A stretch of DNA of 64,000 bases from positions 1,116,001 to 1,180,000 of the forward strand of contig QPFY01000007.1 of the NCBI GenBank assembly GCA_003665825.1, written 5' to 3'. Under the pieces are notes generated by a model. That model made no database searches and was not told where the DNA came from. It worked only from the letters and a program-made list of their open reading frames with translations. The position numbers and the translations under genes were made by a program. This document shows positions 1 through 64,000 of this stretch, piece by piece. Source of the DNA: Microbotryum silenes-acaulis (lineage: Eukaryota; Basidiomycota; Microbotryomycetes; Microbotryales; Microbotryaceae). The stretch's first letter is position 1. Each line of letters starts with the position of its first letter.

Positions 1-445
1 GTTGTGTTTCAGGAAGAGCTGCTGATGATCTTCGCTCTCATGAAAGCAGACCAACGCCTCGGCCGTTCACCTCGATAACCTACCTCACGAACTGACGCGC
101 GGCTCCCACCACACCCTCGGGTCGAACCCTTCCTCCGCCTCTTCGTCCCGATCTTCTCTGTCGATTCCAACTGGGGACGCGGTTCATCTGCGTCGAGCGT
201 CGCACGCTTCCAAAGCGCATGAAATGGAGGAACATGTGATCCCGCATCTCGAGGAACGCGTCAATGAAGGGGAGGTTTTGCTGGATTTGGAGCAGAAGGC
301 GAGGGAGTTGGAACGGACGTTAGAAAGAGGAATACCCGAGAGAGAAACGGAAGTATATGGAGCGGCTCATAAAGGCTCGGTCGGGGGAGGGGATGAAGGC
401 TGGGATTTATTGATAGAGGATCAGCCGGGGGAGGCGAAGCGGTAG
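1..445 (+). CDS. 3' end of an unidentified protein-coding gene (partial)
   Basis: An open frame runs from about position 44 to a TAG at 443-445. Its last ~75 residues (from Met at 224) are charged and probably helical (Glu-, Arg- and Leu-rich), followed by a Gly/Asp-rich tail. A likely 3' splice site (GCAG) ends at 49, so the terminal exon would start at 50. A second possible acceptor (TTTCAG) ends at 12 and opens another frame that stops at 76-78, so the exon border is not settled. I see no domain I recognise. The rest of the gene lies to the left of the window. It converges on the WDR48-like gene that ends at 1165. Confidence 0.4.
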
Positions 446-1164
446 GAAGGTGGGCATCGGGCGCCTTGACGTGAGCAAATTCTATCATTGGGCCACCATC
501 CACACTTGCCAGCATTGAGCGAGTCGCATATATGTTTTCTGCAAATCATGTTTGTTGAGTCCATGCACTGCAACATTGCCACTGGGTCGGGCGAGCGAGC
601 AGCCGTCGCGCTGAATTTGTTCCACTTTCCAAGGGATGGCCAAGCGGAGGACAAGGGGAGCCAAGGGGAGACCCACTTTGGAACGCTTCGAAGGGACGCC
701 CCACCACGAGGTTCCTCTTTCCCTCTCCTCTCTCACCTCTACCCACTGACTCTTCCGTCACGCAGCCGGTGCCACCTCTCGCCCGCCCGCAACCGCCGTC
801 ATCGGCTCCCGTGCCTTTACCCCTGACGTCGCAAGATGAGAATGAGAATGAGAATTTGAACCGGACACGATCCCGCGGAGCGCCGCTGAGCGTCCGCCTG
901 GAGATGCTGTTGGCCGAGGACTGAGCACGGGTTCGATGTTGTAGGCCTTTTCTTCGTGCATTTATTGCATAACCAACCCAGTGTTTTGTTCAGCAGCCCA
1001 AACCATCTTCGGAGAACCCTTGTTGCGCAGAAAGTGGCTGTCAGCGTGCCGATGCCACACATAACTTCGTCCCGCCGGCGGAGCTAGGCTCGTCCACTTC
1101 TCAACAGTCGCAAATATTCATTCCGTTCCATTACATTAATTACAACATGCTACCCTCCGTTATG
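446..1164. other. Convergent intergenic region, no gene seen
   Basis: This lies between the 3' end of the partial gene (445) and the 3' end of the WDR48-like gene (1165). Only short overlapping frames without coding character are present. A short GAGAAT-type microsatellite sits near 836-857. I see no RNA gene. Confidence 0.5.
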
Positions 1165-4100
1165 TTATGCAGTGCCAGTCCTCTTGAACCGATAATGCAA
1201 CACCAAATCACCACCGTTCTTCCAATGGAACGTCCTCGCACTCGCGATTGTCGACCATCCAGGGAGGACGACGTCCCCCACGAGGATCTCGAGTTCTTTC
1301 TCCGGGTCGTAAACGGCGGCCGATTCGGAAATGGGCTCGGGGGCGTCCGCGGTGGGGGATGCGGGCGTCAGAGTAGTGGTAGTCTTTGTGGTCGGGTTTG
1401 AAGGATCGTTCGAACTGGATATACTGGTCCGCCCTCCGATCGAGCCGAGGTTCAGTTTGTCCGCGACGAAGCCGACCACTTTACGCAGGCGAAGGGTTCG
1501 GTTCGCTGTAAGCCGTGCGTTTCTGTGGGAACAAAGAACATTATCAGAGGTCTAGCGCGTGGTTGTAGTATGGTCTCTATTCTATTCTCACGAGTTGGGC
1601 AGTTCTGGAAGGCCGGATTTGCCGTTCTCGTCTGTCCACGGTTGGATCAGGAACGACTGCGCACGACCCAAGAAACGCTGTCAGCTCCAAATCCCTGCCA
1701 ATGCAAAATCACCCACTCCACTCACCAACTTGACGGGTTCCTTTATAATGACCCTGTTACCCAGGAGGAAGTCCAGCAACCATAGCGGCGCCTTCTGCTC
1801 CAACACGCCCAGGTCTTCTCGACCCGTTCCGACCAGTCCACGATAAATGACGGACGAAGCGGAAGAGTTGAACCCTCCTTCACTAATGATGATGGCCGTA
1901 TCGGACGGATAGGTCAAAGTTGGGGCATCTTCGGGTTCGCAAGGAGTCAAGGGACGGGAGAAAACGGTTTGCAGCACTTGATGCTGGTGTTGCTCAGCCG
2001 CGGAACGAGTCTGCACGGCAGAGGGAGAGGGGGGTCGGGGCACGATCAGTAGTGCGATCAAAGGGCTATCGAGCTTCTCTATCCGAACTTACATCGACCA
2101 TTTCCGGTTCGAAAGGCACCGAAGTTGCCGCAGGAGCCTCCGTCGACTCTACATTTGCCTTCTTCGACGCCTTGCCCAGATTCCTCAACCTCCCCATCAG
2201 GCTTCCTCCAGGAGTCGGTAGAGGCCCAGGCGACGAGGAAACGACGGGACTGGCTGTTGTCGGATCGTTCGGAGAAGTAGGGAGGGAGAAGTAGTCATTC
2301 TCACCTCGACCGTTCGCAGCGGGGGTTTTGGCCAGCCCGGGAGTGACGCTGTTGCGCGCGAAGTCGCCGGCATCAAAGACGTGCGGTGTAGGTGATTGGG
2401 GGATGGTCTCGAAATCGTGCGAGCGAATTGCGATAGGGGAGGAAGTGAACGAAGGAGGTGCATGCGCCGGAATGACGACGGGGTTTAGCGCCGGCGTCGC
2501 GAGCGCGATCGTCATTCCGGGTGTCTTTAGCCTCGTCGGAGCCGGGGTCATCGCCGTCGCCAATCCCGAGAGCGAGATGAAATTCGGCACCCCATTCGCC
2601 CGCCTCGAATGCGGGACGGGTGTACGCCCCCCTGCTCGCAGTTCGAGCTCGGCTTCGATGAAGCCGTCAAAGAGGTTGCGCAAGACCCATTTGCCCAAGA
2701 TGATGCGATGCTCGGGACCGGGATCCCGGTCCGCCAAGATGTGCATCGCTTCGTCGGCGTAGACTTCGCCATCAAAGACCCTCGCTTCTTCGAGATGAAC
2801 GACGAGGGATCCCGTTCGGGCATCGCACTTGCACCACGTCGCGACCGCACCTTCACCTTCAATGCGTTCCCGCACCGAGTCCAACAGGTCCGCAGAAGAG
2901 ACGGCCTCGGAGACGGGACTGCTCGATCCACTCATGCTGGAGACTGCATCAGAGGGGCGTCGACGCAGCTGCTGCACTTCCTGGGGTTCAAACACGCCTA
3001 GGCACTCGCACCGAATAATGTCCCACAGCGCGACTTCGTCCTCGGTATCGATCGTAAGCGCGTGTCGACGATCGTTGAGCAGTTCGCACCTCGTCAAGCC
3101 TTGGCCACCTTCGATGACGCCGTCCGGACTCGACCGCAAAGGTGTGGCCTCGCTGCAGTCTTCTCGATCCATGTATTCCCGACGTGCCAGGTTGTTCTCA
3201 CGCGTGACCTCGGACAAGCTACGCGGGATGTGGTGCATAGAAGGCGAAGTCGAGGCCGCGATACGCGATCCGAAGCTCTGACTGGGGCCCGAAGTGACGG
3301 AGTAGATCGTCGCCGCATCGGGATCCCGTGCGCGATGCAGGAAAGCGGACGAAAAGTACGACGCCTCCGGGGACCTCAAGGGTACGAGCGAGTCGTAGTG
3401 GATGTCAAAGAGGCGCTGGGAGCTTGAACCCGTGTTGTTCCCACTCAGACTGGGGCGGCGAGCACTACTGGCCGATGGGACCACTCGAGCTCGGAGGGAT
3501 GAGGGACGATGCGCCACGAGCTGGCTCCCACTCGCTCCCGTCGGAGACGTTGGGGACGACACAGTCCGCGTGAGGCCCAAGGTCAGGCTCTCGGCAAAGG
3601 AAACGACGGCCGATCGCTCGCGACCATCAAGCGAATTCTCCGGTCGCAGCGGGGTCATGGGTCGATAATTCGAGTCGACCTCTTCGAGCGGTGCCGACAA
3701 GGACACGACCGAGGCCATTCCTTCGCGTCGAGTCGTGATGGCACCAGCGCGGCGCAGGCGTGGCGGGCAATCGCGCCAGCGCTTGACGGTACTGCTGCTT
3801 CCCGCGGTCCACACGTACGCATCGTCCTGCGCCACGATTTGCGAGATGCCCTGACTTCCCGGTCTCGGATCGTCCTCGCAATAATCGCGAGCCAGCAACA
3901 CGCATTCGCCTTCGCCTGGCTCACCCGTCCCTTGCAGGTCGATCTTGCACAGGTTGCCGACTCGGTCTCCACTGTAGAAAATCTCGAGCGACGCGTGCTG
4001 CGAGAAGAGCGACCAGACGGACTCCGAGTGGTGCGAGAAGGTGTGCAGGCACTTTTGGGCCGCGAGGGACCAGAGCTTGACGGTCGCATCGGAGGACGCC

Positions 4101-5522
4101 GACAGAAGCTACCAGGATCACGTGAACGTTAGCATCGACGCGGACCATCCGAAGTGCTCCAGCTATGGACATACCCATTTGCCCTCCTCCGCCAGCAACA
4201 CGGCTCGCACGTTGTCCGTATGCCCACCCAATCGAGCAACCTGGGACCTCGATCGAGGATCCCAGACGCGCACAACGCGCTCCGGCGTCCCCGCCGCCAG
4301 CAGTGATCCCGAGGGCGTCGAAGATAGCGAGTAGATCGATGCCGGAGGGGTGAGGTCGATGATGGGCTTCTCGCGACCTTCTCCGAGATCCCATAGGTTG
4401 ATCTTGCGATCAAATCCGCCACTGGCCACCCATCCGGCATCGCGCGCCGAGGTGAGACATCGCACATAGTCCGTATGCTTGCCAATCTGTTGTGGAGTGA
4501 CTTGCGCCTGTCGACTGGATGCATGCGGGTTCCACGCCAGAACGAGCGAGTCGGACGAGGCCGAAACCACTGTGAAGATGAGCAGTCGTCAGCTCAGTTA
4601 AACGTTCACTCCTTGGTATGGACGTACGAGTCTGATTCGAGTTGCAAAGCACAATGTCGTTGACCCACTGCGGGTTGCACGTAAGAGGGGGGGACAAATC
4701 AGCTTTGCTCGGGCTATTTTCGTCTCGCGTGATCCGGGCACCTACATCAGTATGGGACTGAATGCACTGGCGAAAGCGTGAAAGTCTCGGACTATTGTTC
4801 AATCTCTCGTCATCAATCTCCCACCGCTCCTCGATCGGCAAGGTCTCGTTTACACCATTCTCGGCGGGGGCTTCGGCTCCTCTCGCCGTCGAGGCCGAGG
4901 CATGGGACCCTCGACGGATCGAGTCGCTCCTCGCTCTATTCTGCGCCTCTTGAACAGAGACGGATCGGTTCGAACGATCGAGCTCGTCCAATTCTAGGAT
5001 CCCGTTCGTCTCGAATTCGGTCGGATCACGCCGTCGTTCGGCCTCGCGCTCGTCATCGTCATCCGAACCGCTGCCGAGTTCGTCGTCGTCGTCATCCTCG
5101 AGATCGACGGTTGGTTGCCCGTAGCGTTTCCTTCGCTTCTTGACGGGGAGGTCGAGTTCCCACGAACAGAGTAGGCCGTCACGGGCCCCGGTGTAGAGGA
5201 TCCCTGCCGGTTCGTCCGAGCCGTTGGAGCGCGAAACGACGGTCGAGAGATCCAACGCAAGGGCCTGTACGGCCAATCGATGCCGGGGATGCGGCGACGA
5301 ACGAAGCGAACGGCTCGTCGAAGGCGCACCACCGTCGCGTAGTCCCGTTGGTGCGCGAGTGTATAGGGGTGCGGTGTGGCCTCTTCGGTCGACGTCGACG
5401 GGCGGAAGCGACAACAGCGGCGGAGACGAGGTCGGGGCGGGGATGATGTACGTCACACGACGCGGCAACGGAGCCGTAGCCGTCGCGGCCGAGCTCTGCG
5501 CCAGGGCCGGTGAGGCGAACAT
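1165..5522 (-). CDS. WDR48/UAF1-like WD40 protein (Bun107/Duf1 family)
   Basis: Seven exons read complement(1165-1522, 1592-1656, 1726-2010, 2093-4108, 4175-4569, 4628-4667, 4746-5522). They join in phase to 1311 codons, longer than animal WDR48 (~680). The N-terminus has the family signature RRVTYIIP soon after Met, which fixes the start at 5522. WD40 blades follow (SASSDSLVLAW, HTDYVRCL, GGFDRKINLWDL, ERVVRVWDP, SASSDATVKLW). A long Ser/Pro-rich, probably disordered insert occupies the big exon. The C-terminus matches the family's DUF3337 region: a PWTDENG segment, then ANRTLRLRKVVGFV, then a ubiquitin-like tail ending HWKNGGDLVLHYRFK. In other organisms this protein activates deubiquitinases (USP1/12/46 in animals, Ubp9 in fission yeast). 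An acidic run (DLEDDDDDELGSG) interrupts blade 1. The gene is divergent from FCY1. Confidence 0.88.
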
Positions 5523-6217
5523 GGTGGGTCACGCACACAGTGTGCACTCCAAGGAGGGCGAACAAGGTGGTCGCACCGATCACTTGCGCTCGGCGTCGCG
5601 GGATCGTCTGGCGGCGTTGGCGGCGACGGCTGCGACCTCGAGCTCAGCGGCCGGGTCGTCACACGAGTTGCTGGGTCCCGCAGGCAACCACTACTCGGCA
5701 GCCTAGTGATGCGTAGTCCGAGTGTCGTGGTGAGCCGCAAGCCGCGTTTGCTGCTGGGGAAGGCGAGCTGTACGGTGCCAACCTTGTCGAGTGGGTTTGC
5801 TGTGATCGTGGTGGGGCAGCCCTGCTGAGCCGGCGCAAGGCGTCGGCAAAATAACACCCCACTGCAAACCCGGCCCGGCGGCGGTGACACGAGGTATGTA
5901 ATCGGTGTCTGAATTTTTGCCAGAGAACGGAAAGGAACACGCCTCCTTTGCTATTCTATGCTTCGGCAGAGATCAATATGCCAGATAATGACATTGTGAA
6001 CAGTCAAAATCTCGGCCGGCCGGCGGGTGCGATAATAATAATGTTCCCCGTGCGTCCCCGACCGTGCGGCGCCAAGCCCCAGATTCCCGACCGTGAGCGC
6101 TTGTTGCAGCTTTCTAGACGGCCGAAGCGCTTCGAATGTCAAGCTGCGAAACTCCCCCTTCCCCTTCCCCTCATCTCCCGACCCACCGCGCCACATCAAG
6201 CTCTTCAGCTCAAAACA
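5523..6217. promoter_or_regulatory. Divergent promoter region between the WDR48-like gene and FCY1
   Basis: This 695-bp stretch separates the two start codons of head-to-head genes, so both promoters must lie in it. No coding frame with family similarity is present. No specific binding site can be named. Confidence 0.45.
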
Positions 6218-7172
6218 ATGCTTGTTCCTTCTAACCCTACCAAGACGGCCCCGACTCGGAAGCCGAAAGAGTCGGATGTGCGCAACATGCTTCATGCGAT
6301 CTACCAAGTCAGTGCCGTCGTCCCAAGACCGTTTTGGTCCGCGTTGATCAATCTTATCGGATCCCTTTGGGGGACCTTCCTCGGGGAACGGAAGTGGTTC
6401 GCCCCTAATGTACTGACTTGACAACCATATCTACAACTTTAATGCGGTTCTTCGTTCTGGCCTCGAATCCACCTTGACGCCCGGTCCCACGTTCGCTCCG
6501 ACCCGCGCAAAGGCCGAGCTCGGACTTCAGGAAGGAGGGGTGCCGATCGGAGCTGCACTCGTTCGTGAATCGGATGGAGTGGTCATCGGTGTCGGTCGAA
6601 ACCGACGTGTGCAACAAGGGAGTGCGATCAGGCATGGAGAGGTGCGTCACTTCTCATATCCTATCTCCAGCTTCGCCGGATCTCTCAACATCCTCGACGT
6701 TCGATCTTCCCCACCCCTGACATCATCGCTTTTTCCACTTTGGTCCATCTCGGACTCACCAGACGGACTGCCTCGAGAACATCGGTCGACTAAGCGCCCA
6801 AGCCTACCGAGATGCGACCATCTACTCCACCCTTTCCCCCTGTCCCATGTGCAGTGGTGCCATCATCCTTTACGGGATCAAAAAAGTCGTTTTGGGCGAG
6901 AACGAGACCTTCCTCGGTGGGGAATCGATCCTTAGGGATCATGGGGTCGAAGTCGTCAATTTGGATTCGGAGAAGTGTAAGGAGTTGATGAGGGAATTCA
7001 TCAGACAGAAGCCTGAGGTTTGGAATGAGGTGAGTGATGCAGGTCGGCACTTGTGGACGGCGGGAAAGAGGAGACGGCAGTGGCTCGAATGTGGGGGTCG
7101 TCTTCTACGTTGGTGAGCGATGGAGCTGACACGGTTTGAGGACGCTCGTCGCAGGATATCGGCGAAATGTAA
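6218..7172 (+). CDS. FCY1: Cytosine deaminase
   Basis: Four exons (6218-6307, 6513-6641, 6763-7029, 7155-7172) join in phase to 167 aa, against 158 in budding yeast. The enzyme hydrolyses cytosine to uracil plus ammonia in pyrimidine salvage and also converts 5-fluorocytosine. The zinc-dependent deaminase motif is complete: HGE (zinc ligand His and catalytic Glu) spans the junction of exons 2 and 3 in HGETDCLENIGR, and SPCPMC supplies the two zinc Cys ligands. The strongly conserved EGGVPIGAAL begins exon 2. The C-terminal EDIGEM matches the yeast C-terminus. Exon 1 (HAIYQ) runs into AELGLQEGG only if the 205-nt first intron is removed. The last exon has only 18 nt, including the stop. Confidence 0.93.
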
Positions 7173-8649
7173 AGCTTGCCTCCGTGGTCCTACTGTCAAT
7201 CATATACCTAAAAACAATCCCTTTGGGACCCCCACTTCCGCTACTGGCAAGACGGCGCTGAGGAGAACTTGAGCAACTGCAGACTTCCTTCTTTTCGTAC
7301 CCGGCCGGACCTGAAGATACGGGGGAGGTGTTACATTTACATTGGCATGTGTTACTCACCCTTTGAGGTACTCGGGACGAGCTTGGGTCGAGTTCGAAAT
7401 CTTGGTGACGGATCCCAGGGGACAGGGTGGAGAAAGGACTCTTTGCATCATCTCGGGGACCGAACGTTGCGCGAAGTCAACTAACCGAAACGTACCACAC
7501 GAGAGAGATTCAAATTGGTGCACGGGAAGAAGGAGCCTTCTACGTAGAGCTTTGACATGAACAGCCCCCATTTTGTTATAGTCAGGAAGCAGTGGTGAGA
7601 CTTGACGAGGTGTTTATTAAAGGTGAGACAAAGAAGGCACTTTGAGCGGCTCCGAAGGAGCCTCGCTTTCGCGCAGGGAAAAGGTGAGACAAGGCGGCCG
7701 GCACAAACTAGTTCGGTTCCCAAGGAACGCTGACGCTGTCGTGGGGTTTTCGTGGTTGTTTGTGGTGATGCTGGCCGAACTTTTCGAATACGGAGGTGAA
7801 AGATTTTAAAAATTGGAAGCTAATACAAGGGGACAAGTGACCGACGAGGACCGGAAGCGGCGGCAAGGTACAGCCGACATTCCCTCTTGAGAGACATCGA
7901 CCGACGACCGGATCCCGCGGTGCTTCCGCCCGCGCCCGGCGCCCGACAGAGCCGCCGGACCTACCAAACGTGTGTTAAGGGGGATTTTGTTTTGTGTTGA
8001 CCCTCGGGGGTTTAGCTTTGGACCACGATTGCTTGCAAGTCAAGTCGGCCGTCGTTCGACTTACTGAAGTTATCGGTTTCACTTCCCTTCCATCCGCACC
8101 CAGCCATCGTATCCATAACAACATTAACCATCAACCGTCAAGGTCTAGTGATCTCGTAAGTGATTCCATACGAGCTGAGCGGAGCCGATGCCGACGGTAT
8201 CCGAGTGTCGCACACTCTCGACAATCTAAAACGCATGCACCCACCCTGCTCGCGTGACGCCCGACCGGCGCCACCCCCCACAGGCCGCTCAGACCACCTG
8301 ACACCGAGGCTCGCCCGGATTCGAATTTCGCACGCTGACTTTGTCTCTCTGTTGATCAACTGTTGGCTTTATAGACTGCACAAAGACTCACCGCCTCAAA
8401 TACCGACTCCATCGATTGGAAAGAGGTGCAACATCGTCACATCGTCCGTGCGAAGCGTGGACAACTTGAACTTGCTCGGTCCAGCAGTCAGCAACTCCCA
8501 CGCGGACTCTTAACTCGAATCGGACTACTTTGAGCGGTGCCCCCCCCCCCCCCCCCCCCCGGCCGAATTTTGAACCTCACGGAGCAGAGAAGAACTCCGA
8601 GTCCGACATAGGAATTCATCGACAAAAGAAGAAGAATACGATCGAAATC
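7173..8649. other. Long intergenic region with no supported gene
   Basis: About 1.5 kb lies between FCY1 and the start codon at 8650. Short frames are present but none shows family similarity or a consistent intron pattern. The part just before 8650 should hold the promoter and 5' leader of the next gene, including the poly-C tract listed separately. Confidence 0.45.
8540..8561. repeat. Poly-C homopolymer run (about 22 C)
   Basis: An uninterrupted run of about 22 cytosines lies ~90 bp before the start codon at 8650, probably in the 5' leader or promoter of that gene. Such runs are unstable, and the exact length may be a sequencing estimate. Confidence 0.85.
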
Positions 8650-9573
8650 ATGGATTCAGTCCAACATGCTTCTACATCCGCCTCGTCGTCGTCGTCGTCG
8701 GCGAGCTCCGCTTCTCGAACGATGATTTCCATCATTCCGAACCCCTGGTCTTCGATTCCCTTTTCCCCGTCCACACTCCCGCTCACGACCCCCATCACCC
8801 ATCGCCACAGCTACCCCTCCTGGACGACCTACACACCCACCCCATTCCACCACCGCGACCCCTTAACAACCACAACCACAACCACTCACCCATTCCCTCG
8901 GACCCCCCCATCCCCCTCCACCCCCTTACAGACCCACCGTCACCTCTCCTTCCATTCCTTCACCACCACCCCCTTCGACCCTCCTCTCCCTCCTCTCCCT
9001 CCTCTCCCTCCTCTCAATGTCACTACCACGCGACGTCTAAGTTCTTCACAATGGGCCCAACTTTCGTCGCAGTTCGAAAGGATCGATAGTTTAGCCTCGA
9101 GGAGAGAGAGAGTAGTGGAGGAGGAGGAGCAGTTGAGGATCGAAGGGGTTTCTGAATTGAAGGAAGGGGTTGTGGATTTAGAGGAGGGGATCACGCCTGC
9201 GATTTTAGGGGAAGAAGGATGGTTATTATCGTTCCCTTTCCCTCCAAAGAGGGAGTTGACACCTACCCCATTCGAAGTTATGCAAGATATCAAAAAGGAA
9301 TGGCAACCTCTTACACCACCAACATCACCACCTCGACCAAGAACGAAGATACAAATCGTCGGGATCCTTCCTCAACTAACTTTCGACCCTGAGGAGGAGG
9401 AGGAGGAGGATCGATCTACGCACGGTCGAACTAAACTGCGTAAACTCGATCATGGTCAAGGACGTTGGTCATCTTTGGTCCAGGAGGGGAAAATCTCGTC
9501 CCCAGAAGAGTCCGCTATTTTGGAAGGCGACCGTAAAAGGTTTAGCGAGTTGTTGGTTGCTCTGGAGGGGTGA
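8650..9573 (+). CDS. Unidentified low-complexity protein, single exon, 307 aa
   Basis: A single open frame runs from ATG 8650 to TGA at 9571-9573. The first third is Ser-, Thr- and Pro-rich, with a Ser run, Thr-rich stretches and a repeated PPLPPLPPLPPL segment. The middle is acidic and likely helical around QFERIDSLASRRERVVEEEE. The C-terminal part has a short Glu run and ends ERFxELLVALEG-like. The frame goes on upstream through the poly-C tract, but Met at 8650 is the first good start after it. I do not recognise a domain. Composition and the long open frame support a real gene. No function is proposed. Confidence 0.65.
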   Translation: MDSVQHASTSASSSSSSASSASRTMISIIPNPWSSIPFSPSTLPLTTPITHRHSYPSWTTYTPTPFHHRDPLTTTTTTTHPFPRTPPSPSTPLQTHRHLSFHSFTTTPFDPPLPPLPPLPPLNVTTTRRLSSSQWAQLSSQFERIDSLASRRERVVEEEEQLRIEGVSELKEGVVDLEEGITPAILGEEGWLLSFPFPPKRELTPTPFEVMQDIKKEWQPLTPPTSPPRPRTKIQIVGILPQLTFDPEEEEEEDRSTHGRTKLRKLDHGQGRWSSLVQEGKISSPEESAILEGDRKRFSELLVALEG

Positions 9574-9882
9574 AGGCGAAATGAATATTCATATATACGA
9601 TGATTGAGAGTTTCGCTGTTGTTGTTGTTGTATAATGCATACCCCACCTTATCCCGTTGATCGGGGTCAGGAACGAACACAATAGAATCAGAAGAATGTG
9701 AGAGAGGGAGGGGTGTTTTTTGACATTGCTTTTTTGGGTCGTCTCGTCCGACCCGTAAGGGTCGGGGAGAAAAAAATAATGGTACAAAAGATGAGAGCAC
9801 AGAGATGATTGGAAAAGAAGTTGAATGAGTTTTTTTTTGCAATTCCTTCTTCGTGCAAATCGGCTTGAAGCTTCGTTCGTTC
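9574..9882. other. Convergent 3' flanks, no gene seen
   Basis: The region between the stop codons of the orphan gene (+) and prohibitin (-) contains A- and T-rich runs expected of 3' UTRs and nothing else I can support. Confidence 0.5.
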
Positions 9883-11358
9883 TTACTGCGAAGGAACTTG
9901 CAATAGCACGTTGCCACCACCGGGAAGGTACGTAACGTTTCGACCCTATCTCCCACGCGCCCAACGAACCAAAGTTAGCCCTCAAACACTCCACCAACAA
10001 CTTTAACCCCAAATAATATTCGACCTACATTCGACAAGGTGTGGGCAATATCCTTGCTCGCTTCGATACGACGGAATTGGACCAACCCTTCTCCGGCTTT
10101 GGACAAGGCTTTGGAGATGATGGTCGCGGCTTCGGCTTCGCCTTCGGCACGGACGACGGCGGCTTGACGTTCTTGTTCGGACTAGAGAGAGAGAAAGGGA
10201 GATAAAGGGTGTTAGGTGGGGTTGGAGAGGGCATTCTTTCGGAGATGGTTGGGGGTAAGCTTACGCGCTCAACGATGAACTTTGCCCTTTCGGCCTCTGG
10301 GGTTGTAAGGATGGGCGCAGACTGATGAGGGGAATTCTTTGCTGAAATGATAAAGTGAAGGAAGCTTTTCTCACCCTGTTGTGCGACCTGCTTCTGCTCG
10401 ACGGCCTGAGTGAACTCTTTACCAAACGTCATGTGGGTCTGATCGGATGGGAACAAAGGAAGGAAAAGCGAATCAGGTTCTTGACGCCACAAACCCTTGA
10501 CCAAACCAACGAGATGGGGAGAACTAACGATGGAGACATCTTCGAGCACGATATTGAACTCTCCGGCCCTCTTGAGAAGGTCCTCCCTGATCCTCGAACT
10601 AACGACCTCACGCTGGGTGATCAATTCGGCCGCGTCGAATTGGGCGACGGTAGCTTTGAGCACCTCGTTCCCGATCGAGGGGAGTACTCGTTCGTCATAG
10701 TCGAGACCGAGCGAACGGTAGATGGTCGCGAGGTGTCGGGTGTCGGGACGGGACATGACGCGTAAGGTGAGGGATACCATTTGCATATCCTTGGAGCCGG
10801 TCGTGGTGGAGATGTTCTGAAGGGGGGGCGTGGATGATGGGGAGGTCGTCAGTGGGTCAAGTTGAGCGGAGGCGGAGGCGGAGGCGGAGGGAGGTGACGA
10901 GGCTTGGTTTGAAAAGGCTTACTCTAGGCTTGATTCGGACATCGTACAGGATGGGTTTCTGAGTGGGGAAGAAGAGTGAGGTTAGAGATAGACACTCTTG
11001 GCAGTGAGGTGAGGTGGGACTGACCTGCAACCAAGGCACGAGCAAATGCGTGCCTTCATCCGAGGGCTGTACAAGAGGACCATGATGGTCTGAGCATATA
11101 CCCAAATAGAAAAGCCCAGTACGGCGAGAACATACCTTGTCCCGGACACCGGAGAAGCGATCAAAAATGATGGCGCGATGACCGCCGGGCACTGTTCGGG
11201 GTCGCAGCCGACGAGCAAGGAAGTGAGCGACCGTCACCGTCCAGGGAACGTATAGCAAAGAATGACTGACCATCGTAGATACTGCTCTGCACGATGCCCA
11301 ATCCGACGATGCCGGGTACGAGCAGCTTGCTAAGCGAGTTGATCAGGGCAGCCGACAT
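9883..11358 (-). CDS. PHB1: Prohibitin-1
   Basis: Nine exons, complement(9883-9945, 10029-10181, 10265-10296, 10375-10438, 10529-10816, 10923-10958, 11025-11066, 11136-11191, 11271-11358), join in phase to 273 aa, the usual size. The protein forms ring complexes with PHB2 in the mitochondrial inner membrane and supports m-AAA protease control, cristae and respiratory chain stability. The N-terminus has a hydrophobic segment ([12 protein letters not shown]). The SPFH/Band-7 domain is clear: [32 protein letters not shown], then [11 protein letters not shown] and [18 protein letters not shown]. The C-terminal coiled-coil is present ([19 protein letters not shown]), followed by [18 protein letters not shown]. 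One intron (10817-10922) holds a short (CCTCCG)n repeat. The gene is head-to-head with the NKAP-like gene. Confidence 0.95.
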
Positions 11359-11731
11359 GATGGAGGAGGATGGGATCTGGTGATCTGGTGATCGGCGGGT
11401 GGGAGCAGAAAAGGGTCAGGAGGTGAGAGAGGCAGGCGGGTGGGTGCGAGTGTCGAAGCGGGGTGAGAAAGAGAACAGGGGCGGGGGTGCTTACCTTCCA
11501 GTGGAGCGCAGGAAATGCAAGCCAGAACAAGAAGAGCGCAAGCAGGCCCGAGCACGCTAATACGAGCTGGCAATTGCGGCCAGTAAGAGCAGCTAAGAGC
11601 TGGTAAGAGCTGGTAAAAAGCACCAATTGGGGTCACGCGCGGGCTTGTGCTTCGGCCTTCATCTCGGCTGCACGTCCCGACTCTGTCTATCTGGCACTCA
11701 GCTACAATTCACCACTCCTCCGCTCCTCGAC
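11359..11731. promoter_or_regulatory. Divergent promoter region between PHB1 and the NKAP-like gene
   Basis: The 373 bp between two start codons on opposite strands must contain both promoters. A short repeated AAGAGCTGGT-like motif occurs at about 11586-11615. No named site is recognisable. Confidence 0.45.
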
Positions 11732-13419
<1,688 letters not shown>

Positions 13420-13557
13420 GAATGGGGGCACTGGTCGATTGATTCGTCGCTTTCAAAGGGGGACAATAATACCTTTGTACACATTACGTTTGAAATTCCC
13501 CACTGTAAAAAGTCCCGCCGTTGGGAAATTCTACCTCTGAGCCGGTCCACATTCGTT

Positions 13558-15517
13558 CTATGAGACCTCAACGAACAAATTCTTCCCAAAGAGCCCTTCG
13601 ACGTCATCACTAACCAGGCCGCCCAAACGCCTCAGCAGCTTGGGGGAAATCCCCTCATCAAGAATGACATGCTGGGTGTTGGAAGACGTAGGTGTTCTTA
13701 ACGCCGTTCGATGGAGTGTATACGCTGGGACAAGGGCGCCTAGTTTGGTGCGAGGGGGTAGCAGCCGTCAGTTCTCGAGCGTTTGGAAGGACGCTCGAAG
13801 CTGATCTTCAACCTACCTTCTCCTCCAGAAGGAGTATCGATCGCGATAATCGGAGCTTGGTTCCTCGTCGTTGCCCAACGAAGAATCGTCAAATCCTGTG
13901 CGGGGATCTCGGCGATTTCATCTTGCTCATCCGCGATCGCGTCAAGGACGAGATCAAAGTCGTTCGGCAAATCTGAGGGCGATAACCAGATTCAGCTGAC
14001 TGAACGATGGCATCTCATCCGAACGGTATCTCTTCTGCCCGTAACTGACCGGCCACATTCCTCCCCAGTCTACCACCCGCCGCTGAAAAGCCTCTTAAAG
14101 CCGCCTCGGCCACCCCTTCCATACTCGCCAAATACGCCACGACTCGATAACCCCTATTGACCAACATCGTCCCTGCCCTCAAAGCCAAGGTCGACTTTTT
14201 GATCGCTTTGGAACCGCAGAGAATGCATAAGGATGTTGGAGCGGAAGGGTCGTGTGAATCGGGTTGGAAGGATAGTATAAGTTGACCTAGGGCCCGAGAG
14301 CCGGCTTCGGTTCGCTGGAGGGATGTGGGGCCGGTTTCGATCTGAATGAACAGAACATGAAACCAAAGCGAGTTTTAAGTGAATACGGATAGCCCGGACG
14401 AGTCGAATTTTTGGAAGAATACTCACTTCCGCGATCGAAACCACTTCGCGGTACTGCCCCATCGTCAAACAAGGTGCGATCACTCCCCTCTTCGTACGTA
14501 AGACGCCCCCCTCCTTCATCATGTTCGTCTTTTCGACTTGAGTCCTTCCCGGATCCAACCGGGCCAAGGATTGCGCCAATTCCTGCGTCTGGTGTTCGAG
14601 TTCGGCGACGGAGAGTACGTTCTCGTTGGGTAGGAGTTTGGTTTGCTTGTTGTGCGAGACGAGGCGTAGGGCTGGGTCGGTGCGGTCTTGGGACTGAAAG
14701 GTCATCGAAGTACGCACAATCAGTTCTGCAGGACCCAAGTTCGAATATAAAGTGTCCCCAAGTGATGGTAACCGACTTTGATCGCGGCGAACTCGCGCTG
14801 CTTGTCGAATTGATTGAGCCCCGCTCCGAAATCAAAGTCTTCCGAGATATTATTGGACTGGGCGTATCCGAACCAGAAAAAAAAGCCCACATCAATTGCC
14901 GCGGATTGAACGAACACGACCTTTGGGACTGACTGGCTGTGGTTTAGTCGCGTGTTGTGCGGTGGATGTACTCCGTTTCGACTCTCCCCCTTCGTGAGAG
15001 GGGGTCGTACTCTGGGCCGCTCGTCTCGACACCTTGTCTTTAGCGCCTCCTCCCACAGACGAGACCCTCTCTTCCTCCCCCTCCTTCAAACTCACCAACC
15101 CCTCTTCCTCACCTCGACTCTTCCTCCCCCTTCCCCCTACCCCTACCACCACACCTTCTCCCTGCGCCGCCTGTTTAGCCAAACTCAGCAATTCCAAATT
15201 CAAGACTTGGGCCCTCGGTAAATCGTAATGAGCTCCCGAAGTGCTCTCGATCGTGATCGTACCTCTAACCGCATCGACGGTTCCTACGAGACCGGTAATG
15301 ATTTTACCGTTACGTAGGTTACAACGTACGGGAAGACCTGGGATAGATATTATATATGAGAGTATGAGAGGAGGGAAGAGAGGGAGCGGAGGCGGAGCGG
15401 AAGGGAAGGAGGGAAGGGCGGCGTCGTGAGTGGGAAGTTGAGGTGCGAAAGGGTTTGGGGAAAAGGAGAGGTGGGTTGTGTTTTGGGAGTTAACTCACCT
15501 ACGAATGAACTGGCCAT
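13558..15517 (-). CDS. EDC3: Enhancer of mRNA decapping 3
   Basis: Seven exons, complement(13558-13739, 13817-13972, 14050-14341, 14427-14693, 14777-14857, 14934-15337, 15499-15517), close in phase to 466 aa. Edc3 is a P-body scaffold that stimulates the Dcp1-Dcp2 decapping enzyme and binds the helicase Dhh1. The divergent LSm domain lies at the N-terminus (LPVRCNLRNGKIITGLVGTV, then GAHYDLPRAQVLNLELL). The FDF motif follows in its own 81-nt exon (SEDFDFGAGLNQFDK). The C-terminal YjeF-N domain contains GQYREVVSIAE, LCGSKAIKKSTLALRAG, LPNDFDLVLDAIADEQDE and IIAIDTPSGGEG, and ends GISPKLLRRLGG and FGKNLFVEVS. The first exon is only 19 nt (MASSFVG). The stretch just after the exon 6/7 join is less conserved, so that border is less certain. 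Confidence 0.88.
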
Positions 15518-15845
15518 GGGTGGGTGGGGTGGGGGTGCAAAGGTCTGGATGTGAGGCTTGGGGCTTGAGGCTTTGAGGAAGGAGGGTAAGAACGAACGAG
15601 AACGAGCAGGCGGAGAACGGGCCAAGTGGGGCCGCTGAGGACCTTTGAGGACCCCCCGAAAGCCGGCAGCCTCGACTCGCGTCGATCCAAAGTGGCAAAT
15701 CTTCCTGGCTAATTCAATCACCACGCCGAGGCCCTTTCAACTTTACCAGCGGAACCAGACTTTGAAACAGCATGGGTTCCGCTCGTTGAAGAAGCAGGTG
15801 AAAACGAGGACAACTTGGGACGGGGTGTTTTCAATTTGATGCAGG
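15518..15845. other. Upstream flank of EDC3 up to the inverted-repeat element
   Basis: This holds the EDC3 promoter side. A short inverted repeat (AGCGGAACC / GGGTTCCGCT, about 15748-15785) can form a hairpin. No gene is supported. Confidence 0.4.
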
Positions 15846-15897
15846 CACTCTGGCGAAACCAGACTTCGGCGCCATTTTCCAATCTCCATTCCGCCAT

Positions 15898-15990
15898 AAG
15901 CTCAACTAAGCCCTCCCTCTGGGAGGGGCTTACGAGTTATCGGCGCGCTTGGCCCAGTTGCCCTCCGAAATTTCAGGGCCATTTTGGGGT
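15898..15990. repeat. Left terminal inverted repeat
   Basis: This matches the reverse complement of 17836-17925, best from GAGTTATCGGCGCGCTTGG through CCTCCGAAATTT. It includes a hairpin (CCCTCCC TCT GGGAGGG). Confidence 0.75.
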
Positions 15991-16153
15991 GGTTCTCTGT
16001 AACTTGGCAAGTAGGCGCATTCATGCAAAAGCGAGGGGTACTATTTTTCTTTATGCTGTAAAAATGACATACCTCAAGTGGTGAGAGCTTTCATAAGCTG
16101 TGGGTGGAGCTGCAGCGATCCGAAGTCTGCGATTTCGGTCGATCGGGCCTCAG

Positions 16154-16796
16154 ATGGTCCGAGCGCATCGTGTAATTGGCGCTCTCATCATCGGCGAGCC
16201 TGCTCCGTTCGGGTTGATCCCTTTCCGTACGCTTCGCTGTTCTCCTCTTTTGACGATGATCCGTCGGCCACGTCAAGCGCGACAATATCTAAAACCAAAA
16301 ATGACCCGAAGAAGCAGACGCCGTACCTCATCAACTCGCCAGAACAACCGCCGCGAGGCGGATCTATTCGCTGAGTTTCGTAGCCGCGATCTCTCGCTAT
16401 GTCAATACCTGTCGTGGTATTTCAGCCCATCCACACGATTTGAAGGCGTTCAAACACACCGACCAAAGCTGTTCAACAGCAACTGGTTCAGCCTCAAGCG
16501 TGTACTTGATCTCATTCTACGACTTGCACGCGAGGATGGCGCAGAGTCAAGCAGCCGAATGACTCACTGGATCGCCGAGCAGGTGGGCAACACTTCGTAC
16601 TTCTCGGATTGATTCTCCGGATTCAATAAAGCTACTAAATACTTGCCTTATCCGCGTGCAGGCCGACTCAATCATCATTAAATGCATTTCAGGAGACTTG
16701 ACACGCAGCAAACAGGAAGGAAGATCAACACATGTGCACTTCACTCAAACAGGAGGTCAACCGGCACATACGATCAGAATGAAGGAGATCGTGTGA
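16154..16796 (+). CDS. Small unidentified gene inside the TIR element
   Basis: Two exons (16154-16582 and 16662-16796) join in phase across a GTGGGC...CAG intron and give 187 aa ending at TGA 16794-16796. The N-terminal ~70 residues are Arg-rich. The middle reads SLCQYLSWYFSPSTRFEGV and SLKRVLDLILRLAREDG, and the second exon gives ADSIIIKCISGDLTRSKQ. I recognise no domain. Another frame around 16200-16374 also looks coding-like, so the 5' end is uncertain. The 3' end abuts the helicase fragment on the other strand. Confidence 0.35.
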
Positions 16797-17403
16797 TTGG
16801 GGTCGTCCAACTGCCTGTACAGCTCGCCGTCTCTCCAGGTCTCCTCAGATACCACAACCGCTTCCTTTCCCTTTCGATTGAGATTGGCAGCCTGAAAGAA
16901 GCATCTGACTGCGGAGATCAGCACGGATGTCGGTCCAGCAAGCCCAGTCGGCAGAAAAACTCACCTGATGATTGCTCAGTGCATTCAGTGGTGACGGTCC
17001 GGCGTCCATAAATGAGATACATTGCTTCGAAAATAACACTTTTGCCTGAACCTGTTGGCGCTGTGACGAACACAGCGTCATATCGATCCCGGTTCGCAAA
17101 TTGATCGAGTTCGAAAAGTGCAGCAATGGCCTCGATCTGCACAGGCCGGGGGGTAGAGTCCTCGTCAAGACTTTCGCCCAGAATAACTTTGATCTTCTTG
17201 CGTAATTCGCTGGAATCTCGTCGGTCCTCCTGAGTCAAACGTGGCCTCCAGTGACCGAGAACGGTTGTCGGTTTGGTTGAATGATTCGGTGCTGGGGTCG
17301 TAGGACTGGCCCTTGAAGCTGATCGCAAGGGAGACGCCCTGAACTCAAATGATGGATGTCGACGGGGCGGTCCCCTAACCGGCCTCGGTGTTTGTACCGA
17401 CAT
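16765..17403 (-). pseudogene. Truncated RecQ-like/DEAD-box helicase fragment
   Basis: From ATG at 17403 a basic N-terminal stretch leads into a helicase core start. RPVQIEAIAALFE resembles the Q-motif region, and FVTAPTGSGKSVIFEA contains Walker A. The exon ends near 16965 at a GTGAGT donor. After a ~73-nt intron, helicase-like sequence resumes (KGKEAVVVSEETW) but in a frame that does not match the exon phase, and it stops soon after. Only ~150-200 residues of a protein family normally over 600 aa are present, with no motif II or VI. I therefore call it a broken captured or residual fragment. Confidence 0.6.
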
Positions 17404-17835
17404 GGCTCATGAGGGGAGGTGCGATGGTTGGGTGGAGGAGAGAGAGGATGCGTGAGGCGCGGCCGGGCTTAAGTAACCTGGATCTATGCAGCCTTCGTTT
17501 TTTTTTGTATCAAGCCTGATTAGATTTCACATATTCGGTTATCTACGCAAAATCAATGTTTCTTGAAAAGGGGGGTTGGACTTATGTAAAGTCATAGCCA
17601 CTAGATCCATGCAGCCCCCACATTCCTGAAACCTTCGACGCGGACTGGACTACGACTGGTCCGTGCGCCGACCTGCGTCTCGTTCGGAATCAGTTGATTC
17701 AAGCTGTTGTAGCGAGATGATCAAGCGTTCTTAGACTTCAAGCTTCGGTGAAGCCTCATCAATAATAATGAAGTAAAGGCGTATCCCTCCAGTTTTCAGA
17801 TAGCACCAATATATGCCATGCTACAGCAAGGGGGC

Positions 17836-17925
17836 ACTTTTCAGGGCCAAAATTTCGGAGGGCAACTGGGCCAAGCGCGCCGATAACTCACAAGCCCCTC
17901 CCTTTGGGAGGGGCGTCGAGCTTAA
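17836..17925. repeat. Right terminal inverted repeat
   Basis: This is an inverted copy of 15898-15990. It contains the hairpin CCCCTCCC TTT GGGAGGGG. Confidence 0.75.
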
Positions 17926-17936
17926 TTCCGCCAGTG

Positions 17937-18700
17937 TTTAGAAGAGCTCGCCGGCACTACACATTTTTGCCATGCTGAGGGGTGAGGTTGCGGTGAGGGG
18001 GTTCAGGGAGTTTGCTGAGGTTGTAGAAAGTGAAACTTATGGCTGAAAAAGCTGTTCATAACTGTGTTGGTTTCCAGTGTTGTAAGAAATGAACATCTGA
18101 GCGTCAGCCGTGCTCCCTGATCGGCTCGAGTCCGAAACGAGTCATCTCCCGAGTAAGCCCAAACCCTTGCCAAAAGAGTCTTGTGAATTCGATCAATGCA
18201 AAGAAGAAGGAAGGAAACAAAAAAAAAAGAACAGAAAAGCACACAGACGTAAAAAAAAAGCGTAAAAACCCCGTGGTGGGGAAGAACGAAAGTGAAAATG
18301 CTAGGTGAGGCCGAAAACGGAAAGGCGGGGTAAATGGGAGGAAATAAAAGTACGATTTACAAACGAGGAAAGAGAGGGGATAGAGGGATGTAGATTGCTG
18401 TGTGTTGATGCCGGGAAAGAAGGGTGTGTGGGGGGGGGGGGGGGGGGAGGTCGAAAGGGTGGTCGGGCGAGTGGGTGAGCGAACGGTGAGTTATGATCCG
18501 TGAACTGTAGACGGGGTATTAGAGTGTATAGAGTCGACATGCGACAGAAAAGGTGTCGAGTTTGGTCGTTCGGTCGGGGGTTGGGATTCAATGTTGGCGA
18601 GACGTGCATAGATGGGTCGTTCCTGTACGCTCCGGACGACCTTTGGTATGCCCCCCATTTTATCGGGGGTGCCATCGCGCAATCGTCCCTCATTCCTCAT
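17937..18700. other. Intergenic region downstream of the G-gamma gene
   Basis: No supported gene. An ~18-nt poly-G run lies at about 18430-18447, and A-rich patches occur near 18220-18260. The right half probably contains the 3' UTR of the minus-strand G-gamma gene. Confidence 0.45.
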
Positions 18701-19410
18701 TTATTGAATCATACAACACCCCCCACCGCCTCCTGAAGCAGCGGCGGCGTACGGATCCGAACCCTTCTCGACCGGCCCCCAGACTGAAGGCACGAGGTAG
18801 TCGCGCGTCGTCTTGCAATACCGGATCAGGCTGGGCGGGGGGTGGAACGACACGAAGCGGTCGGATTAGTAAGTTGGGTTATGGGAGCAAAGTGTGTACC
18901 CCAAGTCCTTGGTTTATACACGAGCCCTTGGTTGTTGTGGGGTAGGCAGCGTCGTCGTGGAAGGTCGGGCGGGCCGCTCTCACGTACGTCGGATATAATC
19001 GCATTATGAGCCGACCGAGGCCACAAAGGGGGGCTGAGCGGCCGTAACTGGGGTCGAGGCGCTCTAAGAAGCGAGTGCGCCGACGGGCCCCCGATCGAAT
19101 TCCATAAGCGTCCGCCATTACGAAACCGAAAACTTACCTCGCGCTCGCCTCGGAAACTCTAACCCGTCGTCGTTCCAAATCCTCTCGTAACCGTTGGTTG
19201 TGTTCGGTCAGACGGCGTAGTTTCAGTTCACTGGTACGGTAGGGAGGGGGGTGGGGAAGGGAACGGGCGGTGTTAGTGTTAGCGACGTCGGGTGGTGTGC
19301 GCACGCGCGCGCGTGGCTTGGGAACGCTTCGAGGAGTCTGGGTGGCTGAAGGGGGGGGGAACGTACGACATAGAGGGTTTCTTGTTCGAATTGGAGTTGT
19401 TGGGATTCAT
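18701..19410 (-). CDS. Heterotrimeric G-protein gamma subunit
   Basis: Three exons, complement(18701-18830, 19138-19230, 19367-19410), join in phase to 88 aa, the normal size for fungal G-gamma (Ste18 type). The helical G-beta-binding region reads [30 protein letters not shown], quoted here only as motif ends SELKLRRL and RVRVSEAS. The conserved C-terminal block follows ([20 protein letters not shown], then DPYA). The protein ends GCCMIQ: a CaaX box (CMIQ) for prenylation preceded by a Cys suitable for palmitoylation, so membrane anchoring is expected. In basidiomycetes this subunit works with G-beta in pheromone and nutrient signalling. The 307-nt second intron is unusually long for this window. 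Confidence 0.92.
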
Positions 19411-20164
19411 GATGTGATCGGTGAATGCAAGCCAGGATCAAGAGGAGGGAGCGAGGTAGGGATTGCGGGATCGTCGAGACAGCCAGCCAGCCGGCTCCAG
19501 TTGAAGGGAGGGGGAGGCGTAAGGTGGTGGTGGTGGTGGTGGAGGGGGGACGACACACTGCGCGCTGAGGCCGAGGACTACCACGCCGCTGAGTCGGGTC
19601 GAAACCTGTTGGTCGGGGAGGTGTGTAGAGGCGTAGACTGCTCCGAGCAAGGTGCTGGTTTGTTTCTGTTGGCTTGCGTGTTTTGAGCGAGTGGAGTGGG
19701 AAGCAGCCACTAGCCAGAGCCGAACGTAACACCACGACAAGGTGCACCGCGCCCGCGTGGGTTCATTAGTAGAGCGCCTTAATTCCACCGCTAATGCCCA
19801 CTAATGGAAGCGCACACACGGGCTATCGTCGTACTCGCACGGACCTCCATTCTGGCTGTCTCCACCCCGAGCTCGAGTCAGTGTGTATGTAGCATGTAGA
19901 TATCCATTATCATGTATACAAACGGTGGAAAGAAGGGAGATAAACAAACGGCTCACAACCAGAGCGGGAGGGAAGGCTTTGCTTGGGAAAATGGAGAGCA
20001 TATTACAGAAAGGGGCTAGCGACGAAAGCAAAAGGGCGAGAAAGAAAAAAAACCATTAAACAGGGTGAAAGCAGGTTCAAGTAAAAAAGGACCGTCTTCT
20101 TGGATATCTTTTCAGAACGATGTTCGAATGAGGCAAGCGACGGTGGCACCATCTCCGGAATCGA
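19411..20164. other. Intergenic region upstream of G-gamma and downstream of VAC8
   Basis: No supported gene. A (TGG)n microsatellite lies near 19524-19543. TAATGG/CTAATGC-type motifs cluster around 19763-19805. The part near 19411 should contain the G-gamma promoter, and the part near 20164 the VAC8 3' UTR. Confidence 0.45.
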
Positions 20165-23044
20165 TCACCCCTCCAATAGATCCAACACCGTACGCGCCAA
20201 CACCCGAATTTCACTCTCCCCACCATCCTGACCTTCCTCATCGTCCTCTGAAGCATCCGTTCCGGCCCTGCCACCCTCGTGCAAAGACGATTCGGACGAC
20301 AAGGTCGATAGACGCGTGGCGAGAGGGATGAGGTCTGTCGAGGCGCGAATTTGTGATTCGAGCGTCATGTCTGGTTTCACCCACCAAACTTCATCAGCAT
20401 CCTTCGTCTGGCCCGTCTGGTGGAGAAGTGGAGGGGCTACTCACCACCCGATTCAAGTAATTGCACCAATGTCCAAATAGCGATATGTTGGAACGTCGTG
20501 TCCTGACTCTCGAGGAAACGCACGAGGTACCCATGCAACCCACCCTCGGGTTCGTTCCACACCGCGCTAAAGGCCGAATAGTCGTCCGCTGCGAGAGGTG
20601 CAATCACAAAAGGGCCAGGTCAGGAATGGAGTGGTTCGAAGCTTCTAATAAGCTTCCACACACTCACTTTTGGAAGAAAGGTTACCGAGAGCGGCGGCGC
20701 TGTTGCCTTGAACTTCGACGCTCGGCGAGGCGGTCAAAGGGATCAAGACTTCGCAAATGCCCATGTCCAACAACTCGCTCTTGATGTCCTCTGTACGGAT
20801 GATATATAGCACAACATACCAAATTAGCACATCACCCCCAGCCGAAAGGCGACCACCTTGGCTTCTTCCGCCGCGTCGAACGTACCACTCAGACCCAACA
20901 CGGCCGCACAAGCCGTCATCTCACTCTGCACCGCCACCGGTACATGCAACACCAATTCCTTGATCCTCTCCGCCGCGCCCGCTTCAACGATGGCCCTCTT
21001 ATTACTTTCGCTACTGGCAGCCAAGTTGCGCAAGGTGCTGATGGCGTGGCATTGGATCTCTTCGTTTTCGTCGTACGCGAGGAGATCGATGAGCGGGGAG
21101 AGGAAGCCGGATTCGATGATGGGCGCTTCGTTGAGCGGGTGGATCGAAACGTTCCGCACGCAAGCGGCGGCAGAGAGGATGAGGGGGAGGAAGGAGGAAC
21201 GGAGTAGACGGAGGAGGGCGGGCAGACCGCCGTTCTTGACGATTTCAAGTTGGTATTTGTCTGCGAAACGAAGACAGCGAAAAGAACGAGTGAGGAGTCC
21301 GTTGGCGGTCCAACTCGGTCACAACTGAAAGCTCGCGAACCCACCATCGGACGCGAGATTCCGCAGAGCCAAAGCGGCCTGGCATTGCACCTTGAGACTC
21401 GGCGAGTCCATGAGGCTGATCAGGCTCGTTACGAGTTTAGGTTCGGACTGGGCCAGCTTTTTGCGGTTCGCGGCTGTGATGTAAAATACGATCAGCTCAC
21501 CGTAACTCCCTCAATCCCACTCGGCGATCGGACTGACCATCAACGGCAATGTTGCTGAGGGCGGTGGTGCAATAATACTCGACGTCGGTGTCGGGGCTCG
21601 ATAACAAGTTGACGAGCACGGGGATCGCGCCCGCATTGACGAGCTGCAATCGGTTCTCATCTGTTCAAAGCCAGGTCTGGAGAGATCAGCCTCGACGAAG
21701 ATGGCGCCGATCAGGCCCGTTCGGCGACGCACCCGAGTGAGTCATGTTGAGCAAGGCACCCGTCGCGTTACGTTGTACGCGCATGTCCTTTGAGCGAGCC
21801 AAGCGGGTTAGAGGGACGAGCGCGCCCGAGTTGGCGATTTTGTTTTTGTTTTCATCTGTGCCGACATCATGCAGAGCGGTGAGCGGGCTGTGAATTGAGA
21901 TCAAGAGCGGAAAAAAGGAGGAGACGCACCGTGGGTGGCGAGGTTGGTGATGCACCCGACGGCGTTGCACTGCACCTCTACGCTGGGGGAGAGCATCTGA
22001 CGAATCAAAGGTTCCAGTCCGCCCAGTCTGACGATGGTGACCTTGTTTTCGGCTGCGATGTGATCGGATAGGAACTCGTCAGCGACGTGGTTCGGGGAGA
22101 GCGCACGACCGAGGTTGAAAGACCGACCGTTGACACCGAGGTTACCAAGGGCGGCACTGGCGGCACGCTGTACTTCGATATCGTGGGACTGCAAAAGGAA
22201 GAGGATCGGTTCCAACGTCTCGCGCGACACCTCTCGCACGTCCTTTTGGATTGGGTTGTCCGGAAATATTCGTAAGAAAGGAATTCGCGTCTGAGCATGG
22301 AGACCGACGATACGGGAGTGCGCGATCCAAGGGGCGTACCTTTTCTGTGATCTCGGCAAAGGCGAGCGCGGCGCTCCGCTGCAGATCAACATTTTCACTG
22401 TAGCTCAAGGTCGAGAGCGCACGCAGGGGTTCTCCGGCGAAGAAGTTGGTATCGGATCGGTCTGGCGGTGGGAGGAGGGAGCCGGGGACGAGCAGGTGTG
22501 GGTGCGCGCAAGATTGCCATGAGTAGATAGCAGAAATGGCTCAATGTCAGTGGCCCAGTGGGGGGGTGGTGATCGGCAAGGTGATCGCGGTGTGCTCACT
22601 CTCGAGATACTGCAGCAGATCGGCGACGGCCTCGCGCTCGTTCTCCAACAGCAAAGGTTCGTACGCGGCGTTGGACTTGCCGCCTGGTGGGGGGGTTGAT
22701 CGGGGGTGGTGAGTGGACGGTGAATTACGGTTCGTCGATCGTGGATGACGAGAGATGAGGGATCGGCGCGGCGTATTGCGTATACGCACGGATCCGATTG
22801 CGATCAGGCGCGATGGCGACGGCGAGGCGGCGAGGCGATAGCGTGCGCGATGATCGATCGTGGGCGGGTAGTGTAGGGGAGACATATGCAAGAGGCAAGA
22901 TGAGGAAGAGCAGGATGTCAGATTGCAAGCGATGAGACGGACCGGCGGACGCTTGGGTGGGCGCCAGGAGGCACGAGCAACGAGTAGAGTATCCAGCCAG
23001 CGAGAGGACCTACCACCACCGCAACAACTGGCACAGACACCCAT
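20165..23044 (-). CDS. VAC8: Vacuolar armadillo-repeat protein Vac8
   Basis: Twelve exons, complement(20165-20370, 20445-20588, 20668-20788, about 20857-21260, 21345-21473, 21538-21660, 21734-21855, 21930-22052, 22128-22242, 22340-22462, 22600-22683, 23014-23044), give about 574 aa (yeast 578). Vac8 sits on the vacuole membrane and works in vacuole inheritance, nucleus-vacuole contacts and autophagy. Exon 1 (31 nt) encodes [11 protein letters not shown]: Gly2 for myristoylation and Cys4, Cys7 and Cys8 for palmitoylation. About eleven ARM repeats follow, for example [49 protein letters not shown] and [11 protein letters not shown]. Most introns fall at the same place in successive repeats. The donor of the exon ending near 20857 could instead be at 20836. 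Both keep phase. Confidence 0.94.
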
Positions 23045-23621
23045 CGTCGATCGAGCACACGCTCAGTCGGGGACAAGGGAGAAGGTAGTCGGTGGGAGGG
23101 ACGGGGAGGGACGGGGAGGGCGGAGGAGTAGGGGTGGGCGTTAAGGGGCACGTGCAACTTGGGGTATCCGCACAACGACGGCGACCCCGACCAGAGCTGA
23201 CAGGCAGCTGGGAATTGAGATTAGCTTTGGGCGCTAATGGCATGGTAGCTTGAAGCGCTAATGGCATGGTAGCTTGGAGCGCTAAGGGGAATTGTCGACA
23301 GGCGCGCGCCGCACGAGGCAGCCGCTTGAACGCGCTTGAGGTCGTCATCGCGAGCGCCTCATCGTCATTCCATTCCCGCCCGTGTGCCATCCGGCTGTTG
23401 CTCCTCCGACCCCACTGTTTTTGGGTTCCCGCTTGGTCTGCCAGCTCCGGCACTCACAGTCTGTTCAGTCCAGATTGGTTTCTGTGCACGCACTGCTGCG
23501 CCTGTCTGGGCACACGACTCGTCTTTGCGCCTCGACGCGGTCATCTTCTCGGCCCCGACCCGACTTGACCGACCACCTGATCGAGCTCGTGCGATTCCAG
23601 CAGCCAGGTCCCGACGAGACG
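23045..23621. promoter_or_regulatory. Divergent promoter region between VAC8 and MDV1
   Basis: This 577-bp head-to-head intergenic region includes three direct copies of a 24-bp unit at 23222-23290 (listed separately). No coding sequence with family similarity is visible. Confidence 0.5.
23222..23290. repeat. Three tandem 24-bp repeats in a bidirectional promoter
   Basis: Units start at 23222, 23246 and 23270. Each reads TAGCTT, three variable bases, then GCGCTAATGGCATGG. The third unit diverges after GCGCTAA. The repeated palindromic core AGCGCT and the GCTAATGG block could be transcription factor sites. This is inference only. Confidence 0.75.
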
Positions 23622-26553
23622 ATGCGCCCCAAGACCGCCGCTTCGGCCCACAACTCGGACCCGCGCACTGCTCCCGATCAAGCCCCTCCATCCGGGAACC
23701 CACCCGGTTCAGCTGTAGTCTCGGGGGCAGCTTGGACGAGCTCGCTGAGAACGATGCTCAACCCGTCCACGCCCGCCGCGATCCTCACCGACCTCGCACC
23801 CCAAATATTATTCCACTCCACGCCCTTCCTAGGTCCTCGATCAAGCTTGTACGACTCCTCAGCCTCGACCTCCTCCTCTTCCTCCTCCTCGGCGTTGCGC
23901 TCGACTTCCCGTATTCGCTCCACACTGCTCGGTTTGGGATGGTCCTCCTCGACCCCCGCTTTCGCTCCTCACGCGAGTACGACGCTCTACATTCGTGAAA
24001 AAGTCGACGATCTCTTGAGGCTCGATCTACCCGCCAGTCCATTCGATCTATCCGCTTCGGACGCTTTCTCCACCGCGAATTCGACCCCCTCCAACTCGAA
24101 ACGAACTATTAACGCCGCGCAGTCGTCCCAAGACCTCGCCGTCCCTCTGTTCCGAGGCTTCCAAGCGACCGCGCCTGTTGCCCGATCCGCACGCCAAGAA
24201 CGAAGACGACGACGAGCGGGCTTGGGGGAGATTGCGTTGGGTTTGGAGAATATCAAATTGGGACTCAAGGATAGGGGTCAACAAGCGCGAGGGATCCTGA
24301 GTGATGAAGCGGCTTCGGCTTCGGCTTCGACTTTGGCCGCCGCTCAAGCTGATCAGGTCCAACTATTGCGCAAGAGGAGGAACGCGAGGAGGAGTGAGGT
24401 CTTGCAGCTAAAAGGGAGGAGCTCCAGTGCTCGCTACGATCCTGCTGCGGTGGGAGAAGCGCAGGTACAGGAGAATGCGCCGGTGATGACTGCGGACGAA
24501 CTCGAAGCCGATTCGCGCGCCGTCGAAGAGGATATCGGCAACGTCGCCGTACGCAGGGTGAGTGCTACACAGCACGGGCGCATATCACATCAGTCAGGGG
24601 AAATGGCCCTGATCCTCGCGTCTGAAACACCCACAGTCACTCTTGAATGCGCAAATTCTCGAGATTGACCAAAAGATGGCCGCGCTCGATTCGATCAGGG
24701 AGGAACTCAAGCGCAGTTTGCTCTTTTTGAGGGAGGAGGAACTCGAGTTGCAGGATGAGTGTACGTTGACCAGAGGGAAAGCGGGCGATGCATACTGCGT
24801 ACTGATTGCCACATCAGAGCACCCACAGTCGATGGTCTCCGCGAGCGGATGAACAACCAGACCAAGACCGCCACCACGACGACGACCTCGCGACGAAGGA
24901 AAGGGCCGGCGTTCCTGCCGGGTGAACATGATGACCTACCGAGTGGAGTCGCTTTTATGGTGAGTTGCCCGGCGAGAGTAAAGCCGGTGCATGGACGATC
25001 ACTGACGTCGGTGAGGCGTCTGGCAGACCTTGAGCGGACACCTGGGGCCCGTCTCGGCGCTCGACTTTTCCGAGCCGTACGGCGTCGCCGTCAGCGCGAG
25101 TCAGGACGAGACCGTACGCTTGTGGGATTTGAGCACCGGTGACGAAATGGGACAATTGCGTGGTCACCAAGGTAAGAGACCGGGGTTTGTTGTGCCGCGT
25201 GCGTAGCCCAGCTGGAGTGGATCCCATTTCTGAATTGATTTTACCCTCCTACAGGCGTCGTCAAAGCCCTCCAGGTCGAAGCATCCGTCTGCATCACCGG
25301 CGGTTCGGATGGCCAAGTACGCATCTGGAACGTTGACGAGGTGGAGGACCTCCTCACCTCTCCCAACGGACTGGGCGAGAACGAAGACGACGGAGGCGTA
25401 CCATCCTTCGAGAAAGTTTTCCTCGGTCGGGCGAATGGGTACGTGGGGGGAAGGGGAGCTTTGGGTACGTTGAGTGAGAGTGTGAATGGGGAGGAGGGTG
25501 GGGAGACGAGGGAGGAACAACATTCGGGGGCGTGTGTCAAGGTGTTGGATGGGCATACCAAAGCGGTGACGAGTTTGTACTTTGATGGACCTTGTCTCGT
25601 GAGTCGTCCGGGAGCTATTCAGTCTCTGCGGGGAGTAGGTGCATTTGACCGAGACGTGTCCCCATGAGCACAGGTCACCGGTTCGTCAGACAGCACTTTA
25701 CGCCAATGGGACATCCACACCGGCCAAAACGTCATGACCATGGACGTACTATGGGCTATTTCCAACCCTTCCCCCCTCGACAACCTCGACCCTTCAGAAC
25801 CCTACTCGACCCCTGCCTCCTCCCCTCGTAAATCCCTCGCTGCTCTCCGAAGGCATTCAAGTACCTCCGGGACAGCGTTATCATTCTCGGGCTATCCTTC
25901 CAGTCCGGCCACGACGAATTACGCGGATGGCAGTTTCGAACCTTACGAGGACTTTGTGGGGGGAGTGCAGTTTTGGGGTTATGCGTTGGCGAGCGGGACC
26001 GCGGATGGGTGTGTGAGGATGTGGGATATGCGCACGGGGCAATCGCATCGCACGCTAGTGGGACATACGGGACCCGTTACGTGCGTTCAGTTTGATGAAC
26101 ACCATCTCGTCAGTGGGAGTCTGGACAAGACTGTCAGGGTAAGCTTGGCGTCGACTTTTGAGAGGAGCATGAAAGCTAGGAACCAGGCCTAATCCTGATT
26201 GAGACGTTCTTTCGTTCAGATCTGGGACATCCGCACGGGCTCCATCTCGGACACGATTCGCTACGATTACCCCATCACGTCGTTGCAGTTCGACAGTCGC
26301 AAGATCGTCGCTGCTGCAGGAGAGAATGGCATTCGGGTGAGTTCCCGAAGCGCCTGGTGGATATCGAAAGTACTCCGCAAAGACTGATCATCTCGACTTG
26401 GTGTCGATTCGACAGGTCTTCAACCGGACAACGTTGCAACATACGGCCTTGACGTTGAATGGACATACGAGACCGGCGGAGAGGTTGAGGTTCATGGATA
26501 GTTATCTCATGTCTGGAGGGAGGGATCACACGGTCAAAGTGTGGAAGATGTAG
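23622..26553 (+). CDS. MDV1: Mitochondrial division protein 1 (Fis1-Dnm1 adaptor)
   Basis: Eight exons (23622-24557, 24637-24760, 24829-24959, 25027-25171, 25255-25598, 25674-26138, 26220-26336, 26416-26553) join in phase to 799 aa. Mdv1/Caf4 proteins link the outer-membrane receptor Fis1 to the dynamin Dnm1 during mitochondrial fission. The order fits: an N-terminal extension with Ser-rich parts, a heptad-like coiled coil (LNAQILEIDQKMAALDSIRE), then a C-terminal WD40 propeller. Blades include LSGHLGPVSALDFSEPYGV, SQDETVRLWDLSTGDE, TGGSDGQVRIWNVDE, DGHTKAVTSLYFDG, GSSDSTLRQWDIHTGQN, TADGCVRMWDMRTGQS, GSLDKTVRIWDIRTGS and GGRDHTVKVWKM at the end. Acidic and Ser-rich inserts break two blades. 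Met 23622 is chosen as the first good start. Upstream Met is absent in frame. Confidence 0.92.
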
Positions 26554-26685
26554 AAAGCAAGCCCTCGATAACCACACCTTCTTCCGGCGTTGTAATGTAT
26601 CATGGTAGAGATGATACTTTACTGAAATCAAAAAAAAGAGTACAACAGGTGCAAAACTAACCCAACCCCCTCCCTGTTTTTACCC

Positions 26686-28335
26686 CTACTCCTCCACCTT
26701 CCTCTTTAACCCGTTCCCCCCCGTCGGCGCAGGCTGTTTGATGAAGAAGCTATCCAACTTTTTCATCCCCTTCGTAGAAGCCTTTTTCAACTGTTCGACG
26801 CCCATTGAACCTTTACTGGCCAATTTTTTGGCTTTCGCGACCGCCGCGGCCGTACCTGCGCCGCTACCGATTCCACCGCCGGAGGTGGACGCTCGTCCGG
26901 GGTGATAGGTCGCGGAGAGGACGGAGGACGATTGTAGGGAGGTGAGGTGGGTGTCGAGCGTGGGACAACTGCGTTTGAGAGGTGGGGAGGGTTTTATTAT
27001 CAGACTTCAGGGTTTGGGACGTGTGGGAGAACATACGGATATGCTTTGCTCAATAACGTCGACGTGGCCAGGGGTAAGTAATTACCGACCAAGCTACAGG
27101 CGACGCGTTGGCGGGCCTCTGAAAGACACCATAGACGGGGTACGATCAGCTCCAAACTTTGAAATCTCGGAACGAGGAACAAATTCGCTGTTCCCGACTG
27201 ACCTTTTTGAATCTCCTTACTGAACCCCGGATCCGAATTGTAACCTTCCCTAACGAGCGAATGAAGCAAAGTAGGGAACTGCTGAGGCGCCACTTGAATC
27301 TCGCTGCCTTCCTTCCCAGCCTTGGGCTGTTCATTCTCGTTCGATGCTGCCTCTTCCTCCGCTTTAGGCACTGCGTCTTTGGTGGGGACTTTTTCGAACA
27401 TCCCTCCCTCCGTATCGATGAGTCCATCGATTTTGCGTTTCAATTCTTGAAGGACCAAATCGGGGCAAAGGCGAAAGAGTTGAAGCTCGGCGTGTTCTGA
27501 GCAAAATTTATCAACCAACGCCTTCTTCAGTTTCTCCTTGCGGCGAAAAACGCCCTCGTTCGGGGGAAAGAAATCCGCCTCCAAAACAAAACAAAAAAAA
27601 ACAAAAAACAAAACGAAAAACGTACCTCGCTTCTCACACACCGCCTTCAACCTCGCCTCTACACACCCCAGTCGACTTAGAACGCCGACATCCTCCGCTA
27701 GGGTTGAAGCAAGTTTTTCATCGTCCGTTGGCGTTCCTTGCGAAGGATCGAGAGTTGAGAGTTGGAGAAGAACGGTTTCCCAGAGGTCTTGGTAGGGCAT
27801 GAAGTTGGGAGAGATGAGGGAAAGGTAGGAGATGGTGAGGAATAGGGGGTCGAAGGGGGTGAGGAGGAGGAGGGAGCCGTCTGTGGGGATTCGAACCAGT
27901 TTCAAGTTAGCGAACTTGACAGACGAGGGAATAAGACGTAGGCACGTACCCTTCACAACTTCCTGATCTACGAACCACGTCCTCGTCGTGCCTGCTTGGT
28001 CTACTCGTTGGACTTCGAACAGGGCACCTTGACCGGACGGGTCCACGAGGAAGAGCGAAGAACGACCTGCGCGGGGGCGATGAAACGAGTGGTTGAGCTA
28101 GGTAGCTCTCGTGCTCCGTATCCTCGAGCTTGAAACGTACCCGTTCGAGGATGCGGTAAGCTCAGAAACCGATGATGGCGCACGCCTTCCTCGCCCGAGG
28201 CTACACCTGTCCCAAGCACGAATCGGCCGGAGATGAAAGCGTCAGTTGCAGTCGATGATAGCAACTCAACATGAGAGACCACATACCTTCAGGAAGAACC
28301 AGTACGTGTTTTTTGGCATTCATGAGCCTCGTCAT
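26686..28335 (-). CDS. Ribonuclease H2 subunit B
   Basis: Best model: complement(26686-26968, 27037-27118, 27203-27578, 27642-27880, 27950-28066, 28141-28206, 28287-28335), in phase, 403 aa. Subunit B is a non-catalytic part of the RNase H2 trimer that removes ribonucleotides from DNA and degrades RNA:DNA hybrids. Visible family motifs are KHVLVLPEG, FLSLPHPRTG, SLFLVDPSGQGALFEVQ, LLTPFDPLFLTISYL, then ARQRVACSLVGNYLP. The tail ends with LDSFFIKQ, close to a PCNA-binding PIP box, but Met stands where Gln is usual. The stretch 27579-27641 is T-rich on the coding strand. It is open in frame and could be an atypical intron ending GAG or an in-frame insertion. Confidence 0.86.
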
Positions 28336-28776
28336 TATCTGTATCCAAGTGAAGAGTGGTTTGGAATCGAAGCGCGCGTCGCGTCGCGTTCCGATCTGTT
28401 CGTCGCGCGAGGTCGCACGGAGCTAGACGGAGTTCAAGCAAGTCCGCAGAGAGCGTAGGCCCATCTCTTCAGTCCAAGGCGCAACTTTACTATTTTGAAA
28501 CTGTACATTGCACTACTCGAAGTTTTTTTTTGTTGATTTTGTTGTTGTTTTTCTGGCGAAGAGAGAGGATATAACCCACCCCGGAACAAGCATCGAGCAA
28601 AGAGAACCATAACCGGAGAAGGAGAGGGGACCCAATGGACAAAAGAAGCGCTGCTGACCGGAATCAACGACTGTGGGGGGGAATTTCCAGGGGAAAAAAA
28701 AAAAAGAGCTGAATCGATGATGTAGAAGAAAAAGGAATCAAAAAGAGAAGCGAGTAGGATTTGAGTTTGGGTTTCT
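28336..28776. other. Intergenic region between RNASEH2B start and Argonaute stop
   Basis: Both genes are on the minus strand, so this contains the Argonaute-side sequence upstream of RNASEH2B (its promoter) and the Argonaute 3' UTR. A/T homopolymers occur near 28520 and 28692. No further gene is seen. Confidence 0.5.
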
Positions 28777-31700
28777 TCACATGAAGAAGAGCGCCTGCTT
28801 GTGGTTGACGTGGACTTTGCCGAGACGGCTGCGGTAGTCGGTCAAGAGCTTGTCGCGTTGACGGTCGGCCGACGCACCCGAGTGGGAAGACATTTGCGAC
28901 GTCGCATCATCGTTCTCGGACGCGAGGTAGAGCGCCGCACGCGTGCACAGGCGATCGGCGTAGTAGGCCGGCGTCGTGACCGAGACGGACCTCGAAGCAC
29001 GCGCGTACGTGAAGGTCAAGTTGAACGTCATCTGCTGCCACGCGTCGGGCGAGATGTTGGCCTCGTCGAGGAGCACGTTGTAGTGCGCCGAACGACTCGT
29101 ACCGAGCAAACTCGCGTGCGATTGAATGTAAAAGTCGTGCTCGAACGGCGAGGTGACGTCTGCAGCGGGTGGGGAAGAGGCAAGAGAGGTCAGTTGGTGC
29201 AAGAGATGAAGATGATCTACAGGGTCAGGCACTTGCCCGTATCGATGCAAGTACCGGCCTTGACGTTGCCCGTCCTGTCACCATCGGCGTCATGCTGGGG
29301 GAAGATGCTGAGATGGTGACGCTTGCCGCAGACGGCGAACGAGAGCGTCGGCTTGTACTTGGGGTCGATCTTGCGGCACGCCGAACGGATCTGCGCGACC
29401 TCGGAAGACAAGACTTGGGCGAACTGGCCCTCACTGACACCGTCGCGGTAAAGGATGAGGCGGGCCGGGGGGACCTTGTTGGTCGCGTGGAACTGGCGGA
29501 GCAAGTCCATCATCATGCCCTCGAGGTCTGGTGGGTAGAAACGGCACGTCACCTGGTCAGCATCGCGGTTCGATGGATCGAGCACGCGACCAGAACCGGT
29601 AACTCACCCGTGATGAGCTCGACGCGAGAATTTTGCACGTGGATGCGCGAGCCGTAGAGCGTAAAGTCCTTGTTCATCGTCGCGACGACGGCCGCGATCG
29701 AAGGTGCGAACGAGCCCGGCCCCGGGTGCGTGACGTCGGCACCGATGATCATCGTCGGGATGTTGGGCGGGCACCCCGGGCCGAGGTTCACGGTCGCGTT
29801 GACACCGCTGAGCTTGCAGTTGACTTTGAGCGCGACGTTGGCGTAGTATTGCGGGTTCCCGCGCTTGGCCTTGGGGACGCTGAGGCACTGGGTCGCGACG
29901 CCGACGTCGAGGTCACCAAAGCGCTTGATCGCGCCGTACTCATCGCACGGCTTGCGCGCGAGGTAGATCAGCAGCAACTGGGGTGGACCACCGAGGCCGA
30001 GGCCCTTGACCGTCTCGCGGAAGTAGGTGCCGATGTTGGCCGGCGACATTGGCGGCGCGTAGTTGATCGCCGGGCGCGGGTTGCGCACCTGGATGCCCAC
30101 GTTCTGCAGGCCCTGCGCAAAGTCCGCGACGCTCTTTTGCACCTCGCCACGACCAAAGAAGCGCTCCTGGTCAAACACAAACACGGCCCAGCGCTCGATC
30201 GGGGCGCAGGGGCGGTTAAACTGTTGGCCACGCAAGTCCCACACGCCGTCCCGGGGGTTGACGGCCTTTTTCATCATCACCGTCGGGTTCGGCAAGAGGC
30301 GCGCCTGGACCTGCATCGGCTCGGCCGAGAACTCCATCCCCCACTGCTGGAGCGGCGACGCCCCGCTCGAGGGCATGATGCGCTGAATCCCCTGGCGCAG
30401 CAACGGCACGCGCTCGCGGGGACCGATCGTGGTCAGCTTGAGCGACTCGGCGGTCTGGTTCGGGTCGAGCTTGCGGCTGTACTTTTGGCCGGCGAGCACG
30501 GACACGAGCTCGATCGGGTACAGCGCGACGTTCGAGACCTTGACGCACGGCCACTCGGGGTGCTGCAGGCGGATTCCGTAGTGGGCCTTGAAGTACTCGG
30601 CGACGCTCGTCGTCTTGCCGTCGTCGGTCTGGAACTTGCTGTCCTGTGCGCTCTGGCGCGACAGTTCGCGGATCTTGCGGTGCATCGGCTTGCCCCCGCC
30701 GACGCGGAGCGAAATGCGCAGCCCACGGATGAAGCGGCCCGATTCGATGGCGAACGCGCCGGGCAAGCGGTTGCTGGCCAGCTTGTCGGGGCCAAAGCTG
30801 CGGTCCTTGGCGCGTCCGCTGCACGGGGTGGCGGGGGTACAAGCAGCGGGTCAGCACGGCTTGGCCCACGAAGTGGTGGCAGTTGGCAAGGTGCTCACAA
30901 TTCGATGAGGAGTTGGGGCAAGTCGCCTTCGGAGTAAAAGGGTTGCGAAGCCAAATCGAGCAGGATCTGTGCGCGACCAGAATTCCGGTTAGGTCACAGG
31001 TCCGATCTGGGGAAGCATGACCCCACGAGGGAAGCTCACAAAGTTGCTCGCCGGTCCACAGCGCAACGACGAGTAGTAGCCGCGCCACATCGTCAGACCA
31101 CGGGAGATTTTGCCCGTCTGGACGTTGTCGAACGGTAAGAAGAACGACGCGCCACGGCTCTGGTGCATGAGCATCGGTCCGTGCTGGATGACGATGTTGA
31201 CTGTGCGTGGGGAAGAGACATTTTCCGACGATGCGTGAGCGCAGTGGTTCGCGCACCAAGCTAACTTGCTTGCGTCGAGTACTCACGGGCCTGAATGCAC
31301 GACTCGATGACGCCCTCGTCGACCTGCTTTTGCTTGCCCGTGACGAACGCACTGAGCGCGTCGAGGTGGACGGGGCGAACGAGCTTGATCTGTAGAGAGG
31401 GAGGGAGGGAGGGGACATTCAGAGACGTCGTAGAGGGGCCACGTCCTGGCGGACTGGACCGACCTTGATCGTGAAATGGTTGCCCTTGGATTCGCTGCCG
31501 TCGGACTCGGGCAGGTTGATGCTCCATTGCCCCTCGTCTGCGGGCAGTTGCTTGGCTGTTTGAAAGGGACCGGAACAAGTCGCAGGACCGCGTCGGGGAG
31601 GGATTAGTCAACGTGGAGGAGCGCGTGACCCACGATAGGAGGTGAGCACCACAACCAAGCACTCACGCGCGAAGACCTGGGCCTTGCCATCATACACGCA

Positions 31701-32261
31701 GGCGATGCCCTGGAAGGGGTCCTGGGACTGGATCCAGTACTTCCAGATGGAGCGGTTCAATCGCGCAGGGCGTTTTCCATCTTCAGGACCAATCTTGAAC
31801 TGGCGTGAGAGGAGGAGGTGGCACCAGGAAACGACGAGAAACGTCGGGCAGTTGAGTGGGAAAGGGGAGGGGCGGCAACACGGGCAGCCAGTCCGGGGGA
31901 GCAGAGGTGAGGTGGGTGAGTTCAGTGCGGGCAGAGAGGGTGGCGAGGTGGGAAAGAACTCACGTCGTAGTGATAGCAAACCGCGCTCGGAGGCTTGACC
32001 TTGAAGGTGTTGACGAGCACAGGGAACTTGCGACCCACGCTGCGACAGGAGATGGCAATAAAGGGGAAGGAGGGCGAGGCGGAACGGCGGGCACAGAGGA
32101 CGAGTAGCAGCGGAGGTGCAAGAGCATGAACAGAGATTGAGGTTCAGTATCCACCCAATGTCAGGCTCACCACGCTGGTGGTGGGTGACTCACGTTCCAA
32201 AGCCCTTGCGCTTCATGGGTTCGATGAGCGACACGCTCGAGACGTCAGGGACGCCCGACAT
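28777..32261 (-). CDS. Argonaute protein (PAZ-PIWI, slicer residues complete)
   Basis: Ten exons, complement(28777-29159, 29237-29527, 29608-30818, 30899-30966, 31040-31200, 31287-31389, 31464-31555, 31667-31799, 31964-32039, 32194-32261), close in phase to 861 aa. Argonautes bind small RNAs and direct silencing. The N, L1, PAZ, MID and PIWI order fits a fungal AGO. The PIWI tetrad is intact: Asp in GADVTHPG (~594), Glu in RVELITDLEG (~636), Asp in LYRDGVSEGQF (~665) and His in GTSRSAHYNVLLDE (~760), so target cleavage is expected. The intron 29160-29236 uses a GC donor (GCAAGT). The protein ends ALFFM, close to the common C-terminal aromatic/Met ending. It is the last ordinary gene before the LINE array. 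Confidence 0.96.
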
Positions 32262-32956
32262 GGTGGTGGTGGTGGTGGGTGCGTGCGAGGTTGACGGAGT
32301 GAGATAAAGTGATGCTTTGGGGGGGAAGAGGTGTAAATGCAACCGCGAGGGGCACCTGGCAGCGGGTTGGGGGAGAGGCAAGGTGTGGGCGGGAGCGAGC
32401 GGAGGCAACGAGTGTGCGGTGCGTCTGTTGTGCGACGCCACATGGGGCCGCCAGGCGCCAGCGGGCAGCTCCAGGATCCAGGCAGCTGCCAGGCGTGGGC
32501 AGTTGGCGGGGCTGAGTCGGAGATATGCACTTCTTGGGCCCATTTGTGCTTTCTGACGATAGAGTAACTCTTGAATAGCACTAAATGATGTGGTCTTACC
32601 CCGGAAGACACACTCGCATTGTACAGGAACTTTTGGCGTAGAAATCGCCCTCAAAACGGGATTGTCGGAGGCGCACCTGGGGCGGAGCTTTACCGGGTCC
32701 TACGGTGACTGACGCCGGCGGCGGGGCAAAGGCGCGCGCGTGCATGTGTAGGGCCGGGTTACCACATTGCGATCTGGAACAGTGATGTGCCACATATTCG
32801 TAGCTGTTATAATAAAGGTCAAAATATCGCTTTTAGTGATCAGAACCGTTGAAGATGTGACTCGTGTGCAAATGTGAAAGAACTATAGGCTCGGATGCGC
32901 TAATCTGCGCCCAGCCTCCCAGTGAGATTCAACGGGCTCCGACCGCCCTTCCCGGG

Positions 32957-32987
32957 CCGGGTCGGCGCGCGCGCGCGCCGGCCCGGT
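32957..32987. repeat. (CG)n-centred GC palindrome
   Basis: CCGGGTCGGCGCGCG is followed by CGCGCGCCGGCCCGG, a near-perfect 15-bp inverted repeat with one mismatch around alternating CG. It could extrude a cruciform or adopt Z-DNA. The function is unknown. Confidence 0.8.
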
Positions 32988-33318
32988 TTGCATACGAATT
33001 TTGACTGACATCCCTTGATTGACCGGGACGAAAAGCGACTTGACATTACTATTCTAAACCCAAATCAAACAAGTTGTGATCTTGATGACGAGGAAAACAC
33101 AGGAGTACTCGGAGAACATTCACACGATATTGTACATACAGTGAAGGAATCGCGCTTGGCCGAAACGTGGCCAAACTCCACCCTAGCGACTTGCCCGCTT
33201 TGACATAAGCCGGAGCGTTCACTGTAAGCCTATTCTAAGCGTCAACACTACCCTTAACAAGAAAGGACTGACTAGTCGTAGTCTTGACATATCCGCCACA
33301 ACCCGGATCAGCCTCAGC

Positions 33319-33341
33319 GCGACGCAAAAACTTTTTGTCGC
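33319..33341. repeat. Short hairpin with A5/T5 arms
   Basis: GCGACGCAAAAA and TTTTTGTCGC form an imperfect inverted repeat just downstream (3' side) of the tRNA gene. Its role is unknown. Confidence 0.6.
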
Positions 33342-33351
33342 CCCGGGACGC

Positions 33352-33355
33352 AAAA
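33352..33355 (-). terminator. RNA polymerase III terminator of tRNA-Leu
   Basis: On the minus strand a TTTT run follows the tRNA 3' end by about 8 nt, the expected pol III stop signal. Confidence 0.7.
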
Positions 33356-33362
33356 GGAATTC

Positions 33363-33370
33363 TGAAGACA

Positions 33371-33402
<32 letters not shown>

Positions 33403-33480
33403 CGAATCACGTGTGTACCATCAACTAGTACACAATGTAACACCTTAAGCTGGCGCCTTAGACCGCTCGGCCATATCTCC
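33363..33480 (-). tRNA. tRNA-Leu(AAG) with intron
   Basis: The minus strand folds as a class II tRNA. The acceptor GGAGATA pairs with TGTCTTC (two wobbles), and the discriminator is A. The A-box/D-arm is TGGCCGAGCGGTC. The anticodon stem is CCAGC/GCTGG with anticodon AAG at 33446-33444. The long variable arm is TCCGAAAGGGC and the T-arm is GTGGGTTCAAATCCCAC. An intron of about 38 nt (33405-33442) sits one base 3' of the anticodon, the canonical place, leaving about 80 nt mature. The 5' half of this gene plus its upstream flank is what the neighbouring minisatellite repeats. Confidence 0.92.
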
Positions 33481-34583
33481 GGAAGATGTGTACAGTGTGT
33501 TTTCAGTTGCTCGTACGGATAGCAATCTTTTGGCAGTCGTGTTGGAACAAAACCGTTCATTCAACTGGGTTCCCTCATCCTCATCCTCATCCTTCGCTGG
33601 CCCTTAGACCGCTCGGCCATATCTCCCCCAGATGTGTACAGTGTGTTTTCAGTTGCTCGTACGGATAGCAATCTTTTGGCAGTCGTGTTGGAACAAAACC
33701 GTTCATTCAGCTGGGTTCCCTCATCCTCATCCTCATCCTCATCCTTCGCTGGCCCTTAGACCGCTCGGCCATATCTCCCCCAGATGTGTACAGTGTGTTT
33801 TCAGTTGCTCGTACGGATAGCAATCTTTTGGCAGTCGTGTTGGAACAAAACCGTTCATTCAACTGGGTTCCCTCATCCTCATCCTCATCCTTCGCTGGCC
33901 CTTAGACCGCTCGGCCATATCTCCCCCAGATGTGTACAGTGTGTTTTCAGTTGCTCGTACGGATAGCAATCTTTTGGCAGTCGTGTTGGAACAAAACCGT
34001 TCATTCAGCTGGGTTCCCTCATCCTCATCCTCATCCTCATCCTTCGCTGGCCCTTAGACCGCTCGGCCATATCTCCCCCAGATGTGTACAGTGTGTTTTC
34101 AGTTGCTCGTACGGATAGCAATCTTTTGGCAGTCGTGTTGGAACAAAACCGTTCATTCAACTGGGTTCCCTCATCCTCATCCTCATCCTTCGCTGGCCCT
34201 TAGACCGCTCGGCCATATCTCCCCCAGATGTGTACAGTGTGTTTTCAGTTGCTCGTACGGATAGCAATCTTTTGGCAGTCGTGTTGGAACAAAACCGTTC
34301 ATTCAGCTGGGTTCCCTCATCCTCATCCTCATCCTCATCCTTCGCTGGCCCTTAGACCGCTCGGCCATATCTCCCCCAGATGTGTACAGTGTGTTTTCAG
34401 TTGCTCGTACGGATAGCAATCTTTTGGCAGTCGTGTTGGAACAAAACCGTTCATTCAACTGGGTTCCCTCATCCTCATCCTCATCCTTCGCTGGCCCTTA
34501 GACCGCTCGGCCATATCTCCCCCAGATGTGTACAGTGTGTTTTCAGTTGCTCGTACGGATAGCAATCTTTTGGCAGTCGTGTT
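33481..34583. repeat. Minisatellite array A (tRNA-Leu-derived, 146/152-bp units)
   Basis: Units can be phased on ATGTGTACAG, found at 33486, 33632, 33784, 33930, 34082, 34228, 34380 and 34526. Spacing alternates strictly 146, 152, 146, 152 and so on. The short form has three CCTCAT-type hexamers and CAACTGG. The long form has four and CAGCTGG. Every unit contains the 5' half of tRNA-Leu on the minus strand (CTTAGACCGCTCGGCCATAT on the plus strand) up to the anticodon stem, then a flank identical to the real tRNA's upstream flank. The array ends exactly at LINE copy 1. Confidence 0.95.
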
Positions 34584-34782
34584 TGGTACTCACCGCGCGT
34601 TGGAGTCCGCGTTAGGTGCTCGGCGGGTTTTGATCTGCGCAGCGCTCTTTGCGCGCAGGGGTTTGACTTTCACCCAACTGCTTGCCGTCGTTGCTTTATA
34701 ACCTCTTTTAGCTCTTTTTGTAGCGGTCCCAGCCAACCTGAAGGATTGCAATTTATGAGCCCCAGTCCCAAAAAAAAAAAAA
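34584..34782 (+). repeat. 199-bp A-tailed segment at the 5' end of LINE copy 1
   Basis: This segment starts at the target junction (TGGTACTCACC), contains a GC-rich hairpin (CTGCGC...GCGCAG near 34636-34660), and ends in its own 13-nt poly(A). It is directly followed by the heptamer tract. It is absent from copy 3, which makes it look like a separate short A-tailed insertion (SINE-like) at the same site. It codes for nothing recognisable. Confidence 0.6.
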
Positions 34783-34994
34783 TCTTTCATCTTTCATCTT
34801 TCATCTTTCATCTTTCATCTTTCATCTTTCATCTTTCATCTTTCATCTTTCATCTTTCATCTTTCATCTTTCATCTTTCATCTTTCATCTTTCATCTATC
34901 ATCTTACATCTTTCATCTTTCATCTTTCATCTTTCATCTTTCATCTTTCATCTTTCATCTTTCATCTTTCATCTTTCATCTTTCATCTTTCATC
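34783..34994 (+). repeat. (TCTTTCA)n heptamer tract, about 30 units, LINE copy 1
   Basis: This is a pyrimidine-rich 7-bp tandem repeat with two variant units (TCTATCA, TCTTACA) near 34894-34908. It directly precedes the ~70-nt ORF1 leader. Confidence 0.95.
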
Positions 34995-35067
34995 CCAATC
35001 GCACTACCCTACCTCTGCAAACGTCAATACATCGAATACATCAACTGCTACACCAGCTATCGACCCG

Positions 35068-37068
35068 ATGTCCGACCAGGCACCGCCTGATCCGGGCCGC
35101 GGCCCTCCGGAGCCGGCAGCGACGGGACAACCACGTGGTGACGCGGGGGCGGAAGCCGATGCCGCCGAGGGACCAGCGAACCCCGGCCTAGCGCTGTACC
35201 AGGAAAAGCGTGATGAAGAAAAGAAGAGGAAAGAGGATGTCGCGAGAATCCTGAAGATGATCAGTGTCGAAGATGGCACACGCCAGGGCACCCGCATCCT
35301 TGTGCTCAAAGACGCACTCGGCTTCGGCAAGGACCGGGCCACCTCCCTGCGCTTCAGCGCACTCAATGCAACGAAACCAATTACCGACACGTCTGGTGCC
35401 GTTCTGGAAGTCACGTTCGAACACACCGGCGTGGCCACCGAACGCGAGAAGTCCGAGTTGTACTCGAAGGTGCTCCGTACCCTGTCGCCCGACACGTCGT
35501 TGTGTTTTAACCTGCCCGCAGGAGTTGTCCTCCCGCCCGAGCTCCAGAAATACGCTCCAATCATCCATGGAGTCGCACCGGAATCGATCATCCAAAGCGG
35601 TAACACCCGGTTCAAGTTCGTGGTGCGCTGCGCTAGCGCAGCGGCGCTGGACCAAGTCCACGACGCGGCGACCAAGATCGAGTGGAAACGCTCCTTTGCC
35701 CAAGTCCGCAAGCGCTTGGCGTTCGTCAAAAACGTCGTCGAACTGCGTTTCATTATCAGTCCTGAGGCCGAATACACGAACGACGACCTCTGGAACAAAC
35801 TGCAAGGCGTCGTCGCCAAGCTTACCGGGGACGGCCACAAGTGCGACTTGCTCCAACTCCAGCAGCCTCTAACGGTCGTTCAAGGCTCGTACCTCGTCGC
35901 TCGAGGAAACTACGCGGCCATCGTCCAGTTCGACGACGACGACCTGTTCAAGAACAACGGTGCTCAACTTAGGCAGGTTCTACCGACGAGGATCGACCTT
36001 CGGGGACGACTCGCAACACTCACGCCCCTTCGCCACGACTACGAGGCCGAAGCCTCGTGCCGCCGATGCGGCTTTGTAGGCCACTCCGACAACTGCGTTC
36101 AAAAGCCGGTCCAGCGTCAGCAGGCCTCCCAGAAAAACAACAACAACCAAAGGCCCCAGGCCGAGCCCCAAAGCAACATCGAGCAAACCTCGACCCCCCA
36201 AAAACAACGCAGAGGTGATGTAGCCTCTCCCTCTCCCCCAATGTCTCCTGTCGCGTCCAAGCGTTCAAAGAAGAACGCATCTCCCACAAGGGACACTAAC
36301 AACTCACCACGAGTCTACCCTACTCGTTCACAAAGCTCTACACCCACAGCATCCGCCCCTCGCGGTTTCATCGTCGCCGCAAACCCATTCGCAAGTCTGG
36401 CCGGCGACGTAGCCGAGGAGGCGCAGGAGGAGCCCGCTCAGGCCCTCGAGGACGACGAGGACGCGATGAGCGTAGTCGAGGCACAGCTGGAACAACAGCA
36501 GGAGGTGCCGCCGCTGGAGCCTTCGGATCTGTCGGATCTGCAGGACCGCGGAGCGGAGGGGAACCAGGGGGAACACACGGAGACGAGTGACGCGGAAGAA
36601 GGGGAATCGCAGTCGGCCGAGACGGGGTCTGTGCCTGAGATTGTTTCGACGACTCCTGAGCATACCCCTGAGCTGACGCGCTCCCGATCGGCCAGTCACC
36701 ATCAGCTTGATATGGACGGCCTTCCCGACGACTGGATGAATCGTGTGTCGGATCGCGAGCGCAAACAGGATGCTGGTCTATACGATGAGATCACCGAGTT
36801 GGACCGCACCCCGTCTGTGACCGGTTGGATGCCTTCGCCGTCTCCAGGTCCAGTGTTTGATCCCGAGCCCGAGCCCAAGCCCAAGCAGGAGGTGGACGAT
36901 GGAAGTTCCCAGGGTCTTCGCCGGTCCGAGCGTATCCAGCGTCTCACCAGCGTCGCGCGCACATCGGACTGGAACGAATCGACTGCTGCGGACCCGCTCC
37001 CCTCACCCACATTCGGACCTATGTTGTCCATCAAGGGAGCTGCTGCTGCAACGAAGGCGCGATCGTAA
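35068..37068 (+). CDS. LINE copy 1 ORF1 protein (666 aa)
   Basis: This is the nucleic-acid-binding ORF1 expected of a LINE. The N-terminal part is Pro/Ala-rich and then charged (EKRDEEKKRKEDVARIL). A central region of ~250 residues has no motif I recognise. A zinc knuckle follows at about residues 331-343, CRRCGFVGHSDNC, with CX2CX4HX3C spacing, one residue short of the common CX2CX4HX4C. The rest is Gln-, Ser- and Glu-rich and probably disordered, ending KGAAAATKARS. The stop codon TAA overlaps the ORF2 start (TAATG), so reinitiation after termination is likely. Such proteins bind the element's RNA in the retrotransposition particle. Confidence 0.9.
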   Translation: MSDQAPPDPGRGPPEPAATGQPRGDAGAEADAAEGPANPGLALYQEKRDEEKKRKEDVARILKMISVEDGTRQGTRILVLKDALGFGKDRATSLRFSALNATKPITDTSGAVLEVTFEHTGVATEREKSELYSKVLRTLSPDTSLCFNLPAGVVLPPELQKYAPIIHGVAPESIIQSGNTRFKFVVRCASAAALDQVHDAATKIEWKRSFAQVRKRLAFVKNVVELRFIISPEAEYTNDDLWNKLQGVVAKLTGDGHKCDLLQLQQPLTVVQGSYLVARGNYAAIVQFDDDDLFKNNGAQLRQVLPTRIDLRGRLATLTPLRHDYEAEASCRRCGFVGHSDNCVQKPVQRQQASQKNNNNQRPQAEPQSNIEQTSTPQKQRRGDVASPSPPMSPVASKRSKKNASPTRDTNNSPRVYPTRSQSSTPTASAPRGFIVAANPFASLAGDVAEEAQEEPAQALEDDEDAMSVVEAQLEQQQEVPPLEPSDLSDLQDRGAEGNQGEHTETSDAEEGESQSAETGSVPEIVSTTPEHTPELTRSRSASHHQLDMDGLPDDWMNRVSDRERKQDAGLYDEITELDRTPSVTGWMPSPSPGPVFDPEPEPKPKQEVDDGSSQGLRRSERIQRLTSVARTSDWNESTAADPLPSPTFGPMLSIKGAAAATKARS

Positions 37069-40000
37069 TGATTGACTTCATCATCATGACCTGGAACGTC
37101 AACAGGGGCTTCAATACCCCTGAACGACGTCGTCTGCTTCTTTCGTATTTCACTTCGCTCACACCTCCCCCTTCTGCTATCCTTCTCCAGGAACACAATG
37201 TTCCTAAATCACGACAATCTCACATACGCCACGAGTACGCCCAGTCCCACCAGGGCGAGGCCTACTTTTCTCAACACTGCCTCACTTTGATTCCAAGCTC
37301 TTCTCCTCTTCTCGGTGGTCATCGTCGCACGCGTCAGTCTCTTGGCGGGCGCTTACTCGTGACCACCTTCGATGTGCGGGGTTCGACGGACGTCGTCGAA
37401 CTCAACAATATCTACGCTCCGGTTCAACCCGCCGAGCGCCTCCTCTTCTTCACCTCCCTTCACTTTCGGGCGACCGTCTCCTCTCACATTCGGTTCATCG
37501 CGGGCGATCTCAACGACTGCCCTATCCCCGCGGTGGATCGAGCGCAACAGGTGGACCGCCCGAACACCCACCACTGGCCCGCGCTTATGTCGCGGCTCGA
37601 CGGGGCGTACACGGATGCCATTCGGCTCATGCACCCACTGTCGCCGGCGACCACGCGCCCGCATCTCAGCAAGGACGGCCGGCTCATTTCGCGCGCGCGC
37701 ATCGACTTTGTTCTGGTGCAGCGGCGACACGAGCGACGGATCGTTTCTGCTTCCACTCTGTACAATATCTCTCGATCCATGTCGGATCATCGACCGGTTA
37801 CGGTCACATTTAGGCTGCGCGCAAGTGGTGCCGAGGTCGAAGAGGAGCTCTGCCTTCCCCAGGCGGCTCATTTTCTGACCCGCATCAACTCGTCAACCTT
37901 CAAACACGCCGAGTTTAAGGAGTTCGTCACTCCTCTCCTTGAGCAGGCACCGTCTGGGGATCCGGTCGCCGACCTTCAGCGCGTACTCTCGGAGTCTCGG
38001 GTCCAAGCTCTCGAGCTGTCTCGGCGTCTGTTTCGGGAGCGCAACGCCCTCGAGATGATGCTGGTATCTCGACTGCAGGACATTGAGTCTCGTCGGGTGC
38101 TGAGTCCCTTTGACATCATCGACTGGACGAACACCCACGACGCTCTCACCAAACTTGTGAACGAGCGAGCAAGGCAGTCCCGGATCAGGGCGCACGTTCC
38201 CGAGATTGCATCCGAGGAACGTCTCAGTCGTCCGGTACATGCCAAACTGGCTGCTCGGTCCCGGGATGTGAAGTTTCAGAGTATCCGGCTCGCTGATGGC
38301 GAGCTCACCACTGACATTGAGCGCGCGCTCGAGCACACCCATTCTCATTTCCAGCAGCACTACCTTGTCGAAGCGAAGGATCCGGAACAGGTCGTGACGA
38401 TGCGGGATGAGCTCTTGGGACCCATCAGATCAGCAAGACCTTGTGACGACCCGCTTTCCGACGCTCGCTTCCTTCGGCGCTTCTCGAATTCGCACGTCGA
38501 CATTCTTGCCGAGCCCATCAGCGAGGCCGAGGTGCTCGCAGCGATTCGAACCACGCACGAAGGTCGATCTCCGGGTCCTTCAGGGGTCCCCTATGAGATG
38601 TATCGAGCCTGCCCCTTGCTTTGGGCCCCTCTCTTGACTCGAGCCTACAACGAGCTGATTACTCGAGGCTCCCTTACTCCACAACAGAGCCAGGCGAATG
38701 TGCGCCTCTTGTTCAAACACAACAAACCTGGTGCAGCGCGGTGCGACCTCAAATCGTATCGTCCGATCACCTTGCGGGAATGCGACTACAAGATCTTCAC
38801 CAAGGTCTACGTGGCTCGTCTGAACCGGATCCTCCCCGATGTTCTTCCGGCCGGACAGCATGGGTTCGTCAAAGGGCGAAGACCAGCGGACGCGGCTTTG
38901 CATCTGAGGCTCCTGATCGATGAGATTAGGGGTCGTGGGGCAGAGTTCCCGACAGCAGCGCTCCTCTCCCTGGATCAGAGCTCGGCTTACGACATGGTCG
39001 AGCACGACTGGGTCTTTGCGGTGTTTGAGGCTCTCGGCGCGCCGGAATCTTTCCAGCGCGTCTTGCGGATGCTCTACAACGGCGAGACGTCCACAGCGCG
39101 GTACATTGTCAACGGTTTCCTTACCGAGACGGTGCGACTCCTGTGCGGTCTTGGCCAGGGCGATCCTCTCTCTTCTTCTGTCTGGGATGTGGTATTCCAA
39201 CCCTTCCTTGATTCTCTCAGTCGACGCAACATTGCGCTGACTATCACTCTTCCGGAGCTGGCTCCTCGTCCACAGACTCGATGCATCACCAATTTGGCGT
39301 TCGCGGATGACGCCGTCGTCGCTGTCGCTGGACCGGAAGCTATTGCTTCGCTCGAGGCGTTAGCTCGGGATTGGCGACTCGCGACGAACGGCCGTCTAAA
39401 CACCGACAAAACCGTGGTGATGCCATTGGGCGCGACGTTGTGGGATCGCGCGGACTTGTCCAAACTGTCGTTCGTGGCACCGGACGAGTCTCTTCCCTGG
39501 ATCGGTCTCCAGTTTGCGCCTGACGGCAACAACAGGCTGGGATTCCATGATCTTGAGCGAAGGGTCGATCGAGTGATTCTCTCGGTGCGCGACCGATGGA
39601 TGACGCATCATACCCGGGCTTTCTATCTCAACCGCTACGGCATCTCCAAGGTGCTGCACTCTCTCTCCGCCGACGTACCGCCATCCGACGTGATCAAGGC
39701 GATCGAGCGCAAGCTTGCCGACTTTGTGAAGGGAGGACCGCGGCGCAGTGACTACAAGCAATCGGTCGTCTTCACGACACGGGCGCGAGGTGGTCTCAGC
39801 GTCGTGAGCATCCAAGATGTGGTGGATTCAGTCTCGGTACGGATTTGGGACGTGCTGGCCGGCGGGTCAACTGCGATTTGGAGCGATCTGGCTCGGAGTT
39901 CCATCCGGCGAGCGCTTCCGACCTTTGACTTTGCTACGGATCTGTGGACGTGGAGGAACGCCGACGCACCCCGGGAGCTACATCCCCGCTGGCGAGCGGT

Positions 40001-41108
40001 GCTCTCGGTCGCTGAACGCTACCCTGCCGTCGTCGATCCTGCCAAACTTTCGGTCTCCAATTTTCTTTCTCTTTCTCCCCTCCAACCTGGTCTGCATGAC
40101 TCGCGGGCGTTCTCGGAGCAGGATAAGCGTTTGGCGAAGCTTTTCAGTTTCGAACGCACCATCGCTGACATCTATGCGCGAGCCCAATACCCCGCAGCTC
40201 CAACGGTGCCCTGGACCCCTGAGAAGCATCCCCAAGGCGACGGCTCGGAGCTGTCCAACCTTTGGCAATGGAAGCGCGATCAAGTCCAGGCGTGGATCCA
40301 GGTCGCAGGCGATCGCCTCATCCCGCCGCTTCCGCCTCCTGTTCCCGTCCTCGCACGTCGACCACCCGTCATTCGTGTTGTTGGAGCACCTGGAGTCCGG
40401 CCCGGCGGTCCCCTCGAGCACATCTTGCCCAGAGCGACTCCGGTCGGCGTGCCTGATCAAAAACTTCCCCTCCCCTCCGGCCCCTTGTGTGCTGATCAGT
40501 GGAGAATGTTGAACTTGGACAGACCTTACACCATTGCGCGACTTCGACGCGTCATCAACCATCGACGTTTCGACCACACACAACGCCCTGGATCACTCGT
40601 CACACCCAAAGAAAGGCGACTCTTCTGGGTGTGGTTCCACACCGGGCCCGCCACGGCCCGCGAGCGCGAGGTGCACTTCAAGCTGGCGTACCACTTCACG
40701 CCAACGCGGAAGCGCCAGTTTGTGCAGCGGCATGGCGACTCAGCCTGCTGCCTCGTGCAGGCATGCAGCCTGGCAGGGGTGGAGGATGACTTTACTCACT
40801 TTTGGCATGATTGCCCTGACTCTTCTCAGTTTTGGCAAGCAGCTAGGTCCATTCTCTGCGACGCGCTGGGGGTCGTGTCGATCCTCGACCTCGACTACAC
40901 GGCACTTCAGATCGAGCACGGCCTCCCTCGACTGCGCGCTCGCCTTCCGACGTCGAAAAAGCGCCCAATCCGCGCCTTCATTGCGCTGGCGCTCGACACT
41001 CTCAGCAACCGACGCTGGGATCTCCATCGCCACGCCAAAGCGATGTCGAGCATGGACAAGGAGATGGCGGGACTGAAGGAGAGGTTGGAGCTCAGATTGG
41101 CACGATGA
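37068..41108 (+). CDS. LINE copy 1 ORF2: APE endonuclease and reverse transcriptase (1346 aa)
   Basis: The N-terminal ~250 residues form an apurinic-type endonuclease: MTWNVNRGF, LLQEHNV (Glu42), NNIYAPV, AGDLNDC (Asp147), ARIDFVLV and SDHRPVTV with the catalytic His. The reverse transcriptase spans about 540-820: [38 protein letters not shown] (first Asp), [11 protein letters not shown] and the active-site FADD at ~746. A C-terminal Cys/His cluster follows at ~1225-1260 (ACCLVQAC...HFWHDC). I see no RNase H motif. The frame is open throughout and its protein is identical to that of copy 2. The enzyme should nick the target and reverse-transcribe the element RNA there. Confidence 0.95.
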   Translation: MIDFIIMTWNVNRGFNTPERRRLLLSYFTSLTPPPSAILLQEHNVPKSRQSHIRHEYAQSHQGEAYFSQHCLTLIPSSSPLLGGHRRTRQSLGGRLLVTTFDVRGSTDVVELNNIYAPVQPAERLLFFTSLHFRATVSSHIRFIAGDLNDCPIPAVDRAQQVDRPNTHHWPALMSRLDGAYTDAIRLMHPLSPATTRPHLSKDGRLISRARIDFVLVQRRHERRIVSASTLYNISRSMSDHRPVTVTFRLRASGAEVEEELCLPQAAHFLTRINSSTFKHAEFKEFVTPLLEQAPSGDPVADLQRVLSESRVQALELSRRLFRERNALEMMLVSRLQDIESRRVLSPFDIIDWTNTHDALTKLVNERARQSRIRAHVPEIASEERLSRPVHAKLAARSRDVKFQSIRLADGELTTDIERALEHTHSHFQQHYLVEAKDPEQVVTMRDELLGPIRSARPCDDPLSDARFLRRFSNSHVDILAEPISEAEVLAAIRTTHEGRSPGPSGVPYEMYRACPLLWAPLLTRAYNELITRGSLTPQQSQANVRLLFKHNKPGAARCDLKSYRPITLRECDYKIFTKVYVARLNRILPDVLPAGQHGFVKGRRPADAALHLRLLIDEIRGRGAEFPTAALLSLDQSSAYDMVEHDWVFAVFEALGAPESFQRVLRMLYNGETSTARYIVNGFLTETVRLLCGLGQGDPLSSSVWDVVFQPFLDSLSRRNIALTITLPELAPRPQTRCITNLAFADDAVVAVAGPEAIASLEALARDWRLATNGRLNTDKTVVMPLGATLWDRADLSKLSFVAPDESLPWIGLQFAPDGNNRLGFHDLERRVDRVILSVRDRWMTHHTRAFYLNRYGISKVLHSLSADVPPSDVIKAIERKLADFVKGGPRRSDYKQSVVFTTRARGGLSVVSIQDVVDSVSVRIWDVLAGGSTAIWSDLARSSIRRALPTFDFATDLWTWRNADAPRELHPRWRAVLSVAERYPAVVDPAKLSVSNFLSLSPLQPGLHDSRAFSEQDKRLAKLFSFERTIADIYARAQYPAAPTVPWTPEKHPQGDGSELSNLWQWKRDQVQAWIQVAGDRLIPPLPPPVPVLARRPPVIRVVGAPGVRPGGPLEHILPRATPVGVPDQKLPLPSGPLCADQWRMLNLDRPYTIARLRRVINHRRFDHTQRPGSLVTPKERRLFWVWFHTGPATAREREVHFKLAYHFTPTRKRQFVQRHGDSACCLVQACSLAGVEDDFTHFWHDCPDSSQFWQAARSILCDALGVVSILDLDYTALQIEHGLPRLRARLPTSKKRPIRAFIALALDTLSNRRWDLHRHAKAMSSMDKEMAGLKERLELRLAR

Positions 41109-42495
41109 AGTAGACGGCGCTCCTCCCTACCCAGCCAAGAACCACAAACCAAAAACCAAATAAAAATCACAAGTCCCCTTTCCCTCTTTCTCAATCTCCA
41201 AAATGTCTCCCAAACACGCCAGAATACTGAACCTGTTTTCTCTCGCTCTTTTTGCCATTCCTCCTCATAGGCTTCCGTACTCCCCAGGAGCCTCGGGTTC
41301 TTTGCGCCGGCGGGCATTGTCGCCCTTGGTTCGAGCTTCTGCCACATCACGATGACACACAGCGAAAGCGGATCCCCTTGGCCCTCTCCTGGACTACGCC
41401 GTGAGTTTTCCACTCCTCTCAAGGGCCGGGTCTGTCTTCTCTTTCGGTCGAGCGACTCCGTGATCTCCTGTTCAAGGCCGGCACAAACTGCCTGCGTGGC
41501 TCGCCTCTCCTTGCTTTGCTGCTCGCTCGGAGTCGCGGCCGCGCGGCGGGTGACTCGGGTACCGAACCGCCATACACATCCACACTCGAGCGAGGTCCCA
41601 CACAATGACATCACCGTCGTGGGCCTCATGCTCCTTCTTTCCCCAGTATCTGCGGTGATTGGGAACCACCTGCACGTACAACGGGACTCGAGTGTGCGTT
41701 CCGAGATTGGGAGTACGCCGCAGGGAAGCGAGGCCCCTGCGGAAGGTATACCCCGCCTCTGGTCTCCAGCCGCGCGCCGGTGTTGTCGGCCACCCGCCCG
41801 CGCTGCAGACCGAGGCGTGTCCAATGGACTGTCACATGCTCCGTGACTTTCCCCGGAAATCTCTGGATTGTGTGTTTTTGTGCGAAGTAGGCCTGTTTCG
41901 CAGTTGCAGTCATTGAAATGGGGGTGATCTGGGGTCGTGCGGTCGCGAGGGGGGGGCCGACTTTGGTAACCGAAAAGGGGTTTGGAATCCGCGGTGCAGA
42001 TCCAGCGCAGTTGGGTACAAGGGGTAGGTGATTGCTGCGGTCGCAGGGGGTTACATCCCCCCTTTGGACCACGTGAATCATTCGGATTGAGCGGGATGTT
42101 TGTGCCATCGGAGGCCTTGTTCGACGCGTGTCAAAGAATTAAGGGGCTTCAAGGAGTAGGGCGGTCTCAGGGTGGGTCTGAAGTCAAAAGATCGAAGAAG
42201 GTTCAACTGTACAACTATAATCGGATTCGCCTGTACAACACATGTACCACCACCAACAATTCCTCCATCGTTTCCCGATTCCTTGTGTATTATCTTCAAT
42301 CTTCCTTTCATTCGTCTCTGGGAGGGAGCAACCGTGGGTGGGGGGGACTTGAACTCGGATGTATCGGGTTGGTCTGTTCTGCTAGTTACAACGCATCGAG
42401 CGGCGGTTGTGGTCATCATCGTGCATACTGGGCAGCATCTCCTTTAGTTCCGTAGGGGGTTTTCTCGTCTTGCAAATTAGCGATGAGTTTCATAC
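41109..42495 (+). other. LINE copy 1 3' UTR
   Basis: About 1.4 kb between the ORF2 stop and the poly(A) tail. Short frames exist but none looks functional. Near 42345-42400 the minus strand carries TAGCAGAACAG and GAGTTCAAGTCC, loosely like pol III A and B boxes, so this may be a worn tRNA-like relic. Confidence 0.6.
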
Positions 42496-42508
42496 AAAAA
42501 AAAAAAAA

Positions 42509-43706
42509 TGGAACAAAACCGTTCATTCAGCTGGGTTCCCTCATCCTCATCCTCATCCTCAGCCTTCGCTGGCCCTTAGACCGCTCGGCCATATCTCCCC
42601 CAGATGTGTACAGTGTGTTTTCAGTTGCTCGTACGGATAGCAATCTTTTGGCAGTCGTGTTGGAACAAAACCGTTCATTCAGCTGGGTTCCCTCATCCTC
42701 ATCCTCATCCTCATCCTTCGCTGGCCCTTAGACCGCTCGGCCATATCTCCCCAGATGTGTACAGTGTGTTTTCAGTTGCTCGTACGGATAGCAATCTTTT
42801 GGCAGTCGTGTTGGAACAAAACCGTTCATTCAGCTGGGTTCCCTCATCCTCATCCTCATCCTCATCCTTCGCTGGCCCTTAGACCGCTCGGCCATATCTC
42901 CCCCAGATGTGTACAGTGTGTTTTCAGTTGCTCGTACGGATAGCAATCTTTTGGCAGTCGTGTTGGAACAAAACCGTTCATTCAACTGGGTTCCCTCATC
43001 CTCATCCTCATCCTTCGCTGGCCCTTAGACCGCTCGGCCATATCTCCCCCAGATGTGTACAGTGTGTTTTCAGTTGCTCGTACGGATAGCAATCTTTTGG
43101 CAGTCGTGTTGGAACAAAACCGTTCATTCAGCTGGGTTCCCTCATCCTCATCCTCATCCTCATCCTTCGCTGGCCCTTAGACCGCTCGGCCATATCTCCC
43201 CCAGATGTGTACAGTGTGTTTTCAGTTGCTCGTACGGATAGCAATCTTTTGGCAGTCGTGTTGGAACAAAACCGTTCATTCAACTGGGTTCCCTCATCCT
43301 CATCCTCATCCTTCGCTGGCCCTTAGACCGCTCGGCCATATCTCCCCCAGATGTGTACAGTGTGTTTTCAGTTGCTCGTACGGATAGCAATCTTTTGGCA
43401 GTCGTGTTGGAACAAAACCGTTCATTCAGCTGGGTTCCCTCATCCTCATCCTCATCCTCATCCTTCGCTGGCCCTTAGACCGCTCGGCCATATCTCCCCC
43501 AGATGTGTACAGTGTGTTTTCAGTTGCTCGTACGGATAGCAATCTTTTGGCAGTCGTGTTGGAACAAAACCGTTCATTCAACTGGGTTCCCTCATCCTCA
43601 TCCTCATCCTTCGCTGGCCCTTAGACCGCTCGGCCATATCTCCCCCAGATGTGTACAGTGTGTTTTCAGTTGCTCGTACGGATAGCAATCTTTTGGCAGT
43701 CGTGTT
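42509..43706. repeat. Minisatellite array B
   Basis: Units at 42604, 42755, 42907, 43053, 43205, 43351, 43503 and 43649 are spaced 151, 152, 146, 152, 146, 152, 146. The first partial unit after the poly(A) has CCTCAGCC where other units have CCTCATCC. The second unit has lost one C in its CCCCC run. Confidence 0.95.
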
Positions 43707-43905
43707 TGGTACTCACCGCGCGTTGGAGTCCGCGTTAGGTGCTCGGCGGGTTTTGATCTGCGCAGCGCTCTTTGCGCGCAGGGGTTTGACTTTCACCCAA
43801 CTGCTTGCCGTCGTTGCTTTATAACCTCTTTTAGCTCTTTTTGTAGCGGTCCCAGCCAACCTGAAGGATTGCAATTTATGAGCCCCAGTCCCAAAAAAAA
43901 AAAAA
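43707..43905 (+). repeat. A-tailed 199-bp segment, LINE copy 2
   Basis: Same sequence, junction and 13-nt poly(A) as 34584-34782. Confidence 0.6.
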
Positions 43906-44117
43906 TCTTTCATCTTTCATCTTTCATCTTTCATCTTTCATCTTTCATCTTTCATCTTTCATCTTTCATCTTTCATCTTTCATCTTTCATCTTTCATCTT
44001 TCATCTTTCATCTTTCATCTATCATCTTACATCTTTCATCTTTCATCTTTCATCTTTCATCTTTCATCTTTCATCTTTCATCTTTCATCTTTCATCTTTC
44101 ATCTTTCATCTTTCATC
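43906..44117 (+). repeat. (TCTTTCA)n heptamer tract, LINE copy 2
   Basis: Same length and the same two variant units as in copy 1, which is unexpected for a fast-changing microsatellite unless the duplication is recent. Confidence 0.95.
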
Positions 44118-44190
44118 CCAATCGCACTACCCTACCTCTGCAAACGTCAATACATCGAATACATCAACTGCTACACCAGCTATCGACCCG

Positions 44191-46191
44191 ATGTCCGACC
44201 AGGCACCGCCTGATCCGGGCCGCGGCCCTCCGGAGCCGGCAGCGACGGGACAACCACGTGGTGACGCGGGGGCGGAAGCCGATGCCGCCGAGGGACCAGC
44301 GAACCCCGGCCTAGCGCTGTACCAGGAAAAGCGTGATGAAGAAAAGAAGAGGAAAGAGGATGTCGCGAGAATCCTGAAGATGATCAGTGTCGAAGATGGC
44401 ACACGCCAGGGCACCCGCATCCTTGTGCTCAAAGACGCACTCGGCTTCGGCAAGGACCGGGCCACCTCCCTGCGCTTCAGCGCACTCAATGCAACGAAAC
44501 CAATTACCGACACGTCTGGTGCCGTTCTGGAAGTCACGTTCGAACACACCGGCGTGGCCACCGAACGCGAGAAGTCCGAGTTGTACTCGAAGGTGCTCCG
44601 TACCCTGTCGCCCGACACGTCGTTGTGTTTTAACCTGCCCGCAGGAGTTGTCCTCCCGCCCGAGCTCCAGAAATACGCTCCAATCATCCATGGAGTCGCA
44701 CCGGAATCGATCATCCAAAGCGGTAACACCCGGTTCAAGTTCGTGGTGCGCTGCGCTAGCGCAGCGGCGCTGGACCAAGTCCACGACGCGGCGACCAAGA
44801 TCGAGTGGAAACGCTCCTTTGCCCAAGTCCGCAAGCGCTTGGCGTTCGTCAAAAACGTCGTCGAACTGCGTTTCATTATCAGTCCTGAGGCCGAATACAC
44901 GAACGACGACCTCTGGAACAAACTGCAAGGCGTCGTCGCCAAGCTTACCGGGGACGGCCACAAGTGCGACTTGCTCCAACTCCAGCAGCCTCTAACGGTC
45001 GTTCAAGGCTCGTACCTCGTCGCTCGAGGAAACTACGCGGCCATCGTCCAGTTCGACGACGACGACCTGTTCAAGAACAACGGTGCTCAACTTAGGCAGG
45101 TTCTACCGACGAGGATCGACCTTCGGGGACGACTCGCAACACTCACGCCCCTTCGCCACGACTACGAGGCCGAAGCCTCGTGCCGCCGATGCGGCTTTGT
45201 AGGCCACTCCGACAACTGCGTTCAAAAGCCGGTCCAGCGTCAGCAGGCCTCCCAGAAAAACAACAACAACCAAAGGCCCCAGGCCGAGCCCCAAAGCAAC
45301 ATCGAGCAAACCTCGACCCCCCAAAAACAACGCAGAGGTGATGTAGCCTCTCCCTCTCCCCCAATGTCTCCTGTCGCGTCCAAGCGTTCAAAGAAGAACG
45401 CATCTCCCACAAGGGACACTAACAACTCACCACGAGTCTACCCTACTCGTTCACAAAGCTCTACACCCACAGCATCCGCCCCTCGCGGTTTCATCGTCGC
45501 CGCAAACCCATTCGCAAGTCTGGCCGGCGACGTAGCCGAGGAGGCGCAGGAGGAGCCCGCTCAGGCCCTCGAGGACGACGAGGACGCGATGAGCGTAGTC
45601 GAGGCACAGCTGGAACAACAGCAGGAGGTGCCGCCGCTGGAGCCTTCGGATCTGTCGGATCTGCAGGACCGCGGAGCGGAGGGGAACCAGGGGGAACACA
45701 CGGAGACGAGTGACGCGGAAGAAGGGGAATCGCAGTCGGCCGAGACGGGGTCTGTGCCTGAGATTGTTTCGACGACTCCTGAGCATACCCCTGAGCTGAC
45801 GCGCTCCCGATCGGCCAGTCACCATCAGCTTGATATGGACGGCCTTCCCGACGACTGGATGAATCGTGTGTCGGATCGCGAGCGCAAACAGGATGCTGGT
45901 CTATACGATGAGATCACCGAGTTGGACCGCACCCCGTCTGTGACCGGTTGGATGCCTTCGCCGTCTCCAGGTCCAGTGTTTGATCCCGAGCCCGAGCCCA
46001 AGCCCAAGCAGGAGGTGGACGATGGAAGTTCCCAGGGTCTTCGCCGGTCCGAGCGTATCCAGCGTCTCACCAGCGTCGCGCGCACATCGGACTGGAACGA
46101 ATCGACTGCTGCGGACCCGCTCCCCTCACCCACATTCGGACCTATGTTGTCCATCAAGGGAGCTGCTGCTGCAACGAAGGCGCGATCGTAA
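44191..46191 (+). CDS. LINE copy 2 ORF1 protein (666 aa)
   Basis: The protein is identical to that of copy 1, including the CX2CX4HX3C knuckle and the TAATG overlap with ORF2. Confidence 0.9.
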   Translation: MSDQAPPDPGRGPPEPAATGQPRGDAGAEADAAEGPANPGLALYQEKRDEEKKRKEDVARILKMISVEDGTRQGTRILVLKDALGFGKDRATSLRFSALNATKPITDTSGAVLEVTFEHTGVATEREKSELYSKVLRTLSPDTSLCFNLPAGVVLPPELQKYAPIIHGVAPESIIQSGNTRFKFVVRCASAAALDQVHDAATKIEWKRSFAQVRKRLAFVKNVVELRFIISPEAEYTNDDLWNKLQGVVAKLTGDGHKCDLLQLQQPLTVVQGSYLVARGNYAAIVQFDDDDLFKNNGAQLRQVLPTRIDLRGRLATLTPLRHDYEAEASCRRCGFVGHSDNCVQKPVQRQQASQKNNNNQRPQAEPQSNIEQTSTPQKQRRGDVASPSPPMSPVASKRSKKNASPTRDTNNSPRVYPTRSQSSTPTASAPRGFIVAANPFASLAGDVAEEAQEEPAQALEDDEDAMSVVEAQLEQQQEVPPLEPSDLSDLQDRGAEGNQGEHTETSDAEEGESQSAETGSVPEIVSTTPEHTPELTRSRSASHHQLDMDGLPDDWMNRVSDRERKQDAGLYDEITELDRTPSVTGWMPSPSPGPVFDPEPEPKPKQEVDDGSSQGLRRSERIQRLTSVARTSDWNESTAADPLPSPTFGPMLSIKGAAAATKARS

Positions 46192-49100
46192 TGATTGACT
46201 TCATCATCATGACCTGGAACGTCAACAGGGGCTTCAATACCCCTGAACGACGTCGTCTGCTTCTTTCGTATTTCACTTCGCTCACACCTCCCCCTTCTGC
46301 TATCCTTCTCCAGGAACACAATGTTCCTAAATCACGACAATCTCACATACGCCACGAGTACGCCCAGTCCCACCAGGGCGAGGCCTACTTTTCTCAACAC
46401 TGCCTCACTTTGATTCCAAGCTCTTCTCCTCTTCTCGGTGGTCATCGTCGCACGCGTCAGTCTCTTGGCGGGCGCTTACTCGTGACCACCTTCGATGTGC
46501 GGGGTTCGACGGACGTCGTCGAACTCAACAATATCTACGCTCCGGTTCAACCCGCCGAGCGCCTCCTCTTCTTCACCTCCCTTCACTTTCGGGCGACCGT
46601 CTCCTCTCACATTCGGTTCATCGCGGGCGATCTCAACGACTGCCCTATCCCCGCGGTGGATCGAGCGCAACAGGTGGACCGCCCGAACACCCACCACTGG
46701 CCCGCGCTTATGTCGCGGCTCGACGGGGCGTACACGGATGCCATTCGGCTCATGCACCCACTGTCGCCGGCGACCACGCGCCCGCATCTCAGCAAGGACG
46801 GCCGGCTCATTTCGCGCGCGCGCATCGACTTTGTTCTGGTGCAGCGGCGACACGAGCGACGGATCGTTTCTGCTTCCACTCTGTACAATATCTCTCGATC
46901 CATGTCGGATCATCGACCGGTTACGGTCACATTTAGGCTGCGCGCAAGTGGTGCCGAGGTCGAAGAGGAGCTCTGCCTTCCCCAGGCGGCTCATTTTCTG
47001 ACCCGCATCAACTCGTCAACCTTCAAACACGCCGAGTTTAAGGAGTTCGTCACTCCTCTCCTTGAGCAGGCACCGTCTGGGGATCCGGTCGCCGACCTTC
47101 AGCGCGTACTCTCGGAGTCTCGGGTCCAAGCTCTCGAGCTGTCTCGGCGTCTGTTTCGGGAGCGCAACGCCCTCGAGATGATGCTGGTATCTCGACTGCA
47201 GGACATTGAGTCTCGTCGGGTGCTGAGTCCCTTTGACATCATCGACTGGACGAACACCCACGACGCTCTCACCAAACTTGTGAACGAGCGAGCAAGGCAG
47301 TCCCGGATCAGGGCGCACGTTCCCGAGATTGCATCCGAGGAACGTCTCAGTCGTCCGGTACATGCCAAACTGGCTGCTCGGTCCCGGGATGTGAAGTTTC
47401 AGAGTATCCGGCTCGCTGATGGCGAGCTCACCACTGACATTGAGCGCGCGCTCGAGCACACCCATTCTCATTTCCAGCAGCACTACCTTGTCGAAGCGAA
47501 GGATCCGGAACAGGTCGTGACGATGCGGGATGAGCTCTTGGGACCCATCAGATCAGCAAGACCTTGTGACGACCCGCTTTCCGACGCTCGCTTCCTTCGG
47601 CGCTTCTCGAATTCGCACGTCGACATTCTTGCCGAGCCCATCAGCGAGGCCGAGGTGCTCGCAGCGATTCGAACCACGCACGAAGGTCGATCTCCGGGTC
47701 CTTCAGGGGTCCCCTATGAGATGTATCGAGCCTGCCCCTTGCTTTGGGCCCCTCTCTTGACTCGAGCCTACAACGAGCTGATTACTCGAGGCTCCCTTAC
47801 TCCACAACAGAGCCAGGCGAATGTGCGCCTCTTGTTCAAACACAACAAACCTGGTGCAGCGCGGTGCGACCTCAAATCGTATCGTCCGATCACCTTGCGG
47901 GAATGCGACTACAAGATCTTCACCAAGGTCTACGTGGCTCGTCTGAACCGGATCCTCCCCGATGTTCTTCCGGCCGGACAGCATGGGTTCGTCAAAGGGC
48001 GAAGACCAGCGGACGCGGCTTTGCATCTGAGGCTCCTGATCGATGAGATTAGGGGTCGTGGGGCAGAGTTCCCGACAGCAGCGCTCCTCTCCCTGGATCA
48101 GAGCTCGGCTTACGACATGGTCGAGCACGACTGGGTCTTTGCGGTGTTTGAGGCTCTCGGCGCGCCGGAATCTTTCCAGCGCGTCTTGCGGATGCTCTAC
48201 AACGGCGAGACGTCCACAGCGCGGTACATTGTCAACGGTTTCCTTACCGAGACGGTGCGACTCCTGTGCGGTCTTGGCCAGGGCGATCCTCTCTCTTCTT
48301 CTGTCTGGGATGTGGTATTCCAACCCTTCCTTGATTCTCTCAGTCGACGCAACATTGCGCTGACTATCACTCTTCCGGAGCTGGCTCCTCGTCCACAGAC
48401 TCGATGCATCACCAATTTGGCGTTCGCGGATGACGCCGTCGTCGCTGTCGCTGGACCGGAAGCTATTGCTTCGCTCGAGGCGTTAGCTCGGGATTGGCGA
48501 CTCGCGACGAACGGCCGTCTAAACACCGACAAAACCGTGGTGATGCCATTGGGCGCGACGTTGTGGGATCGCGCGGACTTGTCCAAACTGTCGTTCGTGG
48601 CACCGGACGAGTCTCTTCCCTGGATCGGTCTCCAGTTTGCGCCTGACGGCAACAACAGGCTGGGATTCCATGATCTTGAGCGAAGGGTCGATCGAGTGAT
48701 TCTCTCGGTGCGCGACCGATGGATGACGCATCATACCCGGGCTTTCTATCTCAACCGCTACGGCATCTCCAAGGTGCTGCACTCTCTCTCCGCCGACGTA
48801 CCGCCATCCGACGTGATCAAGGCGATCGAGCGCAAGCTTGCCGACTTTGTGAAGGGAGGACCGCGGCGCAGTGACTACAAGCAATCGGTCGTCTTCACGA
48901 CACGGGCGCGAGGTGGTCTCAGCGTCGTGAGCATCCAAGATGTGGTGGATTCAGTCTCGGTACGGATTTGGGACGTGCTGGCCGGCGGGTCAACTGCGAT
49001 TTGGAGCGATCTGGCTCGGAGTTCCATCCGGCGAGCGCTTCCGACCTTTGACTTTGCTACGGATCTGTGGACGTGGAGGAACGCCGACGCACCCCGGGAG

Positions 49101-50231
49101 CTACATCCCCGCTGGCGAGCGGTGCTCTCGGTCGCTGAACGCTACCCTGCCGTCGTCGATCCTGCCAAACTTTCGGTCTCCAATTTTCTTTCTCTTTCTC
49201 CCCTCCAACCTGGTCTGCATGACTCGCGGGCGTTCTCGGAGCAGGATAAGCGTTTGGCGAAGCTTTTCAGTTTCGAACGCACCATCGCTGACATCTATGC
49301 GCGAGCCCAATACCCCGCAGCTCCAACGGTGCCCTGGACCCCTGAGAAGCATCCCCAAGGCGACGGCTCGGAGCTGTCCAACCTTTGGCAATGGAAGCGC
49401 GATCAAGTCCAGGCGTGGATCCAGGTCGCAGGCGATCGCCTCATCCCGCCGCTTCCGCCTCCTGTTCCCGTCCTCGCACGTCGACCACCCGTCATTCGTG
49501 TTGTTGGAGCACCTGGAGTCCGGCCCGGCGGTCCCCTCGAGCACATCTTGCCCAGAGCGACTCCGGTCGGCGTGCCTGATCAAAAACTTCCCCTCCCCTC
49601 CGGCCCCTTGTGTGCTGATCAGTGGAGAATGTTGAACTTGGACAGACCTTACACCATTGCGCGACTTCGACGCGTCATCAACCATCGACGTTTCGACCAC
49701 ACACAACGCCCTGGATCACTCGTCACACCCAAAGAAAGGCGACTCTTCTGGGTGTGGTTCCACACCGGGCCCGCCACGGCCCGCGAGCGCGAGGTGCACT
49801 TCAAGCTGGCGTACCACTTCACGCCAACGCGGAAGCGCCAGTTTGTGCAGCGGCATGGCGACTCAGCCTGCTGCCTCGTGCAGGCATGCAGCCTGGCAGG
49901 GGTGGAGGATGACTTTACTCACTTTTGGCATGATTGCCCTGACTCTTCTCAGTTTTGGCAAGCAGCTAGGTCCATTCTCTGCGACGCGCTGGGGGTCGTG
50001 TCGATCCTCGACCTCGACTACACGGCACTTCAGATCGAGCACGGCCTCCCTCGACTGCGCGCTCGCCTTCCGACGTCGAAAAAGCGCCCAATCCGCGCCT
50101 TCATTGCGCTGGCGCTCGACACTCTCAGCAACCGACGCTGGGATCTCCATCGCCACGCCAAAGCGATGTCGAGCATGGACAAGGAGATGGCGGGACTGAA
50201 GGAGAGGTTGGAGCTCAGATTGGCACGATGA
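46191..50231 (+). CDS. LINE copy 2 ORF2: APE endonuclease and reverse transcriptase (1346 aa)
   Basis: The protein is identical to copy 1 ORF2. Endonuclease and FADD reverse transcriptase motifs are intact, so this copy is potentially active. Confidence 0.95.
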   Translation: MIDFIIMTWNVNRGFNTPERRRLLLSYFTSLTPPPSAILLQEHNVPKSRQSHIRHEYAQSHQGEAYFSQHCLTLIPSSSPLLGGHRRTRQSLGGRLLVTTFDVRGSTDVVELNNIYAPVQPAERLLFFTSLHFRATVSSHIRFIAGDLNDCPIPAVDRAQQVDRPNTHHWPALMSRLDGAYTDAIRLMHPLSPATTRPHLSKDGRLISRARIDFVLVQRRHERRIVSASTLYNISRSMSDHRPVTVTFRLRASGAEVEEELCLPQAAHFLTRINSSTFKHAEFKEFVTPLLEQAPSGDPVADLQRVLSESRVQALELSRRLFRERNALEMMLVSRLQDIESRRVLSPFDIIDWTNTHDALTKLVNERARQSRIRAHVPEIASEERLSRPVHAKLAARSRDVKFQSIRLADGELTTDIERALEHTHSHFQQHYLVEAKDPEQVVTMRDELLGPIRSARPCDDPLSDARFLRRFSNSHVDILAEPISEAEVLAAIRTTHEGRSPGPSGVPYEMYRACPLLWAPLLTRAYNELITRGSLTPQQSQANVRLLFKHNKPGAARCDLKSYRPITLRECDYKIFTKVYVARLNRILPDVLPAGQHGFVKGRRPADAALHLRLLIDEIRGRGAEFPTAALLSLDQSSAYDMVEHDWVFAVFEALGAPESFQRVLRMLYNGETSTARYIVNGFLTETVRLLCGLGQGDPLSSSVWDVVFQPFLDSLSRRNIALTITLPELAPRPQTRCITNLAFADDAVVAVAGPEAIASLEALARDWRLATNGRLNTDKTVVMPLGATLWDRADLSKLSFVAPDESLPWIGLQFAPDGNNRLGFHDLERRVDRVILSVRDRWMTHHTRAFYLNRYGISKVLHSLSADVPPSDVIKAIERKLADFVKGGPRRSDYKQSVVFTTRARGGLSVVSIQDVVDSVSVRIWDVLAGGSTAIWSDLARSSIRRALPTFDFATDLWTWRNADAPRELHPRWRAVLSVAERYPAVVDPAKLSVSNFLSLSPLQPGLHDSRAFSEQDKRLAKLFSFERTIADIYARAQYPAAPTVPWTPEKHPQGDGSELSNLWQWKRDQVQAWIQVAGDRLIPPLPPPVPVLARRPPVIRVVGAPGVRPGGPLEHILPRATPVGVPDQKLPLPSGPLCADQWRMLNLDRPYTIARLRRVINHRRFDHTQRPGSLVTPKERRLFWVWFHTGPATAREREVHFKLAYHFTPTRKRQFVQRHGDSACCLVQACSLAGVEDDFTHFWHDCPDSSQFWQAARSILCDALGVVSILDLDYTALQIEHGLPRLRARLPTSKKRPIRAFIALALDTLSNRRWDLHRHAKAMSSMDKEMAGLKERLELRLAR

Positions 50232-51616
50232 AGTAGACGGCGCTCCTCCCTACCAGCCAAGAACCACAAACCAAAAACCAAATAAAAATCACAAGTCCCC
50301 TTTCCCTCTTTCTCAATCTCCAAAATGTCTCCCAAACACGCCAGAATACTGAACCTGTTTTCTCTCGCTCTTTTTGCCATTCCTCCTCATAGGCTTCCGT
50401 ACTCCCCAGGAGCCTCGGGTTCTTTGCGCCGGCGGGCATTGTCGCCCTTGGTTCGAGCTTCTGCCACATCACGATGACACACAGCGAAAGCGGATCCCCT
50501 TGGCCCTCTCCTGGACTACGCCGTGAGTTTTCCACTCCTCTCAAGGGCCGGGTCTGTCTTCTCTTTCGGTCGAGCGACTCCGTGATCTCCTGTTCAAGGC
50601 CGGCACAAACTGCCTGCGTGGCTCGCCTCTCCTTGCTTTGCTGCTCGCTCGGAGTCGCGGCCGCGCGGCGGGTGACTCGGGTACCGAACCGCCATACACA
50701 TCCACACTCGAGCGAGGTCCCACACAATGACATCACCGTCGTGGGCCTCATGCTCCTTCTTTCCCCAGTATCTGCGGTGATTGGGAACCACCTGCACGTA
50801 CAACGGGACTCGAGTGTGCGTTCCGAGATTGGGAGTACGCCGCAGGGAAGCGAGGCCCCTGCGGAAGGTATACCCCGCCTCTGGTCTCCAGCCGCGCGCC
50901 GGTGTTGTCGGCCACCCGCCCGCGCTGCAGACCGAGGCGTGTCCAATGGACTGTCACATGCTCCGTGACTTTCCCCGGAAATCTCTGGATTGTGTGTTTT
51001 TGTGCGAAGTAGGCCTGTTTCGCAGTTGCAGTCATTGAAATGGGGGTGATCTGGGGTCGTGCGGTCGCGAGGGGGGGGCCGACTTTGGTAACCGAAAAGG
51101 GGTTTGGAATCCGCGGTGCAGATCCAGCGCAGTTGGGTACAAGGGGTAGGTGATTGCTGCGGTCGCAGGGGGTTACATCCCCCCTTTGGACCACGTGAAT
51201 CATTCGGATTGAGCGGGATGTTTGTGCCATCGGAGGCCTTGTTCGACGCGTGTCAAAGAATTAAGGGGCTTCAAGGAGTAGGGCGGTCTCAGGGTGGGTC
51301 TGAAGTCAAAAGATCGAAGAAGGTTCAACTGTACAACTATAATCGGATTCGCCTGTACAACACATGTACCACCACCAACAATTCCTCCATCGTTTCCCGA
51401 TTCCTTGTGTATTATCTTCAATCTTCCTTTCATTCGTCTCTGGGAGGGAGCAACCGTGGGTGGGGGGACTTGAACTCGGATGTATCGGGTTGGTCTGTTC
51501 TGCTAGTTACAACGCATCGAGCGGCGGTTGTGGTCATCATCGTGCATACTGGGCAGCATCTCCTTTAGTTCCGTAGGGGGTTTTCTCGTCTTGCAAATTA
51601 GCGATGAGTTTCATAC
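50232..51616 (+). other. LINE copy 2 3' UTR
   Basis: Non-coding 3' region equivalent to 41109-42495, with single-base indels relative to copy 1. Confidence 0.6.
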
Positions 51617-51629
51617 AAAAAAAAAAAAA

Positions 51630-52237
51630 TGGAACAAAACCGTTCATTCAGCTGGGTTCCCTCATCCTCATCCTCATCCTCAGCCTTCGCTGGCCCTTAG
51701 ACCGCTCGGCCATATCTCCCCCAGATGTGTACAGTGTGTTTTCAGTTGCTCGTACGGATAGCAATCTTTTGGCAGTCGTGTTGGAACAAAACCGTTCATT
51801 CAGCTGGGTTCCCTCATCCTCATCCTCATCCTCATCCTTCGCTGGCCCTTAGACCGCTCGGCCATATCTCCCCCAGATGTGTACAGTGTGTTTTCAGTTG
51901 CTCGTACGGATAGCAATCTTTTGGCAGTCGTGTTGGAACAAAACCGTTCATTCAGCTGGGTTCCCTCATCCTCATCCTCATCCTCATCCTTCGCTGGCCC
52001 TTAGACCGCTCGGCCATATCTCCCCCAGATGTGTACAGTGTGTTTTCAGTTGCTCGTACGGATAGCAATCTTTTGGCAGTCGTGTTGGAACAAAACCGTT
52101 CATTCAGCTGGGTTCCCTCATCCTCATCCTCATCCTCATCCTTCGCTGGCCCTTAGACCGCTCGGCCATATCTCCCCCAGATGTGTACAGTGTGTTTTCA
52201 GTTGCTCGTACGGATAGCAATCTTTTGGCAGTCGTGT
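51630..52237. repeat. Minisatellite array C (short)
   Basis: Four units at 51725, 51877, 52029 and 52181, all spaced 152 bp with no 146-bp form. The first partial unit again has CCTCAGCC. The array ends at GTCGTGT before the truncated LINE copy 3. Confidence 0.95.
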
Positions 52238-52330
52238 AGTATCTTTCATCTTTCATCCCAATCGCACTACCCTACCTCTGCAAACGTCAATACATCGAAT
52301 ACATCAACTGCTACACCAGCTATCGACCCG

Positions 52331-54330
52331 ATGTCCGACCAGGCACCGCCTAATCCGGGCCGCGGCCCTCCGGAGCCGGCAGCGACGGGACAACCACGTG
52401 GTGACGCGGGGGCGGAGGCCGATGCCGCCGAGGGACCAGCGAACCCCGGCCTAGCGCTGTACCAGGAAAAGCGTGATGAAGAAAAGAAGAGGAAAGAGGA
52501 TGTCGCGAGAATCCTGAAGATGATCAGTGTCGAAGATGGCACACGCCAGGGCACCCGCATCCTTGTGCTCAAAGACGCACTCGGCTTCGGCAAGGACCGG
52601 GCCACCTCCCTGCGCTTCAGCGCACTCAATGCAACGAAACCAATTACCGACACGTCTGGTGCCGTTCTGGAAGTCACGTTCGAACACACCGGCGTGGCCA
52701 CCGAACGCGAGAAGTCCGAGTTGTACTCGAAGGTGCTCCGTACCCTGTCGCCCGACACGTCGTTGTGTTTTAACCTGCCCGCAGGAGTTGTCCTCCCGCC
52801 CGAGCTCCAGAAATACGCTCCAATCATCCATGGAGTCGCACCGGAATCGATCATCCAAAGCGGCAACACCCGGTTCAAGTTCGTGGTGCGCTGCGCTAGC
52901 GCAGCGGCGCTCGACCAAGTCCACGACGCGGCGACCAAGATCGAGTGGAAACGCTCCTTTGCCCAAGTCCGCAAGCGCTTGGCGTTCGTCAAAAACGTCG
53001 TCGAACTGCGTTTCATATCAGTCCTGAGGCCGAATACACGAACGACGACCTCTGGAACAAACTGCAAGGCGTCGTCGCCAAGCTTACCGGGGACGGCCAC
53101 AAGTGCGACTTGCTCCAACTCCAGCAGCCTCTAACGGTCGTTCAAGGCTCGTACCTCGTCGCTCGAGGAAACTACGCGGCCATCGTCCAGTTCGACGACG
53201 ACGACCTGTTCAAGAACAACGGTGCTCAACTTAGGCAGGTTCTACCGACGAGGATCGACCTTCGGGGACGACTCGCAACACTCACGCCCCTTCGCCACGA
53301 CTACGAGGCCGAAGCCTCGTGCCGCCGATGCGGCTTTGTAGGCCACTCCGACAACTGCGTTCAAAAGCCGGTCCAGCGTCAGCAGGCCTCCCAGAAAAAC
53401 AACAACAACCAAAGGCCCCAGGCCGAGCCCCAAAGCAACATCGAGCAAACCTCGACCCCCCAAAAACAACGCAGAGGTGATGTAGCCTCTCCCTCTCCCC
53501 CAATGTCTCCTGTCGCGTCCAAGCGTTCAAAGAAGAACGCATCTCCCACAAGGGACACTAACAACTCACCACGAGTCTACCCTACTCGTTCACAAAGCTC
53601 TACACCCACAGCATCCGCCCCTCGCGGTTTCATCGTCGCCGCAAACCCATTCGCAAGTCTGGCCGGCGACGTAGCCGAGGAGGCGCAGGAGGAGCCCGCT
53701 CAGGCCCTCGAGGACGACGAGGACGCGATGAGCGTAGTCGAGGCACAGCTGGAACAACAGCAGGAGGTGCCGCCGCTGGAGCCTTCGGATCTGTCGGATC
53801 TGCAGGACCGCGGAGCGGAGGGGAACCAGGGGGAACACACGGAGACGAGTGACGCGGAAGAAGGGGAATCGCAGTCGGCCGAGACGGGGTCTGTGCCTGA
53901 GATTGTTTCGACGACTCCTGAGCATACCCCTGAGCTGACGCGCTCCCGATCGGCCAGTCACCATCAGCTTGATATGGACGGCCTTCCCGACGACTGGATG
54001 AATCGTGTGTCGGATCGCGAGCGCAAACAGGATGCTGGTCTATACGATGAGATCACCGAGTTGGACCGCACCCCGTCTGTGACCGGTTGGATGCCTTCGC
54101 CGTCTCCAGGTCCAGTGTTTGATCCCGAGCCCGAGCCCAAGCCCAAGCAGGAGGTGGACGATGGAAGTTCCCAGGGTCTTCGCCGGTCCGAGCGTATCCA
54201 GCGTCTCACCAGCGTCGCGCGCACATCGGACTGGAACGAATCGACTGCTGCGGACCCGCTCCCCTCACCCACATTCGGACCTATGTTGTCCATCAAGGGA
54301 GCTGCTGCTGCAACGAAGGCGCGATCGTAA
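52331..54330 (+). pseudogene. LINE copy 3 ORF1, frameshifted
   Basis: Relative to copy 1 this is one base short: CATTATCAG has become CATATCAG at about 53016. The first 228 or so residues stay in frame and then shift to a stop at 53132-53134. The remaining part is open in the original frame up to TAA at 54330. It also has substitutions such as Asp to Asn near residue 8. Confidence 0.85.
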
Positions 54331-57300
54331 TGATTGACTTCATCATCATGACCTGGAACGTCAACAGGGGCTTCAATACCCCTGAACGACGTCGTCTGCT
54401 TCTTTCGTATTTCACTTCGCTCACACCTCCCCCTTCTGCTATCCTTCTCCAGGAACACAATGTTCCTAAATCACGACAATCTCACATACGCCACGAGTAC
54501 GCCCAGTCCCACCAGGGCGAGGCCTACTTTTCTCAACACTGCCTCACTTTGATTCCAAGCTCTTCTCCTCTTCTCGGTGGTCATCGTCGCACGCGTCAGT
54601 CTCTTGGCGGGCGCTTACTCGTGACCACCTTCGATGTGCGGGGTTCGACGGACGTCGTCGAACTCAACAATATCTACGCTCCGGTTCAACCCGCCGAGCG
54701 CCTCCTCTTCTTCACCTCCCTTCACTTTCGGGCGACCGTCTCCTCTCACATTCGGTTCATCGCGGGCGATCTCAACGACTGCCCTATCCCCGCGGTGGAT
54801 CGAGCGCAACAGGTGGACCGCCCGAACACCCACCACTGGCCCGCGCTTATGTCGCGGCTCGACGGGGCGTACACGGATGCCATTCGGCTCATGCACCCAC
54901 TGTCGCCGGCGACCACGCGCCCGCATCTCAGCAAGGACGGCCGGCTCATTTCGCGCGCGCGCATCGACTTTGTTCTGGTGCAGCGGCGACACGAGCGACG
55001 GATCGTTTCTGCTTCCACTCTGTACAATATCTCTCGATCCATGTCGGATCATCGACCGGTTACGGTCACATTTAGGCTGCGCGCAAGTGGTGCCGAGGTC
55101 GAAGAGGAGCTCTGCCTTCCCCAGGCGGCTCATTTTCTGACCCGCATCAACTCGTCAACCTTCAAACACGCCGAGTTTAAGGAGTTCGTCACTCCTCTCC
55201 TTGAGCAGGCACCGTCTGGGGATCCGGTCGCCGACCTTCAGCGCGTACTCTCGGAGTCTCGGGTCCAAGCTCTCGAGCTGTCTCGGCGTCTGTTTCGGGA
55301 GCGCAACGCCCTCGAGATGATGCTGGTATCTCGACTGCAGGACATTGAGTCTCGTCGGGTGCTGAGTCCCTTTGACATCATCGACTGGACGAACACCCAC
55401 GACGCTCTCACCAAACTTGTGAACGAGCGAGCAAGGCAGTCCCGGATCAGGGCGCACGTTCCCGAGATTGCATCCGAGGAACGTCTCAGTCGTCCGGTAC
55501 ATGCCAAACTGGCTGCTCGGTCCCGGGATGTGAAGTTTCAGAGTATCCGGCTCGCTGATGGCGAGCTCACCACTGACATTGAGCGCGCGCTCGAGCACAC
55601 CCATTCTCATTTCCAGCAGCACTACCTTGTCGAAGCGAAGGATCCGGAACAGGTCGTGACGATGCGGGATGAGCTCTTGGGACCCATCAGATCAGCAAGA
55701 CCTTGTGACGACCCGCTTTCCCGACGCTCGCTTCCTTCGGCGCTTCTCGAATTCGCACGTCGACATTCTTGCCGAGCCCATCAGCGAGGCCGAGGTGCTC
55801 GCAGCGATTCGAACCACGCACGAAGGTCGATCTCCGGGTCCTTCAGGGGTCCCCTATGAGATGTATCGAGCCTGCCCCTTGCTTTGGGCCCCTCTCTTGA
55901 CTCGAGCCTACAACGAGCTGATTACTCGAGGCTCCCTTACTCCACAACAGAGCCAGGCGAATGTGCGCCTCTTGTTCAAACACAACAAACCTGGTGCAGC
56001 GCGGTGCGACCTCAAATCGTATCGTCCGATCACCTTGCGGGAATGCGACTACAAGATCTTCACCAAGGTCTACGTGGCTCGTCTGAACCGGATCCTCCCC
56101 GATGTTCTTCCGGCCGGACAGCATGGGTTCGTCAAAGGGCGAAGACCAGCGGACGCGGCTTTGCATCTGAGGCTCCTGATCGATGAGATTAGGGGTCGTG
56201 GGGCAGAGTTCCCGACAGCAGCGCTCCTCTCCCTGGATCAGAGCTCGGCTTACGACATGGTCGAGCACGACTGGGTCTTTGCGGTGTTTGAGGCTCTCGG
56301 CGCGCCGGAATCTTTCCAGCGCGTCTTGCGGATGCTCTACAACGGCGAGACGTCCACAGCGCGGTACATTGTCAACGGTTTCCTTACCGAGACGGTGCGA
56401 CTCCTGTGCGGTCTTGGCCAGGGCGATCCTCTCTCTTCTTCTGTCTGGGATGTGGTATTCCAACCCTTCCTTGATTCTCTCAGTCGACGCAACATTGCGC
56501 TGACTATCACTCTTCCGGAGCTGGCTCCTCGTCCACAGACTCGATGCATCACCAATTTGGCGTTCGCGGATGACGCCGTCGTCGCTGTCGCTGGACCGGA
56601 AGCTATTGCTTCGCTCGAGGCGTTAGCTCGGGATTGGCGACTCGCGACGAACGGCCGTCTAAACACCGACAAAACCGTGGTGATGCCATTGGGCGCGACG
56701 TTGTGGGATCGCGCGGACTTGTCCAAACTGTCGTTCGTGGCACCGGACGAGTCTCTTCCCTGGATCGGTCTCCAGTTTGCGCCTGACGGCAACAACAGGC
56801 TGGGATTCCATGATCTTGAGCGAAGGGTCGATCGAGTGATTCTCTCGGTGCGCGACCGATGGATGACGCATCATACCCGGGCTTTCTATCTCAACCGCTA
56901 CGGCATCTCCAAGGTGCTGCACTCTCTCTCCGCCGACGTACCGCCATCCGACGTGATCAAGGCGATCGAGCGCAAGCTTGCCGACTTTGTGAAGGGAGGA
57001 CCGCGGCGCAGTGACTACAAGCAATCGGTCGTCTTCACGACACGGGCGCGAGGTGGTCTCAGCGTCGTGAGCATCCAAGATGTGGTGGATTCAGTCTCGG
57101 TACGGATTTGGGACGTGCTGGCCGGCGGGTCAACTGCGATTTGGAGCGATCTGGCTCGGAGTTCCATCCGGCGAGCGCTTCCGACCTTTGACTTTGCTAC
57201 GGATCTGTGGACGTGGAGGAACGCCGACGCACCCCGGGAGCTACATCCCCGCTGGCGAGCGGTGCTCTCGGTCGCTGAACGCTACCCTGCCGTCGTCGAT

Positions 57301-58371
57301 CCTGCCAAACTTTCGGTCTCCAATTTTCTTTCTCTTTCTCCCCTCCAACCTGGTCTGCATGACTCGCGGGCGTTCTCGGAGCAGGATAAGCGTTTGGCGA
57401 AGCTTTTCAGTTTCGAACGCACCATCGCTGACATCTATGCGCGAGCCCAATACCCCGCAGCTCCAACGGTGCCCTGGACCCCTGAGAAGCATCCCCAAGG
57501 CGACGGCTCGGAGCTGTCCAACCTTTGGCAATGGAAGCGCGATCAAGTCCAGGCGTGGATCCAGGTCGCAGGCGATCGCCTCATCCCGCCGCTTCCGCCT
57601 CCTGTTCCCGTCCTCGCACGTCGACCACCCGTCATTCGTGTTGTTGGAGCACCTGGAGTCCGGCCCGGCGGTCCCCTCGAGCACATCTTGCCCAGAGCGA
57701 CTCCGGTCGGCGTGCCTGATCAAAAACTTCCCCTCCCCTCCGGCCCCTTGTGTGCTGATCAGTGGAGAATGTTGAACTTGGACAGACCTTACACCATTGC
57801 GCGACTTCGACGCGTCATCAACCATCGACGTTTCGACCACACACAACGCCCTGGATCACTCGTCACACCCAAAGAAAGGCGACTCTTCTGGGTGTGGTTC
57901 CACACCGGGCCCGCCACGGCCCGCGAGCGCGAGGTGCACTTCAAGCTGGCGTACCACTTCACGCCAACGCGGAAGCGCCAGTTTGTGCAGCGGCATGGCG
58001 ACTCAGCCTGCTGCCTCGTGCAGGCATGCAGCCTGGCAGGGGTGGAGGATGACTTTACTCACTTTTGGCATGATTGCCCTGACTCTTCTCAGTTTTGGCA
58101 AGCAGCTAGGTCCATTCTCTGCGACGCGCTGGGGGTCGTGTCGATCCTCGACCTCGACTACACGGCACTTCAGATCGAGCACGGCCTCCCTCGACTGCGC
58201 GCTCGCCTTCCGACGTCGAAAAAGCGCCCAATCCGCGCCTTCATTGCGCTGGCGCTCGACACTCTCAGCAACCGACGCTGGGATCTCCATCGCCACGCCA
58301 AAGCGATGTCGAGCATGGACAAGGAGATGGCGGGACTGAAGGAGAGGTTGGAGCTCAGATTGGCACGATGA
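54330..58371 (+). pseudogene. LINE copy 3 ORF2, frameshifted
   Basis: Relative to copy 1 one C is added in CTTTCC (now CTTTCCC) at about 55720. The endonuclease half (~460 residues) reads normally and then runs to a stop at 55857-55859. The reverse transcriptase half is intact in the original frame from about 55720 to 58371, including FADD. Confidence 0.88.
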
Positions 58372-59758
58372 AGTAGACGGCGCTCCTCCCTACCCAGCCA
58401 AGAACCACAAACCAAAAACCAAATAAAAATCACAAGTCCCCTTTCCCTCTTTCTCAATCTCCAAAATGTCTCCCAAACACGCCAGAATACTGAACCTGTT
58501 TTCTCTCGCTCTTTTTGCCATTCCTCCTCATAGGCTTCCGTACTCCCCAGGAGCCTCGGGTTCTTTGCGCCGGCGGGCATTGTCGCCCTTGGTTCGAGCT
58601 TCTGCCACATCACGATGACACACAGCGAAAGCGGATCCCCTTGGCCCTCTCCTGGACTACGCCGTGAGTTTTCCACTCCTCTCAAGGGCCGGGTCTGTCT
58701 TCTCTTTCGGTCGAGCGACTCCGTGATCTCCTGTTCAAGGCCGGCACAAACTGCCTGCGTGGCTCGCCTCTCCTTGCTTTGCTGCTCGCTCGGAGTCGCG
58801 GCCGCGCGGCGGGTGACTCGGGTACCGAACCGCCATACACATCCACACTCGAGCGAGGTCCCACACAATGACATCACCGTCGTGGGCCTCATGCTCCTTC
58901 TTTCCCCAGTATCTGCGGTGATTGGGAACCACCTGCACGTACAACGGGACTCGAGTGTGCGTTCCGAGATTGGGAGTACGCCGCAGGGAAGCGAGGCCCC
59001 TGCGGAAGGTATACCCCGCCTCTGGTCTCCAGCCGCGCGCCGGTGTTGTCGGCCACCCGCCCGCGCTGCAGACCGAGGCGTGTCCAATGGACTGTCACAT
59101 GCTCCGTGACTTTCCCCGGAAATCTCTGGATTGTGTGTTTTTGTGCGAAGTAGGCCTGTTTCGCAGTTGCAGTCATTGAAATGGGGGTGATCTGGGGTCG
59201 TGCGGTCGCGAGGGGGGGGCCGACTTTGGTAACCGAAAAGGGGTTTGGAATCCGCGGTGCAGATCCAGCGCAGTTGGGTACAAGGGGTAGGTGATTGCTG
59301 CGGTCGCAGGGGGTTACATCCCCCCTTTGGACCACGTGAATCATTCGGATTGAGCGGGATGTTTGTGCCATCGGAGGCCTTGTTCGACGCGTGTCAAAGA
59401 ATTAAGGGGCTTCAAGGAGTAGGGCGGTCTCAGGGTGGGTCTGAAGTCAAAAGATCGAAGAAGGTTCAACTGTACAACTATAATCGGATTCGCCTGTACA
59501 ACACATGTACCACCACCAACAATTCCTCCATCGTTTCCCGATTCCTTGTGTATTATCTTCAATCTTCCTTTCATTCGTCTCTGGGAGGGAGCAACCGTGG
59601 GTGGGGGGGACTTGAACTCGGATGTATCGGGTTGGTCTGTTCTGCTAGTTACAACGCATCGAGCGGCGGTTGTGGTCATCATCGTGCATACTGGGCAGCA
59701 TCTCCTTTAGTTCCGTAGGGGGTTTTCTCGTCTTGCAAATTAGCGATGAGTTTCATAC
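58372..59758 (+). other. LINE copy 3 3' UTR
   Basis: Non-coding 3' region equivalent to that of copy 1, including the minus-strand TAGCAGAACAG / GAGTTCAAGTCC stretch. Confidence 0.6.
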
Positions 59759-59771
59759 AAAAAAAAAAAAA

Positions 59772-60970
59772 TGGAACAAAACCGTTCATTCAGCTGGGTT
59801 CCCTCATCCTCATCCTCATCCTCAGCCTTCGCTGGCCCTTAGACCGCTCGGCCATATCTCCCCCAGATGTGTACAGTGTGTTTTCAGTTGCTCGTACGGA
59901 TAGCAATCTTTTGGCAGTCGTGTTGGAACAAAACCGTTCATTCAGCTGGGTTCCCTCATCCTCATCCTCATCCTCATCCTTCGCTGGCCCTTAGACCGCT
60001 CGGCCATATCTCCCCCAGATGTGTACAGTGTGTTTTCAGTTGCTCGTACGGATAGCAATCTTTTGGCAGTCGTGTTGGAACAAAACCGTTCATTCAGCTG
60101 GGTTCCCTCATCCTCATCCTCATCCTCATCCTTCGCTGGCCCTTAGACCGCTCGGCCATATCTCCCCCAGATGTGTACAGTGTGTTTTCAGTTGCTCGTA
60201 CGGATAGCAATCTTTTGGCAGTCGTGTTGGAACAAAACCGTTCATTCAACTGGGTTCCCTCATCCTCATCCTCATCCTTCGCTGGCCCTTAGACCGCTCG
60301 GCCATATCTCCCCCAGATGTGTACAGTGTGTTTTCAGTTGCTCGTACGGATAGCAATCTTTTGGCAGTCGTGTTGGAACAAAACCGTTCATTCAGCTGGG
60401 TTCCCTCATCCTCATCCTCATCCTCATCCTTCGCTGGCCCTTAGACCGCTCGGCCATATCTCCCCCAGATGTGTACAGTGTGTTTTCAGTTGCTCGTACG
60501 GATAGCAATCTTTTGGCAGTCGTGTTGGAACAAAACCGTTCATTCAACTGGGTTCCCTCATCCTCATCCTCATCCTTCGCTGGCCCTTAGACCGCTCGGC
60601 CATATCTCCCCCAGATGTGTACAGTGTGTTTTCAGTTGCTCGTACGGATAGCAATCTTTTGGCAGTCGTGTTGGAACAAAACCGTTCATTCAGCTGGGTT
60701 CCCTCATCCTCATCCTCATCCTCATCCTTCGCTGGCCCTTAGACCGCTCGGCCATATCTCCCCCAGATGTGTACAGTGTGTTTTCAGTTGCTCGTACGGA
60801 TAGCAATCTTTTGGCAGTCGTGTTGGAACAAAACCGTTCATTCAACTGGGTTCCCTCATCCTCATCCTCATCCTTCGCTGGCCCTTAGACCGCTCGGCCA
60901 TATCTCCCCCAGATGTGTACAGTGTGTTTTCAGTTGCTCGTACGGATAGCAATCTTTTGGCAGTCGTGTT
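59772..60970. repeat. Minisatellite array D
   Basis: Units at 59867, 60019, 60171, 60317, 60469, 60615, 60767 and 60913 are spaced 152, 152, 146, 152, 146, 152, 146. This is the same pattern as array B except for B's single-C loss. It starts with the CCTCAGCC variant and ends at LINE copy 4. Confidence 0.95.
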
Positions 60971-61169
60971 TGGTACTCACCGCGCGTTGGAGTCCGCGTT
61001 AGGTGCTCGGCGGGTTTTGATCTGCGCAGCGCTCTTTGCGCGCAGGGGTTTGACTTTCACCCAACTGCTTGCCGTCGTTGCTTTATAACCTCTTTTAGCT
61101 CTTTTTGTAGCGGTCCCAGCCAACCTGAAGGATTGCAATTTATGAGCCCCAGTCCCAAAAAAAAAAAAA
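60971..61169 (+). repeat. A-tailed 199-bp segment, LINE copy 4
   Basis: Same sequence, junction and 13-nt poly(A) as in copies 1 and 2. Confidence 0.6.
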
Positions 61170-61381
61170 TCTTTCATCTTTCATCTTTCATCTTTCATCT
61201 TTCATCTTTCATCTTTCATCTTTCATCTTTCATCTTTCATCTTTCATCTTTCATCTTTCATCTTTCATCTTTCATCTTTCATCTATCATCTTACATCTTT
61301 CATCTTTCATCTTTCATCTTTCATCTTTCATCTTTCATCTTTCATCTTTCATCTTTCATCTTTCATCTTTCATCTTTCATC
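61170..61381 (+). repeat. (TCTTTCA)n heptamer tract, LINE copy 4
   Basis: Same length and the same variant units as in copies 1 and 2. Confidence 0.95.
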
Positions 61382-61454
61382 CCAATCGCACTACCCTACC
61401 TCTGCAAACGTCAATACATCGAATACATCAACTGCTACACCAGCTATCGACCCG

Positions 61455-63455
61455 ATGTCCGACCAGGCACCGCCTGATCCGGGCCGCGGCCCTCCGGAGC
61501 CGGCAGCGACGGGACAACCACGTGGTGACGCGGGGGCGGAAGCCGATGCCGCCGAGGGACCAGCGAACCCCGGCCTAGCGCTGTACCAGGAAAAGCGTGA
61601 TGAAGAAAAGAAGAGGAAAGAGGATGTCGCGAGAATCCTGAAGATGATCAGTGTCGAAGATGGCACACGCCAGGGCACCCGCATCCTTGTGCTCAAAGAC
61701 GCACTCGGCTTCGGCAAGGACCGGGCCACCTCCCTGCGCTTCAGCGCACTCAATGCAACGAAACCAATTACCGACACGTCTGGTGCCGTTCTGGAAGTCA
61801 CGTTCGAACACACCGGCGTGGCCACCGAACGCGAGAAGTCCGAGTTGTACTCGAAGGTGCTCCGTACCCTGTCGCCCGACACGTCGTTGTGTTTTAACCT
61901 GCCCGCAGGAGTTGTCCTCCCGCCCGAGCTCCAGAAATACGCTCCAATCATCCATGGAGTCGCACCGGAATCGATCATCCAAAGCGGTAACACCCGGTTC
62001 AAGTTCGTGGTGCGCTGCGCTAGCGCAGCGGCGCTGGACCAAGTCCACGACGCGGCGACCAAGATCGAGTGGAAACGCTCCTTTGCCCAAGTCCGCAAGC
62101 GCTTGGCGTTCGTCAAAAACGTCGTCGAACTGCGTTTCATTATCAGTCCTGAGGCCGAATACACGAACGACGACCTCTGGAACAAACTGCAAGGCGTCGT
62201 CGCCAAGCTTACCGGGGACGGCCACAAGTGCGACTTGCTCCAACTCCAGCAGCCTCTAACGGTCGTTCAAGGCTCGTACCTCGTCGCTCGAGGAAACTAC
62301 GCGGCCATCGTCCAGTTCGACGACGACGACCTGTTCAAGAACAACGGTGCTCAACTTAGGCAGGTTCTACCGACGAGGATCGACCTTCGGGGACGACTCG
62401 CAACACTCACGCCCCTTCGCCACGACTACGAGGCCGAAGCCTCGTGCCGCCGATGCGGCTTTGTAGGCCACTCCGACAACTGCGTTCAAAAGCCGGTCCA
62501 GCGTCAGCAGGCCTCCCAGAAAAACAACAACAACCAAAGGCCCCAGGCCGAGCCCCAAAGCAACATCGAGCAAACCTCGACCCCCCAAAAACAACGCAGA
62601 GGTGATGTAGCCTCTCCCTCTCCCCCAATGTCTCCTGTCGCGTCCAAGCGTTCAAAGAAGAACGCATCTCCCACAAGGGACACTAACAACTCACCACGAG
62701 TCTACCCTACTCGTTCACAAAGCTCTACACCCACAGCATCCGCCCCTCGCGGTTTCATCGTCGCCGCAAACCCATTCGCAAGTCTGGCCGGCGACGTAGC
62801 CGAGGAGGCGCAGGAGGAGCCCGCTCAGGCCCTCGAGGACGACGAGGACGCGATGAGCGTAGTCGAGGCACAGCTGGAACAACAGCAGGAGGTGCCGCCG
62901 CTGGAGCCTTCGGATCTGTCGGATCTGCAGGACCGCGGAGCGGAGGGGAACCAGGGGGAACACACGGAGACGAGTGACGCGGAAGAAGGGGAATCGCAGT
63001 CGGCCGAGACGGGGTCTGTGCCTGAGATTGTTTCGACGACTCCTGAGCATACCCCTGAGCTGACGCGCTCCCGATCGGCCAGTCACCATCAGCTTGATAT
63101 GGACGGCCTTCCCGACGACTGGATGAATCGTGTGTCGGATCGCGAGCGCAAACAGGATGCTGGTCTATACGATGAGATCACCGAGTTGGACCGCACCCCG
63201 TCTGTGACCGGTTGGATGCCTTCGCCGTCTCCAGGTCCAGTGTTTGATCCCGAGCCCGAGCCCAAGCCCAAGCAGGAGGTGGACGATGGAAGTTCCCAGG
63301 GTCTTCGCCGGTCCGAGCGTATCCAGCGTCTCACCAGCGTCGCGCGCACATCGGACTGGAACGAATCGACTGCTGCGGACCCGCTCCCCTCACCCACATT
63401 CGGACCTATGTTGTCCATCAAGGGAGCTGCTGCTGCAACGAAGGCGCGATCGTAA
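61455..63455 (+). CDS. LINE copy 4 ORF1 protein (666 aa)
   Basis: Same protein as in copies 1 and 2, with the TAATG overlap into ORF2. Confidence 0.9.
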   Translation: MSDQAPPDPGRGPPEPAATGQPRGDAGAEADAAEGPANPGLALYQEKRDEEKKRKEDVARILKMISVEDGTRQGTRILVLKDALGFGKDRATSLRFSALNATKPITDTSGAVLEVTFEHTGVATEREKSELYSKVLRTLSPDTSLCFNLPAGVVLPPELQKYAPIIHGVAPESIIQSGNTRFKFVVRCASAAALDQVHDAATKIEWKRSFAQVRKRLAFVKNVVELRFIISPEAEYTNDDLWNKLQGVVAKLTGDGHKCDLLQLQQPLTVVQGSYLVARGNYAAIVQFDDDDLFKNNGAQLRQVLPTRIDLRGRLATLTPLRHDYEAEASCRRCGFVGHSDNCVQKPVQRQQASQKNNNNQRPQAEPQSNIEQTSTPQKQRRGDVASPSPPMSPVASKRSKKNASPTRDTNNSPRVYPTRSQSSTPTASAPRGFIVAANPFASLAGDVAEEAQEEPAQALEDDEDAMSVVEAQLEQQQEVPPLEPSDLSDLQDRGAEGNQGEHTETSDAEEGESQSAETGSVPEIVSTTPEHTPELTRSRSASHHQLDMDGLPDDWMNRVSDRERKQDAGLYDEITELDRTPSVTGWMPSPSPGPVFDPEPEPKPKQEVDDGSSQGLRRSERIQRLTSVARTSDWNESTAADPLPSPTFGPMLSIKGAAAATKARS

Positions 63456-64000
63456 TGATTGACTTCATCATCATGACCTGGAACGTCAACAGGGGCTTCA
63501 ATACCCCTGAACGACGTCGTCTGCTTCTTTCGTATTTCACTTCGCTCACACCTCCCCCTTCTGCTATCCTTCTCCAGGAACACAATGTTCCTAAATCACG
63601 ACAATCTCACATACGCCACGAGTACGCCCAGTCCCACCAGGGCGAGGCCTACTTTTCTCAACACTGCCTCACTTTGATTCCAAGCTCTTCTCCTCTTCTC
63701 GGTGGTCATCGTCGCACGCGTCAGTCTCTTGGCGGGCGCTTACTCGTGACCACCTTCGATGTGCGGGGTTCGACGGACGTCGTCGAACTCAACAATATCT
63801 ACGCTCCGGTTCAACCCGCCGAGCGCCTCCTCTTCTTCACCTCCCTTCACTTTCGGGCGACCGTCTCCTCTCACATTCGGTTCATCGCGGGCGATCTCAA
63901 CGACTGCCCTATCCCCGCGGTGGATCGAGCGCAACAGGTGGACCGCCCGAACACCCACCACTGGCCCGCGCTTATGTCGCGGCTCGACGGGGCGTACACG
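63455..64000 (+). CDS. LINE copy 4 ORF2, 5' part
   Basis: The endonuclease start (TWNVNRGF, LLQEHNV, AGDLNDC) is present and in frame. The gene continues beyond the window. Confidence 0.92.
   Translation, partial: MIDFIIMTWNVNRGFNTPERRRLLLSYFTSLTPPPSAILLQEHNVPKSRQSHIRHEYAQSHQGEAYFSQHCLTLIPSSSPLLGGHRRTRQSLGGRLLVTTFDVRGSTDVVELNNIYAPVQPAERLLFFTSLHFRATVSSHIRFIAGDLNDCPIPAVDRAQQVDRPNTHHWPALMSRLDGAYT

Follow-up and report, generated by a model that had tools for sequence, protein, structure and literature searches.

The window, by which we mean the whole 64,000-nt stretch of Microbotryum silenes-acaulis DNA analysed here, holds LINE copies that repeatedly adjoin a tandem repeat derived from a tRNA-Leu gene, and it raises the question of whether such elements follow a sequence, the neighbouring tRNA gene, or nothing but later duplication. 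We favour a model, at a probability of roughly 0.9, in which LINEs of three families (A, B and C) use target-primed reverse transcription to insert approximately 65 bp upstream of Pol III tRNA genes with their 5′ end nearest the tRNA. The features of the window are as follows.

33363..33480, minus strand: intact tRNA-Leu(TAA) gene with an intron, 5′ end at 33480 (ARAGORN with introns; Rfam RF00005, 46.1 bits)
33481..34583, no strand: array of 146/152-bp units, first block (TRF, pattern search, sequence reading)
34584..34781, plus strand: family-A LINE fragment, 5′-truncated, 3′ end with poly-A (96.7% over 182 bp to L030:4737-4918)
34782..42508, plus strand: family-C LINE copy c1, with (ATCTTTC)n 5′ end, ORF1, ORF2 and 13-nt poly-A
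35068..37068, plus strand: family-C ORF1, 666 aa, with a CCHC-like knuckle, CRRCGFVGHSDNC, at residue 331
37068..41108, plus strand: family-C ORF2, 1346 aa, with predicted APE endonuclease, RT (FADD) and C-terminal Cys/His motif (Pfam and motifs)
42509..43706, no strand: tRNA-Leu half-repeat array, second block (TRF)
43707..43904, plus strand: family-A fragment, second copy
43905..51629, plus strand: family-C LINE copy c2 (repeat analysis and copy comparison)
51630..52237, no strand: half-repeat array, third block, four units (TRF)
52238..59771, plus strand: family-C LINE copy c3, with a short 5′ microsatellite, no family-A fragment and broken ORFs
59772..60970, no strand: half-repeat array, fourth block (TRF)
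60971..61168, plus strand: family-A fragment, third copy (copy comparison)
61169..64000, plus strand: family-C LINE copy c4, running past the window to about C7:1184893

Each unit of the array combines the tRNA-Leu upstream region with roughly 30 nt from the tRNA's 5′ end, making a half-tRNA in which the A box is present and the B box absent (boxes identified by eye). All seven junction coordinates given by the first-pass annotation (four 5′, three 3′) are correct and, as it held, share one point of the repeat unit with a duplication of 0-1 bp. The string GTCGTGTTGGAAC occurs exactly 24 times in a pattern search, only within the array, and 31 times when up to two mismatches are allowed, against a shuffle mean of 1.84. 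The four 5′ junctions lie 63, 63, 62 and 63 bp upstream of the half-tRNA 5′ end, close to the 60 bp originally estimated. At the intact tRNA-Leu gene the insertion site is empty; the insertions adjoin half-tRNA units without a B box.

The apparent element of the window is a composite of a 198-bp 5′-truncated family-A piece and a family-C LINE. The 5′ junctions had been taken as the start of a single element, but at 34584, 43707 and 60971 the first 198 bp are a family-A 3′ end with poly-A, and in c1 the family-C LINE begins within an (ATCTTTC)n repeat at about 34782. At 52238 the family-A piece is missing. The stretch 34584-34781 was also considered as a SINE and rejected, since at L021, L018, L009 and L016 it is continuous with a longer family-A 3′ region of up to about 970 bp. 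The array copies themselves are tandem duplicates of one family-C insertion: c2, with its family-A fragment, equals c1 except for two 1-bp indels, c4 shows no difference from c1 across the shared part, c3 carries the differences that set c1 apart from dispersed copies, and ORF2 spacing along the array alternates (9123, 8139, 9125, 8140 and 9113 bp). Beyond the window, c6 has the c1-type junction again, and the spacing of c5 agrees with the c3 type.

In family C the ORF1 stop and ORF2 start overlap as TAATG. ORF2 matches RVT_1 in Pfam (E 7.2e-21) and Exo_endo_phos with E 4e-05 at 23.9 bits, slightly below the 24.5 cut-off, and it gave no RNase H family match. The motifs LLQEH, GDLND, SDH and FADD, which we take to be diagnostic for this protein, are present; the closest solved structures are LINE-1 ORF2 proteins, and residues 470-900 are 99% identical to M. 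silenes-dioicae proteins. There are 13-nt A tails at three 3′ junctions, and 5′-truncated copies are numerous in the genome. Among 12 of 20 loci examined for target-site duplications, L010 and L025 have 6 bp, L011 and L013 simple-repeat matches only, L014 an unconvincing 5-bp match, and the other seven none of at least 5 bp. Judged by sequence, with APE endonuclease and RT in ORF2, poly-A and truncation, all three families belong to the APE-type LINEs. Full-length ORF2 matches are free of stops in 18 of 21 cases (5 of the 21 lie in the window array) and dispersed copies differ by a median of 0.57%, which together mark the activity as recent.

The association with tRNA genes extends throughout the genome. 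Fifty tRNA matches were chosen by an Rfam search blind to LINEs, with 63 of 669 candidates scored; the 50 are a lower bound, as intron-containing genes may be overlooked, and for M. lychnidis-dioicae 134 + 5 + 2 tRNAs have been reported. An A, B or C copy lies within 450 bp upstream of 32 of the 50, and control segments contained no A/B/C match (0/74). The first-pass idea of a target-specific LINE tied to tRNA stands, as does its demand that duplication be told apart from independent insertion. For 27 of the 32 the LINE start is 49-77 bp from the tRNA (mean 65, sd 6); 31 start less than 100 bp away and the remaining one at 206 bp, with a possible error of a few bases in BLAST start positions. 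At L062 and L079 the first matches are simple repeats, and substituting the longer LINE matches, which begin at 92 and 73 bp, places 26 of 32 at 55-77 bp. Orientation is identical in 32 of 32, the LINE having its 5′ end towards the tRNA and diverging from the gene. Eighteen of the 50 have no A/B/C copy, among them L078 and L080, which are doubtful as nuclear tRNA genes. Beside dispersed copies ARAGORN called Glu, Gln, Pro, Val, Gly, Leu, Ala, Arg, Ile and Lys tRNAs and one "Stop", labels that may be wrong for intron-containing genes. With fixed distance and orientation at many different tRNA genes, A, B and C are tRNA-gene-targeted LINEs. Two U6 places and one 5S place, possible further targets, were also found in the genome.

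The same association is seen when starting from the RT matches, of which 117 of 150 were used; the 33 left aside, 31 from the end of the ranking and 2 from elsewhere in it, are shorter matches of 351-483 nt. Profile boundaries served as a stand-in for family in forming the groups. On the 5′ side, a divergent tRNA no more than 12 kb away accompanies 7 of 21 A-like matches (null 0.33) and, among the B/C-like ones, 23 of 75 (null 0.93), 2 of the 75 having a 5′-side tRNA on the same strand instead. Over the same distance no divergent 5′-side tRNA was found for a fourth RT group (0/15) or LTR-like matches (0/6), and no 3′-side tRNA for any of the 117.

Nineteen of the 20 flanked dispersed family-C loci lead to a tRNA or half-tRNA, 7 of the 19 through other LINE pieces; at L026 no tRNA tie was found. 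The count includes L010 (18 without it), where a tRNA-like sequence 67 bp away has A- and B-box-like parts recognised by eye and was called by neither ARAGORN nor Rfam, L027, linked through mirror symmetry with L028 across some 2.8 kb of unread sequence, and L021, linked through its RT position and far end with about 3.3 kb unread. Nine further family-C places comprise two with a tRNA, three stacked on A or B ends, one adjoining Copia-like sequence, two whose 5′ end was not reached and one of ambiguous context. Insertions of A, B and C beside tRNAs build head-to-tail multi-family stacks; on C25 an A-C stack was predicted to have a tRNA at its far end, and one was found there, whereas the tRNA predicted for a comparable stack on C29 was not found. 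Copies at other tRNA genes arose by independent targeted insertion, and their geometry relative to the tRNA is that of the window junctions relative to the half-tRNA. C9 carries a second Leu array, and a copy there has entered the same repeat unit at another position, 85 bp from the half-tRNA by visual count.

These loci bear directly on what is recognised. That every window junction falls at one common point would suit a strict sequence-specific LINE of the R1/R2/SART kind, with an endonuclease recognising GTCGTGT/TGGAAC in a tRNA-derived minisatellite, as the first-pass annotation proposed. We give this almost no credence: the dispersed copies lie at many tRNA genes with mutually unrelated target sequences, which refutes strict sequence recognition, no base is dominant at 55-70 bp across the 50 tRNA upstream regions, the C9 copy lies elsewhere in the repeat unit, and no single target sequence is common to all copies. 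In several upstream regions a G-rich string, GGGGGGCGG, was seen near −60 as a tentative feature. An origin of all array copies from one insertion, by unequal crossing-over or segmental duplication and with no targeting whatever, is in its first half exactly what the near-identical copies and alternating spacing indicate, and the annotation's claim of repeated insertion fails inside the array on this account. As a whole it is very unlikely, for the 20 dispersed copies examined are flanked differently, 19 of them leading to other tRNA genes or another array, the family-A piece reached this point by an insertion of its own, and the genome-wide tRNA association refutes the absence of targeting; a single insertion, which the annotation said would undo its claim, thus accounts for the array but not for the copies at other tRNA genes, where independent insertion holds.

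Random integration followed by selection purging insertions elsewhere deserves mention in a compact genome (29.85 Mb), where some such selection must operate, yet as the whole explanation it is extremely improbable, since selection alone accounts neither for the spread of about 6 bp and the single orientation nor for the lack of 3′-side tRNAs and of any tRNA tie in the fourth RT group. It is less easy to set aside, though still unlikely, that targeting is real and responds to the shape of the DNA, to a nucleosome-free region or to a TATA-like element instead of TFIIIB. The zone 26-50 bp upstream of the 50 tRNAs is mildly A+T-rich, and the array insertions adjoin units that retain the upstream region and lack the B box, but the distance to the tRNA start is constant despite unrelated upstream sequences, and integration of the similarly placed TRE5-A requires the tRNA B box.

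We therefore return to targeting by the tRNA gene itself. Position and orientation relative to the tRNA are plain from the loci, and target-primed reverse transcription is what the LINE family would lead one to expect. From the distance and from TRE5-A we suggest that the LINE particle, probably via ORF1 protein, would contact DNA-bound TFIIIB, and that the APE would nick just beyond the DNA that TFIIIB covers. The site next to the tRNA would remain open after insertion, allowing newer LINEs to enter between the tRNA and older ones; the head-to-tail stacks, whose structure is observed and whose timing is presumed, would follow from this continued use. In the window a C insertion would have been followed by a truncated A insertion, both 62-63 bp from the tRNA-Leu 5′ end, after which the unit and its LINE cargo were amplified through unequal exchange or a similar process. 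Array insertions far from a B box would not be favoured by TRE5-like targeting, and the half-tRNA insertions (62-63 bp on C7, 85 bp on C9) suggest that an A box with the upstream region may be sufficient for recruitment. Since the ORFs are open and a LINE assay exists in S. cerevisiae, where that for Zorro3 functions, the putative tether between ORF1 protein and TFIIIB is open to testing.

The RT tree, of A, B, C and 46 of 120 listed homologs (49 in all, 5 being lost to a length rule), contains mainly fungal relatives and places A, with Sporobolomyces and Rhodotorula relatives, on a different side from B/C, so that the trait either predates the lineage split or arose twice. We give even odds that LINEs have long targeted tRNA genes in Microbotryomycetes; if so, LINEs of red yeasts are also expected upstream of tRNA genes, at a distance of about 65 bp. 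TRE targeting has been described as unique to dictyostelids (PMC5006619), the tRNA-targeted LINEs in a review table are all from dictyostelids, and the available passages of Microbotryum papers do not mention the habit. Several active-looking LINE families in a fungus, with similar occupancy and identical orientation, would provide strong evidence, by convergence, that APE-LINEs prefer the DNA immediately beyond the Pol III initiation complex as a safe harbour. Such targeting would also explain LINE locations in this anther-smut genome, in which tRNA neighbourhoods become multi-LINE stacks and arrays.

Among known systems, R1, R2, SART and TRAS are target-specific LINEs that each recognise one sequence, which A, B and C do not, and a TAATG-type ORF overlap occurs in SART1. 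Zorro3 of Candida albicans is likewise a fungal LINE, of L1 type, with a known target bias, but it targets poly(A) tracts. Ty1, Ty3, Tj1 and Ylt1 are fungal retroelements found upstream of tRNA genes; these differ in having LTRs and integrase, in their distances, and in that there is no reverse transcription at the target. The behaviour of A, B and C resembles that of Dictyostelium TRE5 and of NLTR-B. NLTR-B of Polysphondylium pallidum is TRE5-like and lies 39-64 bp upstream of tRNA genes, but has RNase H and three ORFs, whereas ORF2 here has no RNase H family match. TRE5-A of Dictyostelium discoideum is an APE-type LINE with ORF1 and ORF2, RT, a C-terminal Cys/His region and an oligo(A) tail, and sits upstream of many tRNA genes in the orientation opposite to the tRNA; occupancy is similar, 61% of tRNA genes having any TRE in D. 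discoideum against 32 of 50 here. It inserts 44-54 bp upstream (47 ± 3 in another source), a range from which the starts found here, around 65 bp, are displaced, and its ORFs are joined by a −1 frameshift rather than the TAATG overlap. The host is a fungus here and a dictyostelid there, and it is in the fungus that the insertions of several families form stacks.

In a genome of 29.85 Mb in 88 contigs, where the window occupies C7:1116001-1180000, the array lies to the right of an intact tRNA-Leu gene:

33363-33480, minus strand: intact, intron-containing tRNA-Leu(TAA) gene (ARAGORN and Rfam)

By eye, each of its 146/152-bp units holds the tRNA-Leu upstream region and roughly 30 nt from the 5' end of the tRNA, a half-tRNA in which the A box is present and the B box absent, and all 24 exact occurrences of GTCGTGTTGGAAC fall within the array. 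The LINE junction coordinates in the first-pass annotation are all correct, and its distance of about 60 bp between junction and tRNA-Leu 5' half measures 63, 63, 62 and 63 bp at the four 5' junctions of the window. At the intact gene the insertion site is empty; the LINEs instead adjoin half-tRNA units. A further array of tRNA-Leu half-repeats, which includes an additional unit type, occupies L017:1-1422 (C9:898994-900415), about 28 kb from a tRNA-Leu-like gene (C9:870744-870861), and also carries a family-C insertion.

The inserted sequence is composite. Three of the four 5' junctions open with 198 bp from the 3' end of another LINE family, A (96.7% identity across 182 bp), a stretch that represents a 5'-truncated family-A insertion with poly-A; in other loci it runs on into as much as about 970 bp of the family-A 3' region, which excludes its identity as a SINE. 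The family-C LINE begins at about 34782, within (ATCTTTC)n, and encodes an ORF1 of 666 aa with a CCHC-like knuckle and an ORF2 of 1346 aa with APE endonuclease, RT and a C-terminal Cys/His motif, the two overlapping as TAATG. Family B has TAATG at the matching position, a similar ORF1 knuckle and an ORF1 that is 37% identical to that of C across 256 aa, and ORF2 identities are 50% for B-C and 37% for both A-C and A-B. Residues 470-900 of C ORF2 are 99% identical to Microbotryum silenes-dioicae proteins and 98% identical to an M. saponariae protein, which places the host in that group of anther-smut fungi. The 5'-end simple repeats differ by family, being (ATCTTTC)n in C (window 34782-34994), (CTTCA)n in B (L029:237-560) and (CA)n in A (L026:8950-8985).

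The caveat that duplication of one insertion could explain several copies holds for the array. Among its family-C copies, two 1-bp indels separate c1 from c2, c1 and c4 show no differences over their shared part and c3 has 4 substitutions relative to c1 across the aligned body, as against 23-62 differences between c1 and 20 dispersed copies. ORF2 spacing alternates (9123, 8139, 9125, 8140 and 9113 bp) and, further along the contig, four units precede c5, as they do c3 (the c5 junction lies just outside the stretch read), and c6 has the same junction as c1. A single C insertion and a later A insertion at the identical point were thus copied together within a tandem segment.

Copies outside the array are independent insertions at tRNA genes. 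Of 37 genome matches to C ORF2, 6 belong to the window array; the other 31 rows fall at 29 places, of which 20 were fetched with about 1 kb of flank. Of these 20, 19 are tied to a tRNA or half-tRNA (18 if L010 is excluded). In 10 the element starts 54-90 bp from an ARAGORN-called tRNA gene; in L010 a tRNA-like sequence 67 bp away is visible by eye but called by no program, and L017, in the C9 Leu half-tRNA array, lies 85 bp from a half-tRNA. A fragment separates tRNA from C copy in L020 and L022 (family B) and L023 (family A); in L024 a C fragment and a copy of U2 snRNA do so. L021, L027 and L028 are the ends of head-to-tail LINE stacks with the tRNA at the opposite end (the L021 and L027 stacks being read in part), leaving L026 as the single fetched copy without a tRNA link. 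Among the nine remaining places, two have a tRNA (C7:1301362 and C16:152962), three (L086, L087, L088) sit in stacks against the 3' end of an A or B element, two were read short of the 5' end (L083, L084), L085 adjoins Copia-like sequence by eye, and L089 falls in no tRNA, stack or Copia class. Independent insertion, which the earlier annotation held must be shown, is found at other tRNA genes, whereas the C copies of the array derive from duplication.

The U2 copy in L024 (8571-8765; C20:348052-348246, minus strand) is full-length, has a score of 117.5 bits that two other U2 loci exceed, and ends 9 bp from a family-C 5' end within the tRNA stack; it looks like a template-switch U2-LINE chimera. 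At C14:696000-738000 (L027, L028, L029, L030, L066, L067) a large inverted duplication holds two facing tRNA genes 4 kb apart, with a B-C-A stack running outwards from each.

The association was also counted from the tRNA side. The 450 bp upstream of 50 tRNA matches from an Rfam search, chosen regardless of LINEs, were compared with A, B and C sequences by BLAST, and 32 of the 50 had a match (32/50 again with the low-complexity filter on, with no other-strand hits), two of the 32 belonging to the C14 inverted duplication. The LINE starts 49-77 bp from the tRNA in 27 of the 32 (mean 65.2, sd 6.0) and less than 100 bp away in 31, the remaining one lying at 206 bp; in two of the 27, L062 and L079, the first match is a simple repeat and the longer LINE match starts at 92 and 73, and using these longer matches places 26/32 at 55-77 bp. 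All 32 LINEs read away from the tRNA, and 74 control segments taken from window 1-33000 gave no match to A, B or C.

Several further features were seen at tRNA and U6 snRNA loci. About 37 bp of upstream sequence (positions 1-37) is common to seven genes (L055, L057, L058, L059, L063, L064, L065), mostly divergent beyond, as if the tRNA had dispersed with a short upstream piece. A GGGGG(G)CGG string recurs 55-100 bp upstream, near the insertion point (L033, L038, L042, L060, L070), at tRNA genes both with and without a LINE. In L045, upstream positions 25-109 hold a direct repeat of about 35 bp flanking a 15-bp A-rich stretch, possibly a minimal insertion whose target duplication is long. Both U6 snRNA matches (C16:847172-847375 and C27:70211-70414) span 204 bp against a 105-position model, which may reflect a U6 intron.

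The position of a tRNA was forecast twice. For the L021 stack, the family-A length taken from C16 placed the A 5' end, and hence the tRNA, near C25:122,800, and the 301 bp fetched there contained a tRNA 5' part at C25:122,900, as forecast, its letters matching the Val-labelled tRNA of L013. Beyond it the sequence runs through a 67-bp spacer, an A tract and a family-B fragment of 58 bp to the 5' end of family A. A similar forecast on C29 failed, L090 holding neither tRNA nor LINE, perhaps due to a truncated B copy there.

Flanks of 12 kb were considered for 117 of the 150 genome RT hits. On the 5' side a divergent tRNA accompanies 7/21 A-like hits (null mean 0.33, maximum 4) and 23/75 B/C-like hits (null mean 0.93, maximum 6; 2000 randomisations), and 0/15 and 0/6 in the fourth and LTR-like groups. 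A same-strand 5' tRNA occurs at 2/75 B/C-like hits, and the 3' flank contains no listed tRNA for any of the 117. In the midpoint-rooted RT tree, whose outgroup branches are long, B joins C (97/97), and the Sporobolomyces, Rhodotorula and environmental rows form a group with A (99/97). With A placed apart from B/C, tRNA targeting is either an ancient trait of Microbotryomycetes or one with two origins.

What is established is a fixed distance and orientation, a wide variety of tRNA targets, poly-A tails and head-to-tail stacking; target duplications are small, or none is clear. Full-length ORF2 matches lack a stop in 18/21, and dispersed C copies diverge by a median of 0.57% over 190 pairs. By analogy with TRE5-A, insertion would proceed by target-primed reverse transcription, with ORF1 effecting recruitment via TFIIIB and the nick placed just beyond it. 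According to PMC5391098 and PMC5911963, TRE5-A integrates at 47 bp, directly outside TFIIIB range, requires the B box and has an ORF1 that binds TBP in vitro. A difficulty for the TFIIIB model is that the intact tRNA gene of the window has a vacant site and that half-tRNA units are what the insertions adjoin, at two loci. Either insertion first took place beside an intact gene and exchange then moved it, or the A box and upstream region suffice.

A search of open-access literature by title and abstract start, a scope with subscription papers and preprints mostly outside it, returned no fungal tRNA-targeted LINE. M. lychnidis-dioicae has 392 LINE copies, with no link to tRNAs in the available portions of that paper (PMC4469406), and the word tRNA is absent from those of PMC10502011 and PMC5381629, also on Microbotryum. 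A review table (PMC5911963) lists TRE5, TRE3, NLTR-A and NLTR-B as tRNA-targeted LINEs, all dictyostelid; PMC5006619 places a TRE at 61% of D. discoideum tRNA genes and terms such targeting unique to dictyostelids. Families A, B and C are classed as tRNA-targeted LINEs by behaviour and are kept apart from TRE5, to which any kinship would be hypothetical, the insertion distance being different, a mean of 65.2 bp from the tRNA here against the 47 bp given for TRE5-A.
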